A stretch of DNA of 64,000 nucleotides from contig OY725493.1 in assembly GCA_963281255.1 (NCBI GenBank), positions 4,309,857 through 4,373,856 on the forward strand. Reading direction: 5' to 3'. The first letter of the stretch is position 1. Every line of letters begins with the position of its first letter. The translations under genes were made by a program, and so were the position numbers. Source of the DNA: Aphrocallistes beatrix. Lineage: Eukaryota; Porifera; Hexactinellida; Sceptrulophora; Aphrocallistidae. This document shows positions 1 through 64,000 of the stretch, one piece after another. The notes under the pieces are model-generated. The model searched no databases. It was not told where the DNA came from and worked only from the letters and a program-made list of their open reading frames with translations.

Positions 1-2
1 GG

Positions 3-1010
3 GATTTCTGTCAATGCAGCAATACCAAAGTTGCATCTCCTCATAGCAATACGCCCTCTCAGCCACAAATAATTTCATTCGTAAAGCAGGACTCACACAA
101 ATCTAATTTGGACGACTCTACAGAAGACGAGTCAATTACTTCTTGTACCGACACCACAGCCACACTGCATCCAGGCTCGTACGAGGTTATCCTGATCTGC
201 GATAGCCTCGAGTACCAGGCACTCTTGAATTCAGACAAGAGGAAAGTTAAGGTGGATCTGTTCCAAGACATGCTCAGTTCTGGGATTAAGTTCGAATCTC
301 AGCGCTTGTCAGTTGGCGACTTTATCTGGGTAGCTAGGTCTGCCTCCCACGAGCTGGTTCTCCCCTACATCGTGGAGAGGAAGCGACTAGACGACCTCTC
401 CAAGAGCATCATCGATAACAGGTACCAAGAGCAGAAGGAGCGACTCGTCAATACTGGCTTAAAGCCGATTTACTTGATCGAGATGCACTCCTTTAAAGGA
501 ACAATCGATAGGGATTCTTTGATGAACGCGGTTTTTCTCACAAACATTCGCGATGATTTCATTGTAAAGTTCACTCGTGACCTTTTCGAGACGATGCGCT
601 ATCTTGTAAACTTCACCTCTACCCTCGTCAACTTGTATGAAGGCGAAACTCTTCATGCGAAATTGTCTGAATCAATTTCCAAACCGATGGATACAGAATT
701 GATGCAACTCAAATATTTTCAGAGAAGATTCTCTAAAACCATTCCCATTAGTTTATCAGACATGTTTGCTAAACTGTTGTTGCAGATTCCTCGGGTGACT
801 GAGAGTGAAGCCATCGCCATCATCCGTCAATACCCTACTCTCTCTTCTTTATTGGACAGGTATGGTGGACTGAGTGAGAGGGACGGGAGAAGTCTGCTCC
901 AGGATATTAAAACACACTACACTATTGGGAGGAGAATTGGTCCTAACCTTAGCGCCGTTATATACGAATTCTACATGACAAATACGGCCAGCAATCTATC
1001 TAATTCTTAA
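3..1010 (+). CDS. MUS81: MUS81 structure-specific endonuclease, 3' part
   Basis: Catalytic subunit of the MUS81-EME endonuclease, which cuts branched DNA (flaps, stalled forks, Holliday intermediates) in the nucleus. The frame is open from base 3 with no ATG before the nuclease domain, so the gene begins left of the window. The ERCC4/XPF nuclease core is clear: a V-G-D-F turn, then the family signature V-E-R-K-R-x-D-D-L near base 370-396, followed by the D-x-R-x-x-E-Q-K-x-R-L stretch. The C-terminal third matches the tandem helix-hairpin-helix region of MUS81, which binds DNA and EME1. The protein ends at about the usual place after this region. Sequence order and spacing fit MUS81 better than XPF. 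The ERKR-DD catalytic residues are intact, so the product is probably active. FIGNL1, another recombination gene, lies 4.2 kb downstream. Confidence 0.9.
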   Translation, partial: DFCQCSNTKVASPHSNTPSQPQIISFVKQDSHKSNLDDSTEDESITSCTDTTATLHPGSYEVILICDSLEYQALLNSDKRKVKVDLFQDMLSSGIKFESQRLSVGDFIWVARSASHELVLPYIVERKRLDDLSKSIIDNRYQEQKERLVNTGLKPIYLIEMHSFKGTIDRDSLMNAVFLTNIRDDFIVKFTRDLFETMRYLVNFTSTLVNLYEGETLHAKLSESISKPMDTELMQLKYFQRRFSKTIPISLSDMFAKLLLQIPRVTESEAIAIIRQYPTLSSLLDRYGGLSERDGRSLLQDIKTHYTIGRRIGPNLSAVIYEFYMTNTASNLSNS

Positions 1011-2187
1011 TTTGCAGTTCTATTGTTGTAATCTATTTAAATTCTATTAAACGGTTTGAAACCCTTCGTTGCCTAGGAATTTTGCTGCGTCATTTCCGGT
1101 TTAAGCTATTTTTAGTAGGGAAGCTATACAAGTTTGGGGTAGTTACTATAAATTGAAAAATCCCAGGTGCAAATTAGGGATTTACTAAAAGATATAATAT
1201 ACGTATAGGTTCAGTCTTGCTACATTCGCTTTGTTGCAATGGGAAGATCATTGTTTGTGTAGTTTATGCTTTTGCATTTGGATTTCACTGAAATGAGTCT
1301 GCCCGAGTTTATTTCAGTCTTTCCTCTGAGTTATGAGATTGCGTTAATGTGATGGTTTTAGTAGATTGGAAATTTCCTCCTATTATAGTTAAAATACGCT
1401 GAAGTCCTATTTTGGTAAAAACATGTTGAATTTTGAAGTCGGAAACTCCCAAAAGCCCCCTTTGGAGGCTTTGTTTACCTAAAATGCCCGCTTGGTTCAA
1501 TAATTATATTAAAATTAGGCCTAAATTTGGGGATCTTTTAACATACAATTTTCAATTCTGTGCTATTTGGCGTCATTTAACCATAAATGTTTGGTGGACA
1601 TTCTTGATTTGGTTGATACGGATACATAAAATTGATTAAACATCTTAAGATGACAAAAAATAATGTACTGTACCTACTAATAGTCCTTACAATGATCTAC
1701 GTATTTTGTAAAATTTATTGGACTACTTTGTACAACATCAGTCATTGATTGATTGTTTTATTCATACTTAATTTCATTCAAAATAAATAGTATTATTAAT
1801 TAATCCTTTCCTACGAAGCTAGGTAGTTTTGCACAAATTGTGATATATTTACAAACTTGAAGAAAATTGGGAACAGTGTACACGCAGGCTTATGGGTATT
1901 CGGGGAAATACAGAGAATTACTTCCGACCACGCTCTCTACAGTGACGGGCAGAGGTGATATCATGCTTATTTATTTCATTTTAATTGTTAGTTCAGGCTA
2001 AATGAGAAATCAAAGGTGTATGCACTTTGATATAACTAGGAAGGAAGATAGATTTAATCTGCTAAGCTCAAGTAAATTCATTTAAAACTTTCTTGGAATG
2101 AGATAAATACTAATTTTGAATATCTGTCTTTGATTGACACTTGTATTAGTATGTGACTGATGCCAGGCTTGCTCCCTATACCTCTCA
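1011..2187. other. intergenic, no feature seen
   Basis: AT-rich spacer between MUS81 and SLC25A51. Short open frames here have no codon pattern or family resemblance. I see no inverted-repeat element and no RNA gene. It should contain the MUS81 3' UTR and the SLC25A51 promoter, but no TATA box stands out. Confidence 0.5.
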
Positions 2188-3069
2188 ATGCCGCACCCTA
2201 GCTCTCTCCCTCCAACGGCCTCCGCTCATAGTACTATCTTGAAGAAACAGTCTCGAATCTCCAGAAGATACAAAGAATTTTTGTGCGGAGCATGTGCTAG
2301 CATGGTCAACACCAGCATCACTTTCCCAATAAGTAAGTTGATATTCCGGCAGCAGATATACGGACTAACCACTGCTAGTGCGGTAGACCAAGTGTACAGC
2401 GAGGGAGCACGTCGCCTCTACAGAGGAGTGATGTTCCCTCTGATGCAGAGGGGAGCCACGATGTCTATCATGTTTGGAACGTACCATTCTTATTCATCCT
2501 GGCTCTCACTGCGCTGGCCTTTTGAGAGGAAAACTGGAATGAGATCTTTAGCCGCGTTTATGGCAGGAGCAAGCGAAGCCGTCCTTACACCATTCGAACG
2601 CCTGCAATCTCTGATGCAGCATAAGGGGTTCAATAACTCCGTTTCAAATTCAGTGAACGGTTTTAAATTAGTCTGGAAGCATGGGATGAGAGAATTCTAC
2701 AAAGGTTTGACTTTGATTATTTATCGCAACGGATTGAGTAACATCCTCTTCTTCGGTATAAAGGATCTATTGAAGTCCAAAGTCCCTCCACCTTCCAAGT
2801 ATCAATTCGTTTACAACTTTTCAGTCGGAGCGGGACTCGGTGCATTTCTGAGCACTCTATTCTATCCTGTAAACGTTGTCAAAAACCGCTTGCAATCAAC
2901 CATAGGCTATTCTTCAGTTAGCACATACCAGTTATTCACTAAAACGTATGAGGAGAAGGGAGGTACCCTGAAGACTCTATACAAAGGAGTCCATCTAAAC
3001 TACGGGAGAGCTATTCTTAGTTGGGGCATTGTCAACACTGTCTATGAGTATTTAACGAAAATTTTGTGA
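2188..3069 (+). CDS. SLC25A51: SLC25A51-type mitochondrial NAD+ carrier
   Basis: Member of the mitochondrial carrier family, six membrane helices in the inner membrane. The closest family I recognise is SLC25A51/52 (MCART1/2), which imports NAD+ into the matrix. The 293-residue length is normal. Three carrier repeats are visible, each with the Pro-containing signature: F-P-I-S-K near residue 46, T-P-F-E-R near 134, Y-P-V-N-V-V-K near 226. The first and third lack the standard acidic residue after the proline, a deviation typical of SLC25A51. The blocks R-Q-Q-x-Y-G, L-Y-R-G, R-N-G-L-S-N-x-L-F-F-G and H-L-N-Y also match that subfamily. The start is the first ATG, about 30 residues before the first helix. 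Single exon. Function is assigned by family, not shown here. Confidence 0.88.
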   Translation: MPHPSSLPPTASAHSTILKKQSRISRRYKEFLCGACASMVNTSITFPISKLIFRQQIYGLTTASAVDQVYSEGARRLYRGVMFPLMQRGATMSIMFGTYHSYSSWLSLRWPFERKTGMRSLAAFMAGASEAVLTPFERLQSLMQHKGFNNSVSNSVNGFKLVWKHGMREFYKGLTLIIYRNGLSNILFFGIKDLLKSKVPPPSKYQFVYNFSVGAGLGAFLSTLFYPVNVVKNRLQSTIGYSSVSTYQLFTKTYEEKGGTLKTLYKGVHLNYGRAILSWGIVNTVYEYLTKIL

Positions 3070-3231
3070 GGACAACTCTTGACTCTGTCACTAGACGAGT
3101 TTTAACTAAAAGGATTATTGTGACAATCCTACGCGTATACGTATTGTATTCATACTACAGTTATTGTACATTCTCTAAATTGCTTTAGAGTTTAATAAGT
3201 GAACATTGTTAAATCGTGTTACTATATACTA

Positions 3232-4375
3232 CAGTCCACTTCCGAAAATCGGGGCGCATCCGGAAAAGTATGGTCGTGTTCTACACAAATAACTCTCGGA
3301 AACCGGGGCACTTGTTCAAAAACTGGCAAGTTTGGATGATATTTTTCTTTGCAAAATTATGTAGTTTAAAATATTCCATTTGTGTATGCTGAATGTATGA
3401 AGAGTTGTTACACAGCATTTATGGGTGTGGGTGCCACGATGAATTAGAGTCAAAGTACAAATGTCATCAATGTAATTAATATCTATGTGTGACATTGACT
3501 GTGTAGTGTGTACATACGTATGTACTATACAAGGGCGGAACAACAGGTTCGGCGGGTATACGAGAGCCGTACCACTTTTTGGAGTGGTCTTACTATAGCA
3601 TAATGATTGAGCATGCTAGTTTACACGGACCCAAGATTATCTTATACGTATATTAAAACACTAGGATTTTTTTGTGTTTGTCCGAATTGATTGAAGAATG
3701 GGCAAGTCGTAGATATATGAAAATTGGCATGTAGGTGTCAAATGATATGACTACGATTAAGTTCTAAGATCTAAGCGAAATTTTCACACCTCTGCAAAAA
3801 TGGAAATAATTTTTCACACCTTTTCTATACAATATACGTATATGACTTCACTCTCACAATAGAAATCATTGTACGACACTACAATACGTAGATTGCCATT
3901 GTTATTATTGAATTATTACTTCAAAGCTTAAACTGATGTTTGTTGTTAATTTTATTATAGTGTATAGCAATAAAAAGGTTATGTGCATATTTTCACACCA
4001 TTTGACGAATTTTGAAAAATATGCTAGAGAGCTTCCATCGGTTGGTATGGGGTTTTTAGGGGTGTAGATTTCGAATATTATTTTTTCAGATCAATATGAT
4101 AAATTTTTTGTTTACTTTTGTTTACATTAGATACATAAAGTAAAACAAATTACAAAAATAGGCTAGCATCGGTGCCGAGCCCGGGGGGGCTGGGGGTGCT
4201 CGAGCCCCCCTGGATTCGAAGATGGCCCATAGACACAATACAAAATTAATTTCTTCTCTTAAAATGCTGTTTTGTCACGAGTGCTAACTTGATACAGTAC
4301 ATCACTCACTAATCACTCGAAAACCGGGGCGCCCAGCTCTGGTCCCGAGGTGCCCCAGTTTTCGGAAGTGGACTG
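3232..4375. mobile_element. 1.1-kb non-autonomous TIR element (pogo/Tigger-like ends)
   Basis: Inverted ends start CAGTCCACTTCCG on the left and finish CGGAAGTGGACTG on the right, each followed inward by GGGGC. A second, subterminal copy of the A-A-C-C-G-G-G-G-C block occurs inside both ends. The left flank is TA; the right flank is CA, so a TA target duplication is decayed. No transposase frame is present. The interior holds a stretch (about 3820-4140) related to the repeats at 43900-44150 and 59820-60180. Confidence 0.65.
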
Positions 4376-4537
4376 CATATTGAAATAATGTTTCTTTCTC
4401 AAGAAAGTGAACTCATTGGGATTTGAACTACAACACCCCCAGCTGTGGCGGTCATGGCGTGCGTCCAAGACTGCCACACTTTTTATGTCCAGCATTGTTT
4501 GGTATGGGGTGCCATGATAATATATATCGATTATAAC

Positions 4538-4655
4538 AGTAAGTCATACGTACAGGAGATGTTATCTACCTTATAATTAATCAATGTGAGCCTAGGCGCC
4601 CAAAGGACACCTATGGCGGACACAAAGCGTCTGCCAGCCGCGAAGCGCGCTTGTA
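4538..4655 (-). repeat. multi-hairpin repeat, copy G
   Basis: Copy of a dispersed family that carries consecutive GC-rich stems: GGCGCCC/GGGCGCC type, GGACAC/GTGTCC type, and the palindrome-like end CAAGCGCGCTTG. This copy runs in reverse and has several stem mismatches. It is joined on its right to a second repeat (about 4780-4900) that recurs at 52905-53030. Confidence 0.7.
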
Positions 4656-5232
4656 TACTATAAATGTGGGGTCAAAGTTTATATATCCATCAGCAAAATG
4701 TTGATTAATCATCATTTTGTTGACGGAATATAAACTTTGAGAATGGCGGAATTTTCGTTCCCTTTCGCTCTTTTGTCCGGTTAGTGTATAAACCCGGAAG
4801 TTAAAAAATAATTGCGGTGAACATTTACCACAGAAAGGGATCCTACAGGAACAGCAGGATATGAACACCGTCCATGACATAAGGACATCTACCCAGATCA
4901 ACTTTTTGAGAATAATTGATCTCGCAAACGACGTCTACATAAAAAGCCTCCATATTCCAGTTGTACTCAGTTCCTAACTTTCATTCAGATAACTCAACCC
5001 TCGAAATACTTAATTATAGCAATGACTTAGATCTGTATTTTGTATAAATAGTATCAGCAATCGAATGTTTGAAAATATTCATGCTGGGGCATTTTTTCGC
5101 GATGCATCCGTGAAATTTTGCCCCCACCCAGTATTACACGAATATCCATGGTGAGGGATATTTTTACACGCAACAGTCCTGTGTATTTGTAGGGAGACAA
5201 AATGATTAGCATGTCTTTTTGAATTAGCAAGG

Positions 5233-7428
5233 ATGGATAAATATTTTCAGATCAACAAAGCTACTCAGAGGACAGAGAATAATTGGACAAATGTTAGAAA
5301 CAAATTTCCACCACAAATACCAATCGATAATTTCAGTAGTGATTCTGATGATCCATTCGTATTTAGAGAGGAAACTGATACCAATGAGATCCATTCGAAA
5401 GTGAAAACTGTAAAACTTGGAGATAAAGGAGTAAAGATTTTCTTTTCAAATCAAATAAATCCCAGCTCATCCAATGGTTACTCTTGCAGAGATGTTCTAG
5501 CAGAATTAGTCAACGATTTTAAATCCGAGTTGGAAAAGGTGGGTTATAACCTTCCACTCGTAAAAGAACTCCTCCGATCCGACAAGAAGTATAAGGTAAA
5601 TTTTAAAATCGAGCTCGCTATAGAACAATTGTCTAAAGAAATTCAAAAGACGGACATTTCAGAAGTCGATTCTATCCAAACCGATCACTTGACGGAGAAG
5701 ATTAAGCAAGATTTTAAGAATGAAGTAATCGATGTTGACATGGACGAATACAACTCGAATGAAATAGTAGCAAATTACGAATCTGATAAAAGATCAACAA
5801 AAGATCAAAACAAACTACCTGGAAATGTTCTTCGTAAAAAGAAAGGCGGGACTAGCAGGAGGAGAACGAAACCTCTTTTTATGGAGTCGAAAGAAATTGA
5901 AACCTCTCATAACCCTTCCATTGATGGCACAACAAGTATGGACACACAATATTCCCAAGAAACTGAGCAGTTCATTCCTAAGCCAGATCCTTCCTTCAAA
6001 GAGAAGAAGAGCTCCTTCGTTCCCCCGAGACATGTACCGACCCTGGCTGAGCAGCTGGGCTACCATCCAGTGGAAGCCAGCAGCAAAGGCTCGGCAGGAA
6101 GTTGCTTGAAGCGGTTTCACGAGAGTCAGAAAGAGGAGACTACCACCAAACCCTCCACAACGTCTAGCAGTCGTAAGCTCGTGAAGGAGTACGAGGAGGA
6201 GGAGTTCTTGAGTTGGAAGGAGAAGGCGAAGAGGCTGAGAGCCCTTCGCGCTGCCAGGGCCCGCAAGAAGCAGGAAACTGAGTCCTCAGAGGAAGAGGAA
6301 GTTGCTCCTCCAGAGCAGACCTCACTCTTCGTATCGGCGAGGGACAAAATTAAAGATGGGAAACAGAAACATTCGTCTGAAGCGAACTCAAACGGGAGCA
6401 GTCAGAGGGCTAGAGGTGTGATGAGCAGCAAGTTCGTACCGCCCATCTCCAGGAACGGAACTCAGGACGAGCAGACAGGGAGCAATCCGGGGGACAAGCA
6501 GGACGAGTACCTGAAGTCTCTCGATCCTAGACTCGTGGAGCTCATCATGAGCGAGATCATCGACCACGGGCCTCCGGTGGAATGGGACGACATCGCAGGA
6601 CTGGACTTCGCGAAGTCGACTATAAAAGAGATCGTCGTGTGGCCAATGCTGCGTCCGGACATATTCACTGGACTAAGAGGACCTCCCAAGGGCATCCTCC
6701 TCTTCGGACCCCCCGGCACCGGCAAGACTCTGATCGGCAAGTGCATTGCTAGCCAGGCGGGAGCTACGTTCTTCAGCATCTCCGCGTCTTCTCTCACCTC
6801 CAAGTGGGTGGGAGAGGGAGAGAAGATGGTGCGGGCCCTCTTCACGATAGCGAAGCGGCACCAGCCAGCCGTGATATTCATCGACGAGATTGACTCGCTG
6901 CTGACACAGCGGTCCGACAGCGAGCACGAGTCTTCCCGCCGCATCAAGACAGAGTTCCTGGTGCAGCTGGACGGGGCCACTACTCTGTGCGAGGACCGGA
7001 TTCTCGTCGTGGGCGCCACGAACCGCCCTCAGGAGATAGATGAGGCCGCGAGGAGGAGACTGTCCAAGCGGCTCTACATCCCGCTTCCAGACGCGGTCGC
7101 GCGAAAGGCCATCACAGCTCGACTCATGGCCCAGCAGGCACACCTCCTGACGGACTCGGACCTGGAAGCGATCGTTTCAGGAAGTGCGGGGTACTCCGGC
7201 GCTGACATGACCTGTCTGTGTAGAGAAGCAGCTCTGGGCCCGATCCGCTCACTGGACGTGTCAGACATCTTCCAGGTGTCCGAGGAACAAGTCAGACCAA
7301 TCCTCATCCAGGACTTCACCAGCGCTCTGTCCCTCGTCAAACCGAGTGTCAGCGAGAGCGACCTGGAGGTGTATGTGAAGTGGAACGAGAAGTTCGGCAG
7401 TACCAGTCTGCCCCCAACTGCCGATTAG
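5233..7428 (+). CDS. FIGNL1: FIGNL1, fidgetin-like AAA ATPase
   Basis: AAA ATPase that remodels RAD51 filaments in homologous recombination, in the nucleus. It is 731 residues (human about 674). The N-terminal half is AT-rich, poorly conserved and charged. F-V-S-A at residues 366-369, just before the conserved K-Q-K-H, sits where FIGNL1 has its FxxA RAD51-binding motif. The AAA module fills residues 435-731: Walker A G-P-P-G-T-G-K-T (492-499), Walker B V-I-F-I-D-E (547-552), Arg finger pair at 569-570, the A-T-N-R-P sensor, and a C-terminal Vps4-type helix. The AAA block is nearly identical to vertebrate FIGNL1, including [11 protein letters not shown]. All catalytic residues are kept. The start is the first ATG. 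Single exon. Base composition changes sharply inside the gene at about 6000 (see findings). Confidence 0.95.
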
Positions 7429-8132
7429 CCGAGTAGCTGCTTAGAGCTGTGTTATTGTTAGTCTCAATGCTGCAGTGTATTATGTATATTACAGCCATGC
7501 TTTTGTGGGAATTTAATCATATCTATCAGATTCTAATATCAATTTTACTCATTCAATCTGTTTGTGAAATTCTGTACCGAACCTTACCAAGTATAATTAC
7601 GTATGATATTATGTTAACATCGAATATTCATCCTTTTGCCTTTTGAGTGAAGAAAAATATGTATTTTAAATTAGACTGTGATTAGCCAATATTTTTTAAT
7701 CAAACAAAGGTATCATATGATTATATTCAGGTGGTGCTTCAGAAACGGGTGGCCTTATTTCTTAATCTCTTCATGGATGATGTCATTGTCGCATTTTATT
7801 CATTCTGAATTATTATATGTATCCATGGTATATTAGCTCAGCTGTAGTGCGCGAAACCCTGTACTTTCGTTTTTTGACATTTTTCCATGCAAATGGGGTG
7901 TCAAAAAAACCCGATCTACTGTATTGTGATTTCGTGATTATATTAATTAACAAACCCTTACTACGATACCTCTACATAAAATTTATGAAATAACTAACAA
8001 CTGAGATTCAAGGATAATTAGGGATGTCATTTTTGATAAATTAGTCCTCAGCTCACAACTTTAATTGGGGCTAACTCTTAATGTAACAACCTTGAACTAA
8101 TACACACACAAAACTGATGGAATCAGCTACGT
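7429..8132. other. intergenic, no feature seen
   Basis: AT-rich spacer between FIGNL1 and the coiled-coil gene, which face each other tail to tail. It must hold both 3' ends. No element or RNA gene recognised. Confidence 0.5.
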
Positions 8133-8650
8133 CTACTTATTGACCTCTTTCCACACTTCAAAAGACTTCCTGAGTTGCTGGTAGCTAAAGTGCATCTGGT
8201 TGATTTCCTGCTCGTGTCTCTCTTTCATCTGCATATTCTCCTGCAGAATAACGTTGTTATTCGCCATCAGGGTGTGGTGTGCCTCCTGTAGCATAGCAGC
8301 CAGCCCCCTTATCTCCTTGAGGGAGGCATGAGCCTCTTCTAAACCCCTTTTCCTGTCTTCCAAGTTACTTTCTAGACTCGCATTCTGATATTCCAATGAT
8401 TGGACGCGTTCATTCAATTCAAGACTCCTTCTCTCATGGAAATTCAACTAGAAATCATTTCAGTACAAAGTAACACCAGTGAAACAAACTACTTGAAGTT
8501 TATTCTTAATTAAACACCTCACCTTTTCTTTCAATTGCTTGTTCTCTTCCCTCATTTCCAAGAAAGCTGTCTTCATCGGGAAGTGTTCATTCTCAAGGCT
8601 CCTCAGGTTAGAGATCTCTCTCGCCAGCTCGTTTAGCTTGTTCTCATGCT
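8133..8650 (-). CDS. coiled-coil protein, last two exons
   Basis: Two exons on the minus strand joined by a 75-nt intron (8448-8522, GTGAGG...TTTCTAG on the coding strand); the frame is continuous across it. The upstream exon (8523-8650) begins after a CATAG acceptor, so the gene continues to the right with exons I cannot place. The visible 146 residues are almost entirely heptad-like and charged (E, K, Q, L, N), a long coiled coil, ending V-N-K-stop. I do not recognise the protein; centrosomal and cytoskeletal coiled-coil proteins look like this. A small hAT-like element sits at 8720-8864, probably in the next intron. Confidence 0.65.
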
Positions 8651-8719
8651 CTATGAAACAAGTTGATACTTTTATATATGAAGAAATCCGTAATCACTCC
8701 AGGGCATGGACACATTGTT

Positions 8720-8864
8720 TCAGGGCTGTCTGTATCAACTCATTTTGAGTTGGACTGGATTAATTGAATGAGTTGAATGAATTGGCACAATATAAATGAA
8801 TGAGTTGGTCCCGAGAAAATGAGTTTTTTTGTAAACTCAAAATGCGTTGATACAGCCCTGAGGT
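8720..8864. mobile_element. small hAT-like MITE, copy 1
   Basis: Ends CAGGGCTG and CAGCCCTG, followed inward by inverted GTATCAACTCATTTTGAGTT-type arms. The same element is at 15499-15663. The CAGGG start resembles hAT elements; no clean 8-bp target duplication is visible. Inner AATGAGTTG units repeat. Confidence 0.65.
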
Positions 8865-9439
8865 CCTCCACAAAGTTAGGGGAGCTACGGTTTAGGGGTA
8901 CGAGTCACAGCTAGAATAGAATGTTTAACTAGGTGTCAAATAGAGCTGCCACTTTTCCACAGTTAATTTTATCAATGTGCAGCATTTCAACAAATTATAC
9001 CTCTAAGCTCAGTTTTTTCAAGTCATATGGAACTAATCTTGTTTAACTGGATGACAGAATGATACATAGTCCATTACAAGCCTAGTTGAGGGAATAAATC
9101 ATGGAGTATCTTATTACTACCAGTTAATAGGTTTAGTTATAAGTTAGTGCTAAATTAAGCTTATAATGAGTTAATACAATCGTGAATATCATAGAAATTA
9201 TTCTTGTAATTGCTCAAGTCTATAGTATGAACTCATCGTTTTCGGGTTTTAATAAAACATTTGATTTAACCAATCAAATCCAGTCTTCAACTCTCCCTCC
9301 ACTATTCAATAAAACAATCACAGCGTGTCCTACTCATCACCACAATCCATCCTACCTAGCAGACACTGCCTCCTCAAATACCAATCCTCAATGGACCCAA
9401 AGGGAGACTCTGAGAGCATCAATACTATGGTCCTAGCAG

Positions 9440-9684
9440 CTAAGTCCTAGAATGGGAGACAGTGTGGAAGATACTCGATGAAAAGCCTCACATTCTTAAT
9501 TGTATTCCAAAGGATAGCATTGTCTGCACTCCATCAGTCTGTCTACCTTAACAATGTAATGGCTGTACAAAAACTACTGAGTTACCCAGAATGTGACCCT
9601 GAGATAAGAACGAAGCAGGATAGAGACGGTGCATACGGACCAGGTAAAAAGCCTATAGACCTAGCCAGGGCTGGATTCAGTTAG
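9440..9684 (+). pseudogene. ankyrin-repeat gene remnant
   Basis: The translation from about 9510 reads like one ankyrin repeat plus a partial second: A-L-H-Q-S-V-x-x-N-N-V-x-A-V-Q-K-L-L, ending in P-I-D-L-A. The sequence just before it fits the same protein better in another frame, so a frameshift is likely near 9510. There is no convincing start, and nothing recognisable follows the stop. I infer a decayed fragment; an exon of an intact spliced gene is possible. Confidence 0.45.
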
Positions 9685-10302
9685 CCGGTTAACCGCCACC
9701 GATGTCAGTTAGTGGCTATCAAAATTTGTGATAGGTTAACCGAATGGTAAAGCTTACATACTAATTCTGGATTGTTTTAAGGTCTGGGAGACTTTGGAGA
9801 TGAAGTAACACACTCAAATGAGGTAATCCACCATCAAAAATCCAGACAAATGGTGATTTCGTTGGTAATTTGGACCTTCGTAAGAAAACAAAACATAAAT
9901 TGAGAAGTCCAGAAAAAGCAAAGGAGAATGAAAGGATTAAATATAAAACATCATAGTTTACCAGTTCAGAGTTCAAAATACAAACAACTAAGTTTGCACG
10001 AGATATCTTCAATACAAATCAGATTTTCTTCCCTTTTTTTGTCAATTAAAAATAACAGATGCTAACAAATCGAATATTAAACGTCTAGTAATTTACCTTC
10101 CTGCTAAAAGAACAAATCACCAAGGTAATATACTGACCTTGAAGACTTTGTTCGACTGATTACATATTAAAGACTGCATACTCACAATTACAAAAGCTTA
10201 CTATTGAAAGTGATGGATTTACACACAATTACTTGGTATTAATATCAAATTTCCCAATCAAAATCATTTAAAAATAAAGGCTATCACTGGCTCTTAGAAC
10301 AG
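9685..10302. other. intergenic, no feature seen
   Basis: AT-rich sequence upstream of the first orphan membrane gene. Nothing recognised apart from the promoter TATA box listed separately. Confidence 0.45.
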
Positions 10303-10310
10303 TATAAATA
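10303..10310 (+). promoter_or_regulatory. TATA box of orphan membrane gene 1
   Basis: TATAAATA, 55-62 bp before the ATG at 10365. The same word or a close variant lies at a similar distance before the other intact family members. Confidence 0.6.
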
Positions 10311-10364
10311 TATAATCACTGATTGAATTCATAAATATTGAATCTCAAATATTTCTATCGGGAT

Positions 10365-11516
10365 ATGTTAAGTGTAGGAGAAAATCTAAGGTCGTTCGAA
10401 ATAGAACAAATTATCATCATTCTGGCAGTTGCTCTGATTTTATTATTTATATCCATCATATGGGACGTCTATTTTGCTAAGAGGATTATACATTTCGTGA
10501 AGTTGTATCGTGAGTGTGTAGAAAAGAGTAAAACTGAATTAATCGTTAATTACTCAGAAGCAGCACGTCACCACAAATCGGAAATAATCAAATACACATT
10601 CTTGATAGTCATTAATGTCACTGAGTTCATCACGATGCTAATATACGCATTGGGGGCTGGACTGGCGAATCAACAGCGAGATTTCAACAGAACTACGGAT
10701 TTTCATTGTTCGAGTGAACTAGCGCATCAATCATTAATTAGCATAGAATTAATCTTTGCAAATCCTGTTGTTCCTGTACTTGTCTCCTTGGGAGATGTTG
10801 GGTTGGTGCTCTCTCTCGCGTTTAGTGTTTGTCTTATGAAGTATCTGGATGTCATTCTCCATAATATTCATGGAAAACCGTTTCGGTACGTTATAAAATT
10901 CCTCCTGATCACTTTCTTCATCGGGACATTCATGATAGTATCTGGGTCTATTCCTCAATTAATGATCATTGAAAAGTTTTCTGTTCCAATAATACAGACA
11001 ATCTACTTCATTATTTGGGTTAAATGCATCCGTACATTCTACAACACATTGAGATGGAGGGCAATTGAGTTTAAGATAAGAGGGGAAAGGAAATCGATTG
11101 TCAGAAGAGCAATCATCAACTGCAAGCAGTTCGCATTGGTAATGGGCATGCTTGTTATTGCAATGGCCTGCTTAATTTTAACCCAATTCATGGGACGATA
11201 TCGCTTCCTGATTGTAACAGGTCTGCATTATGGTCCCTGTATCTTCCAATATCTCTACCATACTCCTCTCTACCAGCCACTACTGGTTTCACAAAAACAA
11301 ATCAGAGTATTGAAACTCAGTCATGAGGTCCAAACCTATGCGTCATCAATTCTACTTTTAATTGCGTCCATTCTAATCGGATCACAATACCTTTTGGCTA
11401 CGATCCTGTTTTTCGGCAATAATATTATAAAAAAAATAAAGTATCGTTTCGGATATGTTCATACAAGATTTACTCCTACAAACCACCTCCGTCGTCCACT
11501 CCTCATTCCAAAATAA
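10365..11516 (+). CDS. orphan seven-TM protein, member 1
   Basis: A 383-residue single-exon membrane protein that I cannot match to a known family. From the ATG at 10365, hydrophobic segments lie near residues 15-38, 75-100, 138-162, 180-200, 202-222, 260-285 and 335-362. Loop 1 (about 40 residues) is basic. Loop 2 holds an N-R-T glycosylation site and a Cys. The loop after segment 3 is basic. The loop after segment 5 is long and basic (R-A-I-E-F-K-I-R-G). The tail is basic. By the positive-inside rule this gives N-out, seven passes, C-in, as in GPCRs. Family marks are S-E-I-I-K-Y in segment 2, V-C-L-M-K-Y-L after segment 3 and G-P-C-x-F in the last outer loop. A damaged near-identical copy lies 2.5 kb downstream. 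Confidence 0.8.
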   Translation: MLSVGENLRSFEIEQIIIILAVALILLFISIIWDVYFAKRIIHFVKLYRECVEKSKTELIVNYSEAARHHKSEIIKYTFLIVINVTEFITMLIYALGAGLANQQRDFNRTTDFHCSSELAHQSLISIELIFANPVVPVLVSLGDVGLVLSLAFSVCLMKYLDVILHNIHGKPFRYVIKFLLITFFIGTFMIVSGSIPQLMIIEKFSVPIIQTIYFIIWVKCIRTFYNTLRWRAIEFKIRGERKSIVRRAIINCKQFALVMGMLVIAMACLILTQFMGRYRFLIVTGLHYGPCIFQYLYHTPLYQPLLVSQKQIRVLKLSHEVQTYASSILLLIASILIGSQYLLATILFFGNNIIKKIKYRFGYVHTRFTPTNHLRRPLLIPK

Positions 11517-12094
11517 AAACTAAATAAGTTTATACATTATAAATGTTGATGCATACACCTTGATTATACTAATACCTATGTTATATTATGTGTTTGTATT
11601 CACAATATTAACTGTTAGATTAATGTTAAATTTGAATTAAATACAATACTACATAATATAGTCCCACTGTAATAAGACTGTTGAAATGCCAAATAACCGG
11701 CTGTCTAGCTATATAGTATATCAATACTGCATAGTATGTGCCAAGCCTAAAGATACATAATATATCTGAAATATAAGTTGAAGTGGAATTTTTATAAAAT
11801 TCCAATTCAACGATAGTGAACCAAACGGATATTTTAGTTTAAAAAGAGCCCCAAACGGGTCTTCTGAAACTATTTGGTACAAAGCTACGAACTTCAACCT
11901 CATCTTCGCCCAAAAATGAGATTTTTGCTATTTTAAATTTTGACCCCTTGAGGCGTAATATAACCTATCTTGATAGGTGACAATTTTCAAAATAAACTCT
12001 CGTATCAAAACACTGAATAAAGTTTAACGTTACTAAGAAGCCAGCATGTATTAATATACAATTGATGAAAAGAAATTAACACAAATGAGGTGAA

Positions 12095-13078
12095 TTAGTA
12101 GTTTAGCAGTTTGAGAGAGATCTTCTGCGCTTTGCGGCCTTTAACCTTAAACTTTGCTCCAAACGGATACAAATATTCCTTTCTTCCTCCTTCACATTCC
12201 GCAGCGTCTCCAATGTATCTAGGATACCACTTCCAAGTAAATGAATTATCAATTTCAAACACTACAAATCTCTTGCTTGCATATTCTGACTCGGGTAGAG
12301 TTGGCTCTTCTGGCGAACATAATACAAAACTAAACCAAACGAAAGTCCTACCTAATTCATAGAACTCCCATTCCAACTTATCAAGACATACCAAGACATA
12401 AGTGTTTAACCGATATGAAGGCAAGGTGGACCAGTTGAGGAGTAAGCTATTCAGAATTAAAGCATACAGACCCAATGAAATAACATTGTCGTTGCTACCG
12501 TCATCATCTGTTGAACAAATGGCTTGATTGATGTGATTGAATAGGTAATGCTTTTCCTGGAAAAATAGCTGAATCAGATGGGAGAAGAACAACTCTTTCG
12601 CATCGAAATCATTACAATCAATCTCCTCATTACTTCCTATCATGATATGCTCACGAAGATTCTTATTACATTGCGAAGCGCATTGGAATAGGACATCTTT
12701 AACTACAAACCAATTGAACCTATAGTTAATATGCAGAAAAATCTCGTTCATTAGTGTTACGAAATTGACTCCTTCAAAGTAAAACTTCGAAGGATACAGC
12801 AGTCCACGGTACTCCGACATAGTTTCCAAGATTCGGGGGTGCAAGGCGAAATCTCTCTCACGGGGATCGATAGGGGTAGGAGGAGAGAAAATGGTGTTTA
12901 TCTTCAAAGCTTGAGGTGGTTCCTTACCAAGAAAGATAGCTAACTGAGATAATGGAGTGACATATAAGTGAGAAGTAGCGAGTGTACTAGCCTTTGTATA
13001 CTCATCACATATGGAACAATTCAGAGGATGAGAATGGTGACTCACAGGAACAGGATGTCGCACAAGACTAGAGCCCAT
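12095..13078 (-). CDS. ADP-ribosyltransferase-like protein (ART fold)
   Basis: A 327-residue protein whose C-terminal half resembles arginine-type mono-ADP-ribosyltransferases, enzymes that move ADP-ribose from NAD+ to proteins. The visible order is: an all-helical part; L-P-S-Y-R (R223, position of the NAD-binding Arg); R-T-F-V-W-F-S-F (S250, the strand with the catalytic Ser); then C-E-G-G-R-K-E followed by Y-L-Y-P-F-G-A-K-F-K-V, the usual Glu loop and final strand. The Glu loop reads R-K-E where active arginine-specific enzymes have E-x-E, so only the last Glu (301) remains. That suggests altered specificity or lost arginine transfer. The start is the ATG at 13078; the frame is open for 33 codons further upstream but without an ATG. 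No signal peptide or anchor is seen. Single exon. Confidence 0.6.
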   Translation of the reverse strand: MGSSLVRHPVPVSHHSHPLNCSICDEYTKASTLATSHLYVTPLSQLAIFLGKEPPQALKINTIFSPPTPIDPRERDFALHPRILETMSEYRGLLYPSKFYFEGVNFVTLMNEIFLHINYRFNWFVVKDVLFQCASQCNKNLREHIMIGSNEEIDCNDFDAKELFFSHLIQLFFQEKHYLFNHINQAICSTDDDGSNDNVISLGLYALILNSLLLNWSTLPSYRLNTYVLVCLDKLEWEFYELGRTFVWFSFVLCSPEEPTLPESEYASKRFVVFEIDNSFTWKWYPRYIGDAAECEGGRKEYLYPFGAKFKVKGRKAQKISLKLLNY

Positions 13079-13768
13079 TATAAACAGGAATAAGTTATAA
13101 AGTATTAGATTAATTTCTAAAAAATTATGTATATATAAGCAATCGATGAAACGCTGGCATCGTGATGCAACAGCCAAAATAGACGAAAATGTTGGAGATT
13201 ACATAATATCACAAATATCCCGGTCAAAATAATTCTAAAATTTCTAAGTCAAATGAAAGCATTTGCTCTTAGGATACGCTGACTTGCAAAAGCAAATTAG
13301 GAGATGATGGATAAAATTATTTTTCCTTACAAGGTTCAACTGTATTGTGTTAGCAGAGTGAGCACAGCATATCAGAGTATTTTCTAAGCGACTGTACAAA
13401 ATATTATGAAAACTGAATATCTTAATCAGTGATGCGAACCTTATAGCAATAACAATCTCCCTACTATGTATCCCGAAACTTTGGTTAAAGTATATGGGAG
13501 TTTTGAATTAAATGAAAACGAAAAAGAAATATTTGGGTTGATATCTCTCTTCAGTATGTTTAAAAGTAGATTATGCTGTTAGTATTCACAATATTATTTT
13601 TTGAATATTATTCTAATTTGAATTGAATGCAAGAAAATTAAAATTAAAAAAATACAAGAAATATATCGCTTTGTATTATGTTCAGCTGGATGATGCATCG
13701 CCAGTAAAGGTCCAAGTTCAGTTATATAATAAATACGCTATACGGTCCCTTTGTCCGGGTACTGTATA

Positions 13769-13873
13769 CACAGTGGAGTCTTCGAATAACGGAAGCATTA
13801 GGGACATTGTTTTTGTCCGTTGTAGAGGGGTTGCCAGCTTTTCATAGTGTCTGTTTTAGGAGAGTCCACTGTA
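13769..13873. repeat. short pogo/Tigger-like inverted-repeat fragment
   Basis: CAGTGGAGTC on the left and GAGTCCACTG on the right, both flanked by TA-rich sequence. The inner parts do not pair well, so it is decayed or a composite. The region around it (13079-13768) has no gene I can support. Confidence 0.4.
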
Positions 13874-14037
13874 TACGTAAATAGTATTCGATTAGTAATC
13901 AGTATTGAAAAGTGAAGTCTTGGATCTTACACAAAATATAAGATTATTATTACAATCCTTGCTCAGTTGACCCATCAATTAATAAGAGTGATCTGTACCT
14001 TACACGTACATTTTCTTCAAATAAATAACTTTTCTCG

Positions 14038-15243
14038 GGATATGTTAAGTGTAGGAGAAAATCTAAAGTCTTTGGGGCATGCCTAATTTCCGGGACGGGA
14101 CGTGACCGTCCCGGTATCTTAACCCGTCCCGTCTCGGAAATTAGGCATTCCCAGTCTTTTGGAATATTGGAAAGTATCATCATTCTGGCAGTTGCTCTGA
14201 TTTTATTATTCATATCCATCATATGGGACGTCTATTTTGCTAAGAGGATTATACATTTCGTGAAGTTGTATCGTGAGTGTGTAGAAAAGAGTAAAACTGA
14301 ATTCATCGTTAATTACTCAGAAGCAGCACGTCACCACAAATCGGAAATAATCAAATATACATTCTTGATAGTCATTAATGTCACTGAGTTCATTACGATG
14401 CTAATATACGCATTGGGGGCTGGACTGGCGAATCAACAGCGAGATTTCAACAGAACTACGGATTTTAATTGTTCGAGTGAATTAGCACATTTTCCATTAA
14501 TCAGCATAGAGGTGATCTTTGCAAATCCTGTTGTTCCTGTACTTGTCTCCTTGGGAGATGTTGGGTTGGTGCTCTCTCTCGCGTTTAGTGTTTGTCTTAT
14601 GAAGTATCTGGATGTCATTCTCCATAATATTCATAGAAAACCGTTTCGGTACATTATAAAATTCCTCCTGATCACTTTCTTCATCGGGACATTCATGATA
14701 GTATCTGGGTCTATTCCTCAATTAATTATCATTGAAAAGTTTTCTGTTCCAATAATACAGACAATCTACTTCATTATTTGGGTTAAATGCATCCGTACAT
14801 TCTACAACACATTGAGATGGAGAGCAATTGAGTTTAAGATAAGAGGGGAAAGGAAATCGATTGTCAGAAGAGCAATCATCAACTGCAAACAGTTCGCATT
14901 GGTAATGGGGATGCTTGTTATAGCAATGGCCTGCTGGGTTTTAATACAATTCATCTCAAAATATTACTTCCTCATTGTAACAGGTCTGCATTATGGTCCC
15001 TGTATCTTCCAATACCTCTACCATACTCCTCTCTACCAGCCACTACTGATTTCACAGCAGCAAAGTCCAAGCCTATGCGTCATCAATTCTAATTTAACGG
15101 CGTATATTTTAATGGGATCACAATACCTATTGGCTACGATCGTTTTTTTCGGCAGTAAAATTATCAGAGAATTAAAGTATCGGATATGTTCATACAAGAT
15201 TTACCCCTACAGACCACCTCCGTCGTCCACTCCTCATTCCTAA
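14038..15243 (+). pseudogene. orphan seven-TM protein, member 2, broken by a transposon
   Basis: A recent duplicate of member 1 (near-identical DNA from 14038 on), but damaged. The ancestral ATG is at 14042; about 11 codons later a 78-bp element (14075-14152) interrupts the frame and brings a stop. Beyond it the frame is open from 14167 with no ATG before segment 2. Near the C-terminus two length changes (about 15060-15105) shift and then restore the frame, and a third near 15180 scrambles the last 25 residues relative to member 1. The TATAAATA found before other members is missing upstream. The middle five segments are intact. It could still be expressed from a new start, but a pseudogene is more likely. 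Confidence 0.75.
14075..14152. mobile_element. 78-bp MITE inside the duplicated membrane gene
   Basis: Palindromic element, ends GGGCATGCCTAATTTCC and GGAAATTAGGCATTCCC. It is flanked by 8-bp near-duplications AGTCTTTG (14067-14074) and AGTCTTTT (14153-14160), as expected for hAT-type insertion. The CTAATTT core near both ends is shared with the element at 29375-29635. Confidence 0.75.
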
Positions 15244-15498
15244 TTAAAAACCGATGTAGTATATTATATATGAGATATAGATGATAAGCTTTATCCTTTT
15301 CTTTTATTGAAATAGTAATTCTTAGTGTGATATTGTTAGCAACTATGGTATTAATTATTGTATTTGAAAGGGTAATAAACTATGATATTTCATTTTGGAG
15401 AATAAATCCGACATTCGTACTTAGATCAGGGCGTGGGGGGGAGGCGAGGCTCTGCTGGTGATTTTGTCTCCTTGCTGTGCCCCCCCCCATCTCCACCA

Positions 15499-15663
15499 GG
15501 ACTGTATCAACTCATTTTGAGTTGGCAAAATCAACTCTTTTTTCTGAATGAGTTGGTTACATCCAAATGAATGAGTTGAATGAATTGGTACAATATAAAT
15601 GAATGAGTTGGTCCCGAGAAAATGAATTTTTTTGCAAACTCAATATGAGTTGATACAGCCCTG
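15499..15663. mobile_element. small hAT-like MITE, copy 2
   Basis: Same element as 8720-8864: CAGGACTG...CAGCCCTG ends and internal AATGAGTTG units. It lies between membrane gene copy 2 and the LRR gene. The stretch just before it (15425-15495) has G-rich and C-rich runs facing each other. Confidence 0.65.
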
Positions 15664-15953
15664 CATTGTTTTATAATTGGAATGTTCTCATGACCGCATC
15701 CACTGCATTCTAAGTATAAACATATCCAGAGAATTCGTAAAAAATAGAAGCATGGTAATTTTCCCCTTATTGCGTTATTGCTAACTTTGGAATTCCATCC
15801 ATATTAATCTATTTTAATTAACGCTTCGATATTCAGAAATAATATTTGCCCTCTCCATATCTTAAACTTGATTTCAATCAACTACCCAATCCCAGATATG
15901 ATCCCCAGGAGGTAAATGGGCTGTACAGTGGTCTAATCAGCCCCTAATTTACC

Positions 15954-17030
15954 TCAAAATCCCATAGATAAATATGTCATACCTTTCTTCTCTTCCTCTT
16001 TTGCCTCTGTTCTCTTTTCTAAATCGAACTTTTCCCTCTTCCATGCCTCCTCCTTCCTAGCCACCCAATCCTCTTTTTCGCAGAAATCAAGAATATTCTC
16101 CTCTACGAGTTCATTCAGATCATCTACAAACTCTGCACTCACTTTATTCGGCCAATGTCTTCTGATTACTTCAGTAATTTGGTTCAAAAATCTAACGAAT
16201 ATCTGCCCGAAATCAGACTTGTCATCTAGGCGGGATTGCACTCTCTCTTCCAATTCAGTGAACGGGTTGCCGACTGGTTCCGACTCTATCCCTGGAGAAG
16301 GTACCACATCTGTCCGACTCTTAGACAGGATGTCCAGCAGTTTGATGTCATCTTCGTCGAGAGCATTAAGCGCTAAGGGAGTCAGTGACTTCTGAACCAT
16401 CTTCACTCTGGGGTGAGTCTGGTTTTCTGTCATACTCCGGTTAGCGCTCTCAATCGACCTGTTTGCCTGGTCCGGAGATTCGAAGGAGAAGTGGTGAGCT
16501 TGATACGATGAAAAGTGTAGCAGAGCTGCTTCCCGTTCCTGGTCATACACACCTCTGTCGTCTAGCTTCCGGAGCTGTGGGAGCATGTAAACCAAAAAAA
16601 GCCTACAGACAATCTTCACATTAAGCTAGCACTACAGACTATTTTGTATATATTTTTAAAACGAGAAATATTAGTGTCACCTGAAATCCGGTTCTTCCTT
16701 GGTGACAGGATTGAGTCTTACGTCTAACTCTCTCAGTTCCTTGTTATATCTCAACCTGTAGAGCTCTTTCAGGCTGGAAATGTTATTGAAATACAAGTTG
16801 AGAGTTTTGAGGAGTTTCAGATGTTCCAGTCCTTTCAAACTCTGAAGCATATTCCGAGACAGGTCTAGAAAGGTCAAATTGTGAAAACTAACTAAACTCC
16901 TCCCAAGTTCCCGTATTCTCTCATTGTAAGATCCAGATAGAGCGAGTCTCTCTTCTTTATACGCTTCATCTGATGCCATTTCGAGCTTGTTCAGTACCCA
17001 TTCTTCATTTATATCAAGGAGTTTAGTCAT
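15954..17030 (-). CDS. CEP72/LRRC36-like leucine-rich repeat protein, first two exons
   Basis: Exon 1 (16681-17030) starts at an ATG and encodes leucine-rich repeats (F-L-D-L-S-R-N-M-L, L-N-L-Y-F-N-N-I) ending in the LRR cap L-N-P-V-T-K-E-E-P-D-F. A 78-nt intron (16603-16680, GT...CTGTAG) follows; exon 2 resumes R-L-F-L-V-x-x-L-P-x-L-R-K-L-D-D-R, the conserved continuation in CEP72 and LRRC36. Exon 2 then runs through a disordered region into a charged coiled coil. The frame stops at 15954, but a GTATGA donor lies just after the E-E-K-K codons, so the true gene may splice onward to the left. CEP72 is a centriolar-satellite/centrosome protein. Its family is fairly sure; which paralogue is not. 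Confidence 0.65.
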
Positions 17031-17866
17031 GTCAAGATGCGATAGAGAATTTTAATTGCTAAGAATAGAGAAGCTATCGTGTGCAAATTTAATTACAGGT
17101 ACGACGCTAATAAACAATTTAATATGAACACAGTTTCAATACAAAACCATCATATTAAGACCACTGTTAATGGTAAACTTGTTTTAGCTCCAAAAACTGT
17201 CAGACTGTTAGTGGGGATGTGGGTGGGCGGTATCTTGACCATTATCTCATCATTTGAAAAGATAAAGGCTGATAATTTGATATATAATTGGCTACAAATA
17301 TTTAATTAACGCATTGAAGTCTCAATAACCAATAACCACGTACCATCGCCTCTACATATATGACTTCACAGTAACTTGCGGATTTTGGACTAGGGATGCG
17401 GTAGAAGATGGTTGAACTAATACATGAGCTGCCTTAAATTCATTAACCACGCACAATAGAGCTTAGGAATGTATTACCAGTATATATAAATATGGTGTCA
17501 CAGTACCCATATCCATTGTTAAAATTGAGATTAGTCAATATGATTGCGCAATAGGTTATATTTGTGGCAAATTTAGTGATTTTCAGAGACGGTTTAAGGT
17601 ACTTCTAATTTTAGTGGGACCAGATACTGTGTTCATAATAAAAGGATGTTCATATTACAAGAGTTCTTATTAAGCGACCCTGACTGTACTTCTTAATAAG
17701 CGATAATATAATTTATTTGTCTAAATTCAATGACTTTCGAGTTATTAGACAATGTATCGTATTGATCACATTTTTTAAATTGTTGAATGTCGTAAACCAT
17801 TGAATTTAGACATATAAATTATACGTATTATCACTTAATAAGAAATAGTATATTGGCTATCAAATA

Positions 17867-18039
17867 CAGTGGAATTCGCTTATTAGCAACTCGAGTTTTA
17901 CTCATAAAATGGTTGCTAATACGCGAAGTTGCTAATAAGGGAACAGAATTAACACAAAATCTTCACCTGGGACCTGAAGATTGGTTGCTAATAGAGCAAT
18001 ATTGCTAATAAGGGAGTTGCTAATAAGCGAATTCCACTG
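17867..18039. mobile_element. 173-bp pogo/Tigger-like MITE
   Basis: Inverted ends CAGTGGAATTCGCTTATTAG and CTAATAAGCGAATTCCACTG, flanked on both sides by TA. The CAGTGGA start and TA target fit the pogo/Tigger branch of the mariner group. No coding content. Confidence 0.8.
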
Positions 18040-18081
18040 TAGAATTAAATTTGAATGTCTAGCTCTGGCGGTTTCCAAGAT

Positions 18082-18577
18082 ACAAGCGCGCTTCGCTTGC
18101 TTGCGCTGCGCGGCTGGCGGACACTTCGTGTCCGCCGGAGGCTCCCTTCGGTCGCCTGGAGGTGACATTGGTTAATTAAACGGGATATATCATCTCTAAA
18201 TATGTCCATCTTAGTTTTAAAGTCGATATCACTCGAAAAAACACCAAATTTGTCAATTTTTAAAATTTTGATGAGTAATGATGACGTCGTAGCAAAGTGA
18301 TGAGTCATCATTTTTTGATGATAGTTGCATCATATGTGAGACGTGTTAGGATACAGATTCTATTAAAATTTCAGCCTTCTATCTCCTATAATGGCTGAGT
18401 TATGCTCGAATAACTGTATTGCTTAACTTTTTAAAATGTGACAATGACGTCATAATACCATGATGAGTCGACATTTTGCTCTGAGCTCAGAACTTACTGG
18501 AGCCATAGCCAAAATACTCCCACATGCCAAAAATTAGCTTTCTATGACCGGCAGTTTCTTCAATCAATTCGTTACAG

Positions 18578-18608
<31 letters not shown>

Positions 18609-19327
18609 GGTTGAAACCGAATAGTTGATTATTCGGTTTAACCAAATATTATTTGCAAATAATTGATATTTGGTTTGTAACCAAATATCATTATTTGGTA
18701 TTCGGTTGAGAACCAAATAATTTGGTCAACCAAATAATTTGGTCAACCGAATAATTTGGTCAACCAAATAATTTGGTCAACCGAATAATTTGGTCAACCG
18801 AATAATTTGGTCAACCAAATAATTTGGTCAACCGAATAATTTGGTCAACCGAATAATTTGGTCAACCAAATAATTTGGTCAACCGAATAATTTGGTCAAC
18901 TGAATATTTAGCCAAACAAATAATTTGCATGCTTTCCCAACACAATAATCACATGTTCTTACAAGAAGTGGTCCGAACACAAATAAATATAATAGGCTTA
19001 CTTATACTTGAATATATTTTTGTATAAATATTTATATAAACATTTATGCAAAAATATAATCAAGTATTATTTGGTTGACCAAATTATTCGGTTGACCAAA
19101 TTATTTGGTTGACCAAATATTCGGTTAACCAAATTATTTGGTCGACCAAATATTCGGTTGACCAAATTATTCGGTTGACCAAATATTCGGTTGACCAAAT
19201 TATTCGGTTTGACCATTATTCGGTTAACCAAATTATTTGGTCTACCCATTATTCGGTTAAATTGGTATTTGGTTGAAGCGGTTTCAACCTTGATATATAT
19301 ACACATTAATCGAGTTTTAATAGTAAG
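18082..19327 (+). mobile_element. multi-hairpin repeat, copy A (near full length, interrupted)
   Basis: Starts at CAAGCGCGCTTCGC with consecutive GC-rich stems, then an AT-rich body with ATGACGTCAT-like and ATGAGTCATCAT-like words, a (TA)n run at 18580-18605, and the end AATCGAGTTTTAATAGTAAGG. The (TA)n run is split by a 687-bp foldback (18606-19292). The same order of blocks is seen in copies B, C and D. Confidence 0.7.
18606..19292. mobile_element. 687-bp hAT-like foldback with tandem-repeat arms
   Basis: Ends CAGGGTTGAAACCG and CGGTTTCAACCTTG; flanks are ATATATAT on both sides (8 bp, but inside a TA run). Each arm is a tandem array of a 15-16-bp unit, AATAATTTGGTCAACC on the left and its reverse complement on the right, with A/G variants at one position. 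The 150-bp centre is AT-rich and unique. No coding content. Confidence 0.75.
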
Positions 19328-19354
19328 GATGACCCTAACTGCTTATAATAAAAA

Positions 19355-19877
19355 GTCGAGAGAGCATGCTCGTTAAGTCGAGAGAGCATGCTCGTTAGGT
19401 CGAGAGAGCATGCTCGTTATATACTCCATTGGGGTAAGCAGAACTTTCGTCCCTGGAATTTTTGTCTCATTAGAGACCAAAATAAACGGGCACTAATATG
19501 TAAGGAACTGAAATTGAGGCTTTTGGAGTGGAGTATGTTTGAAAAAAAGGGTGAAAATGAGGCATTTGATTGAGAAATTATTAGGTGCGAAAAGGGCATT
19601 TCAGGGGACGAAAGTTCCGCCATTCCTCCATTGGTTACCAGCATCATACCTACTTATAATAGTAGGAAGTTATTACGTAGTATATGAAACTTCTCGAACT
19701 AATTTAAACCAATTTTACATCAGGATTTTTATAGGTGATACTCCGTACGGGAAGTACAGTATCTAGGGCGCATGTAGTAGATTCAAATCAGTAAATACTT
19801 GTACCTTTTTTTGAACATAAAGAAGGTATAAATGTAAGGAGCATGCTCTCTCGACCTAATGAGCATGCTCTCTCGAC
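19355..19877. mobile_element. foldback element with 22-bp repeat arms
   Basis: Three tandem units beginning GTCGAGAGAGCATGCTCGTT at 19355-19420, answered by two inverted units at about 19836-19877. A second inverted pair lies inside it: GAACTTTCGTCCC near 19440 and GGGGACGAAAGTTCC near 19605, bounded by CCATTGG on the outside. So one element may be nested in another. Confidence 0.55.
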
Positions 19878-21097
19878 TTTTCAATACCTCCCTAACTGAC
19901 CAAAATACGTTCCCATAGCAACACTGGAATGTAGCAACATTCCATTCCAAATTTTTCGCATTAATTAAAACCCACTCACGGGCGAAAAAATTATAACAAA
20001 AACACTTAGAAGTGCCCTTAAACCGTCTCTGAAAATAACTAAATTTTAACCCGGTGCGTAGGCTGAAGTTCTCCATAGTTTATTATATATTATTCAAGCC
20101 TCCTGCCACGTTACTCAGACTCTCAATAATTGCCTAGTGATTATCAGGGAATACGGTGCATTCACGTATATATATAAACTACCCTGTAAAAATATTCTTA
20201 ATAGTTTGCATGCAAATAATTATCATTTTAGTAGGAGTGAATAGCAGCCGAAGATTAGTAGATACATATTTCTAACAATATGAACACCATCTTTGGCAGG
20301 ATGTCCCGCATTTTCACTCTTCTATCGGGGGAGTTTTCATGTGGTCCTGTCAGGCCAAAATTGGTCCGGGGGACCAGATTTGGTCGCCAAAATTGGTCCG
20401 GGGACCAGTTTTGGCAGCCAAAATTGGTCCCCCCTGGCTAAATCTGGTCCCCCCCGGACCAGTTTTGGTCGCCAAACTTGGTCCGGGGGACCAGTTTTGG
20501 CTGCCAAATCTAGTCCGGAGGACCATTTTTAGTGCAGTCTCCGCAGAAAGATGCCCCTATGGCAAAGACGGTGTACCACATCCGTCCATATGTATGTATC
20601 TCCGTACGCTGCGAAATTTGAGTTTTCAAAAATTTAGCAGTCCCGATGTATTACAATATTCATATCTCACATGCCAAGTCAGCTGCACTATCGGTCTACC
20701 GACAGACAACATAAATAATGCCAACTTGAGTCATGATCAAAGCGGGCGCAGCGTTAGCGTTAAGGGAAATGGCGGGACGCAATAGTAAAACTTCTACATA
20801 CTTGTTGTAATGTCAGCACATCCTATGAGGAGAGGACTACTTTAGTGTACGTAATTAAATGACACAAAATTTAACCCGGACCAATTTTGGCAGGGGCGGA
20901 CCATTTTTTTCGTGACAGTCCCCATGCCAAAATTGGTCCGGGTCAATTTCTGGTGCCATTTAATTGCTTTTAATAATAATCAAAATTAAAGTGTAATAAG
21001 TTGAACAAGATAAGTACAATTAATTTCTTTCGACTTATTTAAGTCTTTTCAAGTTCGTTATGCTAGTTTCTTGGTATTGATTTGTGCCTTTTTGTAT

Positions 21098-22323
21098 TGT
21101 AGCGATCACTCGCTTTATTACATAACCACTTAGTATTATAGGTCAATTACTACGACGATCTATACTTAGAATTGTAGCATAGGACATAGCCTACTCTAAT
21201 AATGCCTCACAGTAAAATAACCAAGGATGCGGTAATAGCCGAATGGATTAATACACGATTAGCCTAAAATCGTTAATCATGTAGGATAGGCATTAAGAAT
21301 GTATTACCAGCATATATAAACATGGCATCAAAGTACATATATCCGTTGTCAAAATTTCGATTAGTCATCATATCATTGCGCAACAGGTCATTCTAAGGAC
21401 AATTTTAGCTATTTTCTAAGCTGTTTTAACCCTATTTCTAAATGGTATTAAGGTGTGATTTTTGTGTAGAACCAAGATTAGTACAAGGTGATTTGAATAA
21501 TTTAGAAATTTTCAATGGAATGTTGTTGCATACCTACGTTGCTATAGTAAAGCATTTTGGTCAGTTTGGGCCATTTCATGCAAACTGTAAGAACTAGGTC
21601 TTACAATTTGATCGTATTCGATAGGCAATTGGCTACTTCCTATTAGGTAATAATACAAATTTTACTACTAAATTCACAGACTACAGAGTTATGCGACAAT
21701 TTAGTGTTTGGTCACAATCTTAAAATCAACCCATAACTCAAAACTCCTTGAATTTAGAAGTTCAAGTTGTATTATTACCTAATAGGAAGTAGTCCATTGC
21801 CTATCAAACACAATCAAATTTGGAGCTCTAATCATTACAGTTTGAATGAAATGGCCCAAACTGACCAAAATGCTTTACCATAGCAACGTAGGAATGCAAC
21901 AACATTCCATTGAAAAATTCTAAATTATTCAAATCACCTTGTACTAATCTTGGTTCTACACAAAAATCACACCTTAATAGCATTTAGAAATAGGGTTAAA
22001 ACAGCTTAGAAAATCGCTAAAATTGTATTTAGAATGACCGTTGCGCAATGATATGATGACTAATCGAAATTTTAACAACGGATATGTGTACTTTGATACC
22101 ATGTTTATATATGCTGGTAATACATTCTTAATGGCTATTCTACATGGTTAACGATTTTAGGCTAATCGTGTATTAATCCATTCGGCTACTACTTCATCCC
22201 TAGTCCATGATTTTCAGTCTACTGTGAGGCATTATTAGAGTAGGCTATGCATAGGACTTATAGTTTAGCTTCACTTATTTGTATTTCTCTATATTACAAG
22301 TTAGTGTGTGCATTGACGTAACA
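21098..22323 (+). repeat. 5' LTR, split by a foldback insertion
   Basis: 21098-21185 and 22249-22323 together make the 154-bp LTR, counting the 9-bp duplication once. Apart from one A/G difference it equals the 3' LTR. Confidence 0.92.
21186..22248. mobile_element. 1,063-bp Mutator-like foldback in the 5' LTR
   Basis: Perfect ends ATAGCCTACTCTAATAATGC and GCATTATTAGAGTAGGCTAT. The inverted arms run nearly the whole length, about 500 bp each, with a short centre near 21710-21740. The flanking 9 bp GCATAGGAC is duplicated exactly (21177-21185 and 22249-22257), and the intact 3' LTR shows the empty site. A 9-bp duplication with long TIRs is the mark of Mutator-like elements. No coding content. 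Confidence 0.88.
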
Positions 22324-22353
22324 TAAATACAAATAGTCCAGCTACTCTTCACA

Positions 22354-23754
22354 ATGGCGGCTCCAATGAATATTACGATACCCCCATTGAAAGCAGATGA
22401 GAGGATAGCGGATTGGCAACCCCTATTTACGGCTGCAACTAGTGCCCTAGCGGCTCAGGCAGGTCAGAAGGCTGTGGTGCAGATTCTTCCTTATTATGTC
22501 TGTTGAGATGAATTCGAAAGAGACACGACATTATTAGCGATACAGGAAGAGACAATCGAGGCAGCGTTCAAGATTTTGTGCAATACACTGGACCCGCCGA
22601 TAGACGAATTCGAATCCACCGCACTGGTATGTAGCATGGTCTGGGGCAGAGGAACGCGAGTGGAAGTGTTCTTTACTCTACTGTGGAGGGAAGCCAAGCG
22701 GGCAGGGTTTACCAATAGACAGGTCTGCGTGATACTGACAACGCAACTGCCTAACAGGGTTCAGCCAGGAGTAAAGAAATGGATCAAGGAACGGGAAGAT
22801 AACCCGGTGACAGACGCACAGATGCGTGAATTTATAGCTGCAGTGCAACAGAGTCTTCGACAATCCGATATCGCGTTAGACTACGGGAAAAGAGAAAGAG
22901 AAGAGAAGGCTACGGGCCACTGCAAGGTTATCGATCAAGACTCTCCCGGTGACCCTGGGTCAAGCGGTTCCGACTCTGAGAGAAAGAAGCTCGGAGTATA
23001 CAAGGTCAGACAAGCAGGTTCCAAGGAGCATCATCGCTCTGGACCGAGAGAATCCCTGCGCAGGTACGACGACATGTCCTGCTACACGTGCGGGAAAAGG
23101 GGGCATGGTTATCGGAGTTGCCCGGACCGCATATGCTGGAAGTGCCATGGAAAGGGGCATGACGCGACCGATTGCCGGATTGGGGTGCATGTGACAACGC
23201 GAAGTAACAAGGCGAAAAGGCGTGACTATGTAAATAGAATTGGCGGGTGCGATGAAAAGTCCGTGTCTATTGCAGTTAAAATTCGAGGCAAGCCGTGTTA
23301 CGCGCTGTTGGATACAGGAGCTAAGGTGAATGTCATGGATACCCAGACTATGGATGACTTAAAACTAAGGAGATACTTAGAGCCGGAGGATAGTCTCATA
23401 TATGGAGTATCGGGTACTCCTATATCAGTGGTCGGGAAGATCGAACTGCCCATCGAGGTACCGGGAGAAGAGGTTCGTCGGACAAAGATTCACGTTTTAG
23501 TGGGGGAGGGCCAATCGCTTTTGTTGGGACGGCAGTTCCTCAAACTCTTCACACGAGTGACCTTTGATTGGAGTAATAGAAGCATCACGCTAGGTAGAGC
23601 CAGGATCGATATTGAAGATGAAGTAGTCGGAGGGAACCCGATAGATAGGGCCCGTTCAGTTAAGCTGATTAGTGATCAAGAGGAGGAACTGGTGGGGGCT
23701 CAGGATACGGATCTTACGCGTGACACTACTCAAGGAATTCGATGCCGTATTTAA
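22354..23754 (+). pseudogene. retrotransposon gag-protease frame with an in-frame stop
   Basis: Begins at the ATG at 22354; a TGA at 22504-22506 interrupts the frame, which then stays open to 23754. The downstream part has gag-like helices, then two CCHC zinc knuckles (Cys-x2-Cys-x4-His-x4-Cys, near 23080-23121 and 23134-23175). A retropepsin site L-L-D-T-G-A follows near 23308-23325, with L-L-G-R-Q-F-L further on. The frame ends just as the RT frame begins, which may be either natural frameshifting or damage. Confidence 0.85.
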
Positions 23755-25162
23755 TGACAAACCAGGACGCACTGCAGAATGCGAACATAGGATAGACATA
23801 GGAGACGCAGCTCCAGTCAGGAGCAGGGCAGCACGGATACCGCCACGTTGGGAGGAAGAAATTAATAGGCAGCTTGATGAAATGCTGGAGCAGGGGTTGT
23901 GTCAGGCTTCCATCTCTCCGTGGGCCAGTAACGTGGTTTTAGTAATGAAGAAAGACGGGCGCCAACGTTTCGCAATAGATTATCGGCGTCTGAATAGCGT
24001 CACAAAGAAGGATGCGTATGGGACACCCCAAATACAGGCAATACTAGACCGGCTACACGGATTCAGCTACTTTTCAGTAATCGATATATCCGCTGCCTAT
24101 TGGGGTGTTCCGGTTAGAGAGAAAGACGTAGAAAAAACTGCGTTCAATACGCCAAGAGGGCTATTTGAGATGAAAGTAATGCCATTCGGCCTAGTGAATG
24201 CTCAAGCCACTTTCCAGCGGCTAATGGATACCGTACTCCGGGGTCTCAATAACACAGAGTCCTACATCGACGACTGTGTTATATATTCGTGCAGCTTTAA
24301 GCAACACATGGCAAACCTACGGGCTGTGTTCGAGCGCCTACGGGCGGCAAACCTTCACGTCAAGATCAAGAAATGCCAATTTTGTCGCAGGAGAGTGGAA
24401 TTCTTGGGACACGAAATATCAGAAGAGGGAAGGAAACCCCTAGCATCGGCGGCGGCAAAGTTAGCAAAATTCCCCAGACCCAAAACAGTCTACCGCGCGT
24501 ACATTCCCAACATGGCACAATTGGCAGCTCCGTTATACGAGCTCACAAGAAAGGGAGCTAGATGGGTTTGGTCCAGCCTACGCGAAGAGGCGTTTGACTC
24601 ATTGCGGAATAAACTTGTTCGAGAGCCAATTTCACTAGCTTTCCCAAATTGGAAGAAAAGTTTCGTCATTGAGGCAGATGCAAGTTCGCGGGCCGTAGGC
24701 GCGGTATTGTCTCAGAGGAATGAGGCCACCGGGCAGTTGCACCCAATCGAATTCTTTTCGTCCTCGCTTAACAAAGCACAGGAAAATTATTGCGCAGGAC
24801 AATTAGAGGCGTGGGCCTTGGTTGCGGCGTGTCGAAAGTGGAGCACTTACCTGAGGGCGACAGCTGAGATAGAGTTAATTACTGACCACTGTCCACTAAA
24901 GTGGCTGCGCAACCAAAGGGACCCACGCAGAACCTTTGAGCGATGGATCTTGGAATTGGAGGAGTATACGTACCACATTGTACACCGCCCAGGCAGGGAG
25001 AATCACTTACCAGATTATTTAAGCAGAGTGCCCGACTTAGCTTTTGACACAGAAGTACAATATGACAGTACATTCGAAGATAAAGTCTTTACAGTGGGAC
25101 ATACAGGTGAAAATATCCAATTAGAGGTAAATTTAAGCCAAGAGCAGAGAGAGATCCTGTGA
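23672..25162 (+). pseudogene. retrotransposon reverse transcriptase and RNase H frame
   Basis: RT core with the first Asp in V-I-D-I-S (residue 138 of this frame) and the Y-I-D-D box (198-201). RNase H follows: E-A-D-A-S (335-339), Q-L-E-A-W and T-D-H-C carry its acidic residues. About 15 residues usual between the RT thumb and the R-A-Y-I-P-N block are missing in frame near position 273. The frame ends before the integrase and continues only after a one-base break at about 25155. Confidence 0.85.
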
Positions 25163-26575
25163 TTAGGGATGCACTGGAACAGCTGAAGAGGACCGGCAGG
25201 GTTCAGTCGGGTCAGCTCCGCAGGGTTGCAGAGCAGCTAGAAGTGAAGGGAGGGATACTCTGCTTCCATAACCTCGTTGTGGTCCCGAAGAAGGCCAGGG
25301 GTGAAGTGTTGAAGAAGGTTCACGCCGCAGGCCATTTCGGCCAGAAAAGAACGTTAGGAAATCTAAAACGCAGCTACTTCTGGTTGGGGATGACGCAGGA
25401 GGTACGGTTCTTCTGCCAAAGCTGCATGGTATGCCAAAGGGCTAAACCTTCAAACCAGCCTAGAGTACCGCTACAGGAATTCAGTACTGAAGGAATAGGG
25501 CCAGGGGACCTGGTGGCGATGGATGTCGCAACCCTGCCGTGGGCCGACGAGCAGTTTCGGCATTTCCTATGTATTGTAGACGTTTTTACAAGGTACATTG
25601 AACTTACGCCCTTGCGAGATCAGAAGGCAGCCTCACTAGTGCACGAATTCGAACGCGGGTGGGTTTTTCGGGGGCATGGGGTGCCCAAGGGTTTGCTGAC
25701 AGACCAGGCTCATAACATCGACGGCGTAGAAGTCAGATTCCCCTTATCACCCCCAAGCGGATGGGTTGGTTGAAAGATGCATAGGGCTGGTCAAGCAGGT
25801 GGCCAGATGCTTAACGCTAGATCGCAGGCTGCCCAAGGAATCTTGGCCCGATATTCTTCCAGAAGTTGCCTTTTACTGCAACAACGCCCAAAACGCGTCA
25901 GCGAAGTTTTCAGCGCAACTGCTAATGACTGGTAGACAGCCCACTTCGCCGATAGATGCCAGCATGGGCACCAGGCAGTGGTCAGAATTACCCAGCCAGG
26001 ATCAGCACGTGGAACGTTTGAGGGAAATTAAAGTGGAGTTGGAGGCGTTGGCGCGGGAAAATGACGGACAGTGTAAGGCTAAGAGGGATGAGATACGCAA
26101 CGAAGGAACGAGGCTCCCGGCTATCAAGAAGGGGGAGTGGGTAATGGAGAGAAACGAGTTCCGAAAGGATTCGCTAGACCCGAAGTTCGAGGGACCATAC
26201 CTTGTTTTGGACGTTAGAAACGCCAGCATCAAGATTCAGAGGAAGAACAAGGGCAGATGGGTGCACGCTAGTCGGTGCAAGAAATACGATGCCAGCGGAG
26301 GTGTCGTAGTAACCACTGCCCCTATTCAAGGGGAAACAGATGAGATGGAGTACTCAGAAGGGGAAGAGCACGGAGCAGAAATTGTGGGTTTAGAGGCTCC
26401 AGACGATGAGCTCATACCGAGTCAAACGGAGACAGAGACAAACGAACAAGAGGAGGACCTGGTGAGCGAAAGAAGATATCCATTGCGCATTCGGAAGGCC
26501 AAAAGTTACGATGACTATGTACTCAGCTTGGGGGAGTACTCAGAATCAATTGAGTCGGACTCGTATTCATTTTAG
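25159..26575 (+). pseudogene. retrotransposon integrase frames, one frame break
   Basis: Two frames, 25159-25773 and 25766-26575. The first has the His-His-Cys-Cys zinc domain (H-A-A-G-H, then C-M-V-C) and the first two catalytic Asp residues (A-M-D-V-A, L-T-D-Q). The third catalytic residue, Glu, lies in the second frame, so a frame break at about 25745 separates the catalytic triad. The second frame continues into the GPY-like C-terminal domain (E-G-P-Y-L-V) and a charged tail. Confidence 0.83.
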
Positions 26576-26585
26576 GGGGGAGTGA

Positions 26586-26739
26586 TGTAGCGATCACTCG
26601 CTTTATTACATAACCACTTAGTATTATAGGTCAATTACTACGACGATCTATACTTAGAATTGTAGCATAGGACTTATAGTTTAGCTTCACTTGTTTGTAT
26701 TTCTCTATATTACAAGTTAGTGTGTGCATTGACGTAACA
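26586..26739 (+). repeat. 3' LTR, intact
   Basis: 154 bp, starts TGTAGCG and ends GTAACA, preceded by the polypurine run and followed by the GTAT duplication. Confidence 0.92.
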
Positions 26740-27198
26740 GTATTGATATTTGATTAACTCTGTTCTTTCTGATTTGTTCTATTTTTGTAGATCTGTACTT
26801 TTTTGAGTCTGTGCTAATTAAAAAATCAAATTGTTAAATTTCGCAGTAGCGCACATACGGAGATACATACATACGTACATGAACGTGGTACGCCGTCCTT
26901 GCCAAAAAGGCATCTCTACAAAAACTGCACTAAAAATGGTCCCTCAGATCAAATCTAACAACCAAAACTGATCCCCCGACTAAATCTGGCAGCTAAAACT
27001 AGTTCCCGGACTAATTTGTGACAGGATCCCAAAAGCACCCTTCGATACAAATTGTGAGATTTGAACGGTCTGTCGTGAGATCGTGACATCTTGCTCTAAA
27101 TCGTGAGACTTACGACGAGATCGTGAGAGTTGAGAGCCTTGTATTATACTATTCAATTGACTTTTAATTCCCTAACAGTTATTTTGAATGTAAAATTA

Positions 27199-28332
27199 AT
27201 GGCGAGAAGGAATCAAGAAGCTCCTACAATCATAATCGATGCTGGTTCTGGCAATACCAGAGCGGGGATGGCAGGGGATAGCGCCCCTCGTGCTGTGTTT
27301 CCTTCGATCATCGGAAGACTGCGGCACCGAAATATCCTGGTCGGTTTGAACTTATTCAGCAAAACAGTGTTTGTCGGTGATGAAGTAAGATCAAAGCGCA
27401 GTATTTTATATGTAAAATATCCGATAGAACATGGTATTGTCACAAACTGGGATGATATGGAGGAGTTATTGCATCACACATTTTATAACGAACTGCATGT
27501 CGAACCTAACCTGCATCCTCTGCTAGTTACAGAACCGCTGCTCAATCCTAAAGCTAATAGGGAGAAAATGACACAAATAGTATTCGAGAATTTCAACACT
27601 CCTCTCTTCCATCTCTCGCTCAACGCTGTGCTAGCTTTACTCTCTACTGGCAGGAATAATGGGCTGGTGATCGACTCGGGAGACGGAGTTAGTCATACTG
27701 TTCCCATCTACAAAGGATTCCCTCTCACCTCAGCCATCTCCCGCTTAGACTTAGCGGGACGGGGCCTGACTGATTATTTGGCAAAAATTATAGCCGAGCA
27801 AGGCTACGACTTTAGCTGCAGTGAGCGTGATATACTTCGTGACATGAAGGAGAAGTTGGGTTATGTTTCTCTAGATTTTCAAGAGGAAATGCAAAAAGAT
27901 AGATCAATTTGTGAAGAGAAGACATATGAGTACCAAGGCTCTGAGATACGAATTGGTAATGGAATGTTCCGTTGTGTTGAGCCCCTCTTCCAACCATCAC
28001 TTATTGGCATGAGTGCTTGTGGCCTGCCAGATGTAGCGTTTCATTCCATAATGAGGTGCGACATCGATATCCGTAAAGTAATGTTCAGGAATATAGTGTT
28101 GTCAGGAGGCAGCTCTCTATTCCCTGGCATGGGAGAGCGAATGCAAAAAGAGATTGCTTATCTAGCACCATCAAGTGCTACTGTAAAAGTAAGATCTCCT
28201 GAAACTCAACACAGTACCTGGATCGGAGGATCTATTCTAGCGTCATTGGATCAATTTGAAACTATGTGTATCTCGAAACAAGATTACGATGAAGTAGGCC
28301 CTTGCATTGTACATAGGAAGTGTATAATTTAG
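27199..28332 (+). CDS. divergent actin, single exon
   Basis: A 377-residue actin (actin is 375), so the whole fold is present: I-D-A-G-S-G phosphate loop 1, Y-P-I-E-H-G with the His methylated in actin, [22 protein letters not shown] phosphate loop 2, G-R-x-L-T-D-Y and C-terminal H-R-K-C. Changes lie where actin almost never changes: the D-loop (residues 41-58), the hydrophobic plug and nucleotide-adjacent positions, and the end is C-I-I instead of C-F. The start is the ATG at 27199; the frame is open upstream without another ATG. No introns, which could mean a retrocopy that stayed open. It may be a specialised actin rather than a numbered ARP. Short TCGTGAGA repeats lie upstream at 27065-27130. 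Confidence 0.85.
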
Positions 28333-28875
28333 TAATTTAGGTCAATTAAAATGTCATGGCATAAAGTGTGAATATTCAAGCATTTTTTATTAATAATATA
28401 CGTATAACTATAATGTGCGTACTGTCACGGAATATATGGACCACCTCTGAAATGATTGGTCCCCCAGTACTACTATGTTACTGTGTTGGGCTTTGTGAAT
28501 TTAAGCACAAAATCGTCTTGTGCGCGAGAGGTAACTAAACACTGGTGTATTTCGATAATCGGGAACAACACGGCATCCCAATCATCATTCTTCGATCAAA
28601 TCTATGTCAATTTTATGTTTTACAAGAAAATCTATTCCCAATCATTATTCCACTAAAGATGAAACTACCACGAACTCTTGTGATGAACGAAGTCCGCCAA
28701 TTGATATTTCTAAACAAACTTCAGCGACGATCAAATTCGTCTTGCTACCATTACAGTCTCTAGTTTTCTGAGGTCAGCATGATGATGATGATGTAATTAG
28801 ATTCATCGTGGGAGGTCTATTCTCATACAAATCTGACACAGTATTGCATATACAGTATACTCCACTTAATAGATA
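28333..28875. other. intergenic, no feature seen
   Basis: Short open frames on the plus strand at 28456-28763 have no family resemblance. It holds the actin 3' end. Confidence 0.4.
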
Positions 28876-29321
28876 CAAGCGCGCTTCGCTTGCTTGCACT
28901 GCGCGGCTGACGGACACTTTGTGTCCACCGGAGGCGCCCTTTGGACGCCTGGGGTCACATTGATTAATTATAACGGGGATAACATCTCTAAATACGTCTG
29001 TCCTACTGTTTTGATGTGTAATGATGATGTCATAACAGAGTGATGAGTCATCATTTGAGTGATGAGTCATCATTAACACGGCTAGTTATGGTCAAAAAAC
29101 TGAAATTTCTAATTATAAAAAGGTGACAATGACGTCATAATTCCATGATGAGTCGACATTTTCGCCTGAGCTCAGAACTCAGTGGAGCCATAGCCAAAAT
29201 ACTCCCACATGCCAAAAATCAGCTTTCTGGGCCTGGCAGTTTCTTCAATCAATTCGTTACACATACATATATATATATATACATATATACAGTATATATT
29301 AATCGAGTTTTAATAGTAAGG
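28876..29321 (+). mobile_element. multi-hairpin repeat, copy B (full order of blocks)
   Basis: CAAGCGCGCTTCGCTTGC start; stems GGACAC/GTGTCC and GGCGCC/GGCGCC-like; the words GATGAGTCATCAT (twice) and ATGACGTCATAA; then the block ending CAATTCGTTAC, a TA run and the terminal AATCGAGTTTTAATAGTAAG. This is the least disturbed copy and best defines the element at about 445 bp. Confidence 0.75.
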
Positions 29322-29374
29322 GTAATATAATGTTCTTTATTCCATATTGTGAAATTGTACGAATTACGAATATT

Positions 29375-29635
29375 AGGACATAACTAATTTACGGAATGGA
29401 ACGGAACGGAACCATTCCGGGAAATCTGAGTACCTAATTTACTGAACTTGACGGACCGGAATTTTAAATGGCTATTTTACGGAATATTCCGTAAAATAGG
29501 CGTTTATAATATCCGGAATGGAATATTCCGTAAAATATGCATTTTAATTTCCTGAACCGTTCCGTCAAATTCCGTAAATTAGGCGCACAGATTTCCCGGA
29601 ATGGTTCCGTTCCATTCCGTAAATTAGGTATGTCC
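29375..29635. mobile_element. 261-bp hAT-like MITE next to the NHL gene start
   Basis: Ends GGACATAACTAATTTACGG and CCGTAAATTAGGTATGTCC; the exact 8-bp duplication GAATATTA flanks it (29367-29374, 29636-29643). Inside are further inverted GGAATATTCC blocks. It ends 44 bp before the ATG of the NHL gene. Confidence 0.85.
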
Positions 29636-29679
29636 GAATATTATGCATTTCTAAAACATTATCAATCTAACATTAGAAA

Positions 29680-30907
29680 ATGTCTCGTGCTGATGTGTTG
29701 AGAAGGGATTCATTCCTCTCTCAGGTGGAGAGAGTGAGGAGGGAAATAGGTTCAAAATTCGAGAAATCTCATCAGGTGTTAGTGGAGAGGGAAACCACTC
29801 TATTGTCAGAGCTGGATGAGTTGGTGGTTAGGTACAGAGGGGAAGGAATCAACCAACAGAATGAAGAACTAAATCGTTTGAAAGAGTTGCAATTATCCTC
29901 TGTGAAGGAAAATGAAAACAAAGAAACTGTGAAGAAGAGTGTGTCTGTGCTGGAAGCAGGCGTGAGAGAGAGAAGAGCTAAGTTTGAGAGAGATCTCGCT
30001 AGCATGCGGAGAGTAGTGTTGAAGTGGGATGAGTGCGTATTCGATAAACTAAGGGAGATTGGAGCAATCGAGGTGAGTGATCTACCTCCCTATGAAGATA
30101 GAGGAGACCCCCTCATGGTAGCTTCTAGACACAGATCTTTTGAATCTACATCACCAGGACTGTTCTATTCTCCTGGATCAATCGCAATAGATTCGCAAAC
30201 TGACAATATTTACATCTGTGATTCAGGAAACCATCGTATAGAAGTGTTTACTAAAAAACTGGAATTTTTATTCGATTTCAATGAGATGATGGGCTGGCTA
30301 GGCGGTATCTGTATCAACCTTAACAGAGTCTATGATAGGGAGCAGTTCCCTGAATGTGTATAGTACTGATGGAAAATTATTAAACTCTGCTGGACAGAGA
30401 GGGAAAGAAAAGCAATACTTTGATTGTCCTAGAGGAGTTTCTGTTTCAAATGATGAGAGAAGAATTTACATATGTGACAGTTACAATGCTAGAATCCAGT
30501 GTTTAAACTTGGATCTTACATTCCATTCATTGATTGAAGATATTCCCTCTCCCAGAGATGTTAAGCTGACTCCTGATGAGGTTATACTGTTGACATCAGA
30601 AAATCCGTGTGTGCGTTACTACAATTATTCTCATCAGCTTATCAGACAGATAGTACCTCGTGGAACTGGAAACCTAGTGATAAATCCATGGTACTTCTGT
30701 GTAGACAAAGCTAGCAACATTCTACTGACAGATTTAGCTTCTAGCTGTGTATTAATTTTTTCTAACAGAGGAAAATTAATACACAAACTCGGACAGGAAG
30801 GAGAAGATAGAGGAGAGTTCATTGAAGTTAGAGGAATAGCTCTTGACTTTGAAGGCAGAATAATAGTAGCTTCTGAGAATCCAAATAATTGTATCCAACT
30901 ATTCTGA
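29680..30907 (+). pseudogene. coiled-coil/NHL-repeat protein with one frame break
   Basis: The first frame (29680-30363) starts at an ATG and encodes a long coiled coil (about residues 1-130, rich in R-E-L-K), then NHL beta-propeller blades (S-P-G-S-I-A-I-D, I-Y-I-C-D-S-G-N-H-R-I). A second frame (from about 30332 to 30907) continues the same propeller: I-Y-I-C-D-S-Y-N-A-R-I-Q and several more blades to a proper stop. One small length change near 30330-30345 would account for the break. This layout resembles TRIM-NHL proteins without RING or B-box. Either a recent pseudogene or an assembly error; the rest is intact. Confidence 0.75.
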
Positions 30908-31328
30908 CTTATTCCTTTACTTATACGTAGTATTTTTATGTTGCATTCTTGTGGTGATTTACATGGGACTGAACTTCTATTATCAAGTAATTCAGGTTGA
31001 GTATAGTAATGCCACTAAACAAGTAAGGCTATTCATTTAAAAGAGAAATCATGTTCCGCGCCAAGTAAGAATTTGTGCGAAGTAGACACAGGGCAGTGCG
31101 AGCCCATTTATGTCAGCCAGGCCAAACCTGGATATTATTGATGAGCAGGTATTTTGACTAATATTCAGGATCACTACTATACATTACTGAACCAAGGAAG
31201 ACTCGAATTGATTCAAATATGCCCAAACAAGATACAGTGTATATTGATATTACCTTTGCATCATTCTTTTGTACCATTCATTGGTGAATGGATGTCTACA
31301 ATATGGAAAACAATTTCATATTTTGAAT
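30908..31328. other. intergenic, no feature seen
   Basis: Spacer after the NHL gene. A short open frame (31154-31348) has no family resemblance. No element recognised. Confidence 0.4.
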
Positions 31329-31676
31329 TACCGTATTGCTTCGAATAAGCGCCCGGGCGCTTATTAATTTCGTGCACCCTTTAGACCCGGCGCTTATTTT
31401 TTTCATTCGCTATTTTGGCCCAGCGCTCTTTTTTTTGTTTACTATATTGACCGGGACTTTTATTTTTGCCACAACTGAGAATGTTAGTTCTATTAAAAAA
31501 GGATAATGTAATGTTTCAAAAAGCACTTTTATCTATGCCACTACTGAGAATACTAGTTAGTAGGTAGGTATATAAAAAAGGGACAATGTTGTTTCAAGAA
31601 TGATGTTCAGAGAACTAAAATGCCCCGGCGTCCGACGCTTATTCGAGCCCCGGCGCTTATTCAAGGAAATACGGTA
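31329..31676. mobile_element. 348-bp MITE with TACCGTATT ends
   Basis: Inverted ends TACCGTATTGCTTCGAATAA and TTATTCAAGGAAATACGGTA, each running inward into GCGCC. Internal GGCGCTTATT units are repeated in both directions. Superfamily not certain. Confidence 0.75.
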
Positions 31677-32449
31677 CTCAGTTTCAATGTCACTTTTCCT
31701 TCGACAAGAAAGGTCACTTTGAAAATAGTTTCACTTTTGAGTGTCAAAAGGTGAGCTGGGCTTACCAGGGCTGGAATATTCTGCCCATGTGACCTTAAAT
31801 TCTGAAAAACACTTGGCGCAACAAAGTCATTTGTGCTTTTGAAATATTCCAACTCGCAAAGTAGGAATTAATACATTGGCAAGTATTTATAAATTAAATA
31901 TTTGGATTCTACTAGGAGTATCGAGGTTGAAAACCCGCTTTGTTCGATTCAGTTCTTGACTAAAAATGGACAAACCGTACAAAAAGAATATTTTCGGAAA
32001 GACACATATTCTAAATGACCTTGGCTTGTCTGCTTCTATTTATTAATTGTTTGTTTTTGATATAGACTAACGGCAATTTATTTTATATGTTATTAGTCTT
32101 AGTTCTATCTATGAATATCTTCTGGATTAATGACTACAAAGGTTCCAGGATCATGTAACACCCCGGATTCCAAAGATTTTCCTCTGAGGGGAAAGTCCCA
32201 ATACCCCCTTCTAATGCCCCCACTCTTTGAGAGCTTGCTACCCCATACTCAAATATCCGAATATGTTACCACCATTATTATCCTATTAGGATCACGCATC
32301 AATTAATTCAAAACAGACACAGCTATTCACATTTCAATCCTGAGAGGTCTGGAGTACTTATGCCATGCTGCAAAAATATTAATCGGTTTCAGAACCTACT
32401 AATCATCTAGGGAGGAATGCTGCAGTTGCCAGAATTCGACTCGAATGTT

Positions 32450-33800
32450 ATCTGTAGTTAATTAACTGGCGTTAATGAGTGAAAGTCAGGATCGACTTGG
32501 ATTCATTGATTAGTAACAAGCTCGTATTTACTGGTGGGAGCCTTGAGTTGTCAATTTCTTCATGGCGATATAGTATTTCACTCACGTCATTCAGCTTGGG
32601 AACGATTTCAATTCGCTTTTCGAAATAAAGATCTCGGTTTTCAGGAGAGAAGCCAGACCCATGGAAGTGTGCGTACGCATGGAATTGAGATTTGTCCTGA
32701 GCTCGGCTTGTTACTAGGATAGTGCTTAGCTGGAGGATGCGTTGCTAAAGCAAACAGTTCTAAAGGGTCGCTTGCCACATTCTTTATAAATTCATCCGCT
32801 CCGTCAAGGATAATGAGAAGTCCATCTCCGTTCTCCTTTACCAAATGTTCAGAGCAGCTTTAATCCAGCTCTTTTAGGATATACGGCCGAAATACCTATG
32901 ATTATTTTCATGTGCCTAGCATATGGATTTAATATTATGATGTACGTATAAGAGTTTAAGCAAATTTCAGCATACGTCCGAATGAAACCCTGGTTCAAGA
33001 GAGGTTTGCTTCTGAAAGCATACAATGAATTCACTTCAATTATGTTCCCCGATGCGTTTGTGCCAATTCTGACTCCGGCACGGACTGGAAACAACTTCCT
33101 GGAAGTTAATCAGATTGTGAGTTCCGTACATGCATGCAAAATGCTTGCAGAGAAAACTTTTCCCACTCCCTGGATGTCAATAACGTCAATGATTAGTTCA
33201 TTACGGGAGGATGGAGGAGCCGAATTGGTCATTATCAATCAAAGTCCACCACATCTACCAATTCCTGTGCTACCTGACTGTGCATATTTCGAAGGAATTC
33301 ATTCTCAGCACAGCCGCTCGCAGCTCCTAATCTCTTCTCGGGACTTTCCACCTTAATGAGGGGATCTAAACGGATTCGATCGGAACGGAATCTTGATCTA
33401 GGTCCTAGGGCAGCACTCACCTCCTCATTCGGAGTCCTAATGAGCCGTTATAAACTCAATTGCTAGTAACTGCCTGCTCTGCTTTGTCATTACGTTCTAT
33501 TTCTTCGAGGATTTGATGACTGTTAGTCATGTTTTGGAGCTTGGTTATATAATCACAGACTTTGCTAAATTGTTTCGTTCGACAATTCCGAGAATTTCGC
33601 AGAGATCAACCATGTTTGCGGTGATAACTTTGTCAATGCAAGGCTTTAACATGGATTTCGGCCCATATCAGAAGTATAGAACGGACTAACAGCGTCCATT
33701 CCTGAGAGGTCACTCCCTGCGTTAAAGTCGGACGAAAGTTTTCATAGATCGTTAGAATGGCTGTCTCATCTGAGTCACAATTATGCAAATATCGCACAAG
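32450..33800 (-). pseudogene. NACHT-domain (NLR-like) gene ruin
   Basis: On the minus strand, G-L-L-I-I-L-D-G-A-D-E-F at about 32780-32825 is a classic NACHT Walker B. About 350 bp upstream, I-D-I-Q-G-V-G-K (about 33150-33180) looks like a decayed P-loop. The distance fits a NACHT module. Between and around them are stops and frame changes. Further upstream (33480-33800) helical fragments such as V-D-L-C-E-I-L-G-I could be an effector domain, but this is weak. The second half of the gene, usually LRRs, is not seen. A dead innate-sensor gene is the simplest reading. Confidence 0.5.
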
Positions 33801-33861
33801 GAGGAACCTACCTTGTGCGATATTTGCATAATTGTGACTCAGATTAGACAACCATTCTAAC
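33751..33861. repeat. 111-bp near-perfect palindrome
   Basis: GTTAGAATGG...CCATTCTAAC with arms of about 50 bp and a short centre near 33803-33812. It overlaps the upstream end of the NACHT ruin. There is no separate TIR signature or target duplication. Confidence 0.8.
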
Positions 33862-34258
33862 TTCCTGGCGTATGAAGAGTGCTACTATTAGTGGTAGAAA
33901 AGACTCACTTCAAAAGTACATCACAATCGATAACTTAACTGGATGGCCAGATAATGATAGACATTTTCATACGAACTATCTTGGTAATTTTCTATCTTCT
34001 TATAGATGCAATATTTTTATTTTGTTAATACAAAGATGATTTGCTCCGTGAATAAAATTAGAGTTCTACGTCAAGAATCATCCTAAATATAGCATTCGTA
34101 GTATTGATTTCCGGTTAGTTTTGATTCTTGTGAACCACGTTAATTGGAAAAAATGGCAACAAGTGATGTGTTCTATAATTCTTAAAGATAATTTACGCCA
34201 AATAAATCTTTATTAGAAAATTCAAAAAAATTCTAACCCTAAATTCTGGCTGCTTTTG
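33862..34258. other. intergenic, no feature seen
   Basis: AT-rich spacer between two palindromes. Nothing recognised. Confidence 0.4.
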
Positions 34259-34493
34259 GCTAGATAGTAATCAAATCAACGAGATGCTATCCCATTGCAC
34301 ACATGTACTTGTATGATATGAACATTTCAATGAATATATTTATATATCTTACAATTATTTCGTCATTAGAAAGTATTTTCTAATAACGAAATAATTGTAA
34401 GATATATAAATATATTCATTGAAATGCTCATATCATACAAGTACATGTGTGCAATGGGATAGCATCTCGTCGATTTGATTACTATCTTTAGCT
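34259..34493. repeat. 235-bp near-perfect palindrome
   Basis: Arms of about 115 bp, beginning GCTAGATAGTAATCAAATC and ending with its near complement; the centre is at about 34376-34384. Only a handful of mismatches are seen. It would form one long hairpin. Confidence 0.85.
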
Positions 34494-34656
34494 ATGTATG
34501 TAGAGCATAGGCGTCATTACCGAGGGGACGGACGGGGCCGGCCCTATCCACCTACAGGGTTAATGGGCTGAGACCCTTCCGCCACATCAACTTGTCTCTA
34601 CAAACCCCAAAGTCCGACGCCCATGATGTAGATTAATTACTAATCTAAAAGAAATG

Positions 34657-34664
34657 TATAAATA
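34657..34664 (+). promoter_or_regulatory. TATA box before NHL-family fragment
   Basis: TATAAATA about 100 bp before the first codons of the coiled-coil fragment at 34760. Confidence 0.4.
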
Positions 34665-34759
34665 GACTCAAAAAAACTCACTCATTTATATAGCAAACAA
34701 CGACAAACACTCTACAACAAACAAAGAAAAGAAAGGTAGCAAGGTACCCAGTAGCACCA

Positions 34760-35153
34760 GTGATTGTGAACAAAATCCCCGACACTTCTCTCCCATCAAA
34801 TTGGAAAAAAGCTCAAGAAGACCTGATTCAACAAGTGGCAGAGAGGAAGATACAACTCAGCGACACTTCAGAAATGGCACTCTTGGCAGAGCTGGATGAG
34901 ATTCCAACTGAAATCCATGGGGGAAGAGCTAATTTGAAACAACTGACTGAGAACAAACGATGTGGAGAAGGAGCTGAATACCAACAAACTAAACGCGTTT
35001 GTAGAGATAAATCTTAAGAACATCAGCGAAGAAATGAAGAAGATCCTTTCAGAACAAATTGCGTTCCCTCACGTGTCGATCAGCTGTCAGATGGAAGAGC
35101 TAGATGGGATACTAGGAGAGAACGGTAAATTCTTCCCTTCTACCATTTCTTGA
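34760..35153 (+). pseudogene. truncated coiled-coil fragment of an NHL-type gene
   Basis: Two overlapping frames (34760-35017 and 34962-35153) read as one coiled coil if a frame break near 34960 is allowed. The text (A-L-L-A-E-L-D-E-I, L-K-Q-L-T-E-N-K-R) closely resembles the coil of the gene at 29680 (L-L-S-E-L-D-E-L, L-N-R-L-K-E-L). There is no ATG at its beginning and no propeller after it; a TIR element begins 38 bp past the end. Confidence 0.55.
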
Positions 35154-35190
35154 TTCACTCGGTTATAATCATCGAAGTATATAATATATA

Positions 35191-35569
35191 CAGGTATCCC
35201 TCGCCGTTCGCGGGGGTTACGTTCCTGAGAATTGTCGCGAATGGCAAAATCGCGAACGGCAAGACGTTAGTTCAATGAGAATAGTGGGGTTACGTTCCTA
35301 GATTATAAAAACGACGCTAGATACAGTTTGCTAAATACGTTATTGATTCAATAGTTGAGCTGTAATAATGATACAAACACTGGCACAAGTGAAATGGTAA
35401 TAATAAATGAAAGATAGTAGCAAACCTAAGTACCATACCTAAATAGTAAAGTCTAGCCTCTAGTACTGAACCTAAATTGTAGATACGTATAAGGTTATGG
35501 ACTTAAGGTAGCCCATGAAACTACTACGAAACCGCGAATGGCAAACTCGCGAACGGCGAGGGTTGCCTG
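35191..35569. mobile_element. 379-bp TIR element with CAGGTATCCCTCGCC ends
   Basis: Ends CAGGTATCCCTCGCCGTTCG and CGAACGGCGAGGGTTGCCTG, flanked by TA on both sides, inserted in a TA run. The pattern of CAGG ends, TA target and GCGAATGGCAA inner repeats fits pogo/Tigger-like MITEs. A partial copy lies at 56733-56790. Confidence 0.8.
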
Positions 35570-35581
35570 TATATATATATA

Positions 35582-36044
35582 CACTGCCTGAACAAAAGTA
35601 TTCGTACACCCCATAATTCCCCATACAAATAGTTATAATACTGATTTATTTAGCGAGTCAAGGTATTTAATTGGTAAGAGATACGCTTAATTTAACTTCA
35701 AATTCGAATTACTCACTTTTTAACCTTTCAACTTGTTTACAATCCCACAAGGTTAAAGATTTTCAAACTGTGCCACCTCATACTACCAATGCCATCATAT
35801 ACAATGGTGATCACTCGTGACATGTAGCATAGGAAAGCAAATGCTGAAAATACTTAATCTTGAAGAAGAGTAATTAAGTTGAAAACTTGTAAAGTGGGTA
35901 ATTTGAATGTGGAGAATTCGAATTTGAAGTCAAATTAAGTGTACCTCTCAGGATTTAAATATTCTTGAAACGCTAAATAAATCAGTATTATAACTATTTG
36001 TGTGGGGAATTATGGGGTGTACGAATACTTTTGTTCATGCAGTG
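35582..36044. mobile_element. 463-bp Tc1/mariner-like MITE with long TIRs
   Basis: Inverted ends of about 75 bp beginning CACTGCCTGAACAAAAGTAT; the CAAAAGTAT word is typical of Tc1-like ends. It lies in the same TA run as the preceding and following elements. Its TA duplication is imperfect on the right. Confidence 0.75.
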
Positions 36045-36045
36045 T

Positions 36046-36806
36046 GTATATATATATATATATATGTAACGAATAGATTGAAGAAACTGCCAGGCGCAGA
36101 AAGCTGATAGTTGGCATGTGGGAGTCTTTTGGCTATGGCTCCATTAAGTTCTGAGCTCAGACGAAAATGTCTACCCATCATGGAATTATGACGTCATACA
36201 GTGGAACCTCCATAATCCGACATTCAATGGGAGACGAAAAAAATGTCGGATTATCGAATAACCTCCATAATCCGACATTTGTGGAAAATCAGCAAAATGT
36301 CGGATTATGGAGGTAAAATAACCTCCACAATCCGACAATATTTGAAAGAAGAAAATTGTCGGATTCCGGAATAGCGAGGTGTCGGATTATAGAGGTTGTT
36401 TTCTATCGAAAAACGATCCGTGAACAGAAATATGTCGGTTTAGAGAAATGTCGGATTACAGAGGTGTCGGATTACGGAGGTTCCACTGTAGTAACCTTTT
36501 TTATAATTAGAAATTTCAGTTTTTCGACCATAACTCAGTCATTTTGAGTGATAGAAGGCTGAAATTTTAATAGAATGTGTATATTGATATATCTCAAATA
36601 TTATTTAACTATAATAAAACAATGATGACTCATCACTCTGTTTTGATGATTTTTCGAGTGGTATCGATTTCAGCAGTAAGTCAGACCTATTTAGAGATGT
36701 TATCTCCCTTATAATTAATCAATGTGATCCCAGGCGCCCAAAGGGCGCCTCCGGCGGACACAAAGTGTCCGCCAGCCCCGCAGCGCAAGCAAGCGAAGCG
36801 CTCTTG
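36046..36806 (-). mobile_element. multi-hairpin repeat, copy C, with a nested MITE
   Basis: Reverse copy: TA run, GTAACGAATAGATTGAAG block, ATGACGTCAT word (here cut by the MITE 36199-36488), then the AAACAATGATGACTCATCA block and the GC-rich stems with GCGCAAGCAAGCGAAGCG at the end. The outer AATCGAGTTTT terminus is missing because two other elements sit in its TA run. Confidence 0.7.
36199..36488. mobile_element. 290-bp pogo/Tigger-like MITE
   Basis: Ends CAGTGGAACCTCCATAATCC and GGATTACGGAGGTTCCACTG with TA on both sides. Inside are more ATAATCCGACA and TGTCGGATTA units, facing both ways. Confidence 0.85.
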
Positions 36807-37370
36807 TGAAATATAAATTTTCCTTCAAGTGGTAAATGGGGCTAAAATTAAATTATTCATATAATGAGATACAGTATTTCGTTTGAATCTCTATTTTTTC
36901 TTTGTACTAAGGTACCCCACAGCATATTGTTCCCATTCTATACTTTAAACCAGAGCAGTAAATGGAAAAAATTAATTAATTAACAGAATATCACTAGATA
37001 ACACACTTCTGGATAGACATAACCATGTTAGATATCATTACGTTTAAAATGATTAATTCAGAAGTATTTGCAATTTATTGAACTTGTACCACAACTGAAT
37101 AGATACTTGTAGTTCTCGTGAGCAGCTAGAGTTCATTAGGAAATGATGACTTCCTGCTTTAAAGTACAATTTCACTGAAGAAGACTCAGGGCGGCGCCAC
37201 CGGGGGTGTCCTGGGTGTCCAGACACCCACTGCATCCTGTTTTATCATACTGTACAATATGTATCCCTCCATAAATGGACACCCACTGCCGATAAAACAT
37301 GGCGCCGGCCATGAGACTATAGAATGTCTATGAAAACGACATTATTCGAAAATATGTTGTAATATGGAGC
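36807..37370. other. intergenic, no feature seen
   Basis: AT-rich region upstream of membrane gene 3. A short GC-rich patch at 37188-37310 has the word GGACACCCACTGC-like twice in opposite directions, perhaps a decayed small element. No gene seen. Confidence 0.35.
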
Positions 37371-37378
37371 TATAAATA
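37371..37378 (+). promoter_or_regulatory. TATA box of orphan membrane gene 3
   Basis: TATAAATA, 63-70 bp before the ATG at 37441. Confidence 0.6.
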
Positions 37379-37440
37379 AGAGCAATTTCATTTACACAAA
37401 TATAACAATATATTTAATAATCAGTGTCTACATTGATAAA

Positions 37441-38571
37441 ATGGACCATGTTTACATTGTTGCAATTTTATCACTGTTCTCCATTTACTTCGTAACGAGT
37501 GCATATTGGGTGATAGTGTTCAGCTATCGGATCTTCCAGTCCAGGAAGTATTTGAGAGTTGCAGCTAGACACTTGATTACTGTGCAGTCAGATGATTCAC
37601 ATACTAATTTCGAACAATTCTGCTACCATTACCGAACTGAAATAAGGAAGTATGTCTATTTGCTCCTGATTATCCTGAGTGAAGCGTTCTGTATGTTTCT
37701 ATATTGTATGAGTGTACTTGAGGCTCTGAGTTACATTGCATTTCCTGAAATAGCGAACAGTACCATGTCGAAACTGTCTGAGTGTAGCAAAATTGAGAAT
37801 AAATTTTTGCTGGAATTTCAATATAATCAAGCAGCAAATCCTATACAGATGACACTATCTGCTTCACAGAATATCTCAGGATTGTTCGTTCTTATATTAA
37901 TAATATGTTTACTGAAATATCTGACACAGAGAATCAAGAAAATTAAGTATTCACGACATTTTAGATTCCGACTTTTCATTGTTTTCACTGCACTGCTGAG
38001 CGCATCTACGATTGGGATAGCTTGGAGAGAGTACTTTGCTATTTTCTTAATGCTTATTACACTAGCGATCTACTATTACGTCTTTCTGAGAGCAGTTAAG
38101 CAGTTTGAATGCACTCTGCTCCAGAGTGCATATGAAAGACTGATACAGTTCGGATCTAACAAAGAAGAGTTTAGGCAGTACAAGTACTTCAAGTACACTA
38201 TGCGCACGATATGTTGTGGCTACCTCCTCATCATAGTGTCTAAATTGTTAGTGTATTTTCCAGGACTACTCACCAGCATTCTATTTTATGGGAAATGTCA
38301 ATTTCCTCTCAGTGCCATTCCAAGCTACACTCCCGTGTCAGAGAAACAAGTGGAACTAACCATGCTAATACAAATTCTGCACTGTGTCTGGTATGTGGGG
38401 CTTTTGATCGGATTTTTGGGTACAATATTAACATATCTCCTGTTTGTATGCATTACATTCTATATGTGGATCCGCCAAGTCTTCAACTCAATACAAGGAA
38501 AGTCTAAGAAAATATACAGATACAGATATGACTTAGAAGAAACTCTTCTTGAGAAATACTCATCAGTGTAG
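37441..38571 (+). CDS. orphan seven-TM protein, member 3
   Basis: A 376-residue single-exon protein, about the same length and hydrophobic pattern as member 1 but with low identity. Segments lie near residues 5-30, 68-95, 142-165, 176-194, 196-216, 252-282 and 328-358. Shared family marks: R-T-E-I-R-K-Y-V-Y-L-L-L at segment 2, I-C-L-L-K-Y-L after segment 3, an acidic E-C position after segment 5, and a long outer loop before segment 7. Basic clusters fall in loops 1, 3 and 5 and the tail, giving a GPCR-like orientation. N-S-T glycosylation and Cys lie in the second loop. Function unknown. Confidence 0.8.
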   Translation: MDHVYIVAILSLFSIYFVTSAYWVIVFSYRIFQSRKYLRVAARHLITVQSDDSHTNFEQFCYHYRTEIRKYVYLLLIILSEAFCMFLYCMSVLEALSYIAFPEIANSTMSKLSECSKIENKFLLEFQYNQAANPIQMTLSASQNISGLFVLILIICLLKYLTQRIKKIKYSRHFRFRLFIVFTALLSASTIGIAWREYFAIFLMLITLAIYYYVFLRAVKQFECTLLQSAYERLIQFGSNKEEFRQYKYFKYTMRTICCGYLLIIVSKLLVYFPGLLTSILFYGKCQFPLSAIPSYTPVSEKQVELTMLIQILHCVWYVGLLIGFLGTILTYLLFVCITFYMWIRQVFNSIQGKSKKIYRYRYDLEETLLEKYSSV

Positions 38572-38898
38572 CATTTTGCAGTCTGGCCACTGTATTTAAG
38601 CAAAGTTAGGAAGCTAATTATATTATTTACATTCAAATAGTGTATTGAGAAAATTCGAGAACGTCGGCGATGAACTAACAGTACAACTCTAGAAAGCACC
38701 AACTAAGTGGAAATTTGGCACATTTATTTAAATAACTTATGATATATTTGCTAGGTACAACGTAACGATTTAGAGATTTATATAATTTCTAAAACTGGTC
38801 TTTTGTGTATGATTAAGTGTATTAATACTCATTTGTATTTTATTTACAGTGCATAGTAAATATGCAGCTCTAGCGAAGGTGCTGCCTTAAGGTATTTA

Positions 38899-39148
38899 CA
38901 AGGTGACCAAGAAAAAATGCCACCCATGAAAATGTTAATAAAGTTCACAATCCCTTAGGTAATAGTAACCTCATATTTAGTATCCACTGGTATTGCCCTT
39001 ATCTTGGCTAAGGCATCTTGAAAAACACACTATTCTACCTTTCATGCATTGAATTTTATTCACAAACCTCAAAAATCAAAGCGATAGCATTATTATTATT
39101 AAAAGTTTTATTAACGGGTTTATAGGTGTCATTTTTTGGGTCACCCTG
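38899..39148. mobile_element. 250-bp mariner-like MITE
   Basis: Ends CAAGGTGACC and GGTCACCCTG with TA on both sides; inner arms carry A-A-A-A-A-T-G-C-C-A-C-C versus G-G-T-G-T-C-A-T-T-T-T-T. Its ends resemble those of the larger element at 43013-43757. Confidence 0.75.
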
Positions 39149-39164
39149 TATGTTATGAGCTAGT

Positions 39165-39850
39165 GTCCACGTAGAGGGTATGACGACCATGACTCGACTC
39201 TAACCCATATGGCTGGTATGGAGGTGATTTCGTCCCATCTCACTCATCAGGAGGACAACCCTCGACAAGTTCTACTATGGTTACCGGACCACGGAAGTCC
39301 CTCTGTTACCTTCTGCCCACGGATGTGCCCACAACTCGTACATCCTAACTTTCACCTCCCCTACTATATACTTTGCATCTATCTAAGTGTATCCATTTAG
39401 AGTCCTCCCTCTATTTATCTTAACCTTAGCTCCTCTGCATCGCATCACGAGAAAATGCCATTTAAACTTCAGGTCGAGCGAATCGACATTTGGCACTCTG
39501 TGACCTCGATAGATCCATCCGCTCTCGAATTCTCTCACAGTGAAACCGCCCTTGGTTCCTTAAAGGCCTACGTATAGACTTCATATCTCGCGTAAAGACA
39601 TCTACGAGACTGAGAAAGTATCTGTATTGCTCGTCCGTTCGTAGCGTGGCTATATCCAGCGCGTTTAATTACTAATTTCATACTTGCCAACCCCCAGCCT
39701 CTTCACCATCCGCCCTAGCCTACCGACTAGCCGCACAGCCAAAAGGTGTGATTGCCATGGTTAATCCAGCTAAAAGTGGGGCGTCTATGGCAGCCCCAGC
39801 CTGACGGCCTTGAAAGGACATTGCAGGTTGATTGGTTAGAGTCCGTGTGA
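39165..39850. other. unidentified GC-richer block without a gene
   Basis: About 680 bp with much higher GC content and a different texture from its surroundings. It opens with a stretch containing GACTCTAACC and closes with GGTTAGAGTC, a possible inverted end. No open frame of useful length on either strand, no tandem repeat, and no match to rRNA that I recognise. It could be the 3' end of a retroelement, an RNA gene or a recently inserted foreign piece. Confidence 0.45.
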
Positions 39851-40017
39851 TATTTCTCATAGTGTATAATAATGAACAATATGATTGTATATATCTCGCC
39901 TTGGAATTAATTTAAATTTGGATAGTAATGTGAGAATTTTCAAATAGATTCGAAGTTTAGAGGGTATACATTCCGAATATCTTATTTTTTGAAGCTCGAC
40001 AAGTTTTTGATCACATC

Positions 40018-40085
40018 ATACTATTAAAACTCTTTTTTATTTTATGCTTCACTTGCTTGCACTGCGCAGCTGGCAAGCCTAGGTA
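40018..40085 (+). repeat. multi-hairpin repeat fragment, copy I
   Basis: Remnant: ACTATTAAAACTC word next to CACTTGCTTGCACTGCGC and AGCTGGC. Both ends of the family are brought together, so the middle is deleted. Confidence 0.45.
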
Positions 40086-40211
40086 TCCCCATCAGGTGTA
40101 TTATGTCAGAGAAAGTTGGCACAGGGACGAGCCTAATTTCGAAAATTCTGGATTTTTATTTCCGTTTCGTAAATATCTCCATTATTTTCCATGTAGCTAT
40201 TGTTCATATCG

Positions 40212-41582
40212 ATGAAGGTATCTCTACACATATCACTATTTCAATTCTCCATGGCTAGCTTGCTCTATACTGGAATGATTTATTGTGAGATGTATTGGAA
40301 AACCCCTGTACATTCGACAGAAGAAGATCATTTCGGATATCATCCTTATGTACTATTAACTCATGAAATCTCCGAGATACTTGAACACAACACGACACTA
40401 ATTTGCGAACAAAACGAAGATAGGATTTGTATGTTCAACGACAAAGGTGAAATCATTGAAATAAAGTTTCCTTCAGAAGATCCAATGTTGCAAATTTCAG
40501 AGATTTTCAAAATTTTGTCTTTTCACTCAGAAACCTTTTTACGAGCAATGCTTAAAATCACAGACAAAACAGCAGCTCCTTTCTTGTATCCAACAAAACT
40601 GACATTACATATTGACCATTACGGTGAGCACAAGCGACCTCTTCTATCTAGCAACACGCATATCACAGGAATATTAATTGTATCTGCACCTGACCTCGGG
40701 GCGGATGGTAACATGTTATCCCTCCTAGATCCTCGGACTCAACCAGCTAATAGCGTATTTGGGAACTCTCCGAGCTCTAAGCTTTATGACCTTGAAGAAG
40801 GGAGAGTTTTAGTTTTCCCTAGTTATCTCCGATGGCATTTATTGCCCAATAATGATATGTATTCTTCGAGAATTTATTTTTTGATTGAGTTCAGTATGGT
40901 CTCTGACAAAATTTCGTTTTGTTATACTCTACAAAATCAGTTTATTAGTGCAGAGTACAACTCACATCATTATTATACAGCTAGAAATACAAGTCTCTAT
41001 GTTGATTGGATTTGGGGAACACCGATAGAACAATACCACAATCCCATTCTAGCTGGACTAAAAGAAAGAATGGTGGATTATGTCTTGAAGGAGGAAAATG
41101 AAGAAGGGGTGGTAAAATCAAATAGAGGAGGTTGGCAGTCCAATGCCAATCAATTGACAGGGTCTAATAAAATTTTGAAAATAATCAAGCAAGAAGTCCG
41201 AAGTGTTGTCACAAATTTCTCAATTAACCAATTAGGGAACGATCAACTAGAAGAAAACATTCACATTCCTCATCTTTGGTTTGGAATTAATAGAAATTTG
41301 GATAGTAATGTGATACATGTGCATCCAGGTACTCACATTTCCGGGGTTTACTACATAGACAGTGGGCTTGAAAATGGGAGAGCTTGCATTAACTATGTCG
41401 ACCCAAGACCCCAAGCTTCAGTATTGTTTGGAGAGATTGCAAAGGATATGGGTTTAATGAAAATATGCGTAGAAGCAGGAAACTTTGTCTTGTTCCCTTC
41501 TTGGTTGGAGCATTTTGTAGATCCATTGATGAATTTGAAAAGGCCCCGTATTATTTTTAGTTTTAATGCGATATTAGAATAA
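40212..41582 (+). CDS. 2OG-Fe(II) oxygenase-like protein with duplicated domain
   Basis: A 456-residue protein from the ATG at 40212. The C-terminal half (about 300-456) matches the putative 2OG-Fe(II) oxygenase family (TIGR02466/PF13759): S-N-R-G-G-W-Q-S, then H-V-H-P-x-x-x-x-S/T-G-V-Y-Y, V-D-P-R, F-V-L-F-P-S-W-L-x-H (H434) and R-I-I-F-S-F-N (R446). The Fe and 2OG ligands appear present. The first half (about 120-235) repeats the same order in weaker form: H-I-T-G-I-L-I, L-D-P-R-T, V-L-V-F-P-S-Y-L-x-W-H, then R-I-Y-F. It looks like an internal duplication with a decayed N-terminal copy. The first 25 residues are hydrophobic and could be a signal or anchor. Substrate unknown. Single exon. Confidence 0.75.
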   Translation: MKVSLHISLFQFSMASLLYTGMIYCEMYWKTPVHSTEEDHFGYHPYVLLTHEISEILEHNTTLICEQNEDRICMFNDKGEIIEIKFPSEDPMLQISEIFKILSFHSETFLRAMLKITDKTAAPFLYPTKLTLHIDHYGEHKRPLLSSNTHITGILIVSAPDLGADGNMLSLLDPRTQPANSVFGNSPSSKLYDLEEGRVLVFPSYLRWHLLPNNDMYSSRIYFLIEFSMVSDKISFCYTLQNQFISAEYNSHHYYTARNTSLYVDWIWGTPIEQYHNPILAGLKERMVDYVLKEENEEGVVKSNRGGWQSNANQLTGSNKILKIIKQEVRSVVTNFSINQLGNDQLEENIHIPHLWFGINRNLDSNVIHVHPGTHISGVYYIDSGLENGRACINYVDPRPQASVLFGEIAKDMGLMKICVEAGNFVLFPSWLEHFVDPLMNLKRPRIIFSFNAILE

Positions 41583-41767
41583 TATAATATTACTACCATC
41601 AACTAACATTATTTGTTTATATTGTTCAACCTAACTGTCAAGTAATAATATATATGTTTGATCATTATTTATAATTACACTCACAGAAAAAAGAATAAAT
41701 TAATGGTGTTTTTAGTATTACACCTAGAAAAGAGTCTAGCATATAATGTCAATATTATGTTGAGAAC

Positions 41768-41931
41768 AAATATCAAAAAGATTTCCCACTTTTCTCAAGC
41801 ATTTGCCAGTTAGACCACCCACAGTCCCGCACTCAAAGTGAGTAGGCCAGCACAGCAAAACTTTGTGGGCGTCTTGGTGGTAACTGCTTGAGAAAAGTGG
41901 AGGCAAACCACAAAGTATCTTTTTGATATTT
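41768..41931. mobile_element. 164-bp inverted-repeat element
   Basis: Ends AAATATCAAAAAGAT and ATCTTTTTGATATTT, followed inward by CCACTTTTCTCAAGCA and its complement TGCTTGAGAAAAGTGG. The right side has a small extra insertion. Superfamily unknown. Confidence 0.7.
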
Positions 41932-41950
41932 TTACTGAAAATTTTAAAAT

Positions 41951-42034
41951 TACGACTCCGCTTAATAGGGCCACTGTTTAATCGGGCCAACCGCTTAATC
42001 GAGTCACTTTTGGCAGACCGAAATAGCTCTCTTC
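41951..42034. repeat. fragment of the CGACTCCGCTTAATAGG MITE
   Basis: One end of the family seen complete at 50098-50286 and 63543-63730, with the inner words TTTAATCGGG and CCGCTTAATCG. Confidence 0.65.
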
Positions 42035-42138
42035 AATTCTGCATCACTTGAGGAATGCGAAATTAAATTTATTGTGCAGTCAATCTTTTTAAATGATCAA
42101 ATTAGGAACTAATCTGAATTTATTCATTTTACTAGCGA

Positions 42139-42702
42139 ATGGCAGCAGCAAAGAACAAACTGAAGAAAAGCAAACCTCCTCTCTACCCAGTTCTAGTATC
42201 GCCTTTCGAAACTATTTGGCATCCTTTACAGCCAAGTTGTATCTTTGAATTTGAAAATGTTCTGTCTCATTATTTGCGAAGGGTTAGAGAAATTCAAGCA
42301 GGAATGACTCAAAGTGATTTAATTCTTAAAGGAACTAAACCATATATAGTCGGAATAAATGAATTGTTCAGATGCTTGGAAAAAAATGAATTGGAATTTG
42401 TATTGGTAATCAATGCCATTCCCGAATTAGTCAAGTTCCATCTAAACCAGCTTTTTGTAAAAAACAATCTGAAATTTGTTGTGTTTGAAGATATAACCAC
42501 ATTGTGTAGCCTATTCAAAGTGAAAAGATTGAGCTGTGTAGGAATTAAACGGAATCAAACGGCATTTGGAATCGATAAATTCGATGAGGTAGAAACTCTA
42601 TTTCAAAAGAAATATTTGCTTTCTGATTACTCTTCGGTTATTGGCTGTAAACGTGTGAGAGAAGATGTGCAATATAAACTTGCCAAAATTCGTTTGAAAT
42701 GA
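42139..42702 (+). CDS. RPP38: RNase P/MRP subunit RPP38-like (L7Ae family)
   Basis: A 187-residue protein with a full L7Ae/L30e-type RNA-binding fold: K-G-T-K-P-Y-I-V-G-I-N-E-L-F-R-C-L-E, then L-E-F-V-L-V-I-N-A-I-P, and a final V-K-R-L-S-C-V-G-I-K-R. The order and the N-terminal segment P-x-x-S-P-F-E-T-I-W agree with RPP38/Pop3, the protein of nuclear RNase P and RNase MRP that binds kink turns during tRNA and rRNA processing. It is shorter than human RPP38 (283), lacking the C-terminal extension. The start is the first ATG, with basic residues just after it. Single exon. Confidence 0.72.
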   Translation: MAAAKNKLKKSKPPLYPVLVSPFETIWHPLQPSCIFEFENVLSHYLRRVREIQAGMTQSDLILKGTKPYIVGINELFRCLEKNELEFVLVINAIPELVKFHLNQLFVKNNLKFVVFEDITTLCSLFKVKRLSCVGIKRNQTAFGIDKFDEVETLFQKKYLLSDYSSVIGCKRVREDVQYKLAKIRLK

Positions 42703-43012
42703 TTCCTCTTCTCAATTACTTCGAATATTAGAAGAAAAATAAGAAAACCATAAAGATGTTCTCTAATATTTTATCGAAGGTTCGATATTCGGGTCTCCCC
42801 TGGTCCTCAGATACACGATCTTTCAACTATTTTTTAGGAAAACTGATTTTTAGTGTTGATATTTACTCTTGTATGAAAGAGACGCTTGCAATTGATGGAA
42901 TTTGGTAGGTTTGCAATTGATCAAAAATAGAAATTGTATTGACATTGAGAATTGATCAACTAATAATTTCCAATTGATCGGATTATTTGGGAACTGAAGG
43001 GAAAATATAGTA
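42703..43012. other. intergenic, no feature seen
   Basis: RPP38 3' flank; nothing recognised. Confidence 0.4.
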
Positions 43013-43757
43013 CAAGGTGACACATAAGTTCTGTTACGAGCTTTATTGGCTATAAAAATTCTAAAACTTGAATAATCTTGGTTATTATGTTCTTTAGAGT
43101 TTGTAATTCAAAGATTTTATAAAATATTTTGAATCTAAGACCTGGAACTGTGTTTTGTATGGTGAATTTGGTGGAGAAAAAATGTGTCTCGGCACGCAGC
43201 GAAAATCGCGAATCAGGGCTCACTGCTTTTCAAGTTATCTTTCCAGAGTCTTCAAATTCTAGGAATAATTAGCTCACACATTTTCCCCGATCACTCTAAA
43301 TGTAGGATGTTCAGATCAGTGCATTTTGAGAACCAATTTTTTGGTGACATAAAAAAAGTTTAATTTTGGGTGATTTTGCAAAATGTACCTAATTTGAACT
43401 CACGAATGAATAACCTTCACTCGTTTCTGATAATGAATCCAATGGATTAGTGAAAGATTTCCATGGTGGATGGAAGGTATCTGGTGCTAAATCGTCTTGG
43501 AGCATCGATCATCGATTAAGACATTTTTTACAGAAGCAGTTGACCCTGATTCGCGATTTTCGCTACTCGCCAGGACACTTTTTTGCTTCACAAAAATAAC
43601 CCTACAAAACACAGCTCTCGGTCTTAGACTCGGAAAATCTTTTAAAATCATTGAAAATATTCGAATTACATTCTCTAAATACAATAATAACTAAGATTGC
43701 TAGAGTACAACAAAATTTATACCTAATGAAACTTGTAACAGAACTTGTGTCACTCTG
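43013..43757. mobile_element. 745-bp mariner-like foldback
   Basis: Ends CAAGGTGACACATAAGTTCT and AGAACTTGTGTCACTCTG with TA on both sides. Inverted arms extend inward with gaps: GCGAAAATCGCGAATCAGGG near 43198 faces CCCTGATTCGCGATTTTCGC near 43544. No transposase. Confidence 0.8.
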
Positions 43758-43899
43758 TATGCAAAAAATGGAATAAGGAAGTGATTAACAAGTATACGAG
43801 TTGCTTAAAACGTATCAACCGCTAATTTTTATAATATTCAGCACCAAAACCCACAGAATCTCCCTCGGTTTCTAACAAACACCACTAAAAACCACAGAT

Positions 43900-44150
43900 C
43901 AACTATTGAAAGTTAGTCTTTACTTTTGGAATTTGTTTACTTTATGTATATATTGTAAACAAAATAAAATAAAATATTTATCATATCGTCTCTAAATATG
44001 ATATTCGGATTCTATACCCCTAAAAACCCATATTAACCGTTGGAAGCTAGTTTCTAACATACTTTTCAAAATTCGTCAAAAGGTGTGAAAATATACACAT
44101 AACCTTTTTATTGCTATACACTATAATAACATTACCATGTGTATAGCTGT
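43900..44150. repeat. AACCGTTGGAAGCTAG repeat
   Basis: Contains the words AACCGTTGGAAGCTAGTTTC, ACCCCTAAAAACCC, AAAATTCGTCAAA and GGTGTGAAAATAT in the same order as at 59820-60180 and, reversed, at 3820-4140. A copy of the multi-hairpin family follows within 250 bp, as at the other loci. Confidence 0.6.
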
Positions 44151-44356
44151 TGCTTTGAAGTATAACAACGACAGTATAAGAGGGTACTCAGTATGCTCTG
44201 AGCCTGGAGTAGTTGCTTTCGTTTGATTGAAAATCCTAGGACATTAATCTACCTATTCTTATCTTTTGATTTGAATCTTGAGTTCAATAGTAAGGCCCCT
44301 CAATAGTGTGATAAAGAAATTGTCTAAGATATTTTGCAGTAGCATATATGAAACAC

Positions 44357-44463
44357 ATATTTAGAGATGTCATCTCCCTTATAATTAATCATTGTGAGCC
44401 CAGGCACACCCAAAGGGTGCTTCCGGCGCCAGCAGCACAGCGCAAGCAACCGAAGCGCGCTTG
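44357..44463 (-). repeat. multi-hairpin repeat, copy F
   Basis: Reverse fragment from ATTTAGAGATGTCATCTCCC through GC-rich stems to GAAGCGCGCTTGTA. Stems carry several changes. Confidence 0.65.
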
Positions 44464-44675
44464 TATATAAGATTCGTGAACTATTAAATTTTTAATTTTC
44501 TAACTGATAATTTGCAAATGCTCCACAGAGTAAAACCTTCCTAAAATCACATAAAGATAAACTTGATTTAATCCAATATTTTTTATCATTTAATAAATAC
44601 AATGCCTGGTTGGTTTAAAAGATGAGTATGTATCGATATACAGAATTTATATAAGTCGTGAAGTATGTATTTACA

Positions 44676-45527
44676 TCATGCGAATAAGGATTTGGTATTT
44701 CTCACATTTCCATTAGTTTTTCTCATTTTATTTGAAAATAGCTTTAAAGGCGGAAAGCTGCAGGCAAAATCGAGATTGATAATTGCAGTAAAAACATCTT
44801 CCTTGGAAACGATTTTTCTTTTCTGATTAAAACATAGATCATTTGCTTCAGACGTTAGAAATTTAATGAATTCGCTCACACACTCTTGCATACACATTTT
44901 TGCTTCAGTAGATATTTTTAAATTTTGAGGAAGTTTGGTTTTCATAACTCTGGAAACGTTAGTTATAGGAAAAAGGTAATCTTGCTCTCGTAGAATTTCA
45001 TTTTTTAGTAGACCATTTGATCCAAAGCTTCTCATTTCCATGTAGATTGGGTCTATATTCAGGCGATTGAAACTGTTTAAATTGCGTAATATTTCTCTCT
45101 CTGCGTGAAGGCTACAATATTTCATTGGCAAATAAGGAAAATCTTTGTGAAACCTTCTACTGAGGTAATTATGGATCAAGGTAGAGTCTCTGAGCATATC
45201 TGCGAGTTTAGATGATTTGGGAATAGGTAATTTATTTGGAGTAACATTCAAGACTTTATTGTCTCGTGTTGCATAGTGAGATGGACACGTATCTCCATAA
45301 TAGTTAAACCTAATATCTTTTTGTACAGAATTAGTGATTTGTTGGGTATTAACACGACATGAAAATGAGTATTCACAATTTGCGTTTAGAAAAAAAGCTT
45401 TTGTGAAGATAGATTCTGAATTATTAAAGATAATTCCATGTGGGTTATTACTCTCCGGCATACACAACATTTCCATATTTTCGTCTTCAGGTACCAATTC
45501 ATTATCAATGAGTTTTAAGGTCATCAT
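44676..45527 (-). CDS. NF-YB-like histone-fold protein with long N-terminal extension
   Basis: The C-terminal 94 residues (about 180-273) are an NF-YB/HAP3 histone fold: R-E-Q-D-x-x-x-P-I-T-N-V-S-R-V-M-K, then A-K-x-C-M-Q-E-C-V-S-E-F-I-K-F-L-T-S-E-A and K-R-K-I-V-x-x-E-D-V-F-T-A-I. NF-YB pairs with NF-YC, and with NF-YA binds CCAAT boxes in the nucleus. The sequence is more diverged than NF-YB usually is between animals, and the 180-residue N-terminal part resembles nothing I know. It contains two Cys-rich stretches and no glutamine-rich activator. This is likely a specialised paralogue. Start at the first of two ATGs at 45527. Single exon. Confidence 0.82.
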   Translation of the reverse strand: MMTLKLIDNELVPEDENMEMLCMPESNNPHGIIFNNSESIFTKAFFLNANCEYSFSCRVNTQQITNSVQKDIRFNYYGDTCPSHYATRDNKVLNVTPNKLPIPKSSKLADMLRDSTLIHNYLSRRFHKDFPYLPMKYCSLHAEREILRNLNSFNRLNIDPIYMEMRSFGSNGLLKNEILREQDYLFPITNVSRVMKTKLPQNLKISTEAKMCMQECVSEFIKFLTSEANDLCFNQKRKIVSKEDVFTAIINLDFACSFPPLKLFSNKMRKTNGNVRNTKSLFA

Positions 45528-47459
45528 CTCCGTCTATCACACCAAATTTAGAGGATTCAACTTAGTTTAATATAAATAGAATCTGACATCATTAAAACTT
45601 CTGTTTTTTATTAAGCTTAAATTAGATCGAATCCAAGGTTAATTCATTCACTTAGGTTATGACGACAAAAATAGGTTTGATTATTGATTATACTGATACT
45701 CCTAATAATATACAGAATGTAGACACAATACCAGAATTTATAAATCGAAATAGTTATACGTATTATCACTATTTTGTATGATATAGTTTCATTTTAATTG
45801 GAAAATAATAGAAACATTGATGTTACGTATATTTAATTGAGGAATATTTGACGGGAGCACCATTAGCAGAAGCTGCAAAGGTAGAATAGAGCGTTGAAAT
45901 ACATTGTACGTACTGTGAACAAAAGTGAACATAATTATTGTCATGTTCACCATTGTTCTAATTTCTTCCTGTTTGTGTCAAGGAATTCTCTGAGGAATGG
46001 TATCGGCGCAATTAGATTCTGATCGCTGGGTATTCTAGTATTGCTTAATGGGGTCAGTGTACTCTAGTTTTATATTATACGTATGCTGATGCTAGGTGGG
46101 TACTCACCTCTTAAATTATTCCTAGTTGAGCCGGTACTTGTACAGTACTATATTTTCTCTTCTCGAATCAAAAGACGTGGCTCAATAAGAAAAATATATT
46201 GTCAGAAATCTCTACTACATGTGTATATATATATATATATATATATGTATGTTGTACAGTAAAATAGTGAAGCCAGTAGTTGAAATGAAAAATTTTAAAA
46301 AAATCATGTACGTAGTTGCAATTTTACTCAGGTGTTCGCGAATTTACTGAAATATCCTGGATATTCGACACAAACTGAACAAATGCGTGTAATTGCTCAA
46401 AATGAGGCAAGAAAGCACAACTACAAGATGTTGGAAGTCCCCAAAAAAGATTATAATTCGCATAAAGTGTTCTCTTTATTTTGCCATTTTGGGTGCGAGA
46501 TACTTGTTAGCATACTTTGTTGCCAAAATGAAGATGATCTCACTGCTATTGTTGGCGACTCTAATCTTCGACTGACAATTTTAAACTCATGAATTTACCT
46601 TTCAAGATACAGTACACGAACACCCTCGCTAATCCGAACACAAAAAAATAATTTTATTCTCCTATACGTTTTAAATCAACCTTTATAATCTTCTATCATT
46701 CAATAAGTTGAGAAAACTCATTATAAAGCAATCATCACGAAATAATAACCTTAATATTCTAACAGCAGAGTACAGGGAGTTCACTTGAAGTTGTCATTTA
46801 TAATCAATCGGTTTGACCTTGGCCCTCGACATTTGTTATTGACAGCCAGCATCAGCACCAGATCTTAGCATCACTTCCTTATACATCCCTCATCGCTCAG
46901 TCGGCTTCTGGTGGAAGGTTGCGATAAATGTAATTGTAATGTCCGAGCAAGTTTTGAACCATATTTAGTGCTTTAATGTTTAATTAAGTTTCAGATGTCA
47001 TTTTAACGTTTTTAACGAAACCGAATTACCCCCTTCTCCCCTACCAAATAATTTTCAGCTAGATATTGAATTTTGGCTACTGTATTGAGAAGCAGATAAC
47101 TAGAGTCATTTAGAGCATGTTGTAACATTCCAAACATATAATTTCTCTGTACGGGTTTGTCCATTTTTACTTGAAGATCGGTTTAGGCATGAAAATCTGA
47201 GGGACAGCTAGGGGCGTAGCCAGTCGACCAGGCCTGGTCATGGCGGGCCTACCGGAAGACCCTGACAACCCTTTAGAAATTTGGGTTTGCCAAGGTATGG
47301 GAGGGGTAGCTATAGAGTCACTCTAGGAAGTGACTGAACGTCATTACAACACATCGTTTTTCATCATGACGACGCCCATATTTCCTGGAATCATATGGCA
47401 ACTACCTAATCGTTTTGGCAGAAGGAATATCTATACTATTAAAACTCACTTTATATCTA
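45528..47459. other. intergenic, TA microsatellite, no supported gene
   Basis: Mostly AT-rich. A (TA)n run lies at about 46221-46246. A short open frame at 46332-46592 follows an acceptor-like TTTACTCAG but has no start or resemblance. A stretch beginning GGGGCGTAGCCAG near 47211 has the look of a transposon end. Confidence 0.4.
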
Positions 47460-47793
47460 CAGTGGATATCGGTTATAAGAACCATTTATTTGAGAACGGA
47501 TTTCTTTCTATTCATTACTATTTAAACAGAACCGGTTATTAGAACATTCTATCGATAATTTCTAGAAATATTAGTAGTCAAGTTCTCATTTTTTCATACA
47601 TACACAACCAATTTTGTAATTTCTGACTCCTGTATCTTCTACCTCGCTCACTTTTTCGAGCTTACTACTATTTATTAGGTTAGGGACCAATCTTCTTATA
47701 GCCGATAAAAAGAACAAAATATGTTCTTATAACCGACATATCTGATCTCTTATGTCGGTTATAAGAACATGTTCTTATAACCGGTTTCCACTG
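47460..47793. mobile_element. 334-bp pogo/Tigger-like MITE
   Basis: Ends CAGTGGATATCGGTTATAAG and CTTATAACCGGTTTCCACTG with TA on both sides; internal CGGTTATAAGAAC units face both ways. It landed beside an ACTATTAAAACTC word, the terminus of the multi-hairpin family. Confidence 0.82.
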
Positions 47794-47821
47794 TATTTAC
47801 AAGTATTCGTATGTATGGTAG

Positions 47822-47885
47822 ACAAGCGCGCTTCGTTCACTTGCACTCTACTGCAGGCGACTTTGTGTTTGCTGCATTCGGGGAT
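47822..47885 (+). repeat. multi-hairpin repeat fragment, copy J
   Basis: ACAAGCGCGCTTCG, then degraded stems. Together with the terminal word at 47432 it brackets the MITE, so the MITE probably inserted inside a copy. Confidence 0.5.
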
Positions 47886-48057
47886 TTAGGGGTTTGTTCC
47901 CTGGAAGAAATTTGGCAATTTTCAACGAGCCCAAAGGGCTTGTACAACTGAAAAAACACGTTATACAACGACAGTACAATTTTAGAGACGAAGTAGCTAA
48001 CTAATAATGTTACAATGTGACAATAAAGTATTATTAATTAGTTTATGCTAATCTGAT

Positions 48058-48399
48058 TTAAAAGAAAAAAAAAATTTGGTTTGTTGAACTGTGCATTTGC
48101 TTTCGGCGAAATTGCTCGTTCTCAATATCTTTGTCCAGTTTTTTAACATTTTTTAAGAAATCCTGACTCTGGCTGTGGAGTTGAGAAAGTTCACGACGGA
48201 TCTCTTCCATTCTTAATTTGGTTTGCATTTGGTTCTTTTCTAAACTCTTCTGTTTTAATAACCATTCTTGTTCGAAATCTACAAAATGGAGATGCTCGAT
48301 ATCTATTTTCCTAACCACAATTGTTGATGTTCCCTTCATTTGTTCCCTTTTGTTGGCTTTTGAAGATTTCTGAAATATTTTCTTCATCAGCGAAGACAT
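48058..48399 (-). CDS. small coiled-coil protein
   Basis: A 113-residue protein from an ATG; basic N-terminus (M-K-K-I-F-Q-K-S-S-K-A-N-K), then a heptad-like coil about residues 40-100 (L-E-K-N-Q-M-Q-T-K-L-R-M-E-E-I-R-R-E-L). It ends in five Phe residues from a poly-A tract on the plus strand, which may simply be where the frame slid before a stop. A TATAAATAG lies 52-60 bp upstream (48451-48459). Not recognised. Confidence 0.5.
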   Translation of the reverse strand: MSSLMKKIFQKSSKANKREQMKGTSTIVVRKIDIEHLHFVDFEQEWLLKQKSLEKNQMQTKLRMEEIRRELSQLHSQSQDFLKNVKKLDKDIENEQFRRKQMHSSTNQIFFFF

Positions 48400-48450
48400 T
48401 TTGATAGTATTAGTAGGAATTATAATTGATTTTTTTAATACGAAACTGAT

Positions 48451-48459
48451 CTATTTATA
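48451..48459 (-). promoter_or_regulatory. TATA box of the small coiled-coil gene
   Basis: TATAAATAG on the minus strand, at the same distance from the start codon as in the orphan membrane genes. Confidence 0.5.
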
Positions 48460-49102
48460 CTACGTTGTATGAATTCATTTCCCAGTAATTGCAGAGATAT
48501 TCTCAAGCAACTTTCAAAAGAGTAACGTGAACAGAATGACCCCAAGAGTCGACATGCAATCTGGAAAGTATTTGTACTCGAATATATTCATCATTCTCGC
48601 CATAATAGCTGGTTACAGTTGAAATTTGTTGTACTATATCTCCTCGAAATTCGATTAATATTTGCTGATTTTAATGATAAACTACGTTATCAGCTTTTAC
48701 AAGTACTTATAGTAAAATCTCTGAACTATTTCTGAAAAGTCTTTTACAGGGATACATTGCCAAATTCATTGCTATCCTGCATTTGGTTAATTATTCGTAC
48801 ATGATTATAATTGAGGTATACTATGATTATAATTATATAATTCCAATCTTCTAAATTAATGAACCAACTTTCTTTTAATTTGTTTGTACTTTCAACATAG
48901 TACTACAAGAAATGTTGGTTAGTCTGACATCCTAATCGTCATATATAGTATTCTCAGTGCCGTAGCCATGATTTTCTGATTGAGGGGCAAGCATCCAAGT
49001 GGGGGTCTCGAGTGCTTTCAAGGGATTATCTAGGAGCGCGAGGCGCTTCTTTAGGCGTATGGTAAGCTCGAAAAGTGTTTAGGAACGTGAATTTACCATA
49101 TA

Positions 49103-49582
49103 CGCCAACCGGACAAAAGTATTTCAACACTTGATTCTTTCCCATACAAATAATACTAAATCGGATTTTTTCATGAAGGGCAATACGTTCAAATTCAAAG
49201 AGATACTAAAAATCTGATTTCAGATTCGGAATCTACACATTCGAATTAGTCATAGTTGAACATAACTAATAAATTACTCAACTCAATGAACAATCTTATC
49301 AGCCTGAGCCACCATAGGTAATTCATTACCATCATGTATAGTGGTCAAAATGGGTGTGTGTGGCATAAGGTGGCACTGATTGATAATTACAAAAAGTTAG
49401 GAATGAATGATAAATCAGAAAAATTAACCTGTGACTAATTTGAATGCGTATTATTCGAATCTGGAACCCGATTAGCTGTATCCCATAACCGTTTAGAAGT
49501 AACCCTCTTCATGAATAGACCCATTTTAGTATTATTTGTATGGGAAAGAATCAAGTGTTGAAATACTTTTGTCCGGTTGGTG
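49103..49582. mobile_element. 480-bp Tc1/mariner-like MITE with long TIRs
   Basis: Ends CGCCAACCGGACAAAAGTAT and ATACTTTTGTCCGGTTGGTG with TA on both sides; arms extend about 60 bp (ATTCTTTCCCATACAAATAA). Same size class and GACAAAAGTATT-like word as 35582-36044, but different sequence. Confidence 0.82.
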
Positions 49583-50097
49583 TACTATAATGTTATTTAT
49601 CGATTTAGGCGTATGAAAATGTATCGGTTTGAGAAATTGTTTTTTCAATTTCAAAACATTAAAGCTGGCTAGAGGAGGAAACAGTTCTTCATCGTTTTGA
49701 ACGTGAAGATATACGTATCAACAATTTCAATACTTTTTGAGTTATGATGGCTGCAAATATTTGAGATTGGGGATTTTGTAAAAATTATTCTATTTGATAA
49801 GTGTAAACGATGTCAAGTGGAGACGAGAAATTAGGATAGACGAGGTTGATGAGCACCACTTGAGGACTACGACATTTTTGGGTTCAGGTATATCATAGCA
49901 TTCTATACACGAAGGCAGTGGTGCACTTCTCGTAAGATCGATATACTATGGATAAACTAGAAAAGTTAGAAATGCTCAAATTTGCTGGCATAGCACATTA
50001 AAATGAAAAACTGGAGATTTCTACAAAATAAACCGAATTTTGGTGGTAATTAGTGAGTTAAATATTAACACAGTAAGTACGGTAGCAATATTAAATA

Positions 50098-50286
50098 CAG
50101 TCGACTCCGCTTAATAGGGTCTCATCGGTCAGGGCGTATTTTGACCCGATTAAGCGGAGAACCCTATTAACCGAAAATGTTTTTGTATTAGCCTCTATGT
50201 GTGAGAGCTATTCCGGTCCTGCCAAAAGTGACCCGATTAAGCGGCTGACCCGATTAAACAGTGACCCTATTAAGCGGAGTCGACTG
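50098..50286. mobile_element. 189-bp pogo/Tigger-like MITE, CAGTCGACTCCGC family
   Basis: Ends CAGTCGACTCCGCTTAATAG and CTATTAAGCGGAGTCGACTG with TA on both sides. Nearly the same element, 188 bp, lies at 63543-63730, and a fragment at 41951. Confidence 0.88.
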
Positions 50287-50514
50287 TATTTATATATTGC
50301 TTAAATCTGTTTCAAAATTATTTTTATAATATCACAAGATTAAAATACATTTTCAATTGAGAATAAACTTAAGTTCAAATTCTAGAAAGGCTCGATATAT
50401 CACTAAGAATGACTGTGAAACAACAACAATTCAACAAAAAATCTAGAATTTGAGAGTTTAGAAAAATAATTACATCGAGTATTTTAGGAGTGGAGGTAGG
50501 AAATTGTTAAGTAG

Positions 50515-51720
50515 CATCAATATTTCTGAAAGCAAAAATTTTCGTTTGAATTCACACAAATGATAGAATCACTATTGTCTAGTGTTATGCCTTTTAAGAA
50601 TTTGAGATGTCCTCTACCTAATGAGTGCTTAAGGACTCCATTAGGAGAGAAAATAAGGATTTCGGATGTTTCAGTATTGGAGTGATCAGAAATGAGAAAA
50701 TTGCCTTTGAATCAAAAGATCAGGCTCCAGTCATTGGCTGTCTCTGTCCAGTTAGCTGAATAGTTCTCTGAAGTTGACATTTTTTGTTATAACAATAGAT
50801 ATCATTCTGATCTCCACAGATAATAAGAAGATAGAAGTATAATAGATCTTGATGTCAATTGGATTTCTTATTTCTGAGAGAAATAATTTATTTATATTAG
50901 ATTCGAATAAAATATTTGAATATGCTGACAAGAGTAATCACACACATGAACAAATCCTTCTTCATAACACAGACCTGATATAGCAATAAAACAACCCGGT
51001 GTGGTGCCTCGTGATCCTGTTTGCTTCAAGAATTTTCCTAATTTATCAAACTTCAGTAAATAGCTCTCTTCATCAGTGACAAACAATTCCTTTTCAGATA
51101 AACAAATAGCATTAGTCGCTTTCATCTGATTATGTGTGAATGATCTCAGAAATTCTCCGTTTTCGCTCATCACCTGTATACGATGGTTGCTATCATCAGC
51201 TATATAAACTTCATTCGTGTTGGCATCAATAGCTATCACTTTGGATTGTAAAAACTGTCCATTACCAGTATCTCTTGAACAACTCTTTAGTATCGGATTC
51301 TCCCTCCCAACATATTCAAGGATTAACTCAATTAAATTCGTTTCTTCTATTGCTTTCAGAAAAATAACGAAATTAAACTCAGTCAAGTTTACAACTGGAC
51401 AATCCTCCTTTGGAAAGAATTTGTCTTCGATACTAGTCGCTATCTAATCACGATTTAGTTCAAGTAAATTGCTCGTCATCACATTCAGTGCATCTTCTTT
51501 TGCAATTCTGATTTGTTTGATCGCTTCATTCAACTCAATGTTCTTGTCGTGTGCTGTCTTCAGTGCTGTCAATCGTTATAACAATTCACGCCTTCGATTA
51601 TCCAAAAGTCGAAAAAGTTTGAATGATCACTCTTTCTAGAACTTATAATTGGGCATCAAAGTTTATGTCACTTCTGACCATATCTTCAGTAATCGTCTCA
51701 AAATCTACAAGTAAATAAGA
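50515..51720 (-). pseudogene. coiled-coil/NHL-repeat pseudogene
   Basis: Minus strand. From about 51600 a coiled coil (L-N-E-A-I-K-Q-I-R-I-A-K-E-D-A-L) runs to an in-frame TAG near 51445; the same frame then continues to 50892 with NHL blades (V-I-A-I-D-A-N-T-N-E-V-Y-I-A-D-D-S-N-H-R-I-Q... type). After its stop more propeller text (G-N-F-L-I-S-D-H-S, I-L-I-F-S-P-N-G-V-L-K-H) is readable in other frames to about 50520. Same architecture as 29680-30907. At least one nonsense and two frame changes, so dead. Confidence 0.7.
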
Positions 51721-52778
51721 TACCAAATATCCCACTCACCTCATCACTACGCTTATCTATCATTGGATAATCCTGCAATTGTCGCCTTTTAAAATACTAA
51801 ATTGCAAATACCTAGCCCGAATCAGATTTAAAGGACGTTACATCAGTCACAGGAACATCTCTATGGACATACATTGAATAAAAAGGTTGTAATTTATTTC
51901 ATTTTCAAAGAATAAACTGTTCGAAACCTCCCAACTATTTCGTATCAACCTGGTGGGGGTTGGACCATTTTCTAAAAAATGGGCGGATCTAGAAGGTAAA
52001 GTTATTTAATTGTGAAATCTTGAAGAATGAGGACAATTACGTATCGATGAGTTTAAACTATGACAAGAATGCGATAAAATTCGGAAAGAACAAACTCCAC
52101 CCAAGCCTTCATTTTTCAATTTTTTGAGTTATAAATAAATCTTAAATTGCATCAACATCCGGTCTTAAAACGACACCTAGAGAAAGAACTGATGAATTTT
52201 ATTAGGACAAATATTGAAAGAATTCAACTTCCCAAACCTCAGATATTACAGACACACCTTTTATACAATTTTTATTGTGAATAAAATTAAAAATCTCACA
52301 GTTTATTCTCTCCTATTCGACAAATCCTTCCCCAAATCGTTAGAGAGATTTCAGAAGTGAATATTAAACTTAAATAATTGCATTTTTGCCCCATTTTTAT
52401 ATCTTTTTTGTAATTTAAGCAATTTTGTGCTATAATTATCTATCTTTTTTAGATTGTTCCCGTCAAAAATCCGCCCATGTTCTCGAATAATTTATTTTGT
52501 TTCAATTCAATTAGTTTTTTCTCAATTATTAATTATATACAAATTTTCCAGTTTTATGAATTCTTTGGTATTGTTTAGTTCTGTCCAGTGAAAATCGGAC
52601 AAACCCTGTCCTTGTGCAAATGGCTCATATTAGAGAATCTTAACTATGAATTCCCACGTAATCCTTCGAACAAATGTTTCGTATTTATGAGTTTAGAGAG
52701 AACGAAATTTTACTACATTTATAAAATGTAATCTTGGGTCATATAGTACACTTTTGGGACATATACTAAACGTTCTGG
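51721..52778. other. intergenic, no feature seen
   Basis: AT-rich, no recognisable gene or clear inverted repeat. Confidence 0.45.
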
Positions 52779-53030
52779 GCGCAGCGCAAGCGAGCGAAGC
52801 GCGCTTGTACTGAAAAAAAAAGTGATGAGATTTTGCGAAAAGAATGTTGACGGTGCACATCTACACCATAAAGAGATCCTACATGTGAATTTTAGTAAAA
52901 ATCGAACTGTTAGAATTCGCAGTAGCGCGCATACGGACATACATACATATGGACGGACAATATACTCCGTCCATGTCATAAGGGCATCTCCCTACAGGAG
53001 CTGCACTAAAACTATAGAAAGCAAGGTAGA
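52779..53030. repeat. multi-hairpin fragment K joined to the CATACGGACATACATAC repeat
   Basis: 52779-52811 is the outer stem of the hairpin family (GCGCAGCGCAAGCGAGCGAA, reverse). It runs into a block with TTCGCAGTAGCGCGCATACG, GTCCATGTCATAAGGGCATC and AGCTGCACTAAAA, also seen at 26835-26945, inverted at 20530-20640, and partly at 4860-4900. Confidence 0.6.
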
Positions 53031-53510
53031 ACTGCAAATCGTGTTTGAAGACATTCAATCGTCGATCCATATCCCTAAAAGCTTTACCTAAACCATACTT
53101 ATCCAGCTATTTCGACGAACCCTATTCCACTAAACCTAGATGACCGCCTGTCTAAAGTTTACGATGCCTTGCTGCTAGTCAGGGATTCAGTTCCCTATTG
53201 AGCTTTATCCTGATGTTCCTACCTGTAAGAATGGATATATATATATATCCCTTTCAGAACTTTCATCCTACACAACAAACTAAGGGAATAATGATATATA
53301 CTGAAAGTTATGTATTTCATTTCCAGAACATCAAGGTAGATGAGTATAACTTATTGTGTCAATGTTATAATTATCTATATTTTATTGATTCAATAATTTC
53401 CTGTTTTCTACATTCTAGTATTTAATGGAAATTGTTCAGGACCATGTAACTGCTGCGGCGTCTGATTCTTCTGATTTGCTCCTTAATGTCGATTTCTGAA
53501 TATTTGTTGG

Positions 53511-53849
53511 ATGGCCTCTCTCTATTTGCATTTGATTGATTCAATTGGCCAGAAACTGACAGATTATATTCAGTTGTCAACCACAGTTGGAGGAAACTCA
53601 ATTCTTTGTCATGATAAGCTTATGAGGGAAATGCTTCATTATTTTTCTAGAAATGAGCCCATTTTAGGAGTGTTTCAATTTGCAATATTAGAGTATGACC
53701 AGCTTGTCAAGCTATCCAAAGGTAAATTTGTTCGAGAAAGCTTTTTAGTCACAATTTTCCGGAAGATGTTTACTAGGTTAGAAAATTTACTACTCTTGAA
53801 ACCAAAGAAGGAAATCGACTTAAATGTTTTGCTTCAAAACACTGCTTAA
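53511..53849 (+). CDS. hypothetical protein, possibly an exon
   Basis: A 112-residue frame from an ATG to a stop, without low-complexity text and with a plausible amphipathic helical pattern (L-I-D-S-I-G-Q-K-L-T-D-Y, F-Q-F-A-I-L-E-Y-D-Q-L-V-K-L). I do not recognise it. No TATA box and no paralogue in the window. Confidence 0.35.
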   Translation: MASLYLHLIDSIGQKLTDYIQLSTTVGGNSILCHDKLMREMLHYFSRNEPILGVFQFAILEYDQLVKLSKGKFVRESFLVTIFRKMFTRLENLLLLKPKKEIDLNVLLQNTA

Positions 53850-55368
53850 TTAAGGTGATCCCTCATTTTATTTTGGCCCAATGAATCGCAGTAGGGTAAT
53901 CTCCAAGAGCTAAAGTCAAGCAAACTGCCGCTACGAATAGACCACAATCTTGAATTACTTGTTGACATTGGATCTGTTCAACTTGTATCGGAAGATTTTC
54001 AGGTTAACTCACTTGACTTAAAATGGTGTCTTGCATTCCTCGACCGTGTGGGAATTGGTTGAAAAATCAGGACTGCAGATAACTCTATAAAAAATGTAAA
54101 TTACACAGTTATAACTGGCATCGATATATCTAATCTCATTGATTGCAAATTTGCAGCATACCATAGTCAATCGGGATCGGGCTCGGGCAGGGTTCGGGCT
54201 TGTGAAAATTAGTTCGGGCCAGGAAAGGCCGAAAATCCAGCACACCCTCGCCTGTTACCTTGGAGAAGAGATGTAAAAAAATTTGCAGATGGTCACGTAT
54301 ATTTGCTTCTGTGATACGTGGCATTGATATTTTGAATTCTGGTTTCTAGCAAAATAAATTCAAAAATTGTTTCAACTAATCAAACTAAAATTGGTATACA
54401 AATACACTTCAGTAATTGAATTAAATGAGGATAAAGAAAATAAACAATTCTTGAATAATGAAGCATGAAGAATGCAAGTAAATATACATTTTTTAATAAG
54501 CCTATTGATCATGATCTATATACCTAAGGATCATGATCTACGTTCTTTTTGTTACCTCTATCAGCCGTAATGATGCAAAATGTTTAAGAATGGTATCATG
54601 AACAATTAAATCATCCAAAATTCACGATATTGTGAGAAAACTAAAATCACATTTCTATACATGGGGGGTAGATCACGATAGTCTGAAGATGTACACATAT
54701 TTTAATTTGAACATTCAACAGAATTCACTTAAACAACATATATAATGATAAGGAATTGCATCCCAAAGAGACAATTTCAATTATTCAATCAATAGTAATT
54801 GTTTATATAGGTCCATCAGTTGGTGGCTAACTTATAAAGAAGACTTTAATGGGTTAATTAATTCGGACCAAATTAGTGGATTTTATGAAATCATCTCCCC
54901 CCAGTAAGCAATATATAAATATGAAGAACGAATCAGTATAATAGTACCTAGCTCACAACAATGCAATCATGTCGGGCCTGCCCCCCCCCAGACTTAATTT
55001 TTATCCTACCAACTGTAGAGCATATAGTCTAAAGACTCCTAGAATAACTTTCTGTATGAATATTCCACCAATCAGAATACGTCTGTTTCCAAAGAAATGG
55101 ATACATATGTATATATTTGTATATATATATGCCGTATATCAATGCTTCACTCTCTTTCCTTACAGAAGTTGTCATTCATTAAAATTTAATGGAAACTGTT
55201 CCTGGAAAATGTTGACATACCACAAAACAGTAAATGATATCTAACCAGTCAATTATACATATATTTGCTAAAAATGTATTTAAGCCAATGCTTAGAACGT
55301 TTAAATTACGTAACATAAATCCAAGTACAGTTTTCATGTTATTCAATAGCATATGGTTAACTTGAAAG
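53850..55368. other. intergenic, no supported gene
   Basis: AT-rich. A short GC-rich patch at 54165-54225 has three CGGGCTTG/CGGGCTCG-type words, perhaps a transposon end. A C-rich run lies at 54980. Nothing else recognised before the TATA box at 55369. Confidence 0.4.
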
Positions 55369-55376
55369 TATAAAAT
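55369..55376 (+). promoter_or_regulatory. TATA box of orphan membrane gene 4
   Basis: TATAAAAT, 47-54 bp before the ATG at 55423. Confidence 0.6.
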
Positions 55377-55422
55377 AGTCGGTTACACTGATAGGCAGAC
55401 TAAACTCTAATAAAACATCAAC

Positions 55423-56577
55423 ATGTCAGTGCGTATACTCCTTTTAGTTGAATATATCATGGTGATACCAGTTATCTCAGGCCTCCTGCTGTTATCTTTA
55501 TTCTGGGATTTCCACTTAGTCAAAGAGATTGGGCGTTGCTTCAAGTCATATCGTGGGAATGTTGAAAAAGCGAAATCGAATCCTTTGGATAACTACGAAA
55601 CTATTGCACATTGTTACAAGACTGAGATGATCAAGTACGTCTTTTTGCTACTAATAAACATCACTGAATTCGTTTCCATGCCCATATACGGACTGGGAGC
55701 TGCACTAACTACCATCCCCAATATAGACAACTATGATTTGTCCTCCAATCAAGTATCAATTCATAACTGCACCAGCCAGCTGATACAAGCTAAAAGTTTC
55801 GAGCTGCAGTTAATTCTGAATCCAATCAATTCTATAATAGTTTCCATTGGACAAATTGGATTTATGTACTCGATCGTATTCGGAATTTGTTTAATGAAGT
55901 TTCTTCATAAAACTTTCCACGATATCAACTCGAATCCATTTCCATACATCATGCGTCTGCTCTCTGCCACAGGTCTGGTAGCAGTTCTTCTGATCATCTC
56001 GGGGGCAATACCCCAGTTAATGATCCTCCATAAACTCCTCAAGCCGACGGTGCAAATAATCCTCTCATGCATTTGGTTCCAACACACCCGAATATTCTAT
56101 AAGACGCTGAAATGGAGGGTAGTGGAGTTTAAGGTGAGAGGTTGCAGTAAGCGATTGCTCAGAAGATCTGTGGTAAGTTGCAATCAGTTTGCTGTTATCA
56201 TGACTTGCATTGGAATCGCAGGTGCTTGCTTACCTCTACTTGCAGAAATTCTAGAGCAATGTTTCTTTCTGGGTGTTACTGCCTTGTACTACGGCCCTTG
56301 TCTATTCAATCACCTCTACGGCAGTCCTTACTACCAGCCGCTGATAGCCACACCCCAACAATTCAAAGCGTTTCAACTCAGCACCGAATACGAGACCTAT
56401 CTAAATAGCTTTCTACTAATAACAGCTTGTCTAGCGATCGCGTCGCAGTATGTTCTGGCTACTGTCATGTTTCTCGCGGGAATTGTTGGACATAAGTTGG
56501 GATATAGATTTGGATGTGTCCGTACTAGTTTTACACCCAATCTCACTAGTCACCTCCTTGAAAGACAGCAAGCATAG
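55423..56577 (+). CDS. orphan seven-TM protein, member 4
   Basis: A 384-residue single-exon protein, clearly related to members 1 and 2 along its length. Segments lie near residues 8-30, 68-95, 135-160, 172-195, 197-215, 250-275 and 335-362. Shared motifs: F-W-D-F-H-L-V-K after segment 1, K-T-E-M-I-K-Y-V-F-L-L-L-I-N-I-T-E-F in segment 2, I-C-L-M-K-F-L after 3, G-A-I-P-Q-L-M-I between 4 and 5, V-E-F-K-V-R-G after 5, Y-Y-G-P-C-L-F-N-H-L-Y and Y-Q-P-L in the third outer loop, and G-C-V-R-T-S-F-T-P near the tail. An N-C-T glycosylation site is in the second loop. It faces member 5 tail to tail, 1.26 kb away. Confidence 0.82.
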   Translation: MSVRILLLVEYIMVIPVISGLLLLSLFWDFHLVKEIGRCFKSYRGNVEKAKSNPLDNYETIAHCYKTEMIKYVFLLLINITEFVSMPIYGLGAALTTIPNIDNYDLSSNQVSIHNCTSQLIQAKSFELQLILNPINSIIVSIGQIGFMYSIVFGICLMKFLHKTFHDINSNPFPYIMRLLSATGLVAVLLIISGAIPQLMILHKLLKPTVQIILSCIWFQHTRIFYKTLKWRVVEFKVRGCSKRLLRRSVVSCNQFAVIMTCIGIAGACLPLLAEILEQCFFLGVTALYYGPCLFNHLYGSPYYQPLIATPQQFKAFQLSTEYETYLNSFLLITACLAIASQYVLATVMFLAGIVGHKLGYRFGCVRTSFTPNLTSHLLERQQA

Positions 56578-56732
56578 TGACAATACATTTAATTTCTACG
56601 AGTTGTTAAGAACTAATACCTTTTGCTGAGTTAATACATTTTCACCCTGCCATATAATATAATTGTAAATTTAATGTGATTTGATAAGCAATTCATTACT
56701 TTCTATTAGTTAATAATAATTTATACAAAAAT

Positions 56733-56790
56733 GAATCCCTCGCCGTTCGCGAAGGTTACTTGAAAATTGAGCATCAAGATTAACAATGGG
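56733..56790 (+). repeat. fragment of the CAGGTATCCCTCGCC element
   Basis: AATCCCTCGCCGTTCGCGAA followed by GGTTAC and a later GGGGTTACGTTTCTAGATT, matching the left half of the element at 35191-35569. The end is missing. Confidence 0.6.
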
Positions 56791-56799
56791 GTTACGTTT

Positions 56800-57840
56800 C
56801 TAGATTTTAAGACTCACTTGCATTTTGTACTATTACTAGCACACTATTGATCATAATGATTGAATTTAAAATGAAAATAAAATGAGTATAGCTGGCTCAG
56901 TTTGCTGGTTGAGGACTATATCAATAAAGCTTTTCCATATTCCACGAATTTCTGCAGTGATACTCACCTGCAGGTCGCCTGTAGAATATATGAAAACTGG
57001 GGGTGGCTCATATTTCCTGTTATGGTTGATCAGTTCTCTAAATGGAAGGTGTCCTGTGCAAAGTATGACTTGAACATTGACAAGTACAAGTATGTATTTG
57101 CAATTTATTTAGGTTTATAAACTCTATTTTATTCGTTATTTATGCATTCAATTACTCAGCTTTCAACTCAATTCTTCATTTTTTAAATATAAACCCATCA
57201 CCCTAATATAAGTTGTCACTATCCATCATTACTATATACGATAGTAATTAATAACACAATTTGATAATGTCATACCAAACAATAATTATTCGAGTTGAAA
57301 GATTCGAATCTGGCAAATTTTTCATGTGTAATGAATTTGAAATCAACTATAAAGTATCTCTATGATTTGAGTACAAACTCTATCGAAAATTTACCCGTTT
57401 TAATAGTACATTTACTATATGGAATATTTTATACTAGTTACTCTCAGTAGCAGTTCCACTGACTGGAAGACAATCAAGCTATGTGCAGTTATCCACAGTA
57501 AATATAGAAGCAAGCAAAAGTATGAAACAAGGTAAAAGTTGGCCTTAGGGCTTAGGGCCCCAAACATTTTTGGCCAATTAAGAAGGTTCCAGGAACCAGA
57601 TTAAAATCAGTAACAAATCATTTAATTAATTAAAACCCATCAATGACCTGGGGTCTATTCTATTTATAGCTTGGACCCCACATTTCTATGGCTTCCTCGC
57701 CCAAAATGACTTAGCCGGAAATGAGCAAGCAAAAGTAATTATAAATGAGGAGATAATTATTAAGCAACTACATAATATCATGCACCATAGATTATATATA
57801 TATACGCAATGCACTAATTTGTAGATAGATACTAGAGTAT
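56800..57840. other. intergenic between convergent membrane genes
   Basis: Holds both 3' ends. Short open frames at 56882-57120 have no family resemblance. Nothing else recognised. Confidence 0.4.
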
Positions 57841-59001
57841 TTAGATTCTCCCATTGAGATCATAGTAGCAGTTGTTGTTATCTTCAAGAAGCTTTCTAGT
57901 GAGATCTGTATTTGGATGATGTTTGCCCTTATTCACAGAGGACTTTGCATATACAATAATAATTCTCGCAGAAACAAGGAGGTAGGGAATAACCATAACG
58001 GTCCATCCCATTGTTTCTAATACCAGTGTTATCATTATATAACCTGTGCCAAATATCTCAACATATGCCTCGTTGATTGGCGTTATTCCTTCATGAGCAT
58101 GGAAGATAATTTTGATCCAGTCATGTGGATATGTTTGAATAAAACTTATGATCGAGCAGGCTACAAAGATGGTAAAGCCTAAAAGGTGGAGAAATAGTGA
58201 GCTCCGTATGATATAAGAACCGAATTTGAAATCCCTACTTGCCCTTTTGTAATACTGGATAACATATTTGGGTTGATATTCTCGATATTTCGCATCCAAG
58301 TATCTGTTTCTTAAGCATATGCATAGCCTTTTAGTCGCACGCGTATATGCATAAACCTCGAAAAAGAAAGAGAATGCCGCTGCAATCCACTGTAGTATTA
58401 TGGAAGTACGTGGTAAACCCAGGATGAAAATAAAAGCTAAACGAATTGCAAGGCGGATGAAAATTGGACTAAACTCCCAGGTAGTTGAGGAAGATTCATA
58501 TTGATGGAGTAAGTACTCTGTTAAAATCCGCAGGAGGCATAGTATGAATAAACACCATACAATTGCGAATGAAATGATGATCTTGGTGAGAAAGGTGGCG
58601 CTCAATTGTAGGTATACAAGGTTGTAGATTCGTATTTGTGGAATGTGGATGTCAGTTACACTAAATAAATCTCTCGCTATATTTATTGATGATATGGTTG
58701 TTAGGATAAACACAAATAACCATTCTAAAAACGAAATTGCTAGCAAGAACTTAATCTTCACTAATTTCCTCAGGCTGTTTTTCTGGCTGTTCAGCCATTC
58801 TTCATATTGATATATTTTCTGTTCCCCGTTTAAACGTTTCAGATACTTTTTCTCCATAACAATTTCGTAAATGAAATAAATTGCCCAGACAAGTGATATA
58901 TTTAAGATGTATATATCAATGGATATAATAGTGAAACATACTTTATTTAAATTGGCATAAAGATTCCTAAACACATCTAATGGTTCTTGTGTTACATTCA
59001 T
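57841..59001 (-). CDS. orphan seven-TM protein, member 5 (most divergent)
   Basis: A 386-residue single-exon protein on the minus strand from a true ATG. Membrane segments lie near residues 22-48, 80-105, 135-165, 182-200, 204-222, 262-290 and 325-352. Segment order, loop sizes and loop charge match the other members: basic loop 1, glycosylatable sites only on predicted outer parts (N-V-T at the N-terminus), L-C-L-L-R-I-L after segment 3, and a long basic loop after segment 5. Overall identity is low, so membership rests on architecture and the L-C-L-L-R motif. A TATA-like TATATAG (complement of 59058-59066) lies about 60 bp before the start. Function unknown. Confidence 0.72.
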   Translation of the reverse strand: MNVTQEPLDVFRNLYANLNKVCFTIISIDIYILNISLVWAIYFIYEIVMEKKYLKRLNGEQKIYQYEEWLNSQKNSLRKLVKIKFLLAISFLEWLFVFILTTISSINIARDLFSVTDIHIPQIRIYNLVYLQLSATFLTKIIISFAIVWCLFILCLLRILTEYLLHQYESSSTTWEFSPIFIRLAIRLAFIFILGLPRTSIILQWIAAAFSFFFEVYAYTRATKRLCICLRNRYLDAKYREYQPKYVIQYYKRASRDFKFGSYIIRSSLFLHLLGFTIFVACSIISFIQTYPHDWIKIIFHAHEGITPINEAYVEIFGTGYIMITLVLETMGWTVMVIPYLLVSARIIIVYAKSSVNKGKHHPNTDLTRKLLEDNNNCYYDLNGRI

Positions 59002-59057
59002 TGATATCTGATGGGAGATTTTTATAATATTTGTAAATCAAACAAGTTTGATTTCCA

Positions 59058-59066
59058 TCTATATAC
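59058..59066 (-). promoter_or_regulatory. TATA-like site of orphan membrane gene 5
   Basis: GTATATAG on the minus strand, 57-65 bp upstream of the ATG, at the distance seen in the other members. A second AT-rich word (TATAAAAA) lies only about 20 bp from the ATG and is less likely. Confidence 0.4.
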
Positions 59067-59722
59067 TCGAGCTGATAGTATGATGAATCAGGGGGAAATC
59101 TGGTTCTTTATAATATATTAAGTAGACTATGAAGAAGAAAAAATACTGACTAATATTTCAAGAAATTACACAAATGGGGAATATCTGGAAAATCAATAAA
59201 ATGATTTATTCATATGTAATAGTATAGTAGAGTATACGAGTATATACCGTGTGATGTGACCATGCATTAATTTATATTACGTATAACCATGAGATGGTTT
59301 CAAGTTTGCAACTTCTTATAGGATCATATTAGACTAATTTATCTTATTTTTAAACAATTTTAAAGATATTTATCATTATTATTTATCCGTCCTACACATT
59401 GCATTAAACCAAACCAAATTTTAAAATTTGTTATTATTTAATTTGAATTAAATTTTGTACTCTATATCAGTGGCGTAGTTAGGGGGGGCGGACCGTCCCG
59501 GGCGGCGCTTAATAGGGGGCGGCACTTGACCTTGTGTTTCATAAAATATATATTGGTAAACTCAGAATTTTTCCAAGGTATTTTGAATTTGAACATGCTT
59601 TTTTCCAGCTAATACGAGTATGAATAATATTTTAAATTAATTTCAAATATGAAATTCTAATGGTTTTGTCTATTCACAATTAAAAATACAAATGGGAAAA
59701 AAATACACCACAAATTAAGTTA
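59067..59722. other. intergenic with a CAGTGGCGTAG-type transposon end
   Basis: AT-rich. At 59469 the words CAGTGGCGTAGTTAGGGGGG start what looks like one end of a DNA transposon; similar words lie near 47211 and 48957. No matching right end found. Confidence 0.4.
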
Positions 59723-59810
59723 ACAAGCACGCTTCGCTTGCTTGCGCTGCGCGGCTTGCGGACACTGCGTGTCCGCAGAGTCGCCCTGCGGGCGCCTGGA
59801 TTTACTCAAT
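59723..59810 (+). repeat. multi-hairpin repeat, copy H
   Basis: CAAGCACGCTTCGCTTGC, then stems TGCGGACACTGCGTGTCCGCA (imperfect palindrome) and CGCCCTGCGGGCG. Both stems differ from copy B at the loop yet keep pairing. Confidence 0.7.
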
Positions 59811-59819
59811 CTAACATAT

Positions 59820-60180
59820 TTTGGGAATTATTTTCCTTTATATAAATATTGTAAACAAAAGTCAACGAATAATTTCCATATGGATCCGAAAATATAATAT
59901 TCTAAATCTACAGCACTAAAAAACCCATGTCAACCGTTGGAAGCTAGTTTCTAGCCTATTTTTGTAATTTGTTTACCTTATGTATCTATTATAAACAAAT
60001 TGATCATCAAATTTACTCGAAAACATTATATTCGAAATCTACACCCCTAAAAACCCCATGTCAACCGTTGGAAGCTAGTCTCTAGTATTATTTTCAAAAT
60101 TCATCAAATGGTGTGAAAATATGTATATAAAGGTGTGAAAATATGCACATAATCTTTTTGCAGGACACTAATTTGTTTGC
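59820..60180. repeat. tandem repeat with a period of about 130 bp
   Basis: About 2.5 units, each with CCATGTCAACCGTTGGAAGC near the end of one unit and AATCTACACCCCTAAAAACC before the next. Two consecutive AACCGTTGGAAGCTAGT words lie at about 59930 and 60061. Single units occur at 43900-44150 and, reversed, 3820-4140. Confidence 0.7.
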
Positions 60181-61987
60181 AAAGTAGAGATTTTAAATAT
60201 CAAATTTGGTATATCGCAACAATTTTTGTAGAACTTTTAAGGGCGATCTTGGTGTATTACACCACGAGTTTTGGGAGTTACACCACGATTCATTTTTTCG
60301 GTGGTTAACACCACGGTTAAGCTGAGTTACACGAAGATCTCTAACTTTTTTTTCACTTACTACTTACTACCTTTTTTAATTTTGAGAAAAAAAGGGTATT
60401 ATGTAAATTTTCCGGAAGATGGGCAAAAATAAGTAGCAAGTAAATTCCCGGGATTCTTTAAGAAACTGGACAAGTTAACAACCCTAACCAAATGGCGGTC
60501 ATAAAATAGGTAGCAATTTAAAAAAGTAATGAGTAAGTAAACTAAAACTAAAATGGAGGAAAACATAATGTAGTAGCATGTAAATAGTTGACAGGAAAAA
60601 ATCCGTACGATTTTTAGCCAGTTCTGGAATCCCCGTACAGCATACGATCCACTCAGCATTTATCTGTAGACAATGTTTGACCGAATTAGTCGCCCTTAAA
60701 TTGGATCTTCGACTTTATAAGATCAATTGTGTCCCCCTCCCCTCCCTAATACATAATTATTCATCAATCTTTATTAATGAAACATTCTTGACATCACCAA
60801 TTCTATCTGTAAGAATTTAATCTCTTCCATCGCGTAACCACAGCTTACTAATTAGGCTATTCCAGGATTCTATCATATATTTATAGTCAGAAGACGATAT
60901 ATTTAAATTGTTCAACTCAATCCAACTAATTAATAAAATGGCGACTAATTACTAATTGGGTCGTCATATTACGATTAGATGTGTTGAGTCGAATGACATA
61001 ATCATTGGACCCTATGACACAATGGCACATCTCGATGTTAGGGCAGAGATTGGACACAACTCATTGAAAAGAACGAAACTATTCTCCGAAAAGTTCTCCA
61101 AATCCGAGAAGACTTCCACAACAAGGAGTCAGTACGTAAAGATTGATTCAGAACTTAGAGAAAGTTCAAGAACACCTGAAACAATGAGTTTGAAATTCAA
61201 TTTGAATTACAATCCACCAACAGGCTAGCCAGGCCTAATAACAAGAAATGCAGGGACTAGCCACTCCCACCAAAATCCCTTTCTCTCCTCCCATTCTCCC
61301 ACTCTTGACAGATTGGTAGCGTTGATTGAAGAGTTTGGAGATGTGTCAGAGTAAATTATTTGTTAAATAAAAAAATTTACATCGCGGGTATGGATAACAG
61401 TCGTGTTCAAATGTTTTCATTCCAAGCAAAATGAATAACTAAGTTTGGAAATGTGCTTAATTTTATTAAACATATGCTTTTATCCATTAATATAGACTCA
61501 TTTGCGTATACAGTAGAACCTGCATAAGCCAACTCTCATATTTTTCAGGGCCCCCCTGAGGGGTAGCCATATGCAACCCTACACACTACATACAAGTAGT
61601 ACAGATATATTAGAGCCTGGATGCCGGCTTATAGAGTCAGTTACTTATTACCGGTGATCTGGGATTAACGGTTGGATTACGGATTAACGAGGTTCCAGAT
61701 TATTGATCTTTATATACAAATCCGTGAATAGAAATTATTAAAGTTGGTTTAGCCAAAATTGGGAATTTATACAGTGGTCGAATTAAGATGGATCCATACC
61801 ATAGGTGCTCGCAGCTCCTGTTTGAAATGTTTCCGTCGCCACTCCGGGTTTACATCCGTCAAAATTTCCTAATTATTATTACTGCACCCAAGTTTAAAAG
61901 TTAAATTGATTAATCCCAGCATATAATGACTCAAGTTCCTGAGTTGGCTGTGATATCCCTTGGATGTGACTAATTAATTTTGTTTAC
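60181..61987. other. intergenic; one weak open frame
   Basis: A hydrophilic open frame at 60956-61228 lacks an ATG at its beginning and resembles nothing I know; it may be an exon or chance. A CAGTAGAACCTGCATAAGCC word at 61511 resembles a Tigger-like end without a clear partner. Confidence 0.35.
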
Positions 61988-62227
61988 ATGTCTTATTTAG
62001 AAGTTGTTTTAGTTATTTTATTTCTGAATATGGGGAACCAAGTGAGCGAGTTCGAATTGGAAGCAGGAGATGTAATCTATCGTACTACGAAGATAATTGA
62101 GTTAGCTAATCACTACGGAGTGTACGTAGGGAATGGAAGAGTTATCCATTTTTCGCTAGAATTGGGGATGCATGAATGTAGTTTTCAGGAGTTTGCCAGT
62201 ACCTATCAAGTATCAAGGAAGAGGTGA
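61988..62227 (+). CDS. LRAT-domain-like protein, first exon or truncated
   Basis: The frame starts at an ATG with a hydrophobic stretch, or at the second Met (M-G-N-Q). It contains the first half of an LRAT/PLAAT (NlpC/P60-like) fold: E-L-E-A-G-D-V-I-Y-R, then N-H-Y-G-V-Y-V-G-N-G-R-V-I-H-F, with two His of the active site (H42, H54). The catalytic Cys block (N-C-E-H-F in the family) is absent. AG|GTGAGT, a strong splice donor, falls at the end of the frame (about 62223), so further exons are expected, but I cannot find the Cys exon downstream. Family members act on acyl-lipids. Could be a truncated relic. Confidence 0.5.
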   Translation: MSYLEVVLVILFLNMGNQVSEFELEAGDVIYRTTKIIELANHYGVYVGNGRVIHFSLELGMHECSFQEFASTYQVSRKR

Positions 62228-63087
62228 GTAATGTGGAATGCATTCTGAGTTATATTTGAGGACTACTTCCTCTAAGATTTTGAAAATTTTATTATTGGTG
62301 CCAAAGTATATCAGATCCTGAAGCACAAACTATGCTTCCATTCATTTAACGGTCGAAATTGGGATTTATTCATTTTATTTCAAAGCCTAAGCGATAAAAA
62401 AAGCACCGGACGGTTCCATGTTACTCGTACTAACGTAACACAACTACAATACTCACTAGCTAGCCTACTAGGTATCGATATTATTTGTAACGACATGCTT
62501 CTCACGGACAGAGATCGTCCATCGACAGATGAGGCTATTTGAGCAGATACGATATTAAACCTAAAGAGATGCATGCACATTAATTAAGATAATTGTCTAG
62601 AAGATTTTTTGTAGAGGATTCGTCTTCTGAGGTTTTAGTTTTTCTAATTGAAAGATCGTTAGAACCGTTAGGTTGTAACATCTTAACATCTGAGTGATTG
62701 AGTAACAATGGACATCATAGCGACTCCGGCCGCACTACCAGCACGCCAGCAACAATAAACCCAGGGGGAGATGAACAGTTTTATATTTCTTATTTTCGAT
62801 ATTTGGCAGCAAAATATGCATATTTATCATCCTACATATAGTTAAATACTAAAATAAAAACACTAGATATTTGTCAGATCCCCATCATCGACTCCTATAA
62901 AATATTTTATCCGTGGAGCTAAATAAAAATGACGATTCAAGACCCAGACCTATTAATAGTAGAGGGATATACAAGGTCCCGGAATTAGAACACCGATGGG
63001 CATGATTAGATTAGGCTGTGTATTTGAACACTAAAGTATTTCCATAACAATTATTATTCCTTAGTATTATTCTCGTGTTCTTATGTA
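62228..63087. other. intergenic, no feature seen
   Basis: If the LRAT-like gene is intact its later exons should be here, but none is recognisable. No repeat found. Confidence 0.4.
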
Positions 63088-63227
63088 ACAACCGCGCTTC
63101 GCTTGCTTGCGCTGTGCGGCTGGCGGACACTTTGTGTCCACCGGAGGCGCCCTTTGGGCGCCTGGGGTCACATTGATTAAATATAACGGAAATAACATCC
63201 CTAAATACATCTGTCCTACTGCTTTAT
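63088..63227 (+). repeat. multi-hairpin repeat, copy E
   Basis: Good stem region (CGCGCTTCGCTTGCTTGCGC, GGACACTTTGTGTCC, GGCGCCCTTTGGGCGCC) followed by the ATAACATC and ACATCTGTCCTACTG blocks, then truncated. Two fragments of a TTCCGGATAAGAGAGG word follow at 63238 and 63512. Confidence 0.75.
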
Positions 63228-63542
63228 CAAAATTTGAGTTCCGGATAAGAGAGGTGATTGTAAAATAGATATTCTATAAAGGAAAAGAAACTATTCCATT
63301 GCGATTGATTAATACATTTTAAGCAGTATTTACCCCTGAATATATTAGATGTCGCAATTATCTTCCAAATTCATTATCAAAGTTCGTTAAATAATATTAC
63401 ATGATAATGATTGCTGGAATTGTGGTTAATAATTGACTTGAAAATAGGACAATGCATATTGACTAAATGTCGAAAGGGCTGCCCGGTTGAGAGCGGTGCC
63501 CGGATATCGGAGGTCCGGATAAGAGAGGTTCGAGTGTATATA

Positions 63543-63730
63543 CACTCGACTCTGCTTAATAGGGTCACTGTTTAATCGGGTCAACCGCTTAATCGGGCCA
63601 CTTTTGGTAGGACCGGAATAGCTCTCACACATAGAAGCTAATACAAAATATTTTCGGTTAATAGGGTTCTCCGCTTAATCGGGGCAAAATGTCCTCTGAC
63701 CGATGTGACCCTATTAAGCGGAGTCGACTG
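63543..63730. mobile_element. 188-bp pogo/Tigger-like MITE, second copy
   Basis: Ends CACTCGACTCTGCTTAATAG and CTATTAAGCGGAGTCGACTG with TA on both sides; same inner blocks as 50098-50286. It sits immediately beside copy D of the hairpin family. Confidence 0.85.
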
Positions 63731-63735
63731 TATAT

Positions 63736-63764
63736 ATATCCTTACTATTAAAACTCGATTATTA

Positions 63765-63795
<31 letters not shown>

Positions 63796-64000
63796 CTGTA
63801 ACGAATTGATTGAAGAAACTGCCTGGCGCAGAAGGCTGATTTTTGGCATGTGGGAGTCTTTTGGCTATGGCTCCAGTAAGTTCGGAGTTCAGAGCAAAAT
63901 GTCGACTCATCATGGAATTATGACGTCATTGTCACATTTTTAAAAGTTAAGCAACACAGTTATTCGGGCATAACTCAGCCATTATAGGAGATAGAAGGCT
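63736..64000 (-). mobile_element. multi-hairpin repeat, copy D, cut by the window edge
   Basis: Begins with the terminal word CCTTACTATTAAAACTCG, a TA run, then the conserved CTGTAACGAATTGATTGAAG and GGCATGTGGGAGTC blocks and ATGACGTCAT. Its GC-rich end lies beyond the window. Confidence 0.75.

Follow-up and report, generated by a model that had tools for sequence, protein, structure and literature searches.

What are the compact seven-TM proteins encoded several times over in this region of the Aphrocallistes beatrix genome, and what might they do for a glass sponge? The window (the whole stretch of 64,000 nucleotides analysed here) spans positions 4309857-4373856 of contig C7 in a genome of 100.5 Mb and 28 contigs. 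As the original prediction had it, five family copies lie in these 64 kb: the ORF list and a six-frame scan with two profiles (A2, from the 31 rows of clade A, and A3, from the 24 rows of clade B) agreed on four intact members of 376-386 aa and a broken one, and the scan with both profiles found no sixth member. The first intact member, at 10365..11516 (+), is a single ORF of 383 aa with seven TMs; it belongs to clade A (in the six-frame scan, E 8.5e-160 with A2 and E 5.5e-7 with A3), is 42% identical to the 55423 protein and gave no match in the Pfam search. The second, at 37441..38571 (+), is an intact ORF of 376 aa placed in a divergent sub-clade of clade A by the tree and by a genome search, in which it matched clade-A members from E 4e-14 and had its nearest relatives (36-73% identity) on contigs C1, C4, C6, C8, C9, C10 and C15. 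The last two are also intact ORFs, at 55423..56577 (+; clade A; 384 aa; AlphaFold model mde6797a61903) and 57841..59001 (-; clade B; 386 aa; AlphaFold model me6ff29c744c3).

The remaining copy, at 14042..15243 (+), is a close sister of 10365, as judged from ORFs, profile scan and alignment (83% amino-acid identity over 279 codons, dN/dS 0.47). It had been predicted, from position 14038, to be broken, and its frame is indeed disrupted: the ATG at 14042 is out of frame with the body because an imperfect inverted repeat of about 86 bases is inserted at 14075..14160 (approximate boundaries). The longest ATG ORF is 14398-15243 (281 aa), without TM1 and loop 1. Evidence for the repeat comes from aligning the 10365 and 14042 regions and from its self-match on the opposite strand; its two strands agree at 77.5% across 80 columns, and no further copies of it were found in the window or the family loci examined.

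Other features of the window may be mentioned here. Between 22636 and 26575 (+), a stretch richer in G+C than its surroundings carries ORFs that look, by eye, like the gag/protease, reverse transcriptase and integrase parts of an LTR retrotransposon. It is adjoined, at 27199-28332 (+), by a divergent-looking single-ORF actin (Pfam Actin E 7e-112), which is possibly a retrocopy. NHL-repeat proteins occur near family members at the three places examined (window 29680-30363, L012:122-1021 and L033:83-859). Finally, the ORF at 44676-45527 (-) encodes a protein of 283 aa with a histone-fold (CBF/NF-Y type) domain at residues 186-249 and an N-terminal part without Pfam match.

Because the 57841 protein reached clade A only at E 0.03 in a filtered blastp comparison with three window queries, the two clades were compared as profiles. 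First, A2 and A3 aligned with 98.2% probability and a score of 109, colinearly across 342 columns. Against reversed profiles, or against GPCRs from the same genome (class A, adhesion, class C and Frizzled), A2 or A3 scored at most 30.2; the last three classes were sampled (16 of 134 adhesion-type pieces, 13 of 36 class C pieces and two of three Frizzled matches; hhalign 0.1-1.3%), and the top score among all control pairs was 34.5 (adhesion versus Frizzled). The reversed-profile controls rule out that hydrophobic composition alone makes the clades alike. Second, 60 family ORF rows (58 distinct) form a single blastp component at E <1e-6. Third, the clade-B profile also matches 55423 in the window (E 3.2e-9); it did not find 37441 in the six-frame scan. 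A tree of 59 rows separates the two clades with a support of 100/100, although its long branches meet and its root was set at the midpoint, and the joint alignment of 45 rows holds three invariant columns, W28, E82 (within TM2) and L229. We propose that clades A and B probably share a common origin, as supported by these computations.

The profile comparison links the clades, and the motifs do not. The original prediction that two motifs survive between very diverged members was overstated for 57841: ExxKY, present in 27 of 31 clade-A rows, occurs in 1 of 24 clade-B rows (shuffled mean 1.0) and is absent from 57841, and CL[LM][KR]xL (29/31 in clade A) occurs in a single clade-B row out of 24, that of 57841 itself. 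A C-terminal [LI]xx[LI][LI] was rejected as a shared motif (clade A, 6/31 versus 7.6 shuffled; clade B, 12/24 versus 5.0). The predicted absence of known GPCR signatures holds for the DRY-type motif in clade A ([DE]RY anywhere: 0/31 rows; in clade B 2/24, position unmapped) and for NPxxY in TM7. It does not hold for NPxxY as such, which is found in 8/31 clade-A rows, 55423 among them, in every case at residue 171, within inner loop 2 (clade B, 0/24).

The family extends far beyond the window. Counting the query itself, at E <=0.01 (55423, 57841 and 37441) or <=0.001 (the other two queries), we found at least 107 genome matches with 55423 (107 of 401 candidates scored), which places this copy family beyond chance; 51 with 57841 (87 of 87 scored); at least 103 with 37441 (109 of 271); 60 with a second clade-B query (90 of 90) and at least 107 with a divergent clade-A query (107 of 339). 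The first four queries merge into 202 distinct places (a length of at least 900 nt is reached in 184), and the divergent clade-A query adds 34, bringing the family to at least 236 places, pseudogenes and fragments included; a few may be assembly or segmental duplicates (C4:4694339 and C5:5475, for example, score alike). Clusters of at least three within 30 kb hold 116 of the 202 places (random placement: mean 2.1, maximum 12). By eye, the members at C10 430768-462491 and 628957-656136 are in mirrored order and strand, which suggests a large inverted duplication.

Since most listed matches consist of one open frame, the genes look single-exon, as predicted. This structure is not distinctive for a glass sponge: in Aphrocallistes vastus, which has 19,578 genes, 12,409 transcripts have a single exon, and of the tandem single-exon clusters described, the sole one given a function in the available part of the source has AIG1 domains (PMC10282587).

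For comparison, the other receptors of the genome amount to 134 adhesion/secretin-type, 36 class C, 3 Frizzled-type and 1 class A matched pieces. Among the seven-TM receptor families counted here, this one thus appears to be the largest, in a rough comparison where pieces are not genes and five queries stand against one profile per class. A large cluster of adhesion/secretin-type (7tm_2) matches lies at about 4.94-5.89 Mb of C4; many of them consist of two pieces that, by eye, break at much the same point of the model, which hints at a conserved intron.

TM boundaries were placed manually on the basis of hydropathy, and the two clades share one layout. A short N-terminus (about 12-25 residues) leads into TM1, which a basic loop of about 40 residues connects to TM2. 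An outer loop joins TM2 to TM3 and a short loop TM3 to TM4; TM5 follows TM4 with almost no loop between them. A very basic loop separates TM5 from TM6 and an outer loop TM6 from TM7, and the C-terminal tail is basic. The seven predicted hydrophobic segments are borne out in the 55423 clade; in the 57841 clade hydropathy gives six, TM4 and TM5 being merged, and the AF2 model separates seven. Also confirmed for the 55423 clade are the basic loop 1, the basic loop after segment 5, and the sequons and Cys of the second loop: the outer-loop-1 sequon is present in 31/31 clade-A rows, beside the invariant cysteine C116, and a second invariant cysteine, C293, lies at the outer end of TM6. In clade B, 21/24 rows have N-terminal sequons. 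Both charges and most sequons agree with the anticipated orientation in both clades, i.e. a predicted N-terminus outside and C-terminus inside. Contrary to this orientation, clade-A sequons also occur in the predicted TM2 (19/31), inner loop 1 (12) and C-tail (11), where they would be unusable.

To which known proteins can this layout be compared? In sequence, the family behaves as the orphan that it had been said to be. At E <=1, the 45 members matched 26 Pfam families, none of them in more than two members and all mutually unrelated, the best match listed being DUF3040 (E 0.0014, two members); none was credible. No GPCR family is among the 25 of these 26 that are listed, be it class A (PF00001), adhesion/class B (PF00002), class C (PF00003) or Frizzled (PF01534). 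Neither A2 nor A3 matched any PDB chain at E <=10, and a single-sequence PDB search with 55423 returned two unrelated chains (E 1.3 and 1.4); by comparison, the single class A (PF00001) match of the genome finds 362 PDB sequences at 0.001. No clade-A relatives turned up in the viral contigs or prokaryote genomes searched, and a viral or bacterial origin was rejected. We found no published description of the family in the open-access literature, most subscription journals lying outside the search.

In structure, the picture is different. The two models (55423 and 57841), built separately, both show seven long TM helices arranged much as in GPCRs, and all 50 structural matches listed for each are GPCRs, with Z up to 16.1 for 55423 and 17.5 for 57841. 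On these models, a GPCR-type fold is highly probable. The likeness to TAS2R (class T), seen with the 57841 model, is one of structure and not of sequence, TAS2R being absent from the 25 of 26 Pfam families listed and from the PDB sequences matched. Class A receptors have a short inner loop 1 and a disulfide from TM3 to outer loop 2, whereas here inner loop 1 has about 40 residues and outer loop 2 about 1-3, without Cys. The family therefore differs from classes T and A in having no detectable sequence similarity to them, no NPxxY in TM7 and, for clade A, no DRY-type motif; in an inner loop 1 predicted as a helical hairpin; in an almost absent outer loop 2; and in the sequon and Cys of the clade-A outer loop 1.

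Like the nematode NEMCH serpentine receptors, a lineage-specific chemoreceptor expansion of very many copies that the available part of the source places in the rhodopsin superfamily (PMC11526382), the family is probably lineage-specific and is present in very many copies. Unlike them, it has no Srx or Srw among the Pfam families listed for the 45 members, whereas the genome's one class A gene passes both cut-offs. It also shares a place outside the classical classes with the newly reported choanoflagellate/holozoan GPCR families RSF, Hi-GOLD and GPRch1-3 (PMC12716839, as far as its available text goes), to which it may be related.

From these data, we propose that the proteins are GPCR-fold receptors for outside chemicals and make up a large family specific to this lineage. 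We give this explanation a probability of roughly 0.55, because chemosensing, once the highly probable fold is granted, is itself likely. An environmental chemical would bind from outside, to the variable N-terminus and the outer loops as well as to portions of TM2, TM6 and TM7, and binding would shift TM5/TM6. The long basic cytoplasmic TM5/TM6 hairpin and the unusual TM1-TM2 hairpin would then engage a partner common to the family, for which a heterotrimeric G protein is the most likely candidate. The repertoire would be tuned by tandem duplication and decay, as in the chemoreceptor families of other animals.

A model search found G-alpha pieces in the genome. One of them, an uninterrupted single-frame match to nearly the whole model (E 7e-99), lies at C7 4386825-4387820, about 13 kb past the right end of the window, and its closeness to the receptor genes may be a coincidence. 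No wnt match was found in the genome, the control being equally silent, and Frizzled is present with, by eye, an extracellular Cys-rich stretch. The absent wnt match, the Frizzled, the G-alpha pieces and the small size of the genome fit the glass-sponge picture in the available parts of PMC10280926 and PMC10282587.

The evolutionary data give chemosensing some support. In close pairs dN/dS is 0.29-1.0, mostly 0.4-0.6, and the genes are therefore under selection rather than decaying repeats; together with the tandem clusters and broken copies, these values bear out the predicted birth-and-death pattern. In 11 clade-A sister pairs, 205 of 898 residues differ outside, 125 of 1304 inside and 343 of 1944 in the TMs, and outside change exceeds inside change in all 11. 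Over 45 clade-A pairs, the regions with the highest replacement are the N-terminus, TM7, outer loop 1, TM6 and TM2; pN/pS is 0.28-0.48 inside, versus 0.54-0.77 for the N-terminus together with outer loops 1 and 3. This clade-A pattern would be expected from a variable ligand side and a common intracellular partner. Clade B (9 pairs) likewise has its peak in outer loop 1, without a clean contrast (pN/pS 0.51-0.90 outside, 0.41-1.03 inside). Synonymous change is low in inner loops 2 and 3, which hints at gene conversion there.

The same structural evidence, and the fastest change in the clade-A outer parts, would equally suit GPCR-fold receptors that recognise other organisms or self (self/non-self, microbes or gametes), or serve developmental signalling, rather than environmental chemosensing. 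We consider this unlikely, as the short N-termini leave no adhesion-type ectodomain, and a repertoire of hundreds of compact tandem copies is something that small-molecule chemoreceptors more typically show. Still less probable is a non-receptor seven-TM family (transporter, enzyme, scaffold or lipid-handling protein) that is GPCR-like only as a helix bundle. Helical bundles inflate Z, and Foldseek gave weak E-values (57841 model, best E 0.061). Against it, the 45 members have no credible transporter or enzyme Pfam match; the most conserved residues lie chiefly near the cytoplasmic ends and, by eye, form no evident catalytic set; and it would be unusual to find an enzyme or transporter in hundreds of fast-evolving paralogues.

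Ligand-gated ion channels of the insect OR/GR type (7TMICs) resemble the family in length, seven TMs, long cytoplasmic helices and huge divergent repertoires, and their superfamily diverges down to 8% identity (PMC9998090, available part). The OR/GR fold (anchor domain, split TM7) is not among the structural matches listed for the two models or the Foldseek matches listed for the 57841 model. Their Pfam family, 7tm_7, is absent from the 25 of 26 listed for the 45 members and from the genome at E <=1, with controls equally silent, and its motif shows little conservation outside insects (PMC9998090, available part). We regard such channels as highly improbable, since 7TMIC inclusion relies on an intracellular N-terminus (PMC9998090, PMC7746228, in their available parts), whereas charges and most sequons predict the opposite orientation in both clades and GPCRs, not ORs, fill both lists of structural matches.

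Returning to GPCR-fold chemoreceptors, a GPCR-like predicted fold, as in taste or hormone receptors, without sequence likeness to known receptors may denote a separately evolved chemical-sensing system. We tentatively suggest a separate GPCR class that has no detectable sequence relationship to A, B, C, F and T and carries a TM1-TM2 hairpin of its own, forming the largest family and the chemical sense of a neuronless animal. If so, an animal probably without neurons would run its own chemoreceptor-sized repertoire, outnumbering each classical GPCR class counted there; a possible GPCR class missed by Pfam-model surveys would be added; and chemical sensing in nerveless animals would become directly testable by expression and ligand screens.
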